Source of the DNA: Incurvaria masculella | Taxonomy: Eukaryota; Arthropoda; Insecta; Lepidoptera; Incurvariidae | Length of the DNA stretch: 64,000 bases | Direction: 5' to 3' | Assembly: GCA_946894095.1 (NCBI GenBank) | Contig: OX335656.1 | Coordinates: forward strand, 139,001 to 203,000 | In this document: positions 1 through 64,000 of the stretch, one piece after another | How the letters are laid out: every line of letters begins with the position of its first letter | How positions within the stretch are numbered: position 1 is the stretch's first letter | Program-made: the position numbers and the translations under genes | Notes under the pieces: generated by a model | The model's database searches: none | Seen by the model: the letters and a program-made list of their open reading frames with translations, nothing else | What the model was told of the DNA's origin: nothing

Positions 1-1250
1 TGTCGGCTGTGCACCGTCGCCGCCACCATGCACGCGAGTACCTACGCACACACACACTCTGGGAACAGGGTAGACTGACGGAGCACGAGCAGGAAGCAGG
101 CGAAGGCGCCGAGCGCGGCTCGGTGGCCGCGCCCGCCTCGTACAGCAGCTTGGGCGCAAACACGCTCCACACCATCAGGTGTCGGCTGTGCACCGTCGCC
201 GCCACCATGCACGCGAGTACCTACGCACACACACACTCTGGGAACAGGGTAGACTGACGGAGCACGAGCAGGAAGCAGGCGAAGGCGCCGAGCGCGGCTC
301 GGTGGCCGCGCCCGCCTCGTACAGCAGCTTGGGCGCAAACACGCTCCACACCATCAGGTGTCGGCTGTGCACCGTCGCCGCCACCATGCACGCGAGTACC
401 TACGCACACACACACTCTGGGAACAGGGTAGACTGACGGAGCACGAGCAGGAAGCAGGCGAAGGCGCCGAGCGCGGCTCGGTGGCCGCGCCCGCCTCTTA
501 CAGCAGCTTGGGCGTAAACACGCTCCACACCATCAGGTGTCGGCTGTGCACCGTCGCCGCCACCATGCACGCGAGTACCTACGCACACACACACTCTGGG
601 AACAGGGTAGACTGACGGAGCACGAGCAGGAAGCAGGCGAAGGCGCCGAGCGCGGCTCGGTGGCCGCGCCCGCCTCGTACAGCAGCTTGGGCGCAAACAC
701 GCTCCACACCATCAGGTGTCGGCTGTGCACCGTCGCCGCCACCATGCACGCGAGTACCTACGCACACACACACTCTGGGAACAGGGTAGACTGACGGAGC
801 ACGAGCAGGAAGCAGGCGAAGGCGCCGAGCGCGGCTCGGTGGCCGCGCCCGCCTCGTACAGCAGCTTGGGCGCAAACACGCTCCACACCATCAGGTGTCG
901 GCTGTGCACCGTCGCCGCCACCATGCACGCGAGTACCTACGCACACACACACTCTGGGAACAGGGTAGACTGACGGAGCACGAGCAGGAAGCAGGCGAAG
1001 GCGCCGAGCGCGGCGGCGGCGGCTGCGCCCGCCTCTTACAGCAGCTTGGGCGTAAAAACGCTCCACACCATCAGGTGTCGGCTGTGCACCGTCGCCGCCA
1101 CCATGCACGCGAGTACCTACGCACACACACACTCTGGAAACAGGGTAGACTGACGGAGCACAAGCAGGAAGCAGGCGAGGGCGCCGTGCGCGGTGGCGGC
1201 GGCCGCGCCCGCCTCGTATAGCAGCTTGGGCGCAAACACGCTCCCCAGCA
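1..1250 (-). repeat. PIGO: Tandem array of the PIGO terminal exon (179/180-bp unit, about 7 copies, array runs off the left edge)
   Basis: Each unit holds an acceptor (gtgtgcgtag) followed by exon 14 sequence reading VLACMVAATVHSRHLMVW and then SVFAPKLLYEAG. The last part matches human RHLMVWKVFAPKFIFEA. Exon starts lie at 1116, 936, 757, 578, 399, 220 and 41. Four copies share a 1-bp loss after YEAGA that shifts the frame. Two copies (near 489 and 1036) have a TAA at the Tyr codon. The right-most copy (about 1135-1250) keeps the frame but lacks its 5' part. None of the copies here encodes an intact C-terminus, so the working exon probably lies left of the window, or the protein ends early. 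Plus-strand ORFs here are shadows. Confidence 0.9.
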
Positions 1251-1386
1251 TTCTGCTGTATTCTGTACACTCAACGGTATGATAGCGTGCACGCTATCCA
1301 CGACGCAAAACATCATACAAAAACACACCATACCTATCTTACCATGCGCATTTTAGTGTAAAGACAACGATTTACTGTCACTAGGC

Positions 1387-1977
1387 ATGATTCACAGTTA
1401 CGCTGATGACAGCATAAAGCATGAGGGGTATGTGAGGGATTGGAGGAGCAGAGATGCACAACCCAGCGAGGCCCAACGTTCTGTGTTTAATAAGGTGGAT
1501 AATGTTTTCGAAAAGTTGCCATCTGTGTCCTGGAGAACCTTTGTCGCCTTCAACGTTTACAAGACGCAATGCCGTGTTTTCACTGCCAAGTTAGATCCAT
1601 TTCCTCTCCTAGCAAGTTTCCAGGGAAATGTCATAACAGTCCCGAAGCATCTGAACCTACTTGGCTGCAACATTTCCAAAGACGTGTGTTTTTGGCGCTT
1701 CATTGAATCCAAGGCCAAAATTGCATCACAGAAACTGGGGATCTTATACGGTTGCAGAAGGTTCTTGTTACTGGCAAAACTAGTTCTTCTTAACAAATTA
1801 CAAATAAGTCCGGTGATAGAATAGTGGAACCACATATGGGAAGGTAGTCCCCAGTACCTGCTGGCGTCCTTGGACTCAATACAGCGCCAAGCAGTCCGTC
1901 TTGTTGGTGACCCACAACTCACTGTGATCCAAAGATTGTTGGGTGTGGAAATAAAACCATCCAAATCTATATTGAGA
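1387..1977 (+). pseudogene. LINE reverse transcriptase C-terminal fragment
   Basis: The translation starts HSYADDSIKHEGYV, the YADD palm motif of a non-LTR reverse transcriptase, and runs through a thumb-like region with PKHLNLLGCNISKD. After a TAG at 1822-1824 the same frame continues WNHIWEGSPQYLLASLDSIQ and RQAVRLVGDPQL, a typical C-terminal block of RTE/CR1-type pol proteins. The 5' part of the element is absent. It lies in PIGO intron 13. Confidence 0.75.
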
Positions 1978-2185
1978 TAACAAAAAGGGATTCTTTTTTT
2001 AATTTGAATTAATGAGTATTATAATCGGTACAAAATATAAGTAAGGAAATCTACTGGGAGTGAGTAATGATAATGTATAGGCGTGGCTAGTGCTTTTCCC
2101 CCCGACTGACCCAGTCGGCTGCGCTTCGAACGTTTAGGTAACTCGCCGTTCTCGCGAGCCAAAATTTCCGCCAAGCGATGACGTA

Positions 2186-3073
2186 CGAGGGGCGTTCAAT
2201 AATTTATCTACCTAAGGGTTAAGAGCTCCGCTGAACAAGTTGAGACATATATATACGTATAGCTATGTTTCACTATGTAACTCGTTCCAAATTTTAATTT
2301 AGTCCGATTAATACTTTCAGAGTGACAGCATGACAAGTGCATCGATGTCTGAGTCTACTAAAAATTTGCTTGATTTAGAGCAGCGATTGGTTATTAGGTT
2401 CCTTACTAAAGAGGAACAGAAGCCTAAAAAAATATTTGAACGCATGGCAACAATATATAGGGAGTCCGCACCCTCTGAATATAAAGTCAAATATTGGAGC
2501 AAGCAGTTTACATGGGGACGAGAGTCCATAGAAGACCACCCTCACATGGGGCGGCCTGTGACGGCAACGAGTCCATAAATGCGTAAAAAAGAAGAATAAT
2601 TCATTTTGACTAAAAGGCTATTGACTACTATATGCAGGATAGCTTAAGAAATGGACATCTCGGCAGGCATAGTTTGAAATATAATTCATGATCAATTTAA
2701 AAAATTTAAAGTCAGCGCAAGACGGGTCTCTGACACCACTTCAAAAGGATGCCCGACGCGAATGTTTTCAAGATAACTTGGACCCAGCAAGTTTTTTTCA
2801 ACGGTTAGTAATAGAAGATGAAACGTGGGCTTACCATAAAGGTCTTATGTATAAAATGGAGTCCATGCAGTGAAAGCACAAATCGTCACCCAGTTCTAAA
2901 AAGATCAAAGTCGAAATATCGGCAGGCAAGGTCATGGCCACTGTATTTTGGGATGAGAAAGGATTTCATTTTTGGAGTTAATGCCAAATAAGGCTACCAT
3001 AAAGGGCTATAAATTGTTTTTACTCCAAGGTTTTTTTTCTTGTCTAGGTAGATAAATTATCGAACGCCCCTCG
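2186..3073 (+). mobile_element. Inactive mariner-type DNA transposon with intact terminal inverted repeats
   Basis: Terminal inverted repeats of 29 bp (2186-2214 and 3045-3073, starting cgaggggcgttcaataattt) match at 28 of 29 positions and are flanked by TA on both sides, the mariner target duplication. Inside, 2330-2575 encodes the N-terminal helix-turn-helix region (LEQRLVIRFLTKEEQKPKKI, HPHMGRPVTATS). Later fragments match the family's catalytic region (VIEDETWAYH, then GRQGHGHCILG in another frame). Several stops and frameshifts break the transposase, so the element cannot move on its own. Confidence 0.85.
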
Positions 3074-3075
3074 TA

Positions 3076-3899
3076 GCTAACCGACCCAAATTATAATTTT
3101 AAAGATTTAACGGTCAAGTGATTAAAAAACGCGAGATTCCTGGAACTCATTTCATTTGACAGTCGTGACGCGTGACGTAGTTTATCTTTATTCGCAAATG
3201 AGTACGGGAGCGGTAACGTGTGTTTTGCCGTTCGCAGCTATGCTTTGGGAGGCTAAAAGTGTGAACCTCTCCACATCTTTACTATTTTGTGGAATGGGCA
3301 TATTTTTAACCGCAGATATGTGTGACTCATCGGGCTGAATTCCATGTTTTGTTATTTTGTGGTGTTTACTAAGCCCAAATTTGCATTTTTCACAATTTTA
3401 TTTTAAAATTGATCTCTCTACACCTTTGGAGCACTTTTTTAAGTCTAAGATCATGCTCTTTATGCTCTATGCCGCCTAAGCGGTGTGAAAGCCTTGTTGT
3501 GGCACAGTTGATTGTGTGTGAGCTCAACTTTTACAAAAAGTGAAAACCCAATATTTTTTAATTGTGCCCCTAAGGGTGCAACATAGTGGATCGCGCTAAC
3601 TATTCGGAATACGGTCGTGGAGTGCAACTTCTGTGTAGCACTATTACTTATTCTGGTAGCGAATACCGCGCGGAATTTGCTGCCGCAGATTATTGAAATT
3701 TTTTTAATTTAAACAGTACATTGTTCCTAGTATTGTAAACAACTTTTGCTAACTACGCATCTATCGGTAATGGTTTTCAAGAAATAATTAAATAATCGAA
3801 TTAAATTTAATAATATGAGTAATTTTTAATTACTCAAAAATTTCAAATATTTGAGAATAATTTGAATAATTTAATTTGCGCGCAAACTTCGCTAGAGCG
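3076..3899. other. AT-rich intron 13 sequence, nothing recognised
   Basis: I find no coding signature or clear repeat ends between the mariner and the LINE. The stretch 3800-3880 is nearly pure A/T. Confidence 0.4.
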
Positions 3900-3900
3900 A

Positions 3901-3936
3901 GCCTCTGCCACCGCGCGGAGAAGCGGCGGCAGAGGC
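3901..3936. other. GC-rich hairpin upstream of the LINE
   Basis: Arms 3901-3914 (gcctctgccaccgc) and 3923-3936 (gcggcggcagaggc) pair at 13 of 14 positions with an 8-nt loop. The hairpin stands out in AT-rich surroundings about 130 bp before the LINE reading frame and may mark its 5' UTR. Confidence 0.5.
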
Positions 3937-4067
3937 TACTTACCTACTCGAACTGTTTTGCCCTCTTCCCACTCTGACGCACGCCGCGCCGGGCTATGGA
4001 TTTGTTCGGCGCGGCTACAATGTAGGTAGATTTTTTTAGGAATAGATCTGACATCACAGATAAACTT

Positions 4068-6936
4068 GTGATACATGAAGCTAGATTTCGGAGCAGAAAT
4101 ACTGACCTTATAGTAGCACATCAGAATGTGCAAGGACTTCGAGGCAAAGACCTTCAACTCGATATATGTCTCAGTGAACACAACATCGATGTTTTTTGTA
4201 TCACTGAATCCTGGCTTGATGCCAATGAAATTAATATATTTAACTTAAATAAATATTACATACCAAGTAGTAGCAATAGAAAGAATTTTATAAGAGGCGG
4301 TACTTTGATAATTGTAAAAAAGTGTTTGAGAGCAAAAAATAGGCCTGATATTGTTAATAAGTCAGTAGAAAAGGTGTTTGAGGCTAGCTGCGTAGAGTTG
4401 GACAACATGATTGTGTTATCAGTATACCGATCTCCCTCAGCTGCTCTCGATGTTTTTTGTGAGAAATTAGATGAGTGTTTAGGAATATTAGTGAAAAATA
4501 ATTATAAGAGCATAGTGATTTGTGGGGATTTCAATGTACAGTTCCCGCTAAATAAAGAAAACTCTCATGATTTATCGGACATTATGAACAGCTACCTGCT
4601 AAAGCAACAAATTTTTGAACATACAAGAGTTACAGAGAGTTCAGCGACGTGCATCGACAATATATTCACTGACATTAAAGTAACAAAAGCGATGATAATA
4701 AAAAGCATTAAGTCTGACCACTACGGTCAACTAGTGGCTTTTAAATTGGGTAGTCGTAGGGAAAAAAAAAGAAACATGAAACAGATAAGAGTTGTAACAG
4801 ACGCCAATATATTACTTCTCAAAAGAGACCTTAAAATAGAATTTCAATCAATGAATTTAAATGTTAAAACTTTTTTTAATACCATAATAAGATTGACAAA
4901 TGCTTACTTGCCACTTAAATATATAAGGAAAGATAGTAATCATACAACATTTGGTAACTGGGCAACTAAGGGCATACGGATATCAAAAAATAAAATGTTC
5001 CTACTGTATGACTTATTAAAAATATGTAAAAATGATCATTTGCGAAAATATGTATCGAACTATAGCAAAATATTTAAAAAAGTTACTATGCTGGCAAAGA
5101 AGCTATATCTTAGTTATAGGATAGCCAATTCCAAAGATAAAATTAAGATGACATGGCAAATTATAAAAGAAGAAACTGGAAAAACAATTGAAATGAAAGA
5201 ATCAGAAATAAAAATAAAAACATTTAACAACAAAATCATTACTGACAAGCCGCAAATAGCAAATCTTTTTAATAATTACTTCTCCTCTGAACCGATTCGC
5301 CTCACTCAACATCTAAAATCAAGCTCATCAATGGCCCTGGAGCATGTTTGCTCGTACACTGCTAGAAAAACAGAAACAGTTACCTTTGAACCAGTATCTT
5401 ATAATGAAATTAAATTAATATTAAAGCACATCAAAGCAAAACCATCAAGCGATAACTGGCAGATGTCCACAATATTGCTTAAAAAAATCTCAACCAGCCT
5501 AGTTAGCCCTTTAGTCACGATTATAAATGAGTGCTTGGATGGAGGGGTATTCCCAAACATATTAAAAATTGCTAGGGTTATCCCTCTCTTTAAAAAGGGA
5601 TGTCATGAGAGCGTAGTTAACTATAGACCGGTTTCTCTTCTGCCGGTGATTAGCAAAGTGTTTGAGAAAGTTATCGAATCTCGCCTTTCAAAGTTCTTAA
5701 ATAAAAACCACATCATTAATGAGAGACAGTTTGGCTTTCAAAAAGGTAAGTCAACAAATGATGCCATAGCAAAATTGCTTAAATTAATTCTCGCTTCACT
5801 GGATCAATCACTTTATACTCATGGTTTATTTTGCGACCTATCTAAGGCATTTGACTGTGTCTCTCATGACATTCTTCTGGCTAAACTCGAACACTATGGG
5901 GTAAGAGGTAAAGAATTAGATATCTTGAGGTCTTACCTAGAAAACAGAAGTCAAATTTGCGACTTAAATGGGGAAAGATCAGGTACAGAGATGGTCACAA
6001 TAGGAGTCCCACAGGGGTCTATACTGGGTCCTCTGTTATTTCTCATTTATATTAATGACCTCTCTGGTTGCGTACACAAAGAAGTTGAAACTATTATGTT
6101 TGCAGATGATATTACGTTTATATTAAGACAGAACACGTTCAGTATGCAACAAGAATGTCTCTCTGATGTTATGAAATCCCTGAGTGCTTGGTTCGAGGCA
6201 AATAATCTGTTGCTTAATATTAATAAAACCAACGTCATGCATTTTGAACTAGGCCCACGGGTACGTTAACTGAATTGCTCCAATGGAACTTCTTTAAAGG
6301 AAATTCTGCTAAATAACGCTACGGAAATTTCATTTTTAGGTATTGTAATAGATGACAAACTAAAATGGAAAGCACATATAAATAAAATCGCAGGAAAGCT
6401 CAGCTCTGCTTGCTACGCGATAAAAAAAATAAGAGAATTATGTGGATTGAAGACAGCTAAAATGATATATTACGCATATTTTGATAGCGTGATGTCGTAT
6501 GGTCTTTTGTTCTGGGGTACCGCTGCAGATGCTAACAGAATATTCGTTCTGCAAAAACGAGCAATTAGAGCTGTTCTACAAATTCCAGGGAGAGAATCTT
6601 GCCGTGAAGTATTTAAAGCAAACAATGTAATGACCTTAGCAAGTACTTATGTATTCCAGAATATTATGAATGCCAGAAAACATCTAGCTGACATGCCCTT
6701 GAACTGCGAAGTGCACAAACATGACACCAGGAATAAACATAACATTCAAGTAGGTAAACACAGGCTAGCAAAAATATCAAAGAGTTTTGTTTGTAACAGC
6801 CTCAAGTTTTATAATAAATTGCCAGGTGATATTCGCACCCTGGGAGAGTTTGAATTTAAAGATTAAGTCTATTTTAATTAAAAAAAGTTTTTACACAGTT
6901 CAAGAAGCACTTAATCTTAAAACATTTACAGATTAA
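4068..6936 (+). pseudogene. CR1/Jockey-type LINE ORF2 (endonuclease plus reverse transcriptase), broken by one stop and one frameshift
   Basis: This is a non-LTR retrotransposon pol. An AP-type endonuclease comes first (LIVAHQNVQGL, ITESWLDANE, VICGDFNVQ, SDHYGQ), followed by a reverse transcriptase with NYRPVSLLPVISKVFEK, LFCDLSKAFDCVSHD, GVPQGSILGPLLFLIYINDL and FADDITF. No RNase H is present. The frame is intact from 4068 to a TAA at 6267, resumes in the same frame through 6866, and needs a 1-bp shift near 6859 to reach a matching C-terminus at about 6936. The element at 51997-54280 is a relative and shows the same C-terminal pattern. Confidence 0.92.
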
Positions 6937-7544
6937 TTCAAATTATTGTGATTTCGTTGTTTTTAATTTTGTATTATTGCTTAATGTTTTAATTAGAATT
7001 GTGTTACTCAAACACTGTGTATATTGAGTTGTTTGTGGTTAACTGATTATATTGCTGAAATTATTGTAGTAGAAATTCCTGTATACTGTCATTTTTATCT
7101 TTTATATCTATATCTTATACTATGACGTTAATAATAATAATAATTTTACACTATTTGACAAAGCCTCTTTACAGCTGCCACTATTGTTTCCTTGAATGTA
7201 ACCTATTTTTTTTAATCATTGACAAAGCCTATTTACAGCTGACGATGTTAAAATGTTAGTCTACCAATGAGTCGATCTCTTTCCATTGGACAATCTAATA
7301 ATTAATGTATTCTTTTTTATCTGACTCTCTATTTATGACAAGGCCTCTTTACAGCTGATGATGAAAGTAAAACTTTATAATAATAGACATGTTTATATGA
7401 TCTGAGATGTATAGTAGTAGTGATCTAGTGTAAAAATTTGTATGTTACTTCTTGCAACCATCTGACGTATCTGAGTGTATTTAATGTACCTATAGGATGA
7501 ATAAAAATGAAATGAAATGAAATGAAATGGTATGTACACCAGCT

Positions 7545-7935
7545 TCTCTGCCGACATACAAAATATCCACGGACATAATTTTTGTTTCAAGTCTTAACCA
7601 CCTTAACTTTACAATAATAATGAAAGATCGATGAATAGTTAAAGGCGAAATGCAAGAGTTGTTCAGGCTTCTGACCAAAATCAACGGACTCCAATGCATC
7701 ACATTTCGCACGTATCTTCCTTGCATCTTGATACATATATGAGCGCGGCTTGCAATATGCCGTTGCACTTTTTTTAAGGCGTCTCGGTCACCATTTATAA
7801 TTTCAAACACGTTATTTATTCGTAGTCGCAGTTCTTGCACATTTCTTATTAAATGTCTGTCATTTCCATACACTAGTGGCTTAAGTCGACCCCATATGTT
7901 CAAGTCAAGTGGTGTCAAATATGCTGGCCAGCCGA
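7545..7935 (-). pseudogene. Tc/mariner-superfamily transposase C-terminal fragment
   Basis: The translation reads DGPIGWPAYLTPLDLNIWGR and then LKPLVYGNDR, matching the SPDLTPLDFFLWGxLKxLVY catalytic block of DDE transposases. It is followed by RAHICIKMQGRYVRNVM, resembling the family's RRCxxCIEMQGGHFEH end. Only the C-terminal third is left. It begins immediately after the LINE tail. Confidence 0.8.
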
Positions 7936-8039
7936 TTGGCCCATCTCAAACTATCCACCTTAAGGTTTTAAACCATACCAAACGTATGGTTTAAGTGCCG
8001 TTTGACCAGTCTCGAGTTATATGCAGATGCTTCATCGTG

Positions 8040-8165
8040 CATCGTGCGAGTTGTTGACACTTGGAATAAATTGCCAGAAGAAGTGAATAGTGCTAACTCA
8101 GTGAACAGTTTTAAAAACAAATTGGACAAACGTCAAAAACGAGAAACAGTAAATAAAAACTAAAC
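8040..8165 (+). pseudogene. LINE pol C-terminal fragment
   Basis: The short frame VVDTWNKLPEEVNSANSVNS followed by FKNKLDK is the extreme C-terminus common to many CR1/RTE pol proteins (WNxLPxxV..SxxxFKxxLD). No upstream domain is attached. Confidence 0.65.
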
Positions 8166-8286
8166 TTAAAAAAAACTTTAATTACAAAAATATTAATACA
8201 GTGCACTTAATAATTAAAATACATGCATAAGCTTGTAACTGGTAGTGTATATAACATATAATAATAATAATAATAAAGTAAAATGT

Positions 8287-8499
8287 TTAAAGTACATTTT
8301 TATCATGTATCGTTTGAAAGTAAAGAAAACGTTTCTGCACTCGTTTGATTCTATCAACGTGGTTGTTGACCAACACTTGCTTGCACTTGCTCCAAACACT
8401 TGAGCAATATTCTAAATTGATTCGAACAAGAGAGTCATACACTGTTATTTTACTAGCTGCCGGCTTAGATGAAAAAGAAATGGAAAGGGGACTAATCAA
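8287..8499 (-). pseudogene. LINE pol fragment (post-RT region)
   Basis: The translation contains VYDSLVRINLEYCSSVWS and DRIKRVQKRFLYFQTIHD, the SLVRSxLEYCSxVWSP...IERVQKRF block found after the reverse transcriptase of CR1/Jockey elements. It is isolated and truncated at both ends, and lies opposite in strand to the neighbouring fragment at 8040. Confidence 0.7.
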
Positions 8500-9206
8500 A
8501 TTTATTGGTCCGTCAAAACTACGCTCGTCCAGCTTAGTTGCTCTCAGTCGTTGTCAGATGTCAGTCCACGCTTGTCATAACTTTCAATTGGGCGAGATTT
8601 CAAAGTATCAACAAAATGCCGTCTTGTGTTGTTTAAAAATGTGAAATAACACCATAAAGGACAACAACATCAATGGAATCACATTCCACGTTTAAGTGCA
8701 AGCATATTCAGTATATTTTTATTTCTTCTGAACTCAAAGCTTTCATGTACAGTGCAAACAGGGTTGGCAGAAGCAACGATAAAATTTTAGTTTTAATAAA
8801 TTTAATTTCGATTTTCATTTAAGTATTTATCTATACTAATCTATACTAATAATAAATTTGTAACGGGTGTTCATGGAGTAAGTTGCTTTGTTTTCTAAGA
8901 TACTTCGTTTGTATACTTTATGTATGATACTAAGACTAAATTGATGATTTTTAGAAATCAGTTCTGTATGTATGTATGTTCTTCCATAACTCTTAAACTG
9001 ATCATCCAAATTCGATGAAACTCACTACACGTATATGGAACCTCACTACACGGGACACAGGATAGGCTACATATAATTCAGTTCCGCTTACGTTAAGATG
9101 TAGCTGTCATGCAAACCAAATTGCCCCGAGGGGGCGCTCACTATCTGACTTTATTTCTTCGTTTACTTCTAAGCCACGCAACGGACTTTTTGATACGGTT
9201 TTCTTT

Positions 9207-10089
9207 CTTAGGGTTCAGAGGAGGCAGAGGCCGGAAAAAGGCGAATGCTACGGGGGCACCAATCGAGACCAAGCCCCAGAGCTCAAAGAGAGCCCGTCAC
9301 GACGATACCCTGTCGCCTCGTGGCGGTAGCAAGCGCCCCAAAACTGACCCGGGCCAAGGCTCCACTGCCTCATATGCTGAAGCTACCAAGACCAACGACC
9401 TGTGCGTAGCAGTCCTCACCGAACCACAGCAGGACCTGACGCAGGAACAGGCTGCCGCGATCCAGGAGGCACTGGAGAGGGTTCTGCTGGAACACATGAG
9501 ACAGCGGAAGTCAACACCCGGCGAACCCTATTTCGCGCCCTCCTTTCGAGGTAAACCGTTCCATAGCGAAGGTGTGCTTAAAATGTGGTGCGAAAACGAA
9601 AAGTCGCACGGATGGCTTCGGAAAGCCGTCTCAGAGATCCCATCCCCAAGACCAGGCACCAAGCTGATTGTCCGGAGACAGGTCGATCTCCCTCCTAAGG
9701 TAAAGTGCGCCGTTTTCGTCCCTAAGTTCGCTGGCGAGCTCAACGAGCTGAGGAACATTCTATCCGACCAGAACCCTGAGTACCAAGTTCAGTCGTGGTC
9801 TCTATACCATGCGGACCGGAAAGAAGAAGGCAATTTCCTTATACTCGGGGTACCTCAAAATATTATTCCCAGGATTATGGGCAGACAGCGTCGCATGGCC
9901 TTCATGCTTGGATGCGTCTACGTGAAATTCTTCACCGCCTCGGGGGCACTGGTCGAAACGCCACCCACTCCGAAGCAGTCTGCGCCGTCGGCGACGGGTA
10001 CGACAGCTGAAAAGCCGTCAGAGACCACGCCTTCTGGCAGCGACACGAAGATGGACAGCGATGGCGTCCCCAGCCCAAAATCCAATTAA
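9207..10089 (+). CDS. LINE ORF1 (gag-like, DUF4780-type), 5'-truncated
   Basis: About 293 residues lie inside the element. A basic, disordered start (GGRGRKKANATG, SKRARHDD) is followed by DLCVAVLTEPQQDLTQEQAA, EKSHGWLRKAVSEI, DLPPKVKCAVFVPK and NFLILGVPQNI. This is the layout of the DUF4780 domain in many insect LINE ORF1 proteins, presumed RNA-binding. The ATG at 9109 lies in the flanking Helitron and is only fortuitously in frame. ORF1 overlaps ORF2 by 29 nt in a different frame. Confidence 0.8.
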
Positions 10090-13000
10090 CGTCATCCAGA
10101 CAAACCTCCAGCACAAACAAGCAGCAGTGGCCACTCTCCGGAGAGTGCTGGAGGTAAACAACGAGACCATTGCCCTGATACAGGAACCCTGGATCAGGAA
10201 GGACAGGATCTGCGGTCTCAGTAACATCGGAGGTAAGATACTTCTAGATACCACCATACAGAACCCTCGTACTTGTATATATGTCCCACGACACCTACAA
10301 GTAGTACTAATGAATGAGTTCTGTTCTAGAGACCTGACTACCATAAAGCTACCAAAGGGAGATCTTCCAGAGGTTCTGATCGCTTCTGCCTACCTGCCGG
10401 GCGATGCTGAGGTTCCGACCGAAGAAATGGCAGCCCTTGTTCAACACTGCGAGAGGGAGGGGCTGGACCTCATCATCTCGGCTGACGCGAACGCGCACCA
10501 CACCATGTGGGGCGGCAGCACAGCAAATAAACGAGGTGAGGATCTTGTCAATTTCTTATTCACAACTAACCTCACCATCATTAACACAGGTGCGGAGCCT
10601 ACTTTCATCACGTCAAGGTTCCAAAGTATCATTGACATCACGCTCGCCACACCAGGCGCAGCAAGCCTAATTACCGGATGGCACGTGTCAGACGAGCTGG
10701 CCTGCAGCGACCACAAGCGAGTAAGATATAAACTAAGAATTAACACTAAATCTCCGGAACAAAGACGCAATCCGCGGAAAACCAATCAAAACGCGTACAA
10801 AAAGTTGGTGGCTGAGAAGCTATCTACCCTGAACGATACGAAAGTCTATACAAATATAGACCAAATCGAAGAACATGCAAACAACATAACTGACTCTCTT
10901 ACATCCAGCTACCAAAAATCGTGTCCGCTGACAACGCCACAGACACGACTTACTGGACCGAATCGAAACCACTGGTGGGGTCCAGAATTGGAAAGACTGA
11001 GACGTAAATTGAGGGAACTTTTCAACAGAGCCACAAACACCAGAAATGAACAGGACTGGGATGCATACAAGCAAACACAGTACCACTACAACAAGCGTAT
11101 CCGATTCCGAAAGCGGGAAGCCTGGCGCCGCTTCTGCACCAACATAAACAGTACCACCGAAACGTCCCGGATACGTAAAGTCCTCTGTAATGAACCAGAG
11201 CGCAGTATCGGCACCCTAAAGAAGGAGGACGGGACCTTCACAAAAAATGAAACTGAGACCTGTGAAGTTTTGCTGAAAACGCATTTCCCAGGTTGTCAAA
11301 TAACAACAGGGGCGGAATGGGAGGTCATAAGTGACATAGCCCCCGATAACACAGACTGGATAACGGCCCAAAAAATTGTGACAAGAGACAAAGTAAAATG
11401 GGCCATCAACAGCTTCCTACCATACAAATCGGCTGGACTAGATGGAATCTTCCCTGGGCTGCTAAGATGGTGCACTGATGAAATAACTCCTCATCTAGTG
11501 AGACTATTCCGTGCGTGCCTGGCCTTCAAATATGTGCCCTTAAAATGGAGAGAAGTTAAAATCATTTTTATACCAAAGCCTGGTAGAGGGGACTACACGC
11601 AGGCAAAATCATTCAGACCCATCAGCCTCACATCCTTCCTACTAAAGACGCTGGAAAGGCTATGTGACAGGCATCTGAGAGATGGAGTCCTCAAGATTAA
11701 ACCATTACACCCACAGCAACACGCCTACAGCACTGGCAAATCAACAGAATCGGCCCTTCACAAGGTGATTTCCAAAATAGAAGGTGCCCTATCAACAAAA
11801 GGATCAACACTTGGCGCCTTCATTGATATAGAGGGAGCTTTTGACAAAACCATGTTCAACAATATAAGTATGGCCCTGGAGCGGCATGCAGTCGACCCGA
11901 CCACAAGAGGCTGGATTAACAACATGCTAAAATTCAGAGCCGTACAGCTCACAGTGGGGAACACAACCAGGGCAGTGGTAGCCAGAGGCTGTCCACAGGG
12001 GGGTGTCCTGTCCCCACTACTCTGGAATTTCGTTGTAGACGACCTCATTCGTCGACTCAATGAAAATAGTTACTTCACTGTGGGATATGCAGACGACCTA
12101 GCCATCCTAATCAATGGCAACTTCGAGAATGTACAGTACAATTTAATGCAGGGTGCAATGAAAATCGTAGAGAGATGGTGCGTAGAGTACGACCTTCTGG
12201 TAAACCCAGCCAAAACGGTACTAGTAATGTTCACCAACAAAAGGAAGCTAAGTAACAAAGGCCTACCAAAATTATTCAATACCGAACTAACCCTCGCAAC
12301 TGAAGTCAAATACCTGGGATTGATACTTGACAGCAAGCTGCTTTGGAATAAACACCTCGATCACAAGCTCAATAAAGCATGCATTTCCTTCTGGCAATGC
12401 ACTAGACTACTGGGTAAAACTTGGGGAATCTCACCAGAACTGACCAAATGGCTATACACCAGTGTCATCAGACCAACTGTAACCTACGGAGCCGTAGTAT
12501 GGTGGCCCAGAACCAAACTCTGCACGGTTATCGCCAAACTGCAAAAATTCCAAAGGCTAGCCTGCCTAGCCATTACGGGCTGCATGAAGACCACCCCCAC
12601 AGCCGCTCTGGAAATAATCCTGGGTCTACAACCACTGGATCTGGTCATTCAGCAGGAAGCAGCCACTGCAGCACTTAGAATGAGAGTGCTAGGTCTATGG
12701 GGCAAAACCAACGAGGGTCCGCACACAAAAATCATTCCTTTAGCTGTGACATATGAACCGATGTTAGCAGCTAAATGTGACAAGATCCACAAAATGCATG
12801 TATTTGAGAAGCACTACTCGGTACAACTCATCGAAGAGTCAAATGATTATTCCCCTATACAAGAGGTTCGCATATATACAGATGGCTCGAAAACCAAGAA
12901 AGGGACGGGGGCGGGGACCTTTTCCCTTGATCTAAATATTAAAATATCAACAGCCCTTGGTGTACACAGTTCTATCTTTCAGGCAGAGTGTGTAGGACTC

Positions 13001-13669
13001 ATCCAGGCAGCCAACGCAGTAGCAGCCAGAGGTGTCACGGGCTTCGGCATCCGTCTTATCTCTGACAGCGCAGCAGTTCTTAAAGCTCTGAATGGTAACA
13101 TAATCTCATCAGGACTTATTCATGAATGCCATCTTGCTTTGGAGAGTATTTCACAAAACAACAGGGTAACTCTCCAATGGATCAAGGGGCACAGCGGATC
13201 ACATGGCAACGACGCGGCAGACGAGCTGGCCAAAAGAGGATCAGACACCCTACTGGTAGGCCCAGACCCTATCCTACCGATCCCCTTCAGTCAGCTCCGT
13301 ACGTGGCTACGTCAGAGAACTCTCACGCAACACCAAGACCTATGGAACAGCACCAGTGAATGCAGACAGGCAAGGGAGGCGTTCCCGTCACTCAACCCAC
13401 GCCTGACCAGCCGTTTGCTAAAGCAGACGAAAGGTAACCTACGCGTCATGGTAGGTATGCTAACTGGACACTGTCAGCTCAACAAACACCTGTATGTTCT
13501 AGGTGTAACCAACAGTCCCTTGTGCAGGGCTTGCCTAGGGGACGAAGAATCGGCTGCTCACGTCGTGCTTCACTGCACCGGAGTAGCGACCCAACGGGCA
13601 GAGATCCTCGAATCACCGAGGACGCTCCAAGATGCCTGCGCACACCCATCGAGGCTACTGCGCTTCTGA
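10061..13669 (+). CDS. LINE ORF2 polyprotein: endonuclease, reverse transcriptase, RNase H, zinc knuckle (intact, 1202 aa)
   Basis: The frame is uninterrupted. The AP-type endonuclease occupies about residues 1-230 (INVIQTNLQHKQA, IQEPWI, ISADANAHHTMWGG, CSDHKRVRYK). The reverse transcriptase occupies about 440-720, with SAGLDGIFPGLLRW, FRPISLTSFLLKTLERL, GCPQGGVLSPLLWN and VGYADDLAIL. The RNase H domain is at about 945-1070, with IYTDGSKTKKGTGAG, QAECVGLIQ, ISDSAAVLKAL and HSGSHGNDAADELA supplying the D-E-D-D residues. A C-terminal CX2C...HX4C knuckle is CRACLGDEESAAHVVLHC. RNase H points to the I/LOA/R1 group rather than CR1/Jockey. The start ATG is at 10061. Confidence 0.95.
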   Translation: MASPAQNPINVIQTNLQHKQAAVATLRRVLEVNNETIALIQEPWIRKDRICGLSNIGGKILLDTTIQNPRTCIYVPRHLQVVLMNEFCSRDLTTIKLPKGDLPEVLIASAYLPGDAEVPTEEMAALVQHCEREGLDLIISADANAHHTMWGGSTANKRGEDLVNFLFTTNLTIINTGAEPTFITSRFQSIIDITLATPGAASLITGWHVSDELACSDHKRVRYKLRINTKSPEQRRNPRKTNQNAYKKLVAEKLSTLNDTKVYTNIDQIEEHANNITDSLTSSYQKSCPLTTPQTRLTGPNRNHWWGPELERLRRKLRELFNRATNTRNEQDWDAYKQTQYHYNKRIRFRKREAWRRFCTNINSTTETSRIRKVLCNEPERSIGTLKKEDGTFTKNETETCEVLLKTHFPGCQITTGAEWEVISDIAPDNTDWITAQKIVTRDKVKWAINSFLPYKSAGLDGIFPGLLRWCTDEITPHLVRLFRACLAFKYVPLKWREVKIIFIPKPGRGDYTQAKSFRPISLTSFLLKTLERLCDRHLRDGVLKIKPLHPQQHAYSTGKSTESALHKVISKIEGALSTKGSTLGAFIDIEGAFDKTMFNNISMALERHAVDPTTRGWINNMLKFRAVQLTVGNTTRAVVARGCPQGGVLSPLLWNFVVDDLIRRLNENSYFTVGYADDLAILINGNFENVQYNLMQGAMKIVERWCVEYDLLVNPAKTVLVMFTNKRKLSNKGLPKLFNTELTLATEVKYLGLILDSKLLWNKHLDHKLNKACISFWQCTRLLGKTWGISPELTKWLYTSVIRPTVTYGAVVWWPRTKLCTVIAKLQKFQRLACLAITGCMKTTPTAALEIILGLQPLDLVIQQEAATAALRMRVLGLWGKTNEGPHTKIIPLAVTYEPMLAAKCDKIHKMHVFEKHYSVQLIEESNDYSPIQEVRIYTDGSKTKKGTGAGTFSLDLNIKISTALGVHSSIFQAECVGLIQAANAVAARGVTGFGIRLISDSAAVLKALNGNIISSGLIHECHLALESISQNNRVTLQWIKGHSGSHGNDAADELAKRGSDTLLVGPDPILPIPFSQLRTWLRQRTLTQHQDLWNSTSECRQAREAFPSLNPRLTSRLLKQTKGNLRVMVGMLTGHCQLNKHLYVLGVTNSPLCRACLGDEESAAHVVLHCTGVATQRAEILESPRTLQDACAHPSRLLRF

Positions 13670-14697
13670 GCTGAGCTAGGCTGGATGAGCTGAACTCCGA
13701 ACTTCGACACAAAATACGCCACAAAGGCTTAAGTGTGGAAACCGAGCCCGACTACAAGTAACAAGTAAGTACGGTTTTCTTTAATATAAGGAGCGATCAA
13801 CGAGCAAGGATTGCGTATGTAATTTTTTAATATTTAATACAAACCTTAAGAGAAAAATGAAAACTATGTACTTGAAAATTGCAGGTGTTAAAAAGGCCTA
13901 CAGAAATTTCCACGATATCATGTAGAATGATAACTTCGAACCACTCGCCCGATTTATTTGCGTATTTAATCAACGTGGCGACTCTGGGTGTAGTCAGATT
14001 CCGGATGGGTTACCATTTTCGATGTTGAAGGTGGCTGTGGTTCGTATTCCTCATAAAACTTTGTAAAAGTAAGGAAGGTGGTAGGGTTAATCCCGCCTTT
14101 GTTGGTTTTGTATCAATTTCTATGTAGTAGTACCAGTGCAGTAAGGGTCTGGCGGCACATGCTTTTAAAATTCGTTCCCAAAAGTTTACGAAGCTCTAGA
14201 TGGGAATATTTCGTTTATCATTAAATCATGCCATATCAGTTCAAACTATTTTGATTAAATTTGGTTGGATACATAGTCCTGGACCAGCCTTTTGGTGTGT
14301 TACTTTTTATCCAGGAAATAATTCAGACCTAAATCAATCCAACACGACATTGACCTGAGCGGAGCCGGGTAACGCAGCTAGTTATAAATAAACTTTATTT
14401 TAAAACAACTAGGGCTGTCACAAAGCAATAGTGAACTGTTTGTAAATTGTTTTAATTTTTATTTTGGGTTTAGTTAATCACATAATAGGTGACACTTGGA
14501 AATGATAACAATTTATTATGCTTCTTCACACCATGTTTAAAAATCTGATGTTAACGAATTAATGCAAATGTCGCTATTCAAGCTCGGAGGAGACACATGT
14601 TACTCATCATCCAGATTAAACATGCAATTTACGGAGAGGTATTCCTTTCCACTACACGAACGAAGTCGCGGACACTGCTAGTAATATAAAAACTAAC

Positions 14698-14828
14698 CCG
14701 AACTGCAAAGCAGAGCTGGAACCTGAGACAGGCAGCGAATACGGCGGAGAGCGGCGGCGGCTTCTCGCCCCCACCGCCGCCCCACAGCACCAGCAGGGGC
14801 GACGCGAGACCCATCAACAGTGCACCAC
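14698..14828 (-). CDS. PIGO: PIGO exon 13
   Basis: The exon is 131 bp. It encodes GALLMGLASPLLVLWGG, a Gly/Pro-rich loop and SAVFAACLRFQLCFAVR. It corresponds to the helix after NTF (LLFAVGCPLLLLWPF) and the start of the next helix in human PIGO. The acceptor is gtcggcag and the donor is CGG followed by gttagt, leaving phase 0. Phase 0 suits the gtgcgtag acceptors of the terminal-exon copies at 41-1116. Confidence 0.87.
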
Positions 14829-17800
14829 CTGCCGACACACAGCCCGCTTTCAGCGCTGCACCCTTCTAATACACGACCAAACCAAAGATGAAAAATTACA
14901 TGACTTCAAGGTGCGTCAAGGTCAGTGTCATTATAAGGGTTATAGGGCATACGGATTTCAGCAGCACTTTCAATACTGACCGAACGTGTTGAGGAGAAGG
15001 AAGGCGGCGGCGAGCGCGCGCGGCGCGGCCCGCTGCGTGTCGAGCTCGCCCGCGTGGAAGGCGGCCGCCCAGCGCACGTGCGCGAGCGTGGCGTGGTGGC
15101 CCGTACCGTACAGGTAGTTCAATACTGACCGAACGTGTTGAGGAGAAGGAAGGCGGCGGCGAGCGCGCGCGGCGCGGCCCGCTGCGTGTCGAGCTCGCCC
15201 GCGTGGAAGGCGGCCGCCCAGCGCACGTGCGCGAGCGTGGCGTGGTGGCCCGTACCGTACAGGTAGTTCAATACTGACCGAACGTGTTGAGGAGAAGGAA
15301 GGCGGCGGCGAGCGCGCGCGGCGCGGCCCGCTGCGTGTCGAGCTCGCCCGCGTGGAAGGCGGCCGCCCAGCGCACGTGCGCGAGCGTGGCGTGGTGGCCC
15401 GTACCGTACAGGTAGTTCAATACTGACCGAACGTGTTGAGGAGAAGGAAGGCGGCGGCGAGCGCGCGCGGCGCGGCCCGCTGCGTGTCGAGCTCGCCCGC
15501 GTGGAAGGCGGCCGCCCAGCGCACGTGCGCGAGCGTGGCGTGGTGGCCCGTACCGTACAGGTAGTACGTGGAGAGCAGCGCCCACGCCACTGCTGACGCC
15601 GCCTCCGCGCTGCGACCCTCGCCCTCCGCTGCCAACCACATATACATGCATTATTTTTATGTGAATGGTATATACGAGAACTTAACTGAAATTATATGAA
15701 TTTCATTATATAATTATCAGTATTACATTTCATTTTTTTCTGTGTGTGCGTAGCCCAGCCGAGCTGCCACGTTTTCACGAACTCTGCATTATTTCGAGTA
15801 TAAACATAGTAACAAAACGAGTATAAAAATATTGTTACCGCACAAGCCATACACAGATAGTCTATTTCGTTTCACAGCATAAACGAAAGCGTAGTGCAGT
15901 GGCGGCGTGTGTTGGAAGGGAGGCGTTGACAAGGGAATCTCTAGATCAAATCCGGACGTAAACGGATTTTTTTTCCTTTTTTCTTTTTCTCAATTAAAAT
16001 ATATTTGACATGAATTGCCAAAAATGCCATAAGGATTTTTTTTATGGAGACGCTATCAGGTGCTCATATTGTTTTAAAACATTCCACTTGTGTTGTATGA
16101 AGGAATTGAACTTTCAACCCTACAATGTCAGGTTTCAGCTCACCTCACGATCTAGATATGCAACGGATCGTACAGATAATTCGGCGTAGTTTTGCATCTG
16201 AATTCGAGGCCATTCACACAAAACTAAACATGCTACCGGAGCTGAGAGATAACTGTTGTCGGCGGAGCGACCTACGAGCGACAAGCCGCGCGCGCGCTAA
16301 CTGCGCAGCTCTCCGCGTGGGGGCGCCACCGTCGACATGACGCCCGGTGGACGGCGCAGCGCCATATTATTTGTTAAATTGGACACTGTTATGTAAATAT
16401 TTACAGATATCGAAGTTCAGAAAGCACTTAAAAATCTCGACCCGTTTAAAGGTGCAGGGGGTCCATTCAGAGTAAGAGTGAGTTCGAATTCGCCACTAAA
16501 TATCAACTCACTTTTTTAAATAGTTAATGTTTCCACACTTCTAAAACATCATTACAGTTAGGTAAAAAAATCTGGTTTGTCCCGTAAATACGTTGGAAGT
16601 ATAAATAACGGTTCCGTTATTTAAATAATAATACATTTCCTACCTATTTTTAGGTTAACTCACTCCCGAACTCGAACTCACTCTTGCTCTGAATGGACCC
16701 CCAGGACTTGTAAAGCTGCCACCTTTATTTATAAAAAAAGTGTGGTCCTTCACTGTCTACTCCACTGGCAATCATTTTTAATGCATCAATTTCTACTTCT
16801 ACTTTCCCTTCACTATGGAAACAAGCCCATATCGTTCCAGTTCCAAAAAATGGCGATTTACATGATGTCACTAACTATAGACCTATTTCTATTTTATGCA
16901 CTATTGCTTTTTAGCTAAAATAATATTAAAAAAAAATATGTCCAATTACCAATTACCCCCAAACAACATTTGTTCCTAAAAAGCCCACAACAACCAATTT
17001 ACTTTGTTACTCCACCGCCTTGATTGAATATGCTAAGAAGGGATTGCAAGTGGATACAGTATACACAGATTTTTGTAAATCCTTTGATAAAGTTAATAAC
17101 AGGACTTTAATAAAAAAAATTACACACTTTTGGTTTCCGCGTTCATGCAAGGCTTTTAGTGCTCGAGGTCTTTTCTTCTGCGCATCAATATCTGTGTTGT
17201 GGTTATTTAGTTTCCAACAAACATACAGACAGACAACTGATTTGAGTGTTCTGTGGGTGTTTAAACTATTGTCTAAGATTGGCTTACCACAGTTATTTTC
17301 CTCGGTCCTTCTGGCCGACGTTTCGAACTGTCCCGTGCAGCTCATTTTCAAGGCGAGTGCGTGCGTGCGGCTGCGCGCACGTTTGACAGACCACTGTCTG
17401 TCACACGCGAGCGGCTGCGAAGATTGTATGAGTGGCTGTGGGTAGGCAGAAAACTTGTTGCGGCTGCGTTCTGTGCTCCCATCAATGTGCAGAATGAGCT
17501 GACGACATCTTCCTGCGAATGGTTTTGTGGGGAGTCGGACTTGCTACATCTCAGAGGAGCCAGAACCGGATTCCAAACTGCTGACAATTTGTACGAGTCT
17601 CCTCTATTAAAATTGGCGTGCTTCGAAATCTCGATGGACTCACGGATAATCCTTGGGAAGAATCGTTTTTCGGTGGACAAAATCTTCACCTGATCGAATC
17701 TTATCCAGTGGTGTATTCCGGAGTCGGCGTGCTCGGCAATCGCAGATTTATTTTTGTCCATTTTCTTAAGGGCACGTACATGTTTAGAAATCCGTTCCAT

Positions 17801-20800
17801 AACGCTGCGCTTGGTTTGGCCTATGTAGGATTTTCCACAGCTACAGGGAATCTGGTAGACACCCGGCGACTGTAACGGGTTTAGGGCGTCCTTCACGGAG
17901 CAAAGTAGATGTGACACCTTGGTTTGAGGTTGGAATATCGTTTTTATACTAAATCTGCTCAACAACCTCCCAATTTTATCAGTGACTCCCTTTATGTATG
18001 GAAGGTACGCCTTCTGCCGCTCAGCACCTTGTCTGCGTGTGAACGTTTTAATTGTGTAGCTGGCAGACTTTCCTTTATATCCATTAGCGGCCAAAACTCT
18101 TGTCACCAATGCTCTTTCTTGGGCCTTGCTGGTATTATCACATAAGCGGTCTGCACGCCGGCCAGAAGGACCGAGGAAAATAACTGTGGTAAGCCAATCT
18201 TAGACAATAATACAGACAGACATTCACTTTTATATAGGTAAAGAAGAGAAGACAAAAGATATGTGAAGATGAGAACCAGCAAGGATAATCTGAGTTTTTT
18301 ATGGTATGTTTCGGTAGGTTACTGATAACTTCATTTAAAATAGTATAAAACGCTGATGATGTGTCATCCATGGAGCCGAAAGCTAAGCTCTTTGCCCAGT
18401 CCATCGTAGATAAATGAGTGCATATTGAGCTGTAATCAGCTTTGAAATAGCAGTAAAGAGTGGGAGGAGAGTCCCTCGGTGGCGCGCAGCGAACGTCCGG
18501 CAGGCCGACCTCGAGCACAGGGTGGTGCGGCTTGTCCTCTCGCACCAGGGGCCGAGTACATGCATCGCCGCCGCCGCGCCCCCATTTCACGCATCGGATG
18601 TATATCATCACGACACAGCATCTCTTTTGACCAGTCTCGTCACATCGATGTACATCATACCTAGTATAGGCTATCTCCGCATCAAATCACGTTTCACGTC
18701 GATTAACCAAATTCCTGCTATGAATAACACTTAATATTCATTAAGTAGTATTCTATGCCTGAATTTGACAAGTTTGCCGCGGATACTGTGAACTTAAATA
18801 GAAATAAGAATAGAATCAATGCAAACGATTGTGCGGGAAGAGAAAGAGTGGTAGAGTGGTAGAGTGGGGACCCACCTCGCAGGGCGGCGAGGTGTCGCTG
18901 CGCGCGCGCGAGAAGCGCGAGCGCGGCGGCGGCGGCGGCGAGCAGCAGCGCGGCGGGCGCGGCGGCGGCCGGCCCCAGCGCCAGCGACAGCGCCACGTGC
19001 AGCACGAGGCAGGCGCGCACGAGCGCGGCGCGCGCCCCGCCCGGCCGCGCGCCGCGCGCCGCCAGCAGCGCCGCCAGCGCGGCGAGCAGCGCCCACGCGG
19101 CGCGCGCCAGCAGCTGCGAGCGACGCGCCGCCGCGCCCGCTCCCCCCCCTCCCCACGCCGCCGCCCAGTGCCCGCACACGCACACCGCCGCCGCCGCCGG
19201 CCCGTAGCGCCACACCATCGCCGCCGCCCCGGCCTCGCCGCCCCACCCGCTCCGTTCCGACCTGACGCACACACGAACACGCCCGCTGAAACACTAACGA
19301 CCCAACTACAATACAATATTTTTTTTTAAATATGAACGGTTTTAAGAAATATCAGGTTCCTATGAAAAGATATGTTTGGTATTGAAATTATGAAATGCAT
19401 TATATGGTACAATATACTAGTTTTAACCTTAATAAACACATCAATAGTATCAGGACATTTCCTGTGCAATTGTAAAGTATTAAAATTAAGAAAGATCTCA
19501 GAAAAGGTTTATCCAAATGTATGTTGAATGTAATAATCGTTATGAATATGTATTTTTTTCTTTTATCTTTTTGTTCTATTATTATGTTTTGCTAGCTATG
19601 GTGCCAGTATTATTTGAAATTTTAGCTCGAATTGTGCTGGTTAGGTATCAATTTATACCATAAATATTAGTGAATGTTGTGTTCGTTTATAATTAAGAAT
19701 GCACTCAGTCTATTCTCCATCTGTATTTTCTATGTATGTTCTTGTTGACGAACCTAACCAAAAAATAAAAAAGTATCAATAATCAAACCAATACCTAAAA
19801 AACCGGTCAAGTGCGAGTCTGACTCGCACATGAAGGTTCCGTACGATCGTACAATATTTAACATAAAACAATCACGTTTTTTGTTCTATTTTATTTTTTA
19901 ATTTTAACTATTTTTTGTTATAGCGGCAAAATAAATACACACTCTGTGAAAATTTCAGCTGCCTACCTATTACGGTTCATGAGATACACCATGTGACAGA
20001 TGGACGGACGGCTGAGGCTTAGTAATAAGGTTCCGTTGTCACCCTTTGGGTACGGAACCCTAAAAAACTAAAGTAGAAACACTCCATGATATCCGACCTA
20101 TTAGTATTAGGGTGCTGCGAAAACAATGCTGGCCGGCCTGGCGCTCCTCACACCATGTTTGAGGGGCCCATTTAGGTGCTAGACAACGCCCGGGAATTCG
20201 AACCATCAGAGTGACGCGAAAACCAAGCCGGCCAGTCAGGCTTAAATTCAATTCAAATCTTTGTCGCACTAACTTGTTGTGAATATAAGCCTAAAATCGG
20301 TATGCGTGCAGTCGTTGAACATTGTAAGGAAGTTAATTTACGAAAATGGGATGTTTTCTTAATCTGAGATGGCTAAATGTTATTTAAAACATTATGGGGG
20401 TCAATGGGGGATTAAAAGCATTTAAGGCGGGAAAGAAGATCACGCCCATATTTGTTGTCAGAGATCCCAAATTTTGCTCAAAATAGCTTTATTTGATCGA
20501 ACTAGATGTCTGATGACCGTTGGCATTGTAAAATTGTGTTTTGTTTCTAAGTTATAAGGTCCGAAAGTTCGAATTTTTCGCGCGTTTTATACAATAACTT
20601 CGGAGGTGGATTACGCTATGATAAAGTAAGAAAATCTTAAAAAGATTATTGTATTGTTTTATTGCATTCATAGGTAGGTAACCTACACTTAAACATGTCA
20701 AGAATCGTTATGCTAGGTCTATGTCAAAGATATAAATGTCGCATACTTCCATGCACATAAGAACTGGCAAACATATTTTGCCAGTCACAAAATAAGTTTA

Positions 20801-23800
20801 AAACTTAAGTAGTTGATTAATTAATGCCACCGCTCGCAAACATAAGGAGAAACGTAAAAAATAAATATAAAAAAACAAAAGATAAAAAAAAAACTGATTA
20901 TGATTCTGAATTATGAATATTGAGCTTAACCTAAATCTGGTGTATTTATATCAATGTAATACTAGTCAAAATTATTTTACGAACTTAATCTAAATCTGGT
21001 GTATAGTGCCATCGTCAATGTACCTAAATCTAGTCTAAATTTAATACACACAAACAAAAAATTTAGTCATCAGACATAGCTTATTTAATCAAGATTTATA
21101 ATCTATTTGGTTTTTGTTATTGTTTATTGTTTATTCATCATCCACAGGCAGCACACTGCACGCGGATTTGTCATATTTTATCATTAGCGTTAGATTTTTG
21201 ACTACAGCGGTTGTGGTTTACTTTTAGCTATAAGTCGTTTTGTAATTAAAATTTTCGTCAATCTTACCAAATCATACACTATGCACATTGTCGTTTTTTT
21301 GGACATGTTGCATCGTCCGAATCATGAAGCCAGTCTTTTTCTTTGAAACAGAGAAGTTCCTAGAGCGCAACAGCACGGTTTTGTACCATGCCCGCGAGTT
21401 AGTCCCGCCGGGTTGGGCCACCTTAAGGTGACACAATATAAATTTTCGAAATAATTCAACGGTTCAAACAAACCAATGTCGGACAGCGGCGACGGTGGCG
21501 CCGAGAGCCAGCATGGCGAGCAGCACGCCGGCCCGCTCGCTCCCACCCTGTGCCGCACCCCCTCCCGCCGCCGTCCAGCACGCGCCCTGCTCCTCGCGGC
21601 ACGCCCTGCGCGCACGACATTACCGACATCACTCGCCCCGTGCTCTAGCACAACTCACCGCTGCCACAGTGACACAGTGAGCACCAGTACGCACCTGTAG
21701 GAGCGCGTGGCGGCGAGCGCGGCGCCCACGCCCGCCCACAGCAGCACCAGGGCGCGAGAGGCGCCGGCCGCCCGGCACACGGCACCCAGCACGCCCAAGC
21801 ACAGGAAGACACATACGCTGCCCTCCTCGATCACATAACTGGAAAAACCCACAGCATTCTTGCATTATGTGTATGCATGTATGTTTGTATGTTCGCTATA
21901 GGCTCCAAAACGGCTGGACCGATTTTGATTGAATGAAATGTTGAATTAATGTATAGTTTGATATGTTATCAATGTGGAAATTTAATTGGTTTTATGCCAT
22001 TTTCTTTGTGCTCTTTTCTATGTTTATTTGTAAAAACTGTATATTTCCTGAATAAAAATAAATAAATAAATGTTTGGTTGGTGGAATGGGTAAGGAAGAG
22101 TTTGTGAGTTTCTTGTTACCTGTTGGAGGCGAGCGCGGCAGCAGAGGCGACGAGCGCGACGCGCGCGATCCGCTCGTGCAAAGCCGAGGCGCCGCGCGCG
22201 AGCCACCAGCGCTCTGCCACGCCGTCCCAGTGCAGCACCACGAGCGCGCTCAGCGCCAGCGTCGACACGAGCCCCGCCGCCAGCACCGCGCCCGTCTCCA
22301 CCTCCGTACCCGCGTCTGCAACCAACCACACACCATCAGCCGCCGCGCGCGAGCCACCGGCACTCCGCCACGCCGTTCCGGTGCAGCGCCACGAGCGCGC
22401 TCAGCGCCAGCGTCGACACGAGCCCCGCCGCCAGCACCGCGCCCGTCTCCACCTCCGTACCCGCGTCTGCAACCAACCACACACCATCAGCCGCCGCGCG
22501 CGAGCCACCGGCACTCCGCCACGCCGTTCCGGTGCAGCGCCACGAGCGCGCTCAGCGCCAGCGTCGACACGAGCCCCGCCGCCAGCACCGCGCCCGTCTC
22601 CACCTCCGTACCCGCGTCTGCAACCAACCACACACCATCAGCCGCCGCGCGCGAGCCACCGGCACTCCGCCACGCCGTTCCGGTGCAGCGCCACGAGCGC
22701 GCTCAGCGCCAGCGTCGACACGAGCCCCGCCGCCAGCACCGCGCCCGTCTCCACCTCCGTACCCGCGTCTGCAACCAACCACACACCATCAGCCGCCGCG
22801 CGCGAGCCACCGGCACTCCGCCACGCCGTTCCGGTGCAGCGCCACGAGCGCGCTCAGCGCCAGCGTCGACACGAGCCCCGCCGCCAGCACCGCGCCCGTC
22901 TCCACCTCCGTACCCGCGTCTGCAACCAACCACACACCATCAGCCGCCGCGCGCGAGCCACCGGCACTCCGCCACGCCGTTCCGGTGCAGCGCCACGAGC
23001 GCGCTCAGCGCCAGCGTCGACACGAGCCCCGCCGCCAGCACCGCGCCCGTCTCCACCTCCGTACCCGCGTCTGCAACCAACCACACACCATCAGCCGCCG
23101 CGCGCGAGCCACCGGCACTCCGCCACGCCGTTCCGGTGCAGCGCCACGAGCGCGCTCAGCGCCAGCGTCGACACGAGCCCCGCCGCCAGCACCGCGCCCG
23201 TCTCCACCTCCGTACCCGCGTCTGCAACCAACCACACACCATCAGCCGCCGCGCGCGAGCCACCGGCACTCCGCCACGCCGTTCCGGTGCAGCGCCACGA
23301 GCGCGCTCAGCGCCAGCGTCGACACGAGCCCCGCCGCCAGCACCGCGCCCGTCTCCACCTCCGTACCCGCGTCTGCAACCAACCACACACCATCAGCCGC
23401 CGCGCGCGAGCCACCGGCACTCCGCCACGCCGTTCCGGTGCAGCGCCACGAGCGCGCTCAGCGCCAGCGTCGACACGAGCCCCGCCGCCAGCACCGCGCC
23501 CGTCTCCACCTCCGTACCCGCGTCTGCAACCAACCACACACCATCAGCCGCCGCGCGCGAGCCACCGGCACTCCGCCACGCCGTTCCGGTGCAGCGCCAC
23601 GAGCGCGCTCAGCGCCAGCGTTGACACGAGCCCCGCCGCCAGCACCGCGCCCGTCTCCACCTCCGTACCCGCGTCTGCAACCAACCACACACCATCAGCC
23701 GCCGCGCGCGAGCCACCGGCACTCCGCCACGCCGTTCCGGTGCAGCGCCACGAGCGCGCTCAGCGCCAGCGTCGACACGAGCCCCGCCGCCAGCACCGCG

Positions 23801-26800
23801 CCCGTCTCCACCTCCGTACCCGCGTCTGCAACCAACCACACACCATCAGCCGCCGCGCGCGAGCCACCGGCACTCCGCCACGCCGTTCCGGTGCAGCGCC
23901 ACGAGCGCGCTCAGCGCCAGCGTCGACACGAGCCCCGCCGCCAGCACCGCGCCCGTCTCCACCTCCGTACCCGCGTCTGCAACCAACCACACACCATCAG
24001 CCGCCGCGCGCGAGCCACCGGCACTCCGCCACGCCGTTCCGGTGCAGCGCCACGAGCGCGCTCAGCGCCAGCGTCGACACGAGCCCCGCCGCCAGCACCG
24101 CGCCCGTCTCCACCTCCGTACCCGCGTCTGCAACCAACCACACACCATCAGCCGCCGCGCGCGAGCCACCGGCACTCCGCCACGCCGTTCCGGTGCAGCG
24201 CCACGAGCGCGCTCAGCGCCAGCGTCGACACGAGCCCCGCCGCCAGCACCGCGCCCGTCTCCACCTCCGTACCCGCGTCTGCAACCAACCACACACCATC
24301 AGCCGCCGCGCGCGAGCCACCGGCACTCCGCCACGCCGTTCCGGTGCAGCGCCACGAGCGCGCTCAGCGCCAGCGTCGACACGAGCCCCGCCGCCAGCAC
24401 CGCGCCCGTCTCCACCTCCGTACCCGCGTCTGCAACCAACCACACACCATCAGCCGCCGCGCGCGAGCCACCGGCACTCCGCCACGCCGTTCCGGTGCAG
24501 CGCCACGAGCGCGCTCAGCGCCAACCCCGCCCCGCCGCCAGCACCGCGCCCGTCTTATTTTTTAATTTATTTTACTTTATTTGCAAAGAAAAGAGTTAAT
24601 ATACGTACATATAAAATAATCATAACAAAAACAACATAAACCAATAAATCTTCGACATAAAATTAAACACAGTAAAAGTAAACTTAAACCATTTCTAACG
24701 CTAATCCTAGCTACTACAACTACCGGTTTTGTTACCTTTTCAAACTAAAAATATTTATCAGAAAACAGAAAACAGTAAGTAACAAATTTACCTACGTTAT
24801 TTAAATTGATTGATTAATTGCAAACATTTCTTAAATTTCCCTAAATTAACATTAAATATATCGATATTTGTACATTATTTATTGAAGGAAGTACAACTTC
24901 TACGAACGAATGTGTTTTTAAAATAATTAGTATGGCATTTTATTTTATGAACATAAAATGTGTCGCCGGAACGGGTTAATCTAGTAGGGCATCTGAAATT
25001 AATATTAGAGAGTAAGTACGGGGTTTCAATTTTTGTATGTATTATTTTGAAAAGCATGATTAGATCCCTATTTTCGCTGCGATGTTGTAAGGATTCTAAA
25101 ATTTCATCTACTTGATTAAAACTATTTGGGGCTATATATGATACATATTTCAAGAATTTGTTTTGAATCTTTTCAAGGTTTTTGATATAGGCATCATATT
25201 GAGGGTTCCAAACAGTTGATGCGTATTCAAGATGACTTCTTACATACGCAACATACAGAGTTTTGAACGTATTTATAGATTTAAAGGAGCTGCTAGTGCG
25301 CAGTAGGAAACCTAGCATTTTATAAGCTTTCGCACTAATATGCTCAATATGGGATTTAAATAGAAGTTTACTATCGAGAATAACTCCAAGATCTTTAACC
25401 TCGTCAACTCTTTTAATTGTTTTATTCCCGATTGAATAAGTAAAGAACTTTTTAGCAAATTTCCGAGAGAAGGATATGATTGAACATTTATCGATGTTTA
25501 AATGGAGTAGGTTAAGATTGCAATATTCATGTAGGTTGTCTAGGTCCTCCTGTAAGTCTTGGCAATCTTGAATAGTTTTTATAATTTTTATTATCTTTTT
25601 GTCGTCAGCATACAAAAGAAGATTTGATTTACGTATAGCTAAAACGACATCGTTTATGAATATGTTAAACATAAGTGGCCCAAGGTGAGAACCCTGGGGA
25701 ACACCAGATGTGACTGGGACAAACATGGAGCAGTAACCTTTAAGAGTCACTGCTTGGGAGCGATTTGCCAGATAAGATGACAGCCAACGCAGTAGATCGC
25801 CGTGTATACCCATGGATTCTATTTTCAAAATAAGCAAGTTATGTGGAATTTTATCAAAGGCTTTGGAATAATCGGTATACACGACGTCCACCTGGCTTCC
25901 ATCGTCCATCGCCCCAAGGACCAGGTCAACAAACTCACATTAGTTTATCTCGGTCGATTTTTTCGAGATAAAACCGTGTTGGTTCGGAATAATAAGTGGC
26001 CTAATTAAAGGAAAAATTAAGTCAAAAACTATCTTTTCAAATAACTTACCAATTACATTTAATTTAGAGATTGGGCGATGGTTTTCTATATTGTGTTTGT
26101 CTCCTTTTTTGTAGACAGGCACGATAAAAGAGCGTTTCCATTCTAAAGGAAAATAGCCCTTGCCAAGGGACAAACGAAACAAGTAAGACAAAGGAGAGGC
26201 CAGTACATCTGCGCAGTTTCTTACAAATATTGGGTGGATTCCATCAGGTCCGCTTCCCTTTTTGGGATCAAGCGATTTTATGTATTTGTGTACTAAGGTA
26301 GTGTCCAGGTTTATCGAACTGATGTTAACTGTAGAAGAGTTTTCAATAACAATGGGCGGATTTAATGGCGAGATATTCGTAGAGCATGGTTCAAATGTTG
26401 ATTGAAAAAAGGTAATAAACAAATTTGATATATCTTGGCCACCCTGTGCAACGGAGTCACAGAGGATCATATTGTCAGGTATGTCTGATGATCTTTGTTT
26501 GGACTTGATAAATGTCCAGAAATATTTAGGATCATTTTTTATATGTCCCTCAGCTCTTTTTATATAATTATCGTAACATATTTTTTCGACTCTCTTTTGG
26601 CGTTCTCTCAAGAAAGAAAATGTATTGTAATCTTCATTACGTTTGTAAATTTTGTATTTCTTATGATATTTAAGTTTCTCTTTAATAATTTTGATTAAGG
26701 CACGGCTATACCAAACAGGGTGTCGAGGATTGGAATGTATAGTTCTGGTTGGTACGTGGGCATCTATTATCGAGTTGATTTTGGCATAAAATCGTTTTGT

Positions 26801-29800
26801 CGCCAAATCAACGTCGTCGACGCTGAGTGTAGTTAGCCAGTCGACGTCGGATATGGCGCGGCGTATCTCGGCGTAGTCAGCGGTGTGAAAGGAGCGCGCG
26901 GTGCGGACGCGGGGCGGGGCGAGGGCGGGTTCACTCGTCACCTGCACCTCCACCTCGAGGGACTTGTGGTGCACATCCTCCGGCACGAGCGGCCGCACGC
27001 ACCACCTCACCGCGCACACGCAGTTCGACATTACTAGATCTAAGATGCGCTCATTAGCATTCCGATGAACATTAAATTGCTTGAATCCCGAGAAGTTGAG
27101 GAACTCTGCAAGTGTTAATACAAGAGGATCGTCGGGAATGATACTTTGCACTAAGGCACCGTCATTATCTGTCGATGGGTCCCAGGTAGCCCGGCTCACA
27201 TTAAAATCACCTAACAATAAGAATTGGTCGCGTGGAAAATCGGTACACATTTTTGATAAGAAATCAAAATAATTGGAAAGTGAATCCTCCATATCCGCGT
27301 CTGCAACCACCCACCGACCGTAAGTTTTCAAATATTGATATGCAACCCTACGACGAGGCCACATATAAAGAAGTGCAGTGGTCTTCGATCAAAGCGAGCA
27401 AGTGTCATGGTCTCTCGAGTTCCTAACAAAGTGCTGCAATAATGGAGTCATTCCAAAGTAAAACATCGCAAGCAAGACATCGCGACATCGGAGCATATTC
27501 TGCACAAACAGCTCATATGGGACAAGTGAAAGGAGCTAGCAATTTGAGGATGAGGAGAACTAAATCTCAAATTAGCGGCAAACATTTACGATGAGAACTA
27601 GCTGACAATCGATCAGATCTCTGAAAAAGCAAAAACACAAGAAAACAATTTAGGTAGTTTGTTTTAGCAAAAATAATTAAATAAAAAAATACTATGCGTA
27701 CTGAGCTCCTCTACAGGTACCACCGATCCGTGTAGGATATCCGCCGGTCTACCTCGAGTGGAATACTACTTCTACCAAGGCAGCAGAGGAATATGTCGGC
27801 GAACTGCTCGGCCGTGACGCCTATGCGTCACCCTATTTTATATAATTCCTCTTGCAAATAATAACCCAACTCACCTCATAACATTTCCCAAACTAAATTC
27901 ATGTCTAGCACCTAACAGTAATGCAGACCTCTACTAAGATCAGGGTCAGCATTTTTGTGCATATTAGGAGTCATGCCTCACGTTATGTACAGCCTCTCCT
28001 CGCGGATTAAAATATCATTCGGGTGGAGCCGGAAAGTCGGGAAGAGCTCAGCCTCGGCGCTCCGACCGGACTGTTCGGCCTCCGCCAACCCGCTACTAGC
28101 TACGGCTGCGCCTGCAAGACCAGAACCCGAGACTGTCTTGCTCGGCGTGCCCCTACGGACCCCTGCGCTGCGCGTGAAGACTTCACTTTCTCGGCAAAGA
28201 CAGGTTTTAGATATTACCACAATCTCTACTGATAGCGCGGCCGAACTGAGACCAGTCAAGGGGAAAGGAAAGCCACGCCTGATCTCCTCGTACTCACACC
28301 CTATTCAATATCTGTCCGAATAAATTGGAAACTTACCTACCTCGATACAGATTTCTGCATCCGCCCTGCACCCAACGTGATCACAGTGGAATAAGGTCTC
28401 ATAGAATTGAATTGAATTTTGCCATAACTTTTTTCCATGTGTAAAATGAAATTAATTTTACACATGACAAAAAGTTATGGCACATAACAAGAATTGTAAG
28501 AATGGCTTAATCACGCCGTGTCGATAAAGATTCTTGACGTTTCGGACGAACCATTTGGTCCATCATTGAAACACAGTGAGTAAGCGGTTCTTCCAAACCA
28601 TAAAATAAGTGTTAATCATGGTAATCTCCAATAATATATGTGTGATATTTACTGTGCCATATCTCTAGAACCTCTAGAGATAGATCCCACCTAGACCCAT
28701 CGTGTTGGTACCCAAAGTAAATCTGAAAAGTGCGTAAAAACTTTGTTTTTGTCGTACCCTTGACAACTTAAGCACTTCTTTGTTTTTTATTGGCAAGTAT
28801 AATACTCGGTAAATGATACTCGGACAGTTCTTGTAATTAATTAAACATTAAACAATATTGGAGAAGGGAAAAAAAAGATGTGTTCTGAACCATGAAATGA
28901 TGTACATTCTAAATGTAAATACGACACTTCAATCTTGGTAAAAAAATAATCATAAAAATGAGATAATGACCGGCGGCGGTGAGTGCGGAGGCGAGGGCGG
29001 CGGCGGCGGCGGCGGCGGCCGCGGCGGCGGCGGTCGCGCGCGGGACGAAGGCGCCGCGGAGGAGCGACGGCAGGCGCGCCGCCGGCAGCCCCTCCAGCAC
29101 CAGGTAGTTGAGGAACACGGCCATCAGCGCCAGCAGGCAGCCGCGCAGCATGGACAGCGAGTCGAACTCCACCCACACGCGCCGGCACTTCTCGCGCACG
29201 CCCTCCGTCCACGACCTGACCACCACCCCCCACCATTATTATGCACCATCTAGCCACACGAAACGCCATTCGACAGACTCTACTACAGCCATCTGTGTCT
29301 AGCTGGCGACAAAACCCAGTATTCGTGATCGAGCACCACACTCTACACTGCGAGTGAAACCTTTTGCAGAGCATGTTTAGTTTGCTATGAGGAATGTTCC
29401 GAATAAGTTTTTTTTGGTCTTTTTGCTTCAATATTACGTAACTAAATATACTTCTTTGTAATAATCGCTTTTTCTTACCTAATGTGATATGCGTTTAGAA
29501 TAGCAAGTAAATCAAAGAAAGAACCCTGTAAAAAGAACTACGTTATGAATATCTTACAAAGCGCGACGAAAACATACCATTCGTGGGTATTTCGATGACA
29601 TATCGTATTTGGGTATTCACATATATCAGATTCATTAAGAAAAAACCTCGTATTTGCTTAGTACGAAAAAGTTAATTTACTTAAGTCAAACTAGGACCGG
29701 GTCTAGCGTCTGATTTTATTTATAAGACATCCTAAATATACATAAGACAGTAAGTAATTTTTTTTATGTGTTCGAAAATACTTCAAATAATTTATCCATA

Positions 29801-32800
29801 GAGTGATATCAGAGCAAATTTGGTATCCGCACCGGGTGCTAGTGACCTATGCTACGCCACTGCACATGATTATGAAAATGCATTTCTTTCCCACAATTAC
29901 ATTAAAATCTCGCAGAAGATCTACTTAAATAAGTGCTGAGAGTGTGACAAATGTTATTTGCAAAAAATAAGCGATTTAAAAAAAATATTTCAAAGCGCTT
30001 AATTCGATCTATATGGGCACCACAATGTGCAATATTATTTCACTTTGACGACCCTAAGACATTAGAGTATGCCGGCAGGAGGCAGGTCATGCGACACTAG
30101 CGCCACGACCTGCTTCACGACACTATCATTTTCAGTATACTGTTCCGGAACGCACTGTATCTTGAGGTTGCAATGTCTGGATTGCTGCTCCAGGTTTGCT
30201 TAACTAGCACCCATGCAACACACTTGTGCTTCTAGGGAAATATTTGCGGCGGCGAGAGTTTCTACCACTGAATTTATATTATCTTTAATTATTTTTTAAA
30301 CCTTCAAAGTCCATGGAATCGGCTAGTCAAAAAGTTACTCAAAAAGGAGACCTAGCATCTTCCGTGAAGCGCAGGAATTGCTGCTCACTGGTGATGTTTG
30401 GTGCGCGCGAGCGCAGGTCCCGGTGCGATTGCGCCACGTCTCGCAGCCAGCTCGGGTCGAGCTGCGGCGACTCGGCCGCGTAGCGCTCCACGTAGCGTGC
30501 CACCTGCACACATCCACGCACACGCACGCGGGTCAGCCCCTCCGTTCCGCCTGCCCTGTGGTTTCGCAGCCCAAGTTTCTTCGCAGACTACCCCACACGA
30601 CAATCTTCGACAACGGGGGAACACAGTTCCCTGTTGACCGCCGCCGGCACGGGTGCTCGCCTGATGATGGACCAAACGTTTGGTCCGAAACGTCGTGCAA
30701 CATCATCGAAACACCGTGAGTAAGCCAGGTTTGTGGGAAACGCACAAACCCTCAACCGACGTCATAAAGTCATCTCGACTGTTATTTTGTTTTTTTTTTA
30801 TTGTTTATTCATCATCCATAGACAGTACACTGCACTCGGATTTGTCATATTTTAGCAATGTCCAGTTCAGCAAAACAAAACATAGCGAAGAAGAGCTGGA
30901 AAGAAACTGCGCTGTTTTTTTATTCAACCTCCACTTAGTCTAAGTTTACAAAAGTGTAGTTATTTTAACAAAGATATAGGTATAACACTAAATTCACATG
31001 AATACACAAAATTTACAATCCATGCCGTATGCAACAGTTCATGACTTGTTTGCATTCGGCATATTAATACACCGATACACATCTCTTATACTTATATAAA
31101 AGGGAACGTCTGTCCACATGCAAGAGGTAATTTCCGTAACCGCAAAACAGATCAAGATGCGATTTAAACCAATTTAAAAAGAACATAGCTGGGACCGCTT
31201 TCGAGTACATACCATTACGCTAAATATCCAAAGGGCTGAGCAATATCAATGAAATTACTCTCAAACAAAATTAATACCATGCCTAGGCATATGGTGGAGT
31301 TACTTGCGACGTCATTCAACGATTCACTATTTTCGCACTAATGTTCAGAAAGCGGATGGCGCAGGGCGGAATACCGACTCTTCTATTCGTATTTTGTTCG
31401 GGAGGATATAGGTTCGAATCCTGATAGCCTCAATTTTTTTTTAGTTTTTTACGTAATAGTTTAATGGCAAAATTATAATTCATGGTAGTCAGTGCGAGAA
31501 ATTGTGTTCCCGAGTACGGCTGAGTTAATTTTAAACTGAGTTAACTTTTGTTCACCTTTCGTAGGGTTAATTCCACCTGGGATGATACATACCATCGCAT
31601 TGAAGGAATGCATAATCGGGGCGTGAATATTGTCGTGTTTTAGATCCATTTGAATGTGGAAGTGTCATTGCGGGAAAATCCTGGTGAACCTGGTACTCTT
31701 CGACAGCCTCTTCTAGTGATGACAATCGTTAGCCACGTATTGGTTAAAACATTTTGGGAACAGAATAATGTCACAAGGTGCCAGGTCGGGACTGTATGCA
31801 GGATGACTCATAAGTTCTACGTTTTTAACCTATGAAAATTTGTATGTCTGCATGGCCGTCTGAGAACTGGCATTGTTGTGATGCAAGATGATGTTGCGTT
31901 TACTGTTATTTTTACGGAGTGCGTCATTTACTACCATCAAACAGATGGTGTTATACAAATCACTATTCACAGTCTCCAAAGCAACAGTCTGCATGCCTGT
32001 CTTTTTCATTTTACGGCGCACATCATTTATATTTTTGTTGCATAAAGCTGACCATCACTAAATTAGTCACAAGATTGACGCGATAGTCGCCTTTCATAGT
32101 GTTTCATCGCCAAAAGCAGTTTGAAGCCGAGCAAGGCTTTGTAAACTGTCAAATTACACTTAAATTCGTATAAAATCATGCTACGAAAATTTTCATAAGT
32201 TAATACCATGGTGATATAGACACGCATTTTTTTAAATGACGCCACAATGCAAAAACAAGTGACAGTAAGACAAAACAAACAAGACAAACAGCCTAAGAAC
32301 CGATTGAACGAAGAGAGGGATAAGTAAACAACGTTCAAACACGTCACTTTTAGTGAACCGCATATAGTTCCTTCCATACTCTCTATGCAAAGTGACGTGT
32401 TTAAGTTGACGATGATTTAGATTTTTGCCCTTTCGTGCACTCGGCTATAATACCAAAACATTTAATTAATTTTTCAATATTTTTTAGCTAAGTGGGCAGT
32501 TTCGAAAACTTATAGTGTGCCCTATGTATTATAAATGGAAAATGTTATAATATTTCTTATTTAATTAAGCTATATCGGCTCCATCCGTTATGATTAAAGA
32601 GTAACAGATAAATTACATCGCTATTGACCAGCCTTTTCGACTAGCCATTTGGGCTACTTTTTATCTAGGAAATAATTCAGCTCGACATCAGTCTAAAACG
32701 ACATGGACCCGAGCGGAGCCGAGTACCGCAGCTAGTTACATACATACGTACAACATCATGCCTGTTTGCCAGATGGGTAGGCAGAGACAATAGAACACCA

Positions 32801-35800
32801 CGGTTTGTCCTCGAGCATATTGCATCAAGCTCACTGAACTAGATTTTTATTTTATTTATTTTATTTGCGAAACAAACAGTCTTATCCTAAACAATAGTAA
32901 ACACACATAATAAAAAACTTAGACCAATAAAGTTTCGACATAAAGTAGATGCATTACAGAATATAACTTATGAAACTAGCGAAGTTTGCACATAATAATA
33001 ATAGAAATCAGTCAGTCAACGCATTCGTGCGAGCGCGACAACGATATAATTATGAGTAAGCGAAAAAGAAAGACGAGGTCGCCGGGGATCATCAGTCGCC
33101 GTCGGTGCACTTGTCCGAACATAGCATGGCGCCGCCTTCGCCGCCAGTTGTCGTACAGATGCCATCGTCATTGTTATTTATTTGTATCATCTACCGTACT
33201 TATTTTGAAACCGTATATTGTCACGTAGCAGCCTGGAGGGATCCAGGTCAGCTCAGTTCCCTACCTAATGGCCTTCCCACCTCCAAACCACCTTTGTTGC
33301 TCCATGGGCCGACCGCTAACTCCATTGTCTAAAGATTAACCTCCTGCCCTCAAGAAAAAATCCAACCAAAATGCCGTCCTCTTTATGGATCAGTCACCGA
33401 GTCAAGAGCTCCGACCCATCCAGATCGCGGTATTTTCCGGTTAGTACTGGCCCAGGCTGTCGCCCGCCTCGATTTTATTCTTTAATAAGTGTTCTTTTCC
33501 CTATTTTTAACCGACTTCAAAAAAGGAGGAGGTTATCAATTAGTCGGAATCTTTTTTTTTTTTTTTTTTTTTTTATGTATGTTCACCGATTACTCGAAGA
33601 CCCGTGGACCGATTTGGAAAATTCTTTTTTTGTTCGAAAGGGTATACTTTCTAGTTGGTCCCATTTTTTTTTATCAAAATCGGTTCAGTAGTTTGGTACT
33701 TAACTATAACAAACATCGAATTTCTTAACCCCGCGAACCCAGAAAAGTGATTTTTTAGTTACAGTAGCTTTCTTTTCGGGTGAGATTGCTCAGTATGAGA
33801 GGTTTTTTTTTACTTCAACTGTTGGGGGTATTCAAGGGGGGTAAAAGAGGGCAAATTGTACACATTTCTATCTCTAGAGCCGCTGAACCCAGAAATGTCA
33901 GAGTATGTTTTGTTTTAGATGGGAATGCTTAAGAAGAAAATATTTTTGGAAATTATACTCTTAGGGAGGTAAAACAGGTCAAAATGAACACATTTAGGCG
34001 AAAACCACTCATGTTGAGATCTCTGAAACCAATTATCCTCGAAACTTAAAATTTTCAGTGACTTCTTGTTAAGACGAAAAGGCTCGCTCACAACGGATTT
34101 TGCAAAATTCAACTGTTAAGGGGGGATAAACGAGGCCGATATGTACACATTTTCATGCAACTTAAACTTACGCAAGAAACAGACTATCCGGAACGATGGA
34201 AGGATGAGAAATTCAGAAGCTCAGCGGTTCCGGTCATTCGTTGTTTTGTCTTTTTAGGGTTCCGTTCCCAAAGGGCACCAACTTCCGCTGTCCGTCCGTC
34301 CGTCCGTCTGTCACAGCACTCTATCTCACCGTGATCTCATCGTATCAATTATCGTACGTATCAACCGTGAACTCATGAATCCAGATAGTTACCGGTCTAC
34401 CTTTCGTCAGAAATGAGATTTCTCAATGGTTGTATTTCTGTTAATGCTCGTTCATTGTATTGTATTGTATTGTATATGTATGTATATCTTCTTTCCACTT
34501 TGTATGTGAAGTTGAGCAGGAGGGCTCGCCCACCTTGACTTAAAAGTTACGCCACCACTAAAAAGCAAAAAATAAAATATTTTTAAATAATAAAAGGACC
34601 GCCTTCAAAAAAACCGGAACTAAAAAGCAAAAAATAATTGGTTACTTTTAATTAATGTACGAAAAGCTACTTTAATTCTAACTAATTATGTACAATTTCT
34701 TAATTTTTAATCATCTTTTGAAGTCGGTGCCTTGGGTAGACGTTCTTTAAGGGCTGCAAGTAGTTAGATTAATATCACCTATGGCTAAGAAAGAAATATA
34801 AGTAGGTAGCTACTTACATTTACCTCCTTGAACATAACACAATAACAAAAATTACATAAACAAACTGGTCGGAAAAACGTATGTAAGTAGGTATTTAGGC
34901 AAGTACTTTGTAATTTAAATATGCCTTATACTTAAACTAAATACCTAATACAATAAAAACAAAATATTTACAAGAAAACTCTACGAACAAACTAATATAA
35001 AAACAACGACCACTTATATAATTAATATTTAGGTAGGTGTAGCTTGTACTTTTTATTCTACCTTAATACCGACATATCACAAAACAAAAAAACAAAAAAA
35101 ACATAAAAAAGAACAGAAAACAATAGGTAGCGACTTTGAGGTGTCTGCTCTCAACTTCGTGTCAAAACGAGTGTGCGGTTAGTACATATCTCACCAATTT
35201 CGGCAGAAATCGTCTCGTTCAGACAACGATGTCGCAGGGAAGTACCAATCAACACAGAGCAGCGAATTAATGTCCTCCTTCACCAGTCCAGCCTTTATAA
35301 ACCCGAAAGTACTAATAATAATCGCTGAAACCCAATTTCAGTACGCTGCGCTGTATCGATATCAGCTTGCACGTAAACCAACGCTAAGGGCATCTCCAGT
35401 TAGACAAATGCTCTGTGGACCAATCATTGCTGACTCAGGTTGTTTACGCTCTCGTAGACTTCGGGTGTGTTCGGCTGAAATCGTGTCTGTTCGGTCAGCA
35501 GCGTGCGAAGCGAACTCTACCCAAGGCACCGACTTCAAAAGATGATTAAAAATTAAGAAATTGTACATAATTAGTTAGAATTAAAATAGCTTTTCGTACA
35601 TTAATTAAAAGTAACCAATTATTTTTTGCTTTTTAGTTCCGGTTTTTTTGAAGGCGGTCCTTTTATTATTTAAAAATATTTTATTACCATTTAAATTTTG
35701 ATTCTTTTTTAATTACGGCCTCCTGGCCCTGAACCCTGGCTTTGCTTTCCAGGCTGGTGTACCACACACAGACATTTTTGTTTAATTTAACTTTAATTAC

Positions 35801-38800
35801 TCCGGCTGCCAGCGAAGCCCTATCTTCCCGTTAGTACTCGCATCATTGCGATTTTTGTTTAAAATTATTGGTTAGAAAAGTAGATTCGTATTTTATTATG
35901 TGCTAACGTGGCCATTTTTGTATTACCACTAGCGATCTCCCGGGGGCTTAAGAGCCACCCGAATCATTTGTCGCTGCCGCTGAACCGAGGGTTCCATGCC
36001 CGTCGACGGGTAACGCCGCTGCGCGAGCCGATGCGCGAGCCGCGGCGCTGCAACCCGAGGGCGACCGGTCGAGCGGGGCTGCCGTAGCTGCCCTGGCGCT
36101 CGGACGGCGCACGTGGCTCGCCAGCGCCTCCACCACGTGGCCGCTGCCACGAGGTGCCATGCCAGGCGCCGCCCGGGGCCGCACGAGCCGCCTGCAGCCG
36201 ACCAGCCGCGCGCCGCGCCGCTCAGCCGAGCCAGTACGCCCGCCGCCTCCGCGCTCCGCGTCGACGACGTCGGCCAGATAAGTCCCATGTGAAGAGGGAC
36301 ACCCCGGATTAAGAAGCCATTTGACCATCGCAGGCCCCTCAGACGTATCATTACCTTGTTTGGTTGTTTAAATTTAAACTTTCTTAAAATTTATATTATG
36401 TGAAGATTTGCTCTCGTGTTCTCCTTTGTGTTTTCCCAAGCTCAGTTCGGTAGGCACAGTCCTAGAGACCCTTCTGGTCCCCACGTCGTGGGGAAGGAAG
36501 GGCCTCACCCATCATTCTTAGGGGTTGGAGAGTATGATGATCCGTGGCGGATCTGTCGGCATCGCCGAATAAATTTAACATCTTTTTTTTAAGGTCAAAT
36601 CATGTTTAACTTCAGTCCCTTGTGTAGCTAGACTTAAATTCATTTCCTTTTTCCCTTGTCGGCTTCACCTAAAAGTAGAATCGTGAATTTGAGAGAAAAA
36701 AAAATGGTGACCTTCTCGCATCTAATGCGCACACCATCTCTCCCCGTAAACTCTTTTATTAACCCCCACTAAAATATTTTTTTTTATGTTAAGCGCGGCA
36801 TATGGCGTACGCCAGGACATCTTAAGGTGCCCGACGACGCCCATGGGATTCCGAATTTACAGGGGGGCTGCGAAAACCATGCCGGCCGGCCAGGTGCTTC
36901 TTCACACCATGTTTGAAGGACCCCAGGTTGTACTTTGGGGGAAATACACCGGAAGGGAGTTCATTCCATAGTTTTCTTACCCTATAGATAAAGGATATAG
37001 AAGATCGGTGGGTTCTTATTTTTGGAATGTCGACTGTGAATGTGTGCATTTTCTCCCTGTTCCGCGTTGACCGAAGGTAGAAATATCAATATTTTTATTC
37101 ACTTTTTTTTCCGCCACGTGCCAATATACCTACTGATACTTCTTTTTAAATTGTAAATTAAAAACAAATTGTGATATGTAGAAATTTCTATTCATGAAAT
37201 AATACTGCATCAATGAGTCCATCCAGTTCAGTGTAGCCGTGCTCATAAAGGGAAGGTCATGGCATGGCACCTTATTCTCTCGAGAATGTGGTGTATTGGG
37301 CTAATATGATGACAGTAGTTGCATGGTATTAGCTAGCCATGTCAGGTTTCATAAAAAAAAGCAATGGTTAATGTCCAAGGAAGCGCCAGGTCAAGAAGTT
37401 AAAATAAACATACAACGATGGTTGAACGTAATGTAGATGAACGTAAGCCACGCACACGCGCACTCGCTCTCGCATCTGTACGACAACTGGCGGCGGAGGC
37501 GGCGGACAAGTGCACCGACGGCGACTGGTGATCGCCGGCGACCTCATCTTTCTCTTTCGCTTACTCATAATTATATCGTTGTCGCGCTTGCACAGATGCG
37601 TTGAATGACTGATTTATATTATTATTATTATATAAAAACTTCGCTAGTTTCATAAGTTATATTCTCTACGGCATCTAGCACCAACGCAACGTGGTGTTCT
37701 ATTGTCTCTGCCTACCCATCTGTCAAACAGGCGTGATGTTGTACGTATGTATGTTTTTTTTTACAATATTTTCAAGTTGCAGGATATGCAGTAAAAAGTT
37801 TTGATTCGTTTGAGTTTGGCATGCTTGGTATGCGTCCAGTGACGCATCCAATTAGTTATTGTTGTTTATTGTTTATTGTTTATTCATCATCCACACGCAG
37901 TACACTGCACTCGGATTTGTCATATTTTATCATTAGCCTTATAAGTCTAGATCAGGTTGATAACAAGCTTTCTTTTAAGCTTTCTTTTTGAAGATCCTAC
38001 TCTCAACAAGGACTTTGGCAGGATGTTTGGGTGGTTATCAATATGTTTCTTGTATCTTTTGACAGTTTTGTAGCATTCCTCGTGGATGGTGGGAATTAAT
38101 AAGTCTTTGTGAAGGGTTTCATTTGTCACATACCAGGGGGCATCCACTATGATCCGAAGCATTTTTCGACGTATGTATGTAATTATATATGTATATAGGT
38201 GTATCAATTTGTCGAATACAAATGAAATAACAGTCGAGATAAGTACAAATAGCTAAGTATGCATCTAAACATGTTTGACAGAGATGACTTTTTGATGTCA
38301 TTTTAGGGTTTGTGGAAAACCGCTTACTCACTGTGTGTCGATGATGTTGCATGACGTTTTGGACCAAACGTTTGGTTCATCATCAGGCGAGCACCCGTGC
38401 CGGCGGCAGTCAACAGGGAACTGTCTGTATGATGTGTTCAAACATTGTCAAAACAACAAAGTGATCTGTGTTTTTAGTCTGTCAGAGCGTGTGACAGATC
38501 AATTTGTAATTCGGCTGCTGGGATGTGCTAGCAAATACTCGCAATTCATTATGGTCTTCCGCCAGCAAAGATAGGCTCGTGAGAGCGTAGAGTGCTCGAT
38601 TTAAATGCTACGAAAACGTGAAGTGAAGTGTCGACGATCGTAAGTGCAACGAGAGCGCCTCCAGCCGCTGCCAACAGCGTCAAGAGTCGAAGGGAGCTTT
38701 AGATCGAGCCGGTACCAGGAGAACGTGAGAGAGTTGAGCCTGCTCAACATAGGTAGTTAGGTACCTGCGCGAGGTTGGAGACGAGCGCGAGCAGCGTGCG

Positions 38801-41800
38801 CCGCCAGCCGGTCCAGCGCGGCGCCGGCAGCGCGGCCGGCAGCAGCAGGCCCAGCGAGGGCGCGGGCGGCGCGCGGCCCAGCACCGCCGCCAGCGTCGCC
38901 GCCAGCTCGGTCTGGCGCACGCGCGCGCCCGGCGGCCCCGACCCCCACGCCCACCCGCCCGCCGAGTGTAGCAGCAGCGCCGCCTCCGTCTCCAGAGCGC
39001 TGTCGCCGCCGTGGTCGCCTACACTTGCCAAATATATTTGTGTGAATTTCAGTACCCAATCCTTCTTTATCCAAATTAAGTTTTTATGACGATTGTATGG
39101 AAAGGTCCTGACTAAAACAAGTTGTCAAAAAAAACAAAGTTGTCTATGGCTGCGTCTGTCAGTGCAGTGACAGATCGAATTGTAATTTCTGGCTAGGCAA
39201 GTGCTAGCCAGAAAAAGCAAGCTAGGACAAAGAGTCAATATTTTAAGTCTTCACGAGAAGAAGCCGACGTCTTAGAGGGAGTGCGTGCATTGGCCGCTGA
39301 GTTACCTCCCGTGAACAGTGTAATTATAGGAAATTATGGAATACCTAGTCTGCGAAATTCCACACCTTATTCGTTCTTTAATAAGTTGGAAGATAGTGCG
39401 CACATACCGGTGTCGGTCATACCGTGGTCGCCCAGCACGCAGAGCAGCGTGTCGGGCGGCAGGTGGCGCACGAGGCGGGCGAGCCGCGCGTCCAGCTCGC
39501 CCAGCTTGCGCGCCATCTCGGCGTGGTGCGGCCCGTAGCGGTGCCCGGCGTGGTCGACACCCAGGTAGTGCGCCACCAGCAACTGCCAGTCTTCACGTTC
39601 CAGCTCGGAGTATATAACTGAGTCCACTTCTGAAAACATTAACTAACTGTGATTTTTCCATTTTTATGACATGAAGTTATTGCGTTTTTTTTTAAAACTA
39701 CAGCAATTTGTATGTGTATTTAATTTGAAGATCATGCAAATTGTTAGGGCAAAGAATGGTGTTGCATTAAAAAGATTCTAGGTGTAGGAAACCTACTGAG
39801 CGTGCTGATGGTTCCAGCGGCCTGGGACCAGCCACACCCATGTATCGTCGCCGAGCAACAGTGTAGAATGTTAGTGCTCATGAATGTCAGAAGAGGAGGG
39901 CACACCATTGTCGACTTGTGAAGATCCCATGTATGAAGGAGTACTGAGCGTGTTGGCGGCAACAGCGGCGCCCACGTGTCGTCGCCGAGCAGCAATTTAG
40001 AATGCCAGGGCGGATGAATATCAGAAGTAGGGGGCGCACCGTTGTCGACAGTGTCGAGATTTCAGGTGTGAAGGAGTACAGAGCATGCTGACAGTGCCAG
40101 CGGCCTGAAAATAGCCGCGCCCACGTATTTTCGCTAAGTAGTAGTTTGGGGGTCCCATACAAAAAAAACGTGATTTTTTTGTGGTAAATGTTGTGCGATG
40201 GTACGGACCCTTCCAGTGCGAGTCCGACTCGCACTTGGCCGGTACCGAGCAGAGATATAGAATGTCAGGGCTGATGAATGTCAAAAGGAGGGGGCACACA
40301 TTGTCGACAGTGTCGAGATCCCAGGTGTGAAATAGTACTGAGCGTGCTGGCGGTTCCAGCGACTTGGGAACAGCTGCACTCATGTATCGTCGCCGAGCAG
40401 CACTGTAGAATATCAGTGCTGATGAATGTCAGAAGGAGGGGCCGCACCATTGTCGACAGTGTCGAGATCCCAGGTATGGAAGGAGTACTGAGCGTGCTGG
40501 CGGTGCCAGCGGCCTGGAAACAGCCGCGCCCACGTATCGTCACCGAGCAGTACGGCGAGCCCACCGCCCTTCACCACCTGCACACATACACGCACTGCTC
40601 AATATTTTAATAACTTTTTTTGTAGCTGGATGGATGGCTAATACCACACCCATATTCATCATATTGGCCCAACAGACTGCATTCCCCGAGGAATTAGGTG
40701 CCATGCAAGAACCTTCCTTTTGTGAGTGGCCCACTGTGGACGGCCCCGTGCGAAGAAAGCTAACATTACATATTTGTTACATAATTTCTAATCCTAGAAC
40801 GGGCCACACCTTGTTGGGAAGCAATGCACAAGTATTTTTGATCTTGCTGTTGGACTTACTAGAAAGCATAGATTTAATTGTACCACTTTGTGAACACTCC
40901 TACTATGAATATACTAAATACGAGTAAATAAAAATAAAGAAAAAATATACTGCTCTATCTAATCTAAAGGCTACTGCCAACAATTCTATAACACCTGGGT
41001 CGGTCAAAAATGTGCTAAAAATGATAGGGCCGATGACAGATCCCTGTGTCACCTGCCACTTAGGACTTGATGGGGCTCCGAAACTGTCTCTTCCACTCTC
41101 ACTCTGAATTCCAGGCCAGAAGCCTTCCACGAAAGTCGAAGTGCTCTTATTTGAGCAGCAGCTGTTTTATTTTAACATATTTTTTTTATTTTAAAATTGT
41201 AATTGCACACAATATGTAACTAATCAAACTTTGTTAATGATTTATGTGTAGATAGAAGGTAGGAGAAAGACGTGACCTGATCGATTAGATTGTCCTCCTG
41301 TATTTCTGCCGTGTGGAAGTTATCGCCGGCATCGAGGAAGGTGGGTAGCGAGCCGGTCACCAGCGCCTTAAGCCGCTGCAGCGTGGTGGTGGGCGGGTCG
41401 GCCACGAAGCGGAACAGCCGCGTAGTGTTGGGCTGCGCCAGGAGTGCTCGGACGCTCGGCAGCTTATTGAGATATGCCGGCGGCTGTGCCAGCCCCTCCA
41501 CGTACTCTGCGAAGTCGTAGCGGAATGCGTCCACCACCACCAGGAGGACTCGCGCTGCGCCCGAGTTCGGCCCGCACACCTAATGCACGCACATCCATAG
41601 AGTTCATTAAATATGTAGGTGTTGAGACAGTCACAAGAGAATTTCATGCATGCATCTGCACCATCAATCTGCCGGACTAGGCAGTTGTTGGAATTATATG
41701 TTTATGCATATATGCTGTTTTTGCTTACATCTAGAAATCATATTGCTTTCAGATTTCTAATGTTAAAACGGATTCTGTACCCAAAGGGTACATTGGGTAA

Positions 41801-44800
41801 ATTGTTTAACATTTGAAAGAAAATGTTTGCTAGTTTTTTAAACACTTCTAGAGACCTGCAGCTGTATTCAGAGTGGGCGGTCTAACTTTAATCCGCCTGA
41901 CTAAACCGGTTTTTGTATGGTTAGTCTGGTGCTAATCTCGTATTAAGTTTTGACAGATGCCCTCTGAATATGACTGCTGGTGTTTAATATGATTTGGTTT
42001 GGATTTATATTGTGGATGCTCCCATAAAAACATATGATATTAAAAAATATAATTATTATAGGGTAGCCAGTGCTTCCTCACTTCTAAACAGACTAGTTTC
42101 CAATAAATACTTAAACACCAAAACATTTTTCCGAAAAAATTATACCACTCTGTTTTATGGTTGTACATTTGAGGTCCTTGAAATAAATATAATTTTTGAG
42201 AAAAATTTGTTCAACATTTATGTGGCATACAACTCGAACATACAAGCAATGAAATTCGTGTGCAATGGAAATGTGGTGTATTCGGGTATCAAGTTTTGTT
42301 CGGGCGGGACCTGATAGAAATCCCAATTATACGGGCCATTCGGAATATGAAGTACTAGCTGCGGTACCCGGCTCCGCTCGGGTTAGTGTCGGCTAAATTA
42401 TCTCATGGATAAAAAGTATCCGACATGACTGGTCCATAATAGGGTCAAACTGGTCCAGGACAATGTATCCATGTACCAAATTCAATCAAGATCGTTCGAG
42501 CCGAAATAGCATGATTTAATGAGAAACATCCAATAATTCCCATTTAGAGCTTCGTTGACGTTTGGTGGCTATTTAAAAAAAAAACATTTGCCGCGAGAAC
42601 CTTTCTGCACTTTCACTGCTACATTGCTTACCTAGTAAGTAACGTGTAACGTAGGTAAGTTTTGCGTGGACTCCAACCCACAGCCAGCCTCAACATCGAA
42701 AACAGTAACCCATCTCGAACCTGACTGCTCCCAGAGATGCTATACATTGATAAAATACGCATATAAATCAGGTAAGTGGTTCGCATGTTATAAGACTTTC
42801 AGACTCACTACTTACTCTTCTGGTAATGAAGCGTTATATTATGTAATCTATAAGTTTTTAGTAGAATCAGGCTAGACGTAGATACAATGCACATCTAAAT
42901 CGAGTAATTGGTTCTCAAGGATTTTATTCTGTTGGTCGCTCCTCCGGCGATTTAGCGTGATGCCAAGTAGTCCTAAAGTTGCAGGAAATACCAAGCCGTA
43001 CTTCAGTAAAAGTAAGATGGGGCTGTCATACAAAATTGCAGTTTGTATGAAAGCCCCATCTTAGCGTAAGCGGAACTGAATTCTATTTAGCCAATCCTAA
43101 TTCCCGGGTAGTTAAATGTACATGTACTAAGTTTTACAAATCGCTAGTGCCTTGAAAATTCGCCAAACGGACACCAAACAGTCACGACGTCTGCCCTCCC
43201 CCCGCCGCCGCGCCCCGCCACCGCCCCCGGCTCCTCTCCCCCTAGTGTGAAGTAGCGCTACCGGCATCGTTTTCGCAGCCCCGTGAAAGTTCTAAAGCCC
43301 ATGGGCACATAAATTGTAGCCTATGTGTTATTCTGATGTATAAGCTATATTATTGTAAAGTTTCATTAGAATCCATTCAGTAGTTTTTACGTGAAAGAGT
43401 AACAAACATCCATCCATCCATCCATCCATCCATCCATCCATCCATCCATTATTACAAACTTTCCCCTTTATAATATTTATTAGATTAGATTAGATATTAG
43501 ATATTAGATTGGGCTAATATCATAATGGCAGTAGTGTGGCATTAGCCATCAATGTCAGGTTGCATAAAAAAAAACTATATATGGAGCGATGATATATTTT
43601 TATGCAATGACCTAAGAATTTTTTTTTTTTTTTTTTTTGATGGCATTAATAATATTATTTTTTTATGAAAAACCGGCTGTGCTGAGAACCAAACGTGCTC
43701 AGAAAAGCCAAATACACCTCGCCTCGCGAAACCACGCTCAGCGAGGCACCATACCAGCGTATTTGCGGACTATTGCTGACCTATAGAGCTTGTTCAAATT
43801 ACAATTCTTATACGGAAAGGCACTCGCCGGCAGACAGTTCCATATCTTAGTGGTGGGCAAAGAAATGAGTTTGAGAAACGGTTAGTTCTCAAAAGCCTAA
43901 TGGCCTCTGATTCTCTGCGGCGAGTGCTCTGCATACAGGTAGAATAGGGAGGAATCAGGGATGCAAGTTCCACAGAGCAATGTTCATGGTAGTAACTGTA
44001 GACTGTACTGTAAACAAACCGTCTGTGGCTCAGGGTCTCCAGACGCCAGCAGGTACTGGGGACTACCTACTCATATGTAGCTACAGTAAACTCTATATCA
44101 ACGTTCTCTTCTGCATTTCTTATTCTTTTTCTATCTACCACTATGAAAATATCCTGCAAATCAGAAGGAACGAAAATGATCGGAGTGCACCCACATTTAA
44201 AAAAAAAATGTTTTGCTTTATTAGTTGACATCTGTAAGATAAAGTGTAATAAATTATTTTTAAATAAAAAAAAACCGCCATCAAAAAACACTAAAAAGTA
44301 AAAAATTATTGGAAACTTTTAATTATATATTAACGATAAAATATTTTAATACCTTAACTAATTATCTTCTTTATTAATTTTTTTACAACTTCTTTATTTC
44401 TAATCACCATTTGAAGTCATTTTGAAGCCGACAACTTGTTTGCACCTTCCCATACAAGAATTCCATATTTGAAAAGACTTTGGACTGGGGCGAAATGTAT
44501 CACCTTTAGAAATTGTAGGGTCCTTCCCCTGTTTTGTGCAAATTAGAGCATTGTGGCGGAACGTAAAAACATTAAGTATTTGTGGTTATTTTTTTCACAA
44601 ACGTAACCTTGATTTTTTTCTGATTAATAATTTATGAAAGGCACTCATATACCTTAGTACTTTTTCAGTAAACATTTTTTTAAATATAGTCTATTGATGG
44701 TTATGAAATGGGGCCGGATGAATATAATATTATAGACGTATTGTTATACAAAAAAATCAGCAAATTGAATTTTTATTTTATTCAACACACACCTACTAAA

Positions 44801-47800
44801 ATTGTTTATTATTATTGTTGCAAAGAGAGCATTACTAAAAAATAAAAATAAAAACAATCATAATTATCTAAAATAACACAAGGCATCAATAAGATACTGT
44901 TGGCGGAAAATCTCCAAATTAATTAATGCTTTTAAGAAACAAAACAAAAAAATTTTTTTTTCAATATACTACAGTTAATAGATGTCTTATTTGTGTGTAA
45001 TCTGTCTGTAAACACTAAATACACTGTTATACATGTATGTATACGATGATTATACATAGGTTTGTCGCCATTTCCTTTAAGGTGGCCCAACCCGCTCATT
45101 TCCCCATACAAAAGGGGAAAGAAGATCACGCCTATATTTCTTTTCAGAGATCCAAAAATTTGCTCAATATAGCTTTATTTGATTGAACTAGATGTCTGAT
45201 GACCATTGGCATTGTAAAATTGTGTTTGGTTTCCAAGTTATAACGTCCGAAAGTTCGGATTTTTCGCGCGTTTTATACAATTACTTTGGAGGTGGAATAC
45301 GCAATGATAAAGTAAGAACATCTTAAAAAGATTAGTCATCAGACATAGCTTGTTTAATCAAAATTTATAATCTATTTGGTTTTTGTTAGATTTTTGACTA
45401 CAGCGGTCGTGGTTTACTTTTAGCTATAAGTCGTTTTGAAATTAAAATTTTCGTAAATCTTACCAAATCATACACTATGCACATTGTCTTTTTTGTGGAC
45501 AGGTTGCATCTTCCTCATAACGGAGCCTGTCTTATTCTTAGAAACAGAGAAGGTCCCAGAGCGCAACAGCACGGTTTTGTACCGTGCCCGCAAATGAGTT
45601 GAGGCCGCCGGGTTGGGCCACCTTAAGTTGTGTTTTTCCATTTTTCTTTATTCTGTATAAAGAAAAACGGAATTATTTTTGTTGTTTCAGCAAAAAGTTC
45701 CTTTACCATCCTTTATGAATTCGGACGGTAAGGAAGGTAATGAATAGGAATTTCATTTTGAATATTTAATTTAAATTGCTTAAAAATTACGAATGAGAAA
45801 AACTTTAAAACTTCATTAAAGGTGAAGCCCCTCAAAACAAACAAATTGGTAAAGTAAGTAAACATAATTCATATATACAGTAGACTCTCATTAATTCGAA
45901 ACTCGAGGGACTATAGCGAATTATAGAGTGTTTGAAATATCAAATGGTTCGAAAATTTTGAGAGAAAATAATTCAAACTTCGAATTATTAAGTGTTGATC
46001 AATTATTATTTAACTAGCTGCGGTACCCGGCTTCGCTCGGGTTAGTGTCGGCTAAATTATTTCATGGATAAAAAGTAGCCCACATGACTGATCCAAAATA
46101 GGGTCAAACTGGTCCAGGACAATGTATCCATCTACCAAATTTAATCAAGATCGTTCGAGATGAAATAGCATGATTTAATGAGAAACATCCAATAATTCCC
46201 TTTTAGAGCTTTGTTGACATTTGGTGGCTTGCACTGTAACATTGCTTACCTAGTAAGTAAGTAACGTGTAACGTAGGTAAGTTTTGCGTGGACTCCAACC
46301 CACAGCTAGCCTCAACATCGGAAACAGTAACCCATCTCGAACCTGACTGCTCCCAGAGAGACATTGATAAAATACGCACATAAATCGGGTACGTGGTTCG
46401 CAAGTTATAAGAATTTAACACTCACTACTCACCCTTCTGGTAATGAAGCGTTATATTATGTAGCCTATAAGTTTTGAGTAGAATCAGGCTAGACGTAGAT
46501 ACAATCCGCATCTAAATCGAGTAATTTGTTCTGAAGGATTTTGCCAAGTAGTTCTAAAGTTGCGGAAAATACCAAACCGTACTTCAGTACAATTAGTAAG
46601 AGTAAGCGAGCCCCCCCCCCTCCAGCTGCCGCCCTCCCGCCGAGCCGTGCATAGCATTGCAGTTTGTATGACAGCCACATCTTAGCGCAAGCGGAACTGA
46701 ATTTCAAATTTCAAATTTCAAATTTCTTTATTAGACTGTTTATGAAACAAATTACACAAGTAGCTTAATATGTAATATTAGTGTTACTATTTATAAATAA
46801 GCAGCCACATGTGGCAGTTCCTACCACCTAAACTGGCCCGTAGGCTGTCTCATAGGTGGCAGGTTAGCGTTCTAGCCTAAGTACGCAATACTACACCTGC
46901 AGTCCTGGCACTAGTATTGTGTTCTCAATACATACTAATACTGCGGATGCATACAGCTCACAAACACAGCCAGTCATTTAAAACTGTTTCATCATTGCAA
47001 TGACAAAATTTTGTTGAACGGAATGAGATAAACCGCTTTAAAAATGAATATATTGGGAATGTGGGTAGGTAGAACTTACAATAGTGCAGACCAGTATCAG
47101 ATTCTATCTATCGGCTGTTTGTCAAGAGAGTGTCAAAGAACAGAATAAGTTAAGACACACCACAGCTTAAGAAATATACATGCTTCAATTAAATTTGTGT
47201 ACTTATGTTTTACTTATGACAGTAAAGTAAAAAAAAAAATAGTACTAAGTTTTTCAAGTTTAAGGACCAAATTCCAGCAATGAATTATATACTAATAATA
47301 ATAATAATAATAATAGTAAAAAATATTTAATAATATTAATATATATATTTTAGCTAAATTCTATTCAGCCTATCCTAATTCCCGTGTAGTCAAATGTACG
47401 TGTACTAAGTTTCATCTCATGCAAATAATCGGTTTAAGAGTTATGGAGGAACATACATACATATTTACAGAAATGATTTCTAAAAATCGTCAATTTAGTT
47501 TCAGTATCATAAATAAAGTCTACAAACCTATCCTACTAATACTATAAAGGGGAAAGTTTGTAATAATGGATGGATGGATGTTTGTTACTCTTTCACGTAA
47601 AAACTACTGAATGGATTTTAATGAAACTTTACAATAATATAGCTTATACATCAGAATAACACATAGGCTACAATTTATAAAGATATTGTGCCCATGGGCT
47701 TTCGAACTTTCACGGGGCTGCGAAAACGATGCCGGTAGCGCTACTTCACACCAAGGTGAGCGGGGACGGGGGCGGTGGCGGGAGCGGTGGCGGGGGGTGC

Positions 47801-50593
47801 GACGCACGGCGGGTGAGGGGGGGGGAGAAGTCGCTCATGGCTGAGTGTGCTACCCGAACTCGGGCAGACGAGTGAGGGCAGACGTCATTGACAGTTGTGT
47901 CCATTTGGCAAATTTTCAAAGCTCTTGCGATTTGTTAAAAATGCATTGTACTTAAAGTAATATAGGCCCAAGGTTAGTTCTTGGCAGGTTTTTTTTAGGA
48001 GGCATCGTTTTCGCAGCCCCGTGAAAGTTTGAAAGCCCATGGTCACAATATCTTTATAAATTGTAGCCTATGTCTTATTCTGATGTATAAGCTATATTAT
48101 TGTAAAGTTTCATTAAAATCCATTCAGTAGTTTTTACGTGAAAGAGTAACAAATACCCATCCATCCATCCATTATTCCAAACGTTCCCCTTTATAATATT
48201 TATTAGATATTAGATAACTGCTATTCTTTAACAATGACAAAAGTTTAGAGTTACATTCATAATGTGAATTAATTAATCTTTCAAAAAAACTCTATTATAC
48301 TGGTTTGCTTCAAAGCACATTGCTGCCAACTAACACAAACTTTAAATCTAAGAGTAACAGTAACTGAAACATTACCAAACAAACCAATTCGCGAGAAAGT
48401 GTGTGTCAAACTAATCATAACAAAAACAAATGCTCTTGTACAATGATACAAGTTTGAACTTGTCTCTTAAACTTACAATCTTTCCGTCTCTTTCTCTCTG
48501 CAACTTTGAATTGTCGAGTGTTTGAAGCCAATGAGTTCGAATTAACGCGTCATTTTCGTACATAGCAATGATTTTTCGTTCGAATTACCAAGTGCATAAA
48601 AATGTATGGACTTAGTTCAAAATATGGAGAGATTTTGTAGGTAACTCGTGATAACTTTGAATTAAAGAGAGGTTCGAATTATTGCAGGTTTGAATTAACG
48701 AGAGTTCACTGTACATACTGGATCCTTGGAGTGTGGTGAAAAGTATGTTCAGTTGAATATCCTTATTAGATACTTCGTTGATCAGCCTTAATTAAAATAG
48801 AACAATGTCAAAAAAATTATTTTTCACTGAAAATTGCCTCTGATAAGCGATTTTATGTCAGACCTTTTTTTATGCGACCTGCCATGGATGACGAATACCA
48901 CACAACTAACGTTATGATACCGCCCAATACACAAAATTCCCGAAGGAGTTAGGTGTCATTCCAGGACCTTCCCTATATGAGCACGGCTACATTGAACTGG
49001 ATGGAAAACACGAACAATTTTTCATTGCCGCTTCGACCATCTTTTCATCCAATACGATGGTACCAACCTGGGTGGGCTTAAAGCCTACCACCTAGTAGGG
49101 GAAGGGGACCTACAGTTTTACACGGATTCCGAACCATGGAGCAGCTCGCATTCGTGACGAAATGCACTTATCGAACTCGGAAAGAGAAAGAAAGTGGTGC
49201 ATGTCGGAATTGAACCCAGACCTCTGGTACGCTGGGCCAGTCCCCGCGCCACTAGGCTACGAGCCGCTTACTGTCTCTCCGTCCCTTTAGAAAACATATT
49301 AGTTCCCTTAACCTTCCAGCTCCTCTCTCAATGTGTACTGTCCATGACAAGGATTCGTCAAAAAAAAATCCAAGGTATTGTAACTATTTAAGTTTGGTCA
49401 AACATACTTCATATGAATATTCGCCTAACAACATTATGCTAATACGCCTCCGACGGAAATTGCCTTAATGCACAGGAGTTCCAATAACCCAATAGGTTCA
49501 CCTCATCCATAAACAACCAGTATTACCCTTTATGGGTGTGCAAGTGCAAGACCTAATAAAAAATATTCAAAATATGAACGACCAATAAGGAGCGATGTCT
49601 GCTGCGAGAATTAATCGCACCGCGGCGCTGCGATCCGTTATGTGAACTTCACGTGGCACACCCCCAGAAACATCTTCCGGTGTGGCCGAGGTTATAAAGG
49701 CAACCCACGATGCCCCCCCACATAGTCACGTCATGTCGACGGGCTGTCATCATCGGCCATAAAGACCTGATCCAAGAAGCTTGCCCCTGCCTGCCGCCTG
49801 CGAAGTTATACAACCATCGCTGACACTAGCAAAAGCTAATACATCTCTTCGTAACCCCATGAACCTATACCGGCTACTTGCTATGCTTGCAGTAGATCCT
49901 TTTTTCTTCTTTGAACCAAGTCTGCAAAATTGGCCAGACTGGCTGCATTTCATGCTTGTTCAAAAAGCCAAGATGGTGAATTTTCCCCTTGCTTGCGATT
50001 TAGTATCCTGTAAAAATAACATAGGCCACAAAACATATTTTGTGCTAGAGTTCATGACCGGTACATTCTTTGCCAAATATAGGCACAATCATAGACAAGG
50101 CAAGCAACTAGCTGGGTGGAGGTTTGATTGCGAAGGAACTTAGCAGAGCAGAAATAGAACTTGTTATGACAAGACCAATGTTTGCGTTTCGTAATATGAG
50201 CTATTAAAACCGCTGTGGCCCCGACATACACCGGCAAAGTAAGGTTGACTGATAAAATAATTTTAAACATTTTCGGGCCATTGTCTCAGAACTTTGCTAT
50301 GTGCACCTAAAGACTGGATTAAAAATTCGCACCATAGTTGAATGTTCGCGAGTTAGAATAGCGGCAATCTTGACATCGTCGGGACAGGAGTCGGCAGCGA
50401 CCGCGAGTTCGGAGGAATCGATGACAAGGCCGTCGCAGCTGAACAGCTCGAGCGGCGTACACTCGGAAACGTCGGGCAGAGTGCGGCGACTCAGGAAAAA
50501 ACCACGTGCGAACAGAACAAACGCGCCAATGCACCAGCATGAGAACCACGTGAGGTAGAGCGCATAGTTCAAAGCACCCGGCGGTGGCTTCAT
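14698..50593 (-). CDS. PIGO: PIGO, GPI ethanolamine phosphate transferase 3 (13 joined exons; terminal exon listed separately)
   Basis: PIGO is an ER membrane enzyme that transfers ethanolamine phosphate to the third mannose of the GPI anchor precursor, the bridge to which proteins are later attached. Coding exons, in transcription order: 50593-50333, 41579-41277, 40577-40448, 39629-39408, 39018-38765, 30503-30352, 29215-28971, 22315-22120, 21838-21695, 21605-21474, 19261-18876, 15628-15428, 14828-14698. Every junction is GT-AG and all phases agree, giving 919 codons. The N-terminal anchor is followed by an alkaline-phosphatase-fold catalytic domain: VVVDAFRYDF (D about 104), PPTTT (about 149-153), GDDTW (about 200), DLDTVDN (about 225), LGVDHAGH (about 254-261) and GDHGM (about 298). 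Ala/Leu-rich multi-pass membrane segments follow. The order of motifs matches animal PIGO rather than PIGN or PIGG. Introns of up to 13.6 kb hold transposons. Exon 1 boundaries are the least certain. Confidence 0.93.
14971..15567 (-). repeat. PIGO: 149-bp tandem array of PIGO exon 12 3' end plus splice donor (4 copies)
   Basis: Copies begin at 14971, 15120, 15269 and 15418. All are essentially identical and each includes the exon from CTACCTGTACGG to AACACGTTCG plus the donor gtcagtattgaa. The right-most copy is the 3' part of the true exon. The three to its left lie in intron 12 and carry a donor but no acceptor. The three extra units add 447 bp, a multiple of three, but read-through meets TGA immediately after the first donor. 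Confidence 0.93.
15428..15628 (-). CDS. PIGO: PIGO exon 12 (functional copy heading a 149-bp array)
   Basis: The exon is 201 bp. It encodes SAVAWALLSTYYLYGTGHHA, then HVRWAAAFHAGELDT and AAAFLLLNTFG. It matches human AVSAWALM...FYSTGHQP...IHWHAAF...GANTF closely. The acceptor is ggttggcag and the donor is TTCG followed by gtcagt. Reading through the donor in frame meets TGA after three codons. Three further copies of the 3' end and donor follow in intron 12. Confidence 0.92.
15990..17135 (+). pseudogene. Degenerate CR1-like LINE: zinc-finger ORF1 and reverse transcriptase fragments
   Basis: At 16010 a short frame reads MNCQKCHKDFFYGDAIRCSY then CFKTFHLCCMKEL, a CX2C...HX2C PHD-like finger found in ORF1 of some CR1-type LINEs. 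A frameshift leads to the 16125-16337 ORF (QRIVQIIRRSFASEFEAIHT). Further on, DIEVQKALKNLDPFKGAG (about 16410) and LQVDTVYTDFCKSFDKVNN (about 17045) are reverse transcriptase blocks. Most of the element is deleted. A MITE sits at 16459-16700. Confidence 0.75.
16459..16700. mobile_element. MITE with 28-bp terminal inverted repeats
   Basis: Arms gggtccattcagagtaagag... (16459-16486) and its complement (16673-16700) match at 27 of 28 positions. The 242-bp element interrupts the LINE frame between KGAG and the following residues and encodes nothing. Confidence 0.8.
17236..18209 (-). mobile_element. Penelope-like element, 3' fragment with 49-bp inverted flanks
   Basis: A 49-bp perfect inverted repeat lies at 17268-17316 and 18160-18208. 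A possible 12-bp direct repeat (tacagacagaca) occurs at 17224-17235 and 18210-18221. Between them is one minus-strand frame coding a GIY-YIG domain. Penelope-like elements often carry terminal repeats in direct or inverted order. Their reverse transcriptase core is missing here. The element sits in PIGO intron 11 beside a CR1 fragment. Confidence 0.8.
17348..18109 (-). CDS. Penelope-like element protein, C-terminal part with GIY-YIG endonuclease
   Basis: An open frame of 253 residues. The domain SPGVYQIPCSCGKSYIGQTK, then RSVMERISKHVRALKKMD and SAIAEHADSGIHHWI is the GIY-YIG-type endonuclease characteristic of Penelope-like retroelements. Upstream residues (YIKGVTDKIGRLLSRFSIKT) match the linker between reverse transcriptase and endonuclease. 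The annotated start is merely the first Met; the N-terminal reverse transcriptase is gone, so the protein is a fragment. Confidence 0.85.
   Translation of the reverse strand: MVTRVLAANGYKGKSASYTIKTFTRRQGAERQKAYLPYIKGVTDKIGRLLSRFSIKTIFQPQTKVSHLLCSVKDALNPLQSPGVYQIPCSCGKSYIGQTKRSVMERISKHVRALKKMDKNKSAIAEHADSGIHHWIRFDQVKILSTEKRFFPRIIRESIEISKHANFNRGDSYKLSAVWNPVLAPLRCSKSDSPQNHSQEDVVSSFCTLMGAQNAAATSFLPTHSHSYNLRSRSRVTDSGLSNVRAAARTHSP
18471..18610 (-). other. Unassigned GC-rich island in PIGO intron 11
   Basis: About 140 bp of high GC content in an AT-rich intron, open on the minus strand (VREDKPHHPVLEVGLPDVRC). GC richness here resembles PIGO exons, but exon 11 joins exon 12 in phase without it, and no convincing acceptor precedes it. 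It could be a lost exon relic or part of an unrecognised repeat. Confidence 0.3.
18876..19261 (-). CDS. PIGO: PIGO exon 11: Ala-rich transmembrane exon
   Basis: This is the longest exon (386 bp, 128 codons plus split codons). It is extremely GC-rich and encodes several helices made largely of Ala and Leu, including WALLAALAALLAA and LVRACLVLHVALSLALG. The acceptor is gtgcgtcag and the donor is CGAG followed by gtgggt. Phases match exons 10 and 12 exactly. It is about 50-80 residues shorter than the equivalent human stretch, which suggests a reduced cytosolic loop. All six frames are nearly open here because GC content removes stop codons. Confidence 0.85.
19800..20066. repeat. Short dispersed repeat (lepidopteran style) with gggtacggaaccc end
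   Basis: It begins aaccggtcaagtgcgagtct and ends gggtacggaaccctaaaaa. Related pieces occur at 34235-34335 (agggttccgttcccaaaggg) and 40200-40250 (gtgcgagtccgactcgcact). It is noncoding. I recognise the pattern as common in moth genomes but cannot classify it. Confidence 0.6.
20095..20265 (-). pseudogene. LINE 3' terminal fragment
   Basis: The minus strand contains a QTWCEERQAGQHCFRS-like frame and GC-rich text (gcgaaaac, gccggcc, tcacaccatgtttgagg) shared with the better-preserved fragment at 36820-37070. It is a short relic. Confidence 0.45.
20426..21422. mobile_element. TTAA-flanked miniature DNA transposon (copy with internal insertions)
   Basis: It is flanked by TTAA at 20422-20425 and 21423-21426, and its right terminal repeat is cgggttgggccacc. 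Internal text (agatgtctgatgaccgttgg, ttcgcgcgttttatacaat) is shared with copies at 45081 and 57629. Relative to those, this copy carries extra DNA at about 20650-21060 and a 68-bp insert near 21120 that itself recurs at 30797 and 37866. TTAA targeting suggests a piggyBac-type mobiliser. Confidence 0.75.
21474..21605 (-). CDS. PIGO: PIGO exon 10
   Basis: The exon is 132 bp. It encodes ACREEQGACW, a Gly/Ala loop, and the helix AGVLLAMLALGATVAAVRHW. It corresponds to the HRCPEE loop and the helix ending AAVRLW in human PIGO. The acceptor is cgcgcag and the donor is CATTG followed by gtttgt. A TTAA-flanked miniature transposon ends about 50 bp into the following intron. Confidence 0.88.
21695..21838 (-). 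CDS. PIGO: PIGO exon 9
   Basis: The exon is 144 bp. It starts with the SYVIEEGSVCVFLCLGVLGA block, equivalent to SFVVAEA and the next helix of human PIGO, and ends ALAATRSYR at a gtgcgt donor. It is separated from exon 8 by only 281 bp and from exon 10 by 89 bp, the shortest intron of the gene. Confidence 0.9.
22120..22315 (-). CDS. PIGO: PIGO exon 8 (functional copy at the end of a 151-bp array)
   Basis: The exon is 196 bp. It encodes AGTEVETGAVLAAGLVSTLA, then ALVVLHWDGVAERWWLAR, and ends VALVASAAALAS before the split Asn-Ser codons. It matches the TIELKLDLVLLGAV...LFRLAVFFSDS segment of human PIGO. The acceptor is gttggttgcag. The donor is AACAG followed by gtaaca. This is the only copy that continues past GCGCGCGGCG into the rest of the exon and a good donor. 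The upstream array copies stop there and share substitutions (HWDG becomes HRNG) absent from this copy. Confidence 0.9.
22165..24553 (-). repeat. PIGO: 151-bp tandem array of PIGO exon 8 5' part plus splice acceptor (true exon, 14 full copies, 1 partial)
   Basis: The unit is gtgtgtggttggttgcag plus about 126 bp of exon 8 ending GCGCGCGGCG, joined to gctgatgg. Acceptor positions step by 151 from 22315 (true exon) to 22466, 22617 and so on up to 24429. Copies are almost identical; one carries a C-to-T change at 23622. They share several substitutions relative to the true exon, so the array has been homogenised apart from it. The last partial copy (24430-24553) has a small deletion and is cut by a LINE 3' end. 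The unit has no stop in any plus-strand frame, producing spurious ORFs of 516-838 residues. Confidence 0.95.
24554..27290 (-). mobile_element. CR1/Jockey-type LINE inserted in the exon 8 array
   Basis: The 3' end (an A-rich run of aataaagtaaaataaatt type) abuts the partial array unit at 24553. The 5' end is truncated near 27290, inside the endonuclease. The sequence beyond (27290-27320) resembles the array's acceptor region, so the element interrupts one copy of the array. I see no clear target duplication. Confidence 0.8.
24875..27290 (-). pseudogene. LINE pol: partial endonuclease and full reverse transcriptase, one nonsense codon
   Basis: From the right: FPRDQFLLLGDFNVSRATWD (endonuclease), SGPDGIHPIFVRNCAD, ENHRPISKLNVIGKLFEK, then a TAA at 25940-25942, and in the same frame VDVVYTDYSKAFDKIPHN, TSGVPQGSHLGPLMFNIFIN and LLYADDKKI. 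Apart from the nonsense codon and the missing 5' end the frame is intact. The N-terminal stretch of the computed frame (YGRWVVADADMED) is host sequence beyond the truncation point. Confidence 0.9.
27321..28970. other. PIGO intron 7, no recognised gene
   Basis: I see no exon-like signals. At 28030-28200 there is a modest GC-rich patch open on both strands, and near 28540-28600 a short stretch (gacgtttcggacgaaccatt) related to the repeat at 30640 and 38330. The rest is AT-rich. Confidence 0.4.
28971..29215 (-). CDS. PIGO: PIGO exon 7: first multi-pass membrane helices
   Basis: The exon is 245 bp. It encodes SWTEGVREKCRRVWVEFDSL, then a hydrophobic run MLRGCLLALMAVFLNYLV and a second Ala-rich helix ending ASALTAA. 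The charged CREVW-like block followed by a helix is the expected start of the PIGO membrane domain. The acceptor is ctggtcag at 29216 and the donor is GCCG followed by gtcatt at 28970. The split codon joins exon 8 as G/AC (Asp). Confidence 0.87.
30352..30503 (-). CDS. PIGO: PIGO exon 6
   Basis: The exon is 152 bp, phase 0 to 2. It encodes VARYVERYAAESPQLD and then SEQQFLRFTEDA. This corresponds to the luminal helical segment QVSRFLHTY...LQQFLRGAR of human PIGO just before the membrane domain. The acceptor is gtgtgcag and the donor is GCTAG followed by gtctcc. It is separated from exon 5 by an 8.3-kb intron of repeats. Confidence 0.88.
30620..30755 (+). repeat. Dispersed repeat, copy A (inverted partner at 38295-38430)
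   Basis: It contains gctcgcctgatgatggacca, then aacgtttggtccgaaacgtc and catcatcgaaacaccgtgag. The reverse complement recurs at 38295-38430, and a shorter relative lies near 28540. Noncoding; family unknown. Confidence 0.65.
31352..31428 (+). repeat. tRNA-derived SINE head (not a functional tRNA)
   Basis: Pol III box A-like tggcgcagggcgg and box B ggttcgaatcc are about 60 nt apart and followed by a T-rich run. The acceptor-stem halves do not pair, so this is a tRNA relic or SINE head. Confidence 0.45.
31600..32400 (-). pseudogene. Fossil mariner transposase
   Basis: Minus-strand frames include RNIILHHNNASSQTAMQT and then NVELMSHPAYSPDLAPCD, the HHDNASSHT...YSPDLAPCDF catalytic block of mariner transposases. 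The frame is broken repeatedly and the termini are not evident. Confidence 0.75.
32740..33180 (+). repeat. Dispersed repeat, inverted relative of 37385-37755
   Basis: It contains atgggtaggcagagacaata and agtaagcgaaaaagaaagac followed by gatcatcagtcgccgtcggt. The reverse complement recurs at 37385-37755. Both encode the short string MSKRKRK...SRRRCTCP, which may be a remnant of a retroelement 5' region. Confidence 0.6.
33515..33725 (+). repeat. Dispersed lepidopteran-style repeat
   Basis: It carries accgacttcaaaaaaggagg, a long T run at 33550-33573, and tatgttcaccgattactcga. I recognise the motif order from moth repeats. Noncoding. Confidence 0.55.
34571..35685. mobile_element. Foldback element with 170-bp near-perfect inverted arms
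   Basis: Arms 34571-34740 and 35516-35685 are reverse complements at 169 of 170 positions, enclosing 775 bp of AT-rich, noncoding DNA. Outer ends read aataaaatatttttaaataa and inner ends gtcggtgccttgggtaga. A diverged single arm occurs at 44235-44425. The near-identity indicates recent formation or arm-to-arm conversion. Confidence 0.85.
35930..36590 (-). repeat. Unclassified GC-rich element
   Basis: The 430-bp GC-rich stretch 35930-36360 is open in two minus-strand frames (MIRLRGLRWSNGFLIRGVPL; MVKWLLNPGCPSSHGTYLAD), then cccacgtcgtggggaaggaa and gaataaatttaac follow. Composition is unlike both introns and PIGO exons. I do not recognise a domain. A dispersed repeat with conserved GC-rich core is my best reading. 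Confidence 0.4.
36820..37070 (-). pseudogene. LINE pol C-terminal fragment
   Basis: The frame reads HTFTVDIPKIRTHRSSISFI, then RVRKLWNELPSGVFPPKYNL and GSFKHGVKKHLAGR. The RxxxLWNxLPxxVFPxxYxxxxFKxxVxxHL block is the C-terminus of CR1/Jockey-like pol proteins. Upstream domains are missing. Confidence 0.8.
37218..37362 (+). repeat. SINE tail fragment
   Basis: It contains gtagccgtgctcataaaggg, gaatgtggtgtattgggcta, and ends catgtcaggtttcataaaaa. This is the 3' body shared by the SINEs at 48868, 56551 and 63605. Confidence 0.7.
37385..37755 (-). repeat. Dispersed repeat, inverted relative of 32740-33180
   Basis: This is the reverse complement of much of 32740-33180, including a minus-strand frame starting MSKRKRKMRSPAITSRRRCT. 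It ends near a tatgtatg run at 37745. Confidence 0.6.
37860..38210 (-). pseudogene. Jockey-type LINE pol C-terminus and 3' end
   Basis: The frame MLRIIVDAPWYVTNETLHKD followed by LLIPTIHEECYKTVKRYKKH matches the NAPWYVxNxTLHxDLxIPxV block of Jockey pol. Downstream on the same strand lies a 3' end with aataaacaataaacaataa repeats. The 3' terminal 60 bp (tcatcatccacacgcagtac on the plus strand) recurs at 21130 and 30800. Confidence 0.75.
38295..38430 (-). repeat. Dispersed repeat, copy B
   Basis: This is the reverse complement of the repeat at 30620-30755 (cttactcactgtgtgtcgat, ttggttcatcatcaggcgag). Both copies sit in or beside PIGO intron 5 in opposite orientation. Confidence 0.65.
38765..39018 (-). 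CDS. PIGO: PIGO exon 5: end of the catalytic domain
   Basis: The exon is 254 bp. It begins with the GDHGGDSALETEAALLLHS block, the continuation of the GDHGM motif and a hallmark of PIGO. It then encodes QTELAATLAAVLGRAPPAPS, which matches the loop naming the target membrane face in animal orthologs, and ends SNLAQ at a gtacct donor. GC content is very high compared with the AT-rich introns around it. Confidence 0.92.
39408..39629 (-). CDS. PIGO: PIGO exon 4: metal-binding histidines
   Basis: The exon is 222 bp. It encodes WQLLVAHYLGVDHAGHRYGP and ends near LCVLGDHGMTDT. The D-H and H of VDHAGH and the D-H of GDHGM are the metal ligands of the alkaline phosphatase superfamily. The acceptor is gttttcag and the donor is ACCG followed by gtatgt. 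The split codon at its 5' end (G/AA) joins exon 3 cleanly. Confidence 0.94.
39775..40447 (-). repeat. PIGO: Decayed tandem copies of PIGO exon 3 3' part plus donor
   Basis: Four degenerate copies of CTGCTCGGCGACGATAC through CACTGTCGACAATG plus the donor-side intron sequence follow exon 3. The marker ttgtcgac lies at 40450 (true exon), 40301, 40042 and 39908, with a fifth partial copy ending near 39775. The first duplicate already has a stop in place of the GDDTW Trp. An unrelated repeat fragment is inserted at about 40145-40255. Divergence is far greater than in the other arrays, so this one is older. Confidence 0.85.
40448..40577 (-). CDS. PIGO: PIGO exon 3 (source of a decayed tandem array)
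   Basis: The exon is 130 bp, phase 0 in and phase 1 out. It encodes a VVKGGGLAVLLGDDTW block (the enzyme's GDDTW motif), then LFPGRW and YSFHTWDLDTVDN. The acceptor is gtgtgcag and the donor is AATG followed by gtgcgg. Residue spacing from exon 2 to GDDTW equals that of human PIGO. Four degraded copies of its 3' half plus donor lie just downstream at 39775-40447. Confidence 0.92.
40620..40745 (-). repeat. SINE tail fragment in PIGO intron 2
   Basis: The reverse complement of the shared SINE body: gatggctaataccacaccca, attggcccaacagactgcat and ccatgcaagaaccttcc on the plus strand. It lies just upstream of exon 3. Confidence 0.65.
41277..41579 (-). CDS. PIGO: PIGO exon 2: start of the catalytic domain
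   Basis: This exon has 101 codons in phase 0 at both ends. It carries RVLLVVVDAFRYDF, the first metal-binding Asp block of the alkaline phosphatase fold. It also carries ADPPTTTLQRLKALVTGSLP, which holds the Thr nucleophile region, and AEIQEDNLIDQ, which is near-identical to the equivalent animal block. The acceptor is ttag at 41580-41583. The donor is CAG followed by gtcacg. The 699-bp intron that follows contains a SINE fragment. Confidence 0.93.
41869..41975. mobile_element. Very short MITE-like inverted repeat
   Basis: The ends tattcagagtgggc and gccctctgaata are near-complementary and bracket about 107 bp of noncoding DNA in PIGO intron 1. Too short to assign. Confidence 0.45.
42355..43492 (-). 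mobile_element. Helitron-like non-autonomous element
   Basis: On the minus strand it starts near 43492 (tctaataaatattataaagg) and ends gagccgggtaccgcagCTAG at 42355-42358. A (ATCC)n run at 43405-43448 lies near the 5' end. It shares several hundred bases with 46014-46700 (gactccaacccacag, gcgttatattatgta). No protein gene. Confidence 0.75.
43618..43990 (-). pseudogene. LINE 3' end with poly(A) tail and C-terminal pol remnant
   Basis: A minus-strand frame reads LISLPTTKIWNCLPASAFPY and then KNCNLNKLYRSAIV, resembling the TxxxWNxLPxxxFPxxY end of CR1-like pol. The plus-strand T run at 43620-43638 is the element's poly(A) tail. Confidence 0.6.
44235..44425 (+). repeat. Diverged single arm of the foldback family
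   Basis: The order ttatttttaaataaaa, accgccatcaaaaaacacta, aattattggaaacttttaat and ccatttgaagtcattttgaa parallels the arm at 34571-34740 with many changes. Confidence 0.55.
44440..45076. other. AT-rich intron 1 sequence, nothing recognised
   Basis: No coding or repeat signature that I can identify. Confidence 0.4.
45081..45622. mobile_element. TTAA-flanked miniature DNA transposon (complete copy)
   Basis: It is flanked by TTAA at 45077-45080 and 45623-45626. Terminal inverted repeats are ggtggcccaacccg and cgggttgggccacc (14 bp, perfect). 542 bp, noncoding. Exact TTAA duplication is the piggyBac target preference. Copies at 20426 and 57629. Confidence 0.85.
46014..47530 (-). mobile_element. 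Helitron-like element with nested insertion
   Basis: The minus-strand 3' end CTAG lies at 46014-46017 with the hairpin gagcgaagccgggtaccgca. The body is 85-95% like 42355-43100 by eye. It is interrupted after gcggaactgaatt (46702) by another retroelement end and resumes at about 47355. Confidence 0.7.
46702..47354 (-). mobile_element. Nested retroelement 3' end with (AAATTTG)n tail
   Basis: The plus strand begins tttcaaatttcaaatttcaa, the complement of an (AAATTTG)n 3' tail, and goes on with ctttattagactgtttatga. It splits the Helitron-like element. No coding remnant is visible. An aat-rich microsatellite lies at 47290-47320. Confidence 0.65.
47531..48212. repeat. Large palindrome of two Helitron-like 5' ends, head to head
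   Basis: The left arm at about 47531-47735 (ctactaatactataaagggg to ggctgcgaaaacgatgcc) is repeated in reverse complement at about 48003-48208, about 200 bp each, around a 270-bp GC-rich spacer. The same arm occurs once more at 43258-43490. Confidence 0.75.
48215..48860. other. AT-rich intron 1 sequence, nothing recognised
   Basis: No exon-like or repeat-end signal seen. Confidence 0.35.
48868..49265 (-). repeat. tRNA-headed SINE, full length
   Basis: On the minus strand the head reads ctcgtagcctagtggcgcgg (box A) and ctgggttcaattccgacatg (box B), followed by the body ccgaatccgtgtaaaactgt aggtccccttcccctac (shared with 56640-56700) and the tail ending gtcgcataaaaaaagg. Nearly 400 bp. It lies in PIGO intron 1. 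Confidence 0.8.
49270..50296. other. PIGO intron 1 near exon 1, nothing recognised
   Basis: A plus-strand frame at 49781-50143 lacks any known motif and has no splice or codon signature that I trust. Confidence 0.35.
50333..50593 (-). CDS. PIGO: PIGO exon 1: start codon, signal anchor
   Basis: The exon starts MKPPPGALNYALYLTWFSC and continues through one hydrophobic segment into ARGFFLSRRTLP. The GFFLSR block corresponds to the GFLLTR block just after the N-terminal membrane anchor of animal PIGO. A phase-0 donor (ATG followed by gtgcga) at 50332 gives 87 codons and fits the phase-0 acceptor of exon 2. The open frame runs on to about 50297, so another donor, or a small missed exon in the 8.75-kb intron 1, is possible. 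The region just upstream (50594-50950) must hold the promoter. I see no clear TATA box there. Confidence 0.75.
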
Positions 50594-51990
50594 CGCGCCA
50601 CCGCTCTCACAAATCCGCCTCTCTTATTAGCGGTGTCGTTTGTTTTTTTTTTACTTTCACGCACAGTCATTAAGTTATTACAGATTTTCTTTCAGGTTTT
50701 CACAATTTTACCGGAAAATCCTATTGCAGCAAACACAGAATACAACTATACGGGTTGACTGACACTGACAGCAGCGCTGGTTGACAGTGGCAGCGCGTTC
50801 CGATTAGAACTGTAACCGATTACACTGCTAAAAGCGTATACAAGCGTCCCGAATCAGATTGTACGCTCAAAGCAGTAAGCGTTACAAATTATTCGGACCG
50901 TTTGTGTGCGCGCTTACGGTAACAAAAAAACAAACATGGAACAAATGACTTTAATGGTCGTAGTTCACCTCAAATCTGAATCTAATCAATTGCTCTAGGT
51001 TGAACTTAAATTTTCAACTGAGGTACGATGTAGAGAGACGATAGACTACTCTTTAGAAACGTCAAAAAGTGACATTGACAGTTGCACACACAGTGCCCTA
51101 CCTCCAAAGTGTGAACACTGTGTACGGCATAGCGTGACGTAGGGATGACATACCGTTCACGGGACGCCATTTTGAGGGCTGTATGCGCGTATTGGATTCG
51201 TTTTGAGCGTGCTTTTGGTAACGATGATTCAAATCTGTCCACGACCTGTGTTCGGAGGCAAAGTGTTCCGTGCCATTCAAGTGCAAGAAATAATGTTTTC
51301 GTTAACAGAGCCATTGATCCGACTAGTCACCTAAATCGGTGTTTATAGTCCCACTTAGCTTATTTTGGGCATGACTGAGGGCACCACTATATTTTTATGG
51401 TTAACTACCACATGAAAAAAATCCCCCATTGACAGGAAAAACATTTACTACCCGTTGTAAGAAAAAAATAATTTGATGAAATGAAAATTACTATTTTAGG
51501 TAAATAATTGTATTCAAAATAAAATAAAATTAGATCTTTCATCATTTTAATACAAAAAATTGGGTTGGCAAAAGTGGGGCTCTCTGATCAAAGAAAGGAG
51601 ATTTGTTATGTTAGCGCGCCAGCAACGAGACCCGCTGTCTCTTGCTACGACCACAAACCCAGCTTCGTTCGTCACTCATTGGCTGCGGAACGAAAGGAGA
51701 ATGGCGTCGTGGCCGTGGCGGGAGCACGAACACAAGCTTGATTTGACATTTACCCTAGAGATTGACAAACTTCAATTGACATCGATAGGCGTATCGACAA
51801 ACAATGGTGAATGTCTGAATGATTGTTTTTTAGCTACATATATTAAATGATTATGCCATAAGCTACTTTGGGTACAGAAATCTTGTGCTATTATATAAAT
51901 ATACAGGGTGTCGTAACGGCCAGTACATTAATTTCGCCAGCGTAATCCTCATGTTTTTCCGAGACAAAAAAGTTAAAAAAAAATCCTTTC
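50594..51990. other. PIGO 5' flank and intergenic sequence
   Basis: The promoter should lie in 50594-50950 on the minus strand; no TATA box or known motif is clear. At 51070-51350 a dispersed-looking stretch (cgttcacgggacgccatttt, ccattcaagtgcaagaaata) resembles a common moth repeat. At 51905 acagggtgtcgtaac looks like a lone transposon end. Confidence 0.35.
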
Positions 51991-51996
51991 AAGTTT

Positions 51997-54280
51997 CATT
52001 TCATTTCATTTATTTCGGCATGGCCACCACAGGTAGCTCTTAGCCACGTCAATAAATCATACATACAATTATAATCAATAAACAGTTATAGCATTACCTA
52101 CTTAATACGAATTGTAAAATTCTATGGAATTATGAATAAAGTGTTAATTATCTTATCATCTTTTAAAAAATCGTCAATTTTATAGTAAGCTTTCTTTAAA
52201 ATAATTTGTCTGATTGTCCTTTTAAAACTATTAATTTCTTTTTTAACAATGCATAGCGGGAGTTTATTGAAGAACCTGACGCTATTGCAGATAAAGCTCT
52301 TAGAAGTTTTACTGCGCTTCACTAGAGGTAGTCTTATTAGATCTTTGGCTCTAGTGTTGTAGCCATGGTAATCTTTGTTAAAATGGGCATTTTCCAAATT
52401 GTTTCGGGCATACATGAGACACTGTGATATATACTCACTTGGAAGCGTAAGTATAGCGTTTTCCGAGAATGCGGCACGGCAGGAATCTCTTGGTTTCATG
52501 CCTAGCACGGCACGCATCGCACGTTTTTGTAATTTAAAAATGCGCTCCCAAGTAGCACCATTACCCCAAAACAAAGTCCATACGTCATATTACTATGAAA
52601 ATAAGAGTGGTAAACTGTTTTCGCAGCTTTGACGCCACATAGGGTACGAATTTTACGTATTGCGTAAATCGCTGAATTAAATTTATTTGCAATATGGTTG
52701 ATGTGAGCGTCCCATTTTAAACCCATGTCCACGTACAAACCAAGGAACTTAACTACATGCACACAAGTTAGAGCGGTATCTCCTATATTTAATTTGATGT
52801 TAGAAGTATATCTTCGTAATGAGAATTGGACAAAATTAGTTTTTGCAGCATTAAGAAGGAGGTGGTTCACTTGGAACCAGTTATGTAATTTTTCAATGAT
52901 GGGATCAATATTCAGTGTATCTCCATTCCTTCTATTATAGTCAAAAATAAGAGATGTGTCGTCAGCAAACATTACAATATGGGTTGTTTTGAGAGTACAT
53001 ACTGGTAGATCATTTATGTAGATAATAAATAGAAGTGGGCCTAAGATTGAGCCTTGGGGAACTCCTCGGTTCACAGAAGCTGCTTCTGATCTAACATCAT
53101 GGAGCTGAGTATACTGGATTCTGCCTGTAAGATATGAACGAATTAGATCTAGCGAGTTTCCTCTAATGCCATAGTGCTCAAGCTTTGATAGTAGAAGTTC
53201 ATGATTGACGCAGTCGAAAGCTTTTGATAGGTCACAGAATAGTCCTAAGCTACCTATATTTTTGTCAAGACATGAATAGACTGATGTCAGCATGTTGGCT
53301 ATAGCAGTTCCTGTAGACTTATTTTTTTGAAATCCGAATTGCTGAGGGTTTATGAGATAATTTTTATTTAAAAAATTGATTAATCTATTGTACATCATTT
53401 TTTCAAAGATTTTGCTGATACATGGTAGTATAGAAATGGGTCTAAAGTTATTGAAGTCCTTCTTCGATCCTTTTTTATGGATCGGGCAAACTTTGGCAGC
53501 TTTAAGAGTGCTTGGGAAGGTTCCTTCTGAGACGCATTGGTTAAATAGGTAACATAAGTGTTATTCAAAGTGCTGTAGAATTATTTTCAAAAGTTTGGTT
53601 GATAATCCCCATAAATCTTCAGAATGCTTAGTTTTTAGTGATTTAATGGTTTTTAATATTTCATGTTTGCTTATGTTCCTAAAAATTAATATACCATTAC
53701 TTCGTGGAGTGTACGCCTTCAGGTAGTCCATTGCTTCTTTAATGGATGGGCTAAAGTTTGAAGTTAACTTATCTGCAATAGAACTAAAAAAAATTTTGAA
53801 TTTATTGACATGTTCCTTATTTGGATTTTTCTCAGTCTTATCAATATTTATTTTATTAGAACCAGTTTCTTGTTTTATTATTTTCCATGTAGTTTTCACC
53901 TTGTTATCGGAGTTAAGTATTTGATCTCTAAGATGTATTCTTTTAGCTTGCAACGTTACCTTTTTAAATATATTAGAATAGGTTTTGACATAATTAACAA
54001 ATTGGTTATCTTTTCTATTATACTTATTGCGGTAAAGGCAGAACAATTTCTCGCGTGAAACTCTGATGCCCGGGGTGATCCACATATTTTTCGAGTATTG
54101 TAGACACACATTTACAGTTTTAAATGGCATATGCGCGTCAATTGCAATAACCAGATTTTTAAAGAATAATACAAAATTGCTGTTTGCATCCTTATGGTAA
54201 TCATTAAATCTGAACAGAGAGTCAGTTAGGTTTACAAAATTGACAATACTTTGGTTGTCCCATTTCCTCTTTCTAATTTT
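51997..54280 (-). mobile_element. 5'-truncated CR1/Jockey-type LINE with (AAATG)n tail
   Basis: The tail appears on the plus strand as tttcatttcatttcatttat at about 51995. The pol region runs right to left to about 54280, where the endonuclease is already lost. It is the same family as 3900-7533 by tail type and by C-terminal sequence (FICNSVRFFNKLP compared with FVCNSLKFYNKLPGD). Confidence 0.85.
52122..54130 (-). pseudogene. LINE reverse transcriptase with one stop and one frameshift
   Basis: From the right: VKTTWKIIKQETGSNKINID, then (after a stop near 53561) NNFRPISILPCISKIFEK, LGLFCDLSKAFDCVNHELLL, NRGVPQGSILGPLLFIIYIN and VMFADDTSLIFDYN. A frameshift near 52560 leads to the end frame WERIFKLQKRAMRAVLGM and FKRTIRQIILKKAYYKID. 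It lies between DNAI1 and PIGO and is not part of either. Confidence 0.9.
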
Positions 54281-55920
54281 TGTTTAGGTAATTTTATTTT
54301 TTGTTTTCATAAGGTCATTGTATTCAAAGTGTCTAGTTACCGAGAAATACATTTTTGAAATGAATGTTTTAGTCTAGTGAAATTTGACGCAACGTTGTAA
54401 CCATATGCATGGTTACAACGTATTGGTATGGAACCCAGATCCCACGTGGCGTATCAGGCTAGTGTCATGACAGTGGCAGTGACAGGCGGGGTCATGTACC
54501 ACCTATTTTTGCTAAATCCATTTACCGGAAGAAACAGTATTCTGGTAGCAGCTATTCCGATAGCTATATTCTAAATAGTTACAAGACTACAACTAGATGG
54601 CGCCTTATGCATTTTACTGTTAGTTTTGTTATTTCAATTAAAAAAACCTTCGAAATTTAAATCCACGCCTACGCGCGCAATAAAATAAATTTAATTTAAA
54701 AATTTTATAAAAATGTGGATCATGAGATCAACATTTCTTACCGTACAAAGAAAATGATTGAGCGCCATTTATCGGCAAATAGCAAGAGCGATAGCAAGAG
54801 TGTTTGAATATTGACTCAAATTATAAAATATGAGGTGATTTACTGAAAAATAAAACGTAATTCCACCTACAAACTTTAGATTAGTTTCTCCTGTGTAATG
54901 TTTGCAACATTTTACTCAGTATCTGATCGTGTAATCGATTGTTCGCCGAAAATTGCATCGCAGACCACAATGTTGTCCCACAACCTAACAGCGCCAGCGC
55001 CATGTCGCGAATGACGCTAAGCCACGCCTCCTTATCACGTTGGCTGTGACGTAGAGACCCAGTTCGTGGACACAGACCCAATGTGCTTAGACCATCTCCT
55101 CTCTACCTCCCTCCTCCGTGATCGGGTGTCTACGGCGAGTCCACCCCGATCGTGCGCTGTTTGATCGGGATGTACACAGTCGACATTAATTTATCGATGT
55201 TTGGGTTTCCTTATGGGCTACATTAAATTTAAATATTTTATTGCAGTTAAAAAAATATTTTGAAAATCGGTACCTAAAGGTTACTTTGGTCAATTGGTTT
55301 TGTTTTCAGATTTGGAGAAAAAAACCGCGATTTGGAACTTTTTTGTTACTGCACAGATTTCTTTATCGATCTGAGGTTTACTTTGGTCACGAAACGCGAT
55401 TTTGTTTTCAGATTTGGAGAAAAGTGCCCGCCATTTGAAACTGTTTTTGTTACTGAAAGGATTTCTTTCTTCTGATCTGTGATCTACCTGCCTGTCATGT
55501 CCAAATTTCTTATGTTTATATCTTGGGAAACACTAGTCGTGGACTTATTATGCGACCACTCAAAGTAAGCGTCCGACCTGATCTACCTGATCTACCTGCC
55601 TGTCATGTTAGTTTATTTATTTTGGTTATATCTTGGGAACCTATCATGCGAACACTTGTAGTAAACACCCCGTTTTATTTGTTTTCCCGCCAGAATGGAT
55701 TGTGACGACTCAAAGGACGATTTACTTCTTACGATCGCATTCTTGGCATCAAAAAAGAATAACTTCGCCGTTATTGGATCCATCCGCTAAATACCAGAAT
55801 ACTAATAGGTAGCCAGTTTTATCTCAAAAGAGGAAAATTGCTAGCCCATCCTGACAATCCTTTATTGCACCCCTTTTAATATTGGTTACAACAGGCGGGT
55901 TTAATGCCGAAGGGCATTCC
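54281..55920. other. Intergenic AT-rich sequence, nothing recognised
   Basis: Two similar pieces, gttttcagatttggagaaaa at about 55304 and again near 55400, with repeated gatctacctgcctgtcatgt near 55483 and 55585, suggest small local duplications. No gene seen. Confidence 0.4.
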
Positions 55921-55924
55921 TCAT

Positions 55925-56055
55925 TTAACCGTGCTCATAAAGGGAAGGTTCTAGCATGTCAACTAATTCCTTCGGGAATGTGGTGTATTGGGACAATATT
56001 ATGACAGTAGTTGTGTGGTATTAGCCATCCATGTCAAGTTACATAAAAAAAACCA
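55925..56055 (+). repeat. SINE tail fragment
   Basis: It contains cgtgctcataaagggaaggt, tgtggtgtattgggacaata, and ends catgtcaagttacataaaaa. Same body as the other SINEs. Confidence 0.7.
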
Positions 56056-56550
56056 TTGCATCTGCGTCAAATATGTTTATATCAACAACGTAGGTAACGT
56101 CCCGCGGACAACCGTATGTAATCTGTTGCTATAATTATATACACGGTGTTAAACAAGTTCGCGACATTTCCGAAAGGGGGTTATTTTGGGTCGCATAATG
56201 ATTCCGAAAACGAAGGTTTTTCTTTGTTTTGACCTTTTTTTCAAAATTTTCGATTTCTAATACTAGTATGAGAACATAGTATTTCGTAATAGGAATCGCA
56301 CTGCATTCATAAAAAGTTCTAAAATAGGTTTTTTTTTAAATAAGTGTGAAAATTTACAATCGGATCGACGCGATACAATTGGCGGCGGCGCGCAGTCAGC
56401 TGCGAGACAGCAAACGCGTGACCTTGGCAGTGGCGCGTACATATGGCGTGCTTACACCATTCCAAAGGGAAATTGTCGCTGAGGTAAAAGTTTGGATTAA
56501 ATCTGCATTTGTTTTACTATTCTATATATAATTCTAATTCTATTACTATA

Positions 56551-56917
56551 GTATTGTCAGCCTCCGAAAGCTCTCCGAAGTTAAGCAACGCTGGGTCCGG
56601 TCTGGTCTTGGATGGGTGACCATTCGACCGTTGAGAGAGGCTGGCCGTGGTTCGGATTCCACGTTAAGCTGTAGGTCCCCTTCCTTACTTACTAGGTGGT
56701 AGGGTTTATCCCGCCCGGGTTGGTACCATCGCATTGGATGAACGATGGTCGAAGCGGCAATGAAAATTGTCCGTGTTTTCCATCCAGTTCAATGTAGCCG
56801 TGCAATATAAGGAAGGTCCTGGCATGGCACCTAGTTCCCATGTGGTGTGTTGGGCTAATACCATGACAAAACTTGTGGTATTAGCCATCCATGTCCAGTC
56901 ACATAAAAAAAAAACTA
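56551..56917 (+). repeat. 5S rRNA-headed SINE
   Basis: The head ctccgaagttaagcaacgct, then gggtccggtctggtcttgga and tgggtgacc, carries the internal promoter of 5S rRNA (box A and box C). The rest of a 5S gene is absent. The body (taggtccccttccttactta, cgcccgggttggtaccatcg) and tail (tagccatccatgtccagtca then A run) are shared with the tRNA-headed SINEs at 48868 and 63605. Confidence 0.8.
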
Positions 56918-57276
56918 TTTTAGATTAAATTTTTAAATACCACAAAATGATCAGTATACGAAATAGTTAAATAATCGACAAGAAAATAGTAATGTCGCGA
57001 AAAAAATTAACACCGTGCATAAATATATATAATTATAGTCTGTGGCGCAGAATGACTCATTCCGTACGGGTTTTCTTCGAGCGTGTGTGGCGGATGATAG
57101 GACATTTACGACGATAGAACATTTCGGAACACTTTTGTTATTATTCATCCAAGTTTCATCCAGAGAGTCACTGCAGTGAGACAAAGACTGAGGTCCATGG
57201 AGTTCCTTTGTATTGTTAGCTGTAGCGCGGGGACTGCTCGCCGCTCGCTTTTCGCTGCTTGCTGCTCGCGGCTCGC

Positions 57277-57369
57277 TCAGTCGTCCTCAAACTTCTCGTC
57301 GAGCAGACCGGGCCCGGTTGCAAGCGGGGGCTCGCGCACCAGGCTCAGCAGCTTGTCGAGTTTCATTAT
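57277..57369 (-). CDS. DNAI1: Axonemal dynein intermediate chain (DNAI1-type), last coding exon
   Basis: The acceptor is gcgtgcaatgcag. The exon encodes IMKLDKLLSLVREPPLATGP, then GLLDEKFEDD and a TGA at 57277-57279. The IxKLDKLLxLVRE block is the C-terminal signature of DNAI1-type chains (human EIAKLDKLLNLVREVK). The insect protein has a longer acidic tail. Phase 0 joins exactly to the exon at 60114-60207 across a 2.7-kb intron that contains a LINE fragment and a TTAA-element copy. The gene is in the same orientation as PIGO and ends 6.7 kb upstream of it. Confidence 0.87.
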   Translation of the reverse strand: MMKLDKLLSLVREPPLATGPGLLDEKFEDD

Positions 57370-57628
57370 CTGCATTGCACGCATAAACACAACGATATAT
57401 TAATATGCAACTGTTGCAACGGCCACTGCATAAAATTTACTTTTTTCTAAATTTACTCTACTAGTTAGATTTTCCATGCAAAGAAGTTCATTCATTTAGT
57501 GTAAAAATAATGTAATGGTCCGTAAGAACGTAGGACCGTTGTAGGTTATTGGACATGGACGGTTATCACACCTACCGTAGCCTAACAGGCCACGTAGGAT
57601 CTAGGTTCCATGCCAAGACCTTCCTGAA

Positions 57629-58170
57629 GGTGGCCCATCCCGCTCATCTCCCCATACAAAAGGGGAAAGAAGATCACGCCCATATTTCTTGTTAGATATC
57701 CAAAATTTTGCTCAAAATAGCTTTATTTGATCGAACTAGATGTCTGATGACCATTGGCATTGTAAAATTGTGTTTGGTTTCTAAGTTATAAGGTCCGAAA
57801 TTTCGAATTTTTCGCGCGTTTTCTACAATAACTTTGGAGGTGGATTACGCAATGATAAAGTAAGAACATCTTAAAAAGATTAGTCATCAGACATAGCTTA
57901 GTTAATCAAAATTTATAATCTATTTGGTTTTTGTTAGATTTTTGACTACAGCGGTCGTGGTTTACATTTAGCTATAAGTCGTTTTGAAATTAAAATTGTC
58001 GTAAATCTTACCAAATCATACACTATGCTCATTGTCTTTTTTGTGGACATTAAGCATCTTCCTCATCACGGATCTTGCCTTTTTCTTTGAAACATAGAAG
58101 GGCCCAGAGCGCGACAGCACGGCTTTGTTTGTACCGTGCCCGCGAATGAGTTAGTTCCGACGGGTTGGTT
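57629..58170. mobile_element. TTAA-family miniature transposon, decayed copy in DNAI1 intron
   Basis: The left end ggtggcccatcccgctcatc and internal text (agatgtctgatgaccattgg, ttcgcgcgttttctacaata) match the 45081 copy. The right end is damaged (cgacgggttggtt). Flanking TTAA is no longer present, so the copy is old. Confidence 0.75.
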
Positions 58171-58379
58171 ACAACATCGCGTCAAATTACAATAGACGAA
58201 AATATAAATTTCAAAAAAAATATGTCAGATACTACATATATACACTTTAGAGAAAAAACTATTTGCTTTTAGTCTTAGAAAAACATGACGATTACGCTAA
58301 AAAAAATTATATAGTTGCCGTTGCAACACCTGTATAACACACTTAGTGACATTCTACAAAATCTGCATCAGATGGAACT

Positions 58380-58515
58380 CCTTATACCTACCACACCTAA
58401 CTCTGCCGAGATTAGCCCAACATGCCATTCTGTTGTGCCGTATGGGTTTTGGCACTTTAAGGATATATATAAGGATCGCCGGTCAGGCTATCTATGTCGG
58501 GTTCCATAAAAAAAA
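58380..58515 (+). repeat. Diverged SINE-like tail
   Basis: The order gattagcccaacatgccatt, then tcaggctatctatgtcgggt and tccataaaaaaaaa resembles the shared SINE tail with changes. Noncoding. Confidence 0.4.
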
Positions 58516-58859
58516 AATTGATTAATTTGCAAATTATCGGAAAATATTTCTTAATTTGACCGCGGAAACAGGCACGAGCCATTATATGAAACTTCATCGC
58601 CTCATTATCCTCTGAAGGTGCGCGGTAAAAATGTATTGAGTTTTAACCTATGCAAAGAGGTCTACAGCTCAGACAGCCACTAGTATTTTGCTGTTTCGTA
58701 TTATTGAGGCAATTATCGATAGATCTAGCAACACCGCCTGCCATAGCCCCGAGGCGAGGGGAGCGACGAGAATTTGCCACTCTTAATTATTCATAGAAGA
58801 ATGAAACTATTGAATCCGAGTGAGATGGGGAAACAAAACAAGGTTCAACTCTACGGCAT

Positions 58860-59634
58860 CTAACGGTGAGTAACGACCACCAAAAGCTTTGCTGAAATCA
58901 GTATAGATTACATGGAATTCCAGGTTTTAATCGAGTGACCTTATAGCGTCATGGCAAAATACTGATAAATTTGTGACTGTGGATTTTTTTGGCAAAAATC
59001 CATGCTGTTCGGGAATGATTTGGTAATTTACGTGGCTAAAAATTTTTTTCTGGACGATAGATTCAAAAACTTTTCCCATGGCTGGTAGAATGGAAATATG
59101 ACGATAGTTACCAACATAAGATGTATCTCCTTTTTTATGAATGGGTGTAACACGTGCTGTTTTCCATAAAACAGGGAATATGCCTAGGTCTAGTGATTTA
59201 TTGAAGATTTTGGACAAGGGTTCAGCTATGACTTTCGCACAATTCCTTAAAAAGACTGCAGGTACTTCATCCGGACCTGCGCTTTTACAACTATCGAGAG
59301 TTAACAGAGCTTTTTGTACTTCGGATTTAGTGATTTCACATTTACTGAATGTGTCCGTGATTGTTGCAACTTGGTCAATAGGTGGGGTGAAGTTTATATC
59401 AGGATGCTTATAATTGGTCTTAAAAAAATTTGCAAAAATATTTGATATAGATGGACCATCAGTAGCCGATTTGTTTTCATAAGTCATATTGTCGGGTATG
59501 CCATTACTATTTTGTTTTATGTTTTTAACAAATTTCCAGAAATATTTGGGATTTTTTGCTATACTTTCTTCTGATAGGGATTTATATTTGCCATAGCAGA
59601 TCGTTATCATATGAGCACAGCGATTACGGAGCAT
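58860..59634 (-). pseudogene. CR1-like LINE reverse transcriptase fragment
   Basis: The frame includes NPKYFWKFVKNIKQNSNGIP, SAGPDEVPAVFLRNCAKVIA, VGNYRHISILPAMGKVFE and IIPEQHGFLPKKSTVTN, then after a stop VIYTDFSKAF. Only the N-terminal half of the reverse transcriptase remains. It sits between the two DNAI1 exons. Confidence 0.85.
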
Positions 59635-60113
59635 GAATAGCTTGTGGATATTATGGGTTACCCGCTCTTATTTACTTAATCTGTGGGGTACCCCATGGAG
59701 CTCTTATTTACCTAATCTGTGCCCATGGAGGTCGTGGATATGAGTACCACATGGTTAGCCATACAATTTTTCATCAATTTCAAGATTTTCTTTGAGACAT
59801 AAGATAGTTACCATGTCTAATTTCATGCTGTTCTGGCCTATACAAAGTTTTTGTAAACAAGCTTGCTCATTACACGCTCTTTAGATGATTGTACTATACA
59901 TAGAAAGGGGACGGAGAGGCGTGTTCATGCAGCTCTGAAGAGCATTCTCCCTGGTAGAGACGACAGAACACAGAGGGAGACTCGACATCCCTTCGGAGTT
60001 GGCGGGTTTCTGAATTCTGGGATGCGTCGGGGTCGTCGGTGATATATGGCATGTATGGCCAGATTTACACAAGTATACCTGTTCAAGTATATCAGTAAAG
60101 AAGTGTGGAATAC

Positions 60114-60207
60114 CTGGAGCGTGCGCTGGTCGAGGCCCTGCTGCTTCTTGGGCGCCTTGCACATGACGCGCAGGTTGGGCGACAGCTTCAGCACGTGGCA
60201 CGTGCCC
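60114..60207 (-). CDS. DNAI1: Axonemal dynein intermediate chain (DNAI1-type), penultimate exon
   Basis: The exon is 94 bp with acceptor gtgcgtgcgcag and donor CTCCAG followed by gtattc. It encodes GTCHVLKLSPNLRVMCKAPK and then KQQGLDQRTLQ. The LKLSPNLR block followed by a basic linker is diagnostic of the end of the WD40 propeller of DNAI1, an outer-arm dynein intermediate chain of motile axonemes (in insects, chiefly sperm and sensory cilia). The split first codon fits the preceding DDRG block of the family. Upstream exons are not seen in the 3.8 kb to the right and should lie beyond the window. Confidence 0.85.
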
Positions 60208-60209
60208 CT

Positions 60210-60812
60210 GCGCACGCACGCACCGGCTCATTACTGCGACATTTACTCTCACCTTCACTTCAATAAGGGCGCAAGCTAAACCACATATTTTTTAAATAAC
60301 CGACTCCTCATTTAGAAATTGAACGAGGCTAACAATAGCGGTTTCTTGACTCGGAGACCACGGGCTCGAGTCCCGGTGAGCGTCTCTTTATTGCGCATTG
60401 TTGTCGAGAATAATAATGATAAATATAATAAAATTATTTAATATTCACCATTATAAAAAAAAGTTTACAAAAGGCGGGCCTAATGCAAAAATGCATTCTC
60501 TTCGTACCTACCCTTGGGACGTAGAAAAGGTGTTAGGCAGAGGCTGTGTTTACGGAAAAAGAGTCACTATAATAAGGGAATGGCTAACAGTAAAGTGCCG
60601 TATAAAGTGGAACGGCATGTGAACCAAGCAATTTGAAGCGATTCTTCGGTTGACTCGGAGCAGCAGGGTTATTCAGTGTGCAGTAAAGAAGTGATAGGGT
60701 GTGAACATTTCTGCGTTTTCTAATGGATACTCAATATCACCTGTACGGAAAAACGGGGATTACCCGACTGCGAAAGAAGGAGGGTTATGTTTTTCGAGTG
60801 TATGTATGTATG

Positions 60813-60846
<34 letters not shown>

Positions 60847-61700
60847 TGTATGTATATTTCTTTGGCACCCCCTGCAGCCTAAACGGCTTGATGGATTTTA
60901 GCTTAAGAGGTGTCGTTAGATTCGTCTTAATTGTGAGAGTGACACTGGGTACATCAAAATCATAAAATGTTTTCAAATATTTTTTTTTTCTTGAAACCTA
61001 TCGAGTGGGGTATCAAACTAAAGGGTTTCTAAATAGTTTACAAAAATATTTGCAACTTATATGTTTAAGTGTAATTTGGAATAAGAAATTCCAAAAACAT
61101 CAAAACATTCAACGTTAAAAATTAATTAAATGATTTTTGTTTAAGCAAGCGCGCTTGTCACACCAACTCAGGTCATATACTCCTCTTTTCACTACCTCCA
61201 GCTATATGGAATGTAGTTTCGGTTACATTGCATATTTATATGGTGTAACCGAAAGATAACTTTGGGATGTCTGTAACGGGCGATAATCAGATAGATTTTC
61301 GACATTCTCGGTCGCCGCATAGACCGATATCACCATCATTGCTTTACTATCAGCATTCTGCACCTGCACAGCTCATAAATCCATACTTCCGTTGTCAATG
61401 GGTGTCACGCTGGGGAAGGTCCGCTTGTTCCACAAGAGGGCAATCTGATAATTTTTAGCAAAAAGCTTTACCAAAGATAAGAAAACTTTCCATGAAGATG
61501 TCGTCAGTCCCCTGATGAGGACTTATGTTACATAGGGTACATAAGATATGATTGTCATCATAATATCGCTGATCTTTAACCGTGCGTCCTTGGGAGCAGT
61601 GGGAAGGAAAAGCACGGCTTTGCCAAAGTTGGGTTTATCATCATTTATCACATATTATTAACACGTTATATTATTCAAAATAATAAACCAGGAGGTCATG
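60210..61700. other. DNAI1 intron; tRNA-like fragment and microsatellite only
   Basis: Near 60340-60390 cgggctcgagtcccggtgag resembles a Pol III box B. A tatg repeat occupies 60797-60855. No further DNAI1 exon is recognisable here. Confidence 0.45.
60797..60855. repeat. (TATG)n microsatellite
   Basis: About fourteen tatg units with one interruption (tatatatg). Confidence 0.95.
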
Positions 61701-61764
61701 GACGGATTAAATCATGAACATTATATTTTGATGGGCTTTGGAGGCAAGAAAAGCCATAAACGCT

Positions 61765-61860
61765 CAGTTGGGATGTAACAGTTTATAAGCTCCAAGGTAA
61801 CACATTCGATCGGGCGATTGTGGACCTCGGGCCCACATATATTTGCAAACGATGAATCCA
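61765..61860 (+). pseudogene. Possible PIF1/Helitron helicase fragment
   Basis: The plus strand reads VYKLQGNTFDRAIVDLGP, resembling the KLQGxTxDxAVVDLG motif near the C-terminus of PIF1-type helicases carried by Helitrons. The expected ALSRV motif is not legible. Short and uncertain. Confidence 0.35.
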
Positions 61861-62109
61861 GGTCTCTTTCGCCGCATCCAGTTAAAGTTCTAATCTTTGA
61901 AACTGGAACTGAACTAGCACAATAATTAAATAAAAATGGCTTTAACAATGCTTTTGACTCACATTCAAAGCTGTCAGTCAAGAGACAACTTCCAGTCTTA
62001 TGAAGTAGTGGATATAAATATTATAAACATGGTTATTATGGAGATTATTGAATTTTAACTAGCAGTTAGTTTATACATGGATGAAATCCTGCGATCAAAG
62101 CGATTACTA

Positions 62110-63154
62110 CAGGGTCCGTCACTTGAACTGTTACTTCTATTTTCAAAATAATAATGACAGCGCGCCAAATTTTGGTGAAACGTCAATTTGTTTCATTGTT
62201 TTTAAGTGGGCGAAAAGAGCGGGAACAAATTTGAATTGTATAATAAATTTTCGCAATGGATATTAACCTAACATTGTTATCGTTTTGTATTTGACCGGAA
62301 AATCACAACCAGTCATCGTTCGGGAGCTCCGACATTTACATGTGAACAAAATGTTAGTGCATCGAACCATTAAGCGTTATAACCTAGCATTGCTAAACGG
62401 CATAGAGGCGGTCATCCGAAAATAGCAGTATCACATGATATGGTTCGAAAGGTAAAGGCTCGAATTAAAGGAAATCCTCACCAGTGTTCTGCAAAATTTG
62501 CGAAAAATCAGACAATACCCGACTCAAGTATGTAATCGGCGCATACTGAAATAAAAATAAATGCAACTGAAGCCCTACCAACAAGATACAAAAATTACAG
62601 CATTTTAGTTCAGCGCAGAAGGCAGTTCGACTACAAAGAGGTTAAGCTCTGAAAGTCTTGCGTGGCGATCTGGAAAACATTGTTTTTTCTGATGAACATT
62701 TTTTTACTGTCTAACAGTATATAAACAAACAACATTTTCGTGTTTGGCTACAGGGCAAATCCAACGAGAATTTAGACGATGGAGTTCCCGTTCGTAAGCA
62801 AGCGCCCGCTTCTGTTATGCTCTCGGCTGCAGTGACAGCAAATAGTCGCTATTCACTCGTGTTTATCGAGAAGGGCGTCAAAGTCAACCAGCAAGTGTGT
62901 GCAAAAGGTGTTAAATGAGGCGCTCATACCATGTGCACGTGTAAACAATGCAGTACGAAACGCTTGACGTTCCAACAACACTCAGCATCGTCTCAGAAAG
63001 CTCTTATCTATGGATCAAAGGAGGCTATATCGAACAATAACAATTATTGTCTTAAAATTAAATGTTTTATTGTGATATAATCTTTAATGAACCTTACTTC
63101 AATTAACTAAATAACATCATTTTCAATTGTTAACACTTCGAGTGACGGACCCTG
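62110..63154 (+). mobile_element. Inactive Tc1/mariner-type transposon
   Basis: Inverted ends cagggtccgtcacttgaa (62110) and ttcgagtgacggaccctg (63137-63154) are flanked by TA. Inside, degraded frames show RRGRPKIAVSHDMVRKVKAR at the DNA-binding region and, later, text equivalent to the family's SVMVW and DE-box region. Many stops. Confidence 0.8.
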
Positions 63155-63254
63155 TATAAAACCACAGGATTTGAGTGTCGAACTGTTCGCTTATAAATTT
63201 AGTGTAACTGTAATCAACGATGATGAGAGGGAGATTCTAAAAAAACCATATATA

Positions 63255-63461
63255 GGGTGTTAACGGAGATATGGTCCAAAAGCTAACCACGTATTCCTCG
63301 GCATATTTGGAGCTAAAAAGGTAGAAGATATTTTGTTGTACGACTTGAAAAAGATCCTCCCCATACATTTTAAATACCTACAAATAAAATGTATATCCTT
63401 TTTGTTTCAAATATGCCAAGGAATACGTTAACGTTTGGACCATACCTCCACTAAAACCTTG
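63255..63461. mobile_element. MITE with about 60-bp terminal inverted repeats
   Basis: The left end gggtgttaacggagatatgg tccaaa and the right end tttggaccatacctccacta are inverted copies that diverge modestly (gttaac/gtttta). The insertion is flanked by TA. It lies just right of the Tc1/mariner element. Confidence 0.75.
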
Positions 63462-63604
63462 TATATATCGGCATATGATCAAAATTCGTTGAATGAGGGA
63501 ATCTCATTCTATGAACTGATGACTTCATTAAAGCCTTAAAGATAACATGAAGAAACTTTTGGAAAATGTAGTTTTGGTTCAATATCAATTAAAAAAACTC
63601 TATT

Positions 63605-63990
63605 TGTTACACCTCGTAGTGTAGGGACTAAAATATTGCCTTTCATGCAAGAGGTTATGGGTTTAAATCCTCGCATCTGTTATACACCACTTTATCTTGC
63701 GAGTTGTTCATGGTTCAGAACCCATGTAAAACTGTAGGTCACCTTACCCTACTAGGTGACAGGGTTAAGCCCGCCTGGGTTGGTATCACCGCATTAGGAA
63801 AAACTATGGACGAAGTGGCAATAGATCATTGTCTGTATTTTCCACCCATGGTATCCGTGTGTAGCCGTGATTCTGTGTAAAGGAAGGTCCTGGCCTGTCA
63901 CCTAATTCCTTCTGGAATTTGTTGAATTAGGCTTATATCATAACGGTAGTTGTGTTACATTAGCCATCCATGTCAGGTTCCATAATAATA
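63605..63990 (+). repeat. tRNA-headed SINE
   Basis: The head cctcgtagtgtagggactaa (box A) to ttatgggtttaaatcctcgc (box B), body tgtaggtcaccttaccctac and gcccgcctgggttggtatca, tail tagccatccatgtcaggttc. It shares the body of the other two SINEs but has a different tRNA-like head from 48868-49265. Confidence 0.75.
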
Positions 63991-64000
63991 CCTAACCTTA

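What the first reader, a model, noticed from the sequence alone, without database searches (positions are those of the whole stretch)
1..40577. Four exons of one gene (PIGO) have each become a tandem array of a splice junction plus exon part
Seen directly: arrays built from exon 14 (179/180 bp), exon 12 (149 bp), exon 8 (151 bp) and exon 3 (about 135-150 bp). Each unit contains exactly one splice site and adjoining exon. Acceptor-type units (exons 8 and 14) lie upstream of their exon; donor-type units (exons 3 and 12) lie downstream, so extra copies always fall in introns. Inference: duplications on the exon side would be removed by selection, but four independent expansions in one gene, three with units near 150 bp, imply a shared local cause (GC-rich exon/intron edges, replication slippage, or repair of R-loops or breaks) and a spliceosome that must choose among many identical sites. 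I know of no named precedent for this pattern.
Basis: partly seen in the sequence, partly recalled or inferred. Interest (0 to 1): 0.88.

Follow-up and report, generated by a model that had tools for sequence, protein, structure and literature searches.

The report
Exon edges copied into intron arrays
In this moth-like genome, edges of protein-coding exons, usually with one splice site, have been copied head to tail into the neighbouring intron, in PIGO and in several other genes, giving a natural experiment on how the cell picks the right one of many identical splice sites.

Summary
Observation confirmed. The gene is lepidopteran PIGO (minus strand; frame open through exons 2-14). Four exon edges are tandem arrays: 179 bp x12.5 (exon 14; starts outside the window), 149 bp x4 (exon 12), 151 bp x15.7 (exon 8), about 150 bp x5 and about 85% alike (exon 3). 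Each unit holds one splice site. The protein uses the exon-proximal copy; 11 of 11 anchored extra exon-14 copies carry a stop or frameshift.
A cause confined to PIGO does not hold. A gene on each side (ASNA1/GET3, dynein intermediate chain), thickveins on another contig and a cation-channel gene carry seven more sequenced arrays. Spacing of family hits suggests six others, five in kinesin genes. Periods run 65-294 bp. Donor-side arrays outnumber acceptor-side 10 to 2; two repeat a whole exon, one spans a stop codon, two are untyped.
Best reading: recurrent minisatellite birth from GC-rich exon edges, tolerated because the exon-proximal splice site is used. A precedent exists: human CBS has a donor-junction VNTR and an intron/exon-junction duplication. 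New is the recurrence across genes of one genome and the donor bias. Splice usage and copy number in reads were not testable.

The parts
1..1251 (-). Exon-14 array, acceptor type, 179-bp unit; continues 995 bp left of the window (C16:138005-140251, 12.5 copies); exon 14 itself at C16:137962-138144, outside the window
   Evidence: TRF; 12 anchored acceptors, 11 of 11 extra copies carry a stop or a frameshift
14969..15565 (-). Exon-12 array, donor type, 149-bp unit (138 exon + 11 intron), 4 identical donors
22190..24555 (-). Exon-8 array, acceptor type, 151-bp unit (126 exon + 25 intron), 15 anchored acceptors, decayed outer end
39794..40550 (-). Exon-3 array, donor type, about 150-bp unit, five copies (last one a piece), extra copies 83-86% like the first, with unrelated sequence between copies 2 and 3
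15428..15628 (-). PIGO exon 12 (exon-proximal copy)
22120..22315 (-). PIGO exon 8 (exon-proximal copy)
40448..40577 (-). PIGO exon 3 (exon-proximal copy)
41277..41579 (-). PIGO exon 2, no array
39408..39629 (-). PIGO exon 4, no array
38765..39018 (-). PIGO exon 5, no array
30352..30503 (-). PIGO exon 6, no array
28971..29215 (-). PIGO exon 7, no array
21695..21838 (-). PIGO exon 9, no array
18876..19261 (-). PIGO exon 10, no array
14698..14828 (-). PIGO exon 13, no array
50330..50569 (-). PIGO exon 1 (approximate, from tblastn)

Best explanation
Exon-edge minisatellites. A stretch of about 65-300 bp that overlaps the edge of a GC-rich exon is duplicated in place (shown: units are part exon, part the intron or UTR next to it, beside the exon they come from). 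Further copies are added by slippage or unequal exchange, homogenise, and decay at the outer end (pattern shown, mechanism inferred). All copies but the exon-proximal one lie in the intron or 3' flank and are outside the coding frame (shown for PIGO exon 14 by stops and frameshifts, for exon 8 by a stop just past the exon part and a lost invariant residue; in exon 12 and thickveins the young copies are still identical to the exon). The mRNA stays normal because the spliceosome uses the site next to the intact exon: the first-transcribed donor, or the acceptor nearest the next donor (inferred; the CBS 68-bp duplication in human is reported to behave this way). This happens in several genes across this genome, mostly at the donor side, and goes with very high coding GC (small sample).
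For: Arrays read base by base. C16:99001-213000 (114 kb, contiguous) holds 10 non-overlapping arrays of period 60 bp or more; 9 are exon-derived, 1 lies in an ORF I take for a transposon (exon identities; typed exon translations checked against the DNA). Two more in 60 exon-centred loci. Six clusters in family tables, with PIGO as positive control. The exon-proximal copies align with orthologs; of 11 extra exon-14 copies 10 carry a frameshift and 6 a stop, all 11 one or the other; 14 of 14 extra exon-8 copies read HRNG where the exon reads HWDG (W invariant in 12 of 12 aligned) and meet a stop just past the exon part. Thickveins copies 2-4 identical to the exon, copy 5 one change, copy 6 three, copy 7 decayed. 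Donor:acceptor 10:2. GC3: the two array-bearing loci rank 1st and 3rd of the 51 loci scored. Old arrays: 3 of 5 extra donors keep GT, about what 15-26% divergence predicts (about 3.3, hand calculation), so no sign that extra sites are conserved.
Against: No RNA: which copy is spliced is inferred from the protein only. GC alone does not place arrays: in the PIGO span 58 of 129 GC-rich windows outside arrays touch no known exon, yet no array sits there. Eight of ten family tables show no cluster that I count, so incidence looks uneven; in four of them only part of the candidates was scored (kinase 128 of 629, MFS 9 of 336, ABC 19 of 181, myosin 65 of 129). The probe misses arrays: two of four in PIGO. 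Six of the 17 arrays are known from hit spacing only. A breakpoint with both native sides in hand could be read only for exon 12 (one base shared; the script scored 0). The GC3 value of thickveins is from its kinase exon, not the repeated exon.
Confidence: 0.72

Rival explanations
1. The arrays are functional: a bank of decoy splice sites that slows or regulates splicing, or tunes intron retention, and is kept by selection.
For: Splice sites are intact in the anchored young copies (12 exon-14 and 15 exon-8 acceptors; 4 exon-12 donors; these were found by exact anchors, so damaged copies would be missed); donor bias.
Against: Young copies are near-identical throughout, so intact sites are expected; in the two old arrays extra donors decay at about the neutral rate (3 of 5 intact); arrays occur in unrelated genes with unrelated periods.
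Confidence: 0.07
2. A cause local to PIGO or its chromosome end: a fragile, perhaps subtelomeric region that expands exon edges.
For: Density is highest here: 9 exon-derived arrays in 114 kb against 2 in about 213 kb of exon-centred loci; the contig start is 138 kb away.
Against: Arrays or clusters also lie at C16:4.98 Mb of 18.9 Mb, C15:4.3 Mb, C4:11.9 Mb and C6:18.1 Mb, which are not near an end as far as known (other hits reach 19.5 Mb on C15, 24.7 Mb on C4 and 24.2 Mb on C6). Contig lengths are known only for C16 and C17, so the C7 and C20 clusters may be near ends. The first 10 kb of C16 read N, so a telomere could not be seen.
Confidence: 0.1
3. Assembly artefact: collapsed or inflated copies produced by the assembler.
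For: Exon-12 units are 100% identical; no raw reads available.
Against: The same design recurs at 11 sequenced places with different periods; several show private variants, graded divergence or decayed outer copies. Exact copy numbers may still be wrong.
Confidence: 0.04
4. Tandemly duplicated alternative exons (as in mutually exclusive exon clusters) that add protein variants.
For: Two arrays repeat a whole exon (thickveins, dynein chain exon B).
Against: Nine of 11 sequenced arrays lack at least one of the two splice sites in the unit; thickveins copies are separated by only 32 bp of intron; the dynein exon-B copies carry frame changes.
Confidence: 0.05

Closest known systems
Human CBS 31-bp VNTR, c.1444_1467+7(16_21)
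   Same: Tandem unit made of an exon end, its donor site and a few intron bases (24 + 7 bp by its name), many copies (PMC2630376, passages)
   Different: 31-bp unit in one gene; here 65-294 bp units at edges of exons of several genes of one genome
Human CBS c.844_845ins68
   Same: Duplicated intron 7/exon 8 junction; the paper reports that the splicing machinery strongly favours the distal of the two sites, so the extra piece is removed (PMC2630376, passages; the paper's sentence calls the sites donors, by position they are acceptors). Same logic as PIGO exons 8 and 14
   Different: A single duplication, not an array of 12-15
Internal tandem repeats at exon-intron boundaries in human segmental-duplication genes
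   Same: Tandem repeats that overlap exon-intron boundaries and change gene structure; 27 intron modifications (PMC2812944, abstract and passages)
   Different: There the repeat is tied to novel introns and alternative transcripts in primate-specific paralogs; here conserved insect genes, and the unit carries the old splice site
Duplicated and mutually exclusive exons (recalled, no paper read)
   Same: Exon sequence in tandem
   Different: Copies here are mostly partial and outside the coding frame

Membership tests
Exon-intron-boundary VNTR (CBS 31-bp type) | Tandem unit contains exon end + donor + intron start | tested here: met
   6 of 11 sequenced arrays (PIGO ex3, ex12; ASNA1; dynein chain A and C; channel gene)
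Exon-intron-boundary VNTR (CBS 31-bp type) | Copy number varies between chromosomes | not testable with these tools
   one assembly only
Exon-intron-boundary VNTR (CBS 31-bp type) | Normal transcript made from one of the repeated sites | not testable with these tools
   no RNA; frame and conservation point to the exon-proximal site
Acceptor-junction duplication (CBS ins68 type) | Duplicated intron end + acceptor + exon start, upstream of the intact exon | tested here: met
   PIGO ex8 and ex14
Tandem alternative exons | Each copy a full exon with both splice sites and open frame | tested here: not met
   9 of 11 units lack at least one splice site; thickveins units do hold a whole open exon, so for that array the feature is met apart from the 32-bp spacing
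Dispersed satellite or element-captured gene piece | Copies elsewhere in the genome | tested here: not met
   PIGO ortholog search: 25 of 26 hits lie in the PIGO locus, the other is a weak hit at 36% identity; no DNA-level search with the units was made
GC-rich subtelomeric minisatellites | Enriched near chromosome ends | tested here: inconclusive
   dense here, but also at interior places; contig start reads N, most contig lengths unknown

The most novel reading that the evidence does not exclude
In this lineage exon edges are systematic seeds of satellite-like arrays: a genome-wide, donor-biased birth of splice-junction arrays, driven by the same process that pushes coding GC up (for example GC-biased conversion at recombination-rich exons), so that many conserved genes are transcribed with several to dozens of identical competing splice sites. 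The donor bias would then show directly that upstream acceptors are more harmful than downstream donors, as expected if sites are committed in the order of transcription.
Probability: 0.4. Interest if true: 0.78.

Novelty: new variant of a known kind. Interest (0 to 1): 0.62.

Why it matters
Splice-site choice between identical competitors is, as far as I recall, mostly studied with engineered reporters. Here a genome offers several such contests at conserved genes, with different copy numbers, distances and sides. The donor/acceptor imbalance can be tested as a readout of selection. It also shows a source of intron growth and of new tandem repeats that annotation may miss or misread as repeated exons, and it puts an exon in exchange range of non-coding copies of itself (thickveins copies 1-4 are identical).

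Tried and rejected
PIGO-only cause: rejected after sampling neighbours and other contigs. Nucleosome-size reading of the 150-bp units: rejected, periods spread 65-294 bp. Whole-gene or element capture: no good match to PIGO exons outside the locus. Placing the species: a thickveins tree puts it in the lepidopteran group (100/100) without a supported partner. MFS and ABC families gave 11 and 19 rows and no clusters. Repeated hits not counted as arrays: myosin C4, three copies 441 and 532 bp apart (looks like alternative exons); Ion_trans hits with overlapping profile range on C17, C21 and C26 and kinase pairs on C5 and C7; Y_phosphatase gene-sized repeats on C20. Clusters in the family tables were read by eye, not by script. 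Rows dropped: 9 of 60 loci (Ion_trans hits with stops inside) left out of the GC3 ranking; four minus-strand loci were first scored on the wrong strand and corrected. Literature: the searches in the held open library listed no report that I recognised, from titles and abstract starts, as exon-edge arrays across an insect genome; that library lacks most subscription journals.
Full report
What was checked. The window is C16:139001-203000 of a 552-Mb, 31-contig genome. The first array runs on to the left, C16:138005-140251, 12.5 copies. The exon-3 array is longer and older than TRF shows: five copies, the extra ones 83-86% like the first.

The gene. Joined exons give an open frame whose best named relatives are lepidopteran GPI ethanolamine phosphate transferase 3, PIGO. 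Aligned with 11 lepidopteran orthologs it is 47-51% identical, and invariant residues run through the exons. The orthologs share 66-81% with one another (mean 73%), and this species' copy has 42% Gly+Ala+Arg+Pro against 25-30% in them: the gene has moved fast towards GC-rich codons. A thickveins tree also gives this species a long branch among Lepidoptera (0.45, against about 0.1 for many others, though Eumeta and Plutella are as long) and no supported partner.

Anatomy in PIGO. Exon 12: unit of 138 bp exon plus 11 bp intron, four identical donors. After the last donor the native intron follows, and by eye one base at the joint fits both parents (the script scored 0), so this looks like a plain tandem duplication in place. 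Exon 8: 126 bp exon plus 25 bp intron, 15 acceptors by exact anchor, a truncated outer copy. Exon 14: 12 acceptors by exact anchor; of the 11 extra copies 10 carry a frameshift and 6 a stop, every one at least one of these. Exon 8: 14 of 14 extra copies run into a stop just past the exon part and read HRNG where the exon reads HWDG; the W is invariant in the 12 aligned proteins. In exon 12 the extra copies are still identical to the exon end and only lack its 5' part. So the exon-proximal copy is the gene's exon. Four random units on this gene would all hold exactly one boundary with probability 3.5e-5. But once a 150-bp unit overlaps an exon, one boundary is the usual case (79%), so the one-site rule is mostly geometry, not proof of selection.

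Beyond PIGO. I read C16:99001-213000 as one stretch. It holds 10 non-overlapping arrays of period 60 bp or more. Nine are exon-derived: four in PIGO; two in ASNA1/GET3 (an exon with a 113-bp donor-type array, 74% matches by TRF, and the last exon, whose 97-bp unit spans the stop codon so that 14.6 copies lie from the stop onward); three in an axonemal dynein intermediate chain gene (143-bp and 195-bp donor-type, the latter cut off by the end of my stretch so that its exon-proximal copy was not seen; and a 190-bp unit that repeats a whole exon with frame changes, read by eye). Identities: ArsA_ATPase and GET3/ASNA1, dynein axonemal intermediate chain 1. The tenth lies in an ORF that I take for a transposon (not tested).

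Samples elsewhere. Thirty kinase loci (112 kb) and thirty Ion_trans loci (about 101 kb of the 145.6 kb) held four arrays of period 60 bp or more: two AT-rich ones (L027 and L066, GC 29% and 34%) and two exon-derived: thickveins on C17, 217 bp x6.1, unit = whole 185-bp exon plus 32 bp intron, and a 65-bp donor-type array in a voltage-gated cation-channel exon at C16:4.98 Mb.

Spacing of family hits. With PIGO as positive control the exon-14 and exon-12 arrays show as evenly spaced hits, the exon-8 and exon-3 arrays do not, so this probe undercounts. Ten family tables hold 658 rows; in four of them only part of the candidates was scored. Kinesin (95 rows) shows four clusters whose upstream copy is the longest and whose copies share the exon's 3' end: C7 (197 bp), C6 (167 bp), C20 (237 bp), C6 (140 bp), plus a pair on C4 (294 bp) that cannot be typed. 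Dynein_heavy (24 rows) shows four copies about 217 bp apart on C15, not typed. The other eight tables show none that I count. The excess in kinesin is unexplained.

Tally. Seventeen arrays: 11 sequenced, 6 by spacing. Donor-only 10, acceptor-only 2, whole exon 2, stop codon 1, untyped 2. Against 1:1, 10 to 2 has two-sided p about 0.04 and, outside PIGO, 8 to 0 about 0.008 (hand calculation; arrays in one gene may not be independent). GC3: thickveins (kinase exon) 0.99 and the channel exon 0.95 rank first and third of 51 loci scored; PIGO exons 2-10 0.89, dynein exons 0.89-0.94, ASNA1 0.73.

How it works. Shown: origin beside the exon, partial exon plus flank, homogenised young arrays, decayed old ones, extra copies outside the coding frame, exon-proximal copy that fits the orthologs. 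In thickveins copies 2-4 equal the exon and later ones drift; in exon 14 the outermost anchored copy is the one without the frameshift, so growth does not always run the same way. Inferred: first duplication by end joining or slippage in GC-rich DNA; growth by unequal exchange; survival because the splice machinery uses the exon-proximal site. The donor bias fits a rule that the first site transcribed tends to win: a downstream donor copy comes too late, an upstream acceptor copy comes first. That step is inference.

What is known. In human CBS a 31-bp VNTR, c.1444_1467+7, repeats an exon end with its donor 16-21 times, and c.844_845ins68 duplicates an intron/exon junction, with strong preference for the distal site (PMC2630376, passages). 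Tandem repeats at exon-intron boundaries are reported in human segmental-duplication genes (PMC2812944, abstract and passages). So the kind is known, at single loci and in a set of human paralogs. I found no report of it as a recurrent feature of one insect genome (titles and abstract starts, open-access library only).

Limits. No RNA, no raw reads, one assembly, about 0.35 Mb of letters, six arrays without letters. The statement that it occurs across the genome rests on seven contigs and uneven families.

Noticed in passing
C16:118127-119537 (outside the window, L011/L010): ASNA1/GET3 last exon: 97-bp array begins at the stop codon, 14.6 copies into the 3' flank, the stop-codon counterpart of the splice-junction arrays.
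   Followed up: yes
window 24878-27388, minus strand: Two adjoining ORFs (482 and 354 aa) that look like a non-LTR retrotransposon reverse transcriptase, inside the PIGO intron just beyond the exon-8 array. Not tested.
   Followed up: no
window 17351-18199, minus strand: ORF with a motif that I recall from GIY-YIG nucleases of Penelope-like elements; in the intron between exons 10 and 12. Not tested.
   Followed up: no
window 9926-13669, plus strand: Long open frame of 1247 aa in the intron between exons 13 and 14, probably a transposable element; not tested.
   Followed up: no
C20:1.33-2.09 Mb and C21:0.63 Mb: Cluster of single-piece, often broken protein-tyrosine-phosphatase ORFs, partly in repeats of about 1450 bp. 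Bracovirus-mediated gene acquisition by Lepidoptera is reported (PMC4574769, abstract start in a listing); origin here not tested.
   Followed up: no
C4:6754006-6755170: Three copies of one myosin-head exon 441 and 532 bp apart, which look like mutually exclusive exons rather than an array.
   Followed up: no
C4:11941102-11941677: Kinesin exon twice at 294 bp (98 codons), both rows with a 200-aa open frame: perhaps a duplication inside the coding sequence.
   Followed up: no
whole genome sample: Kinesin motor exons carry 5 of the 6 hit clusters found in 658 family rows; no reason known.
   Followed up: no
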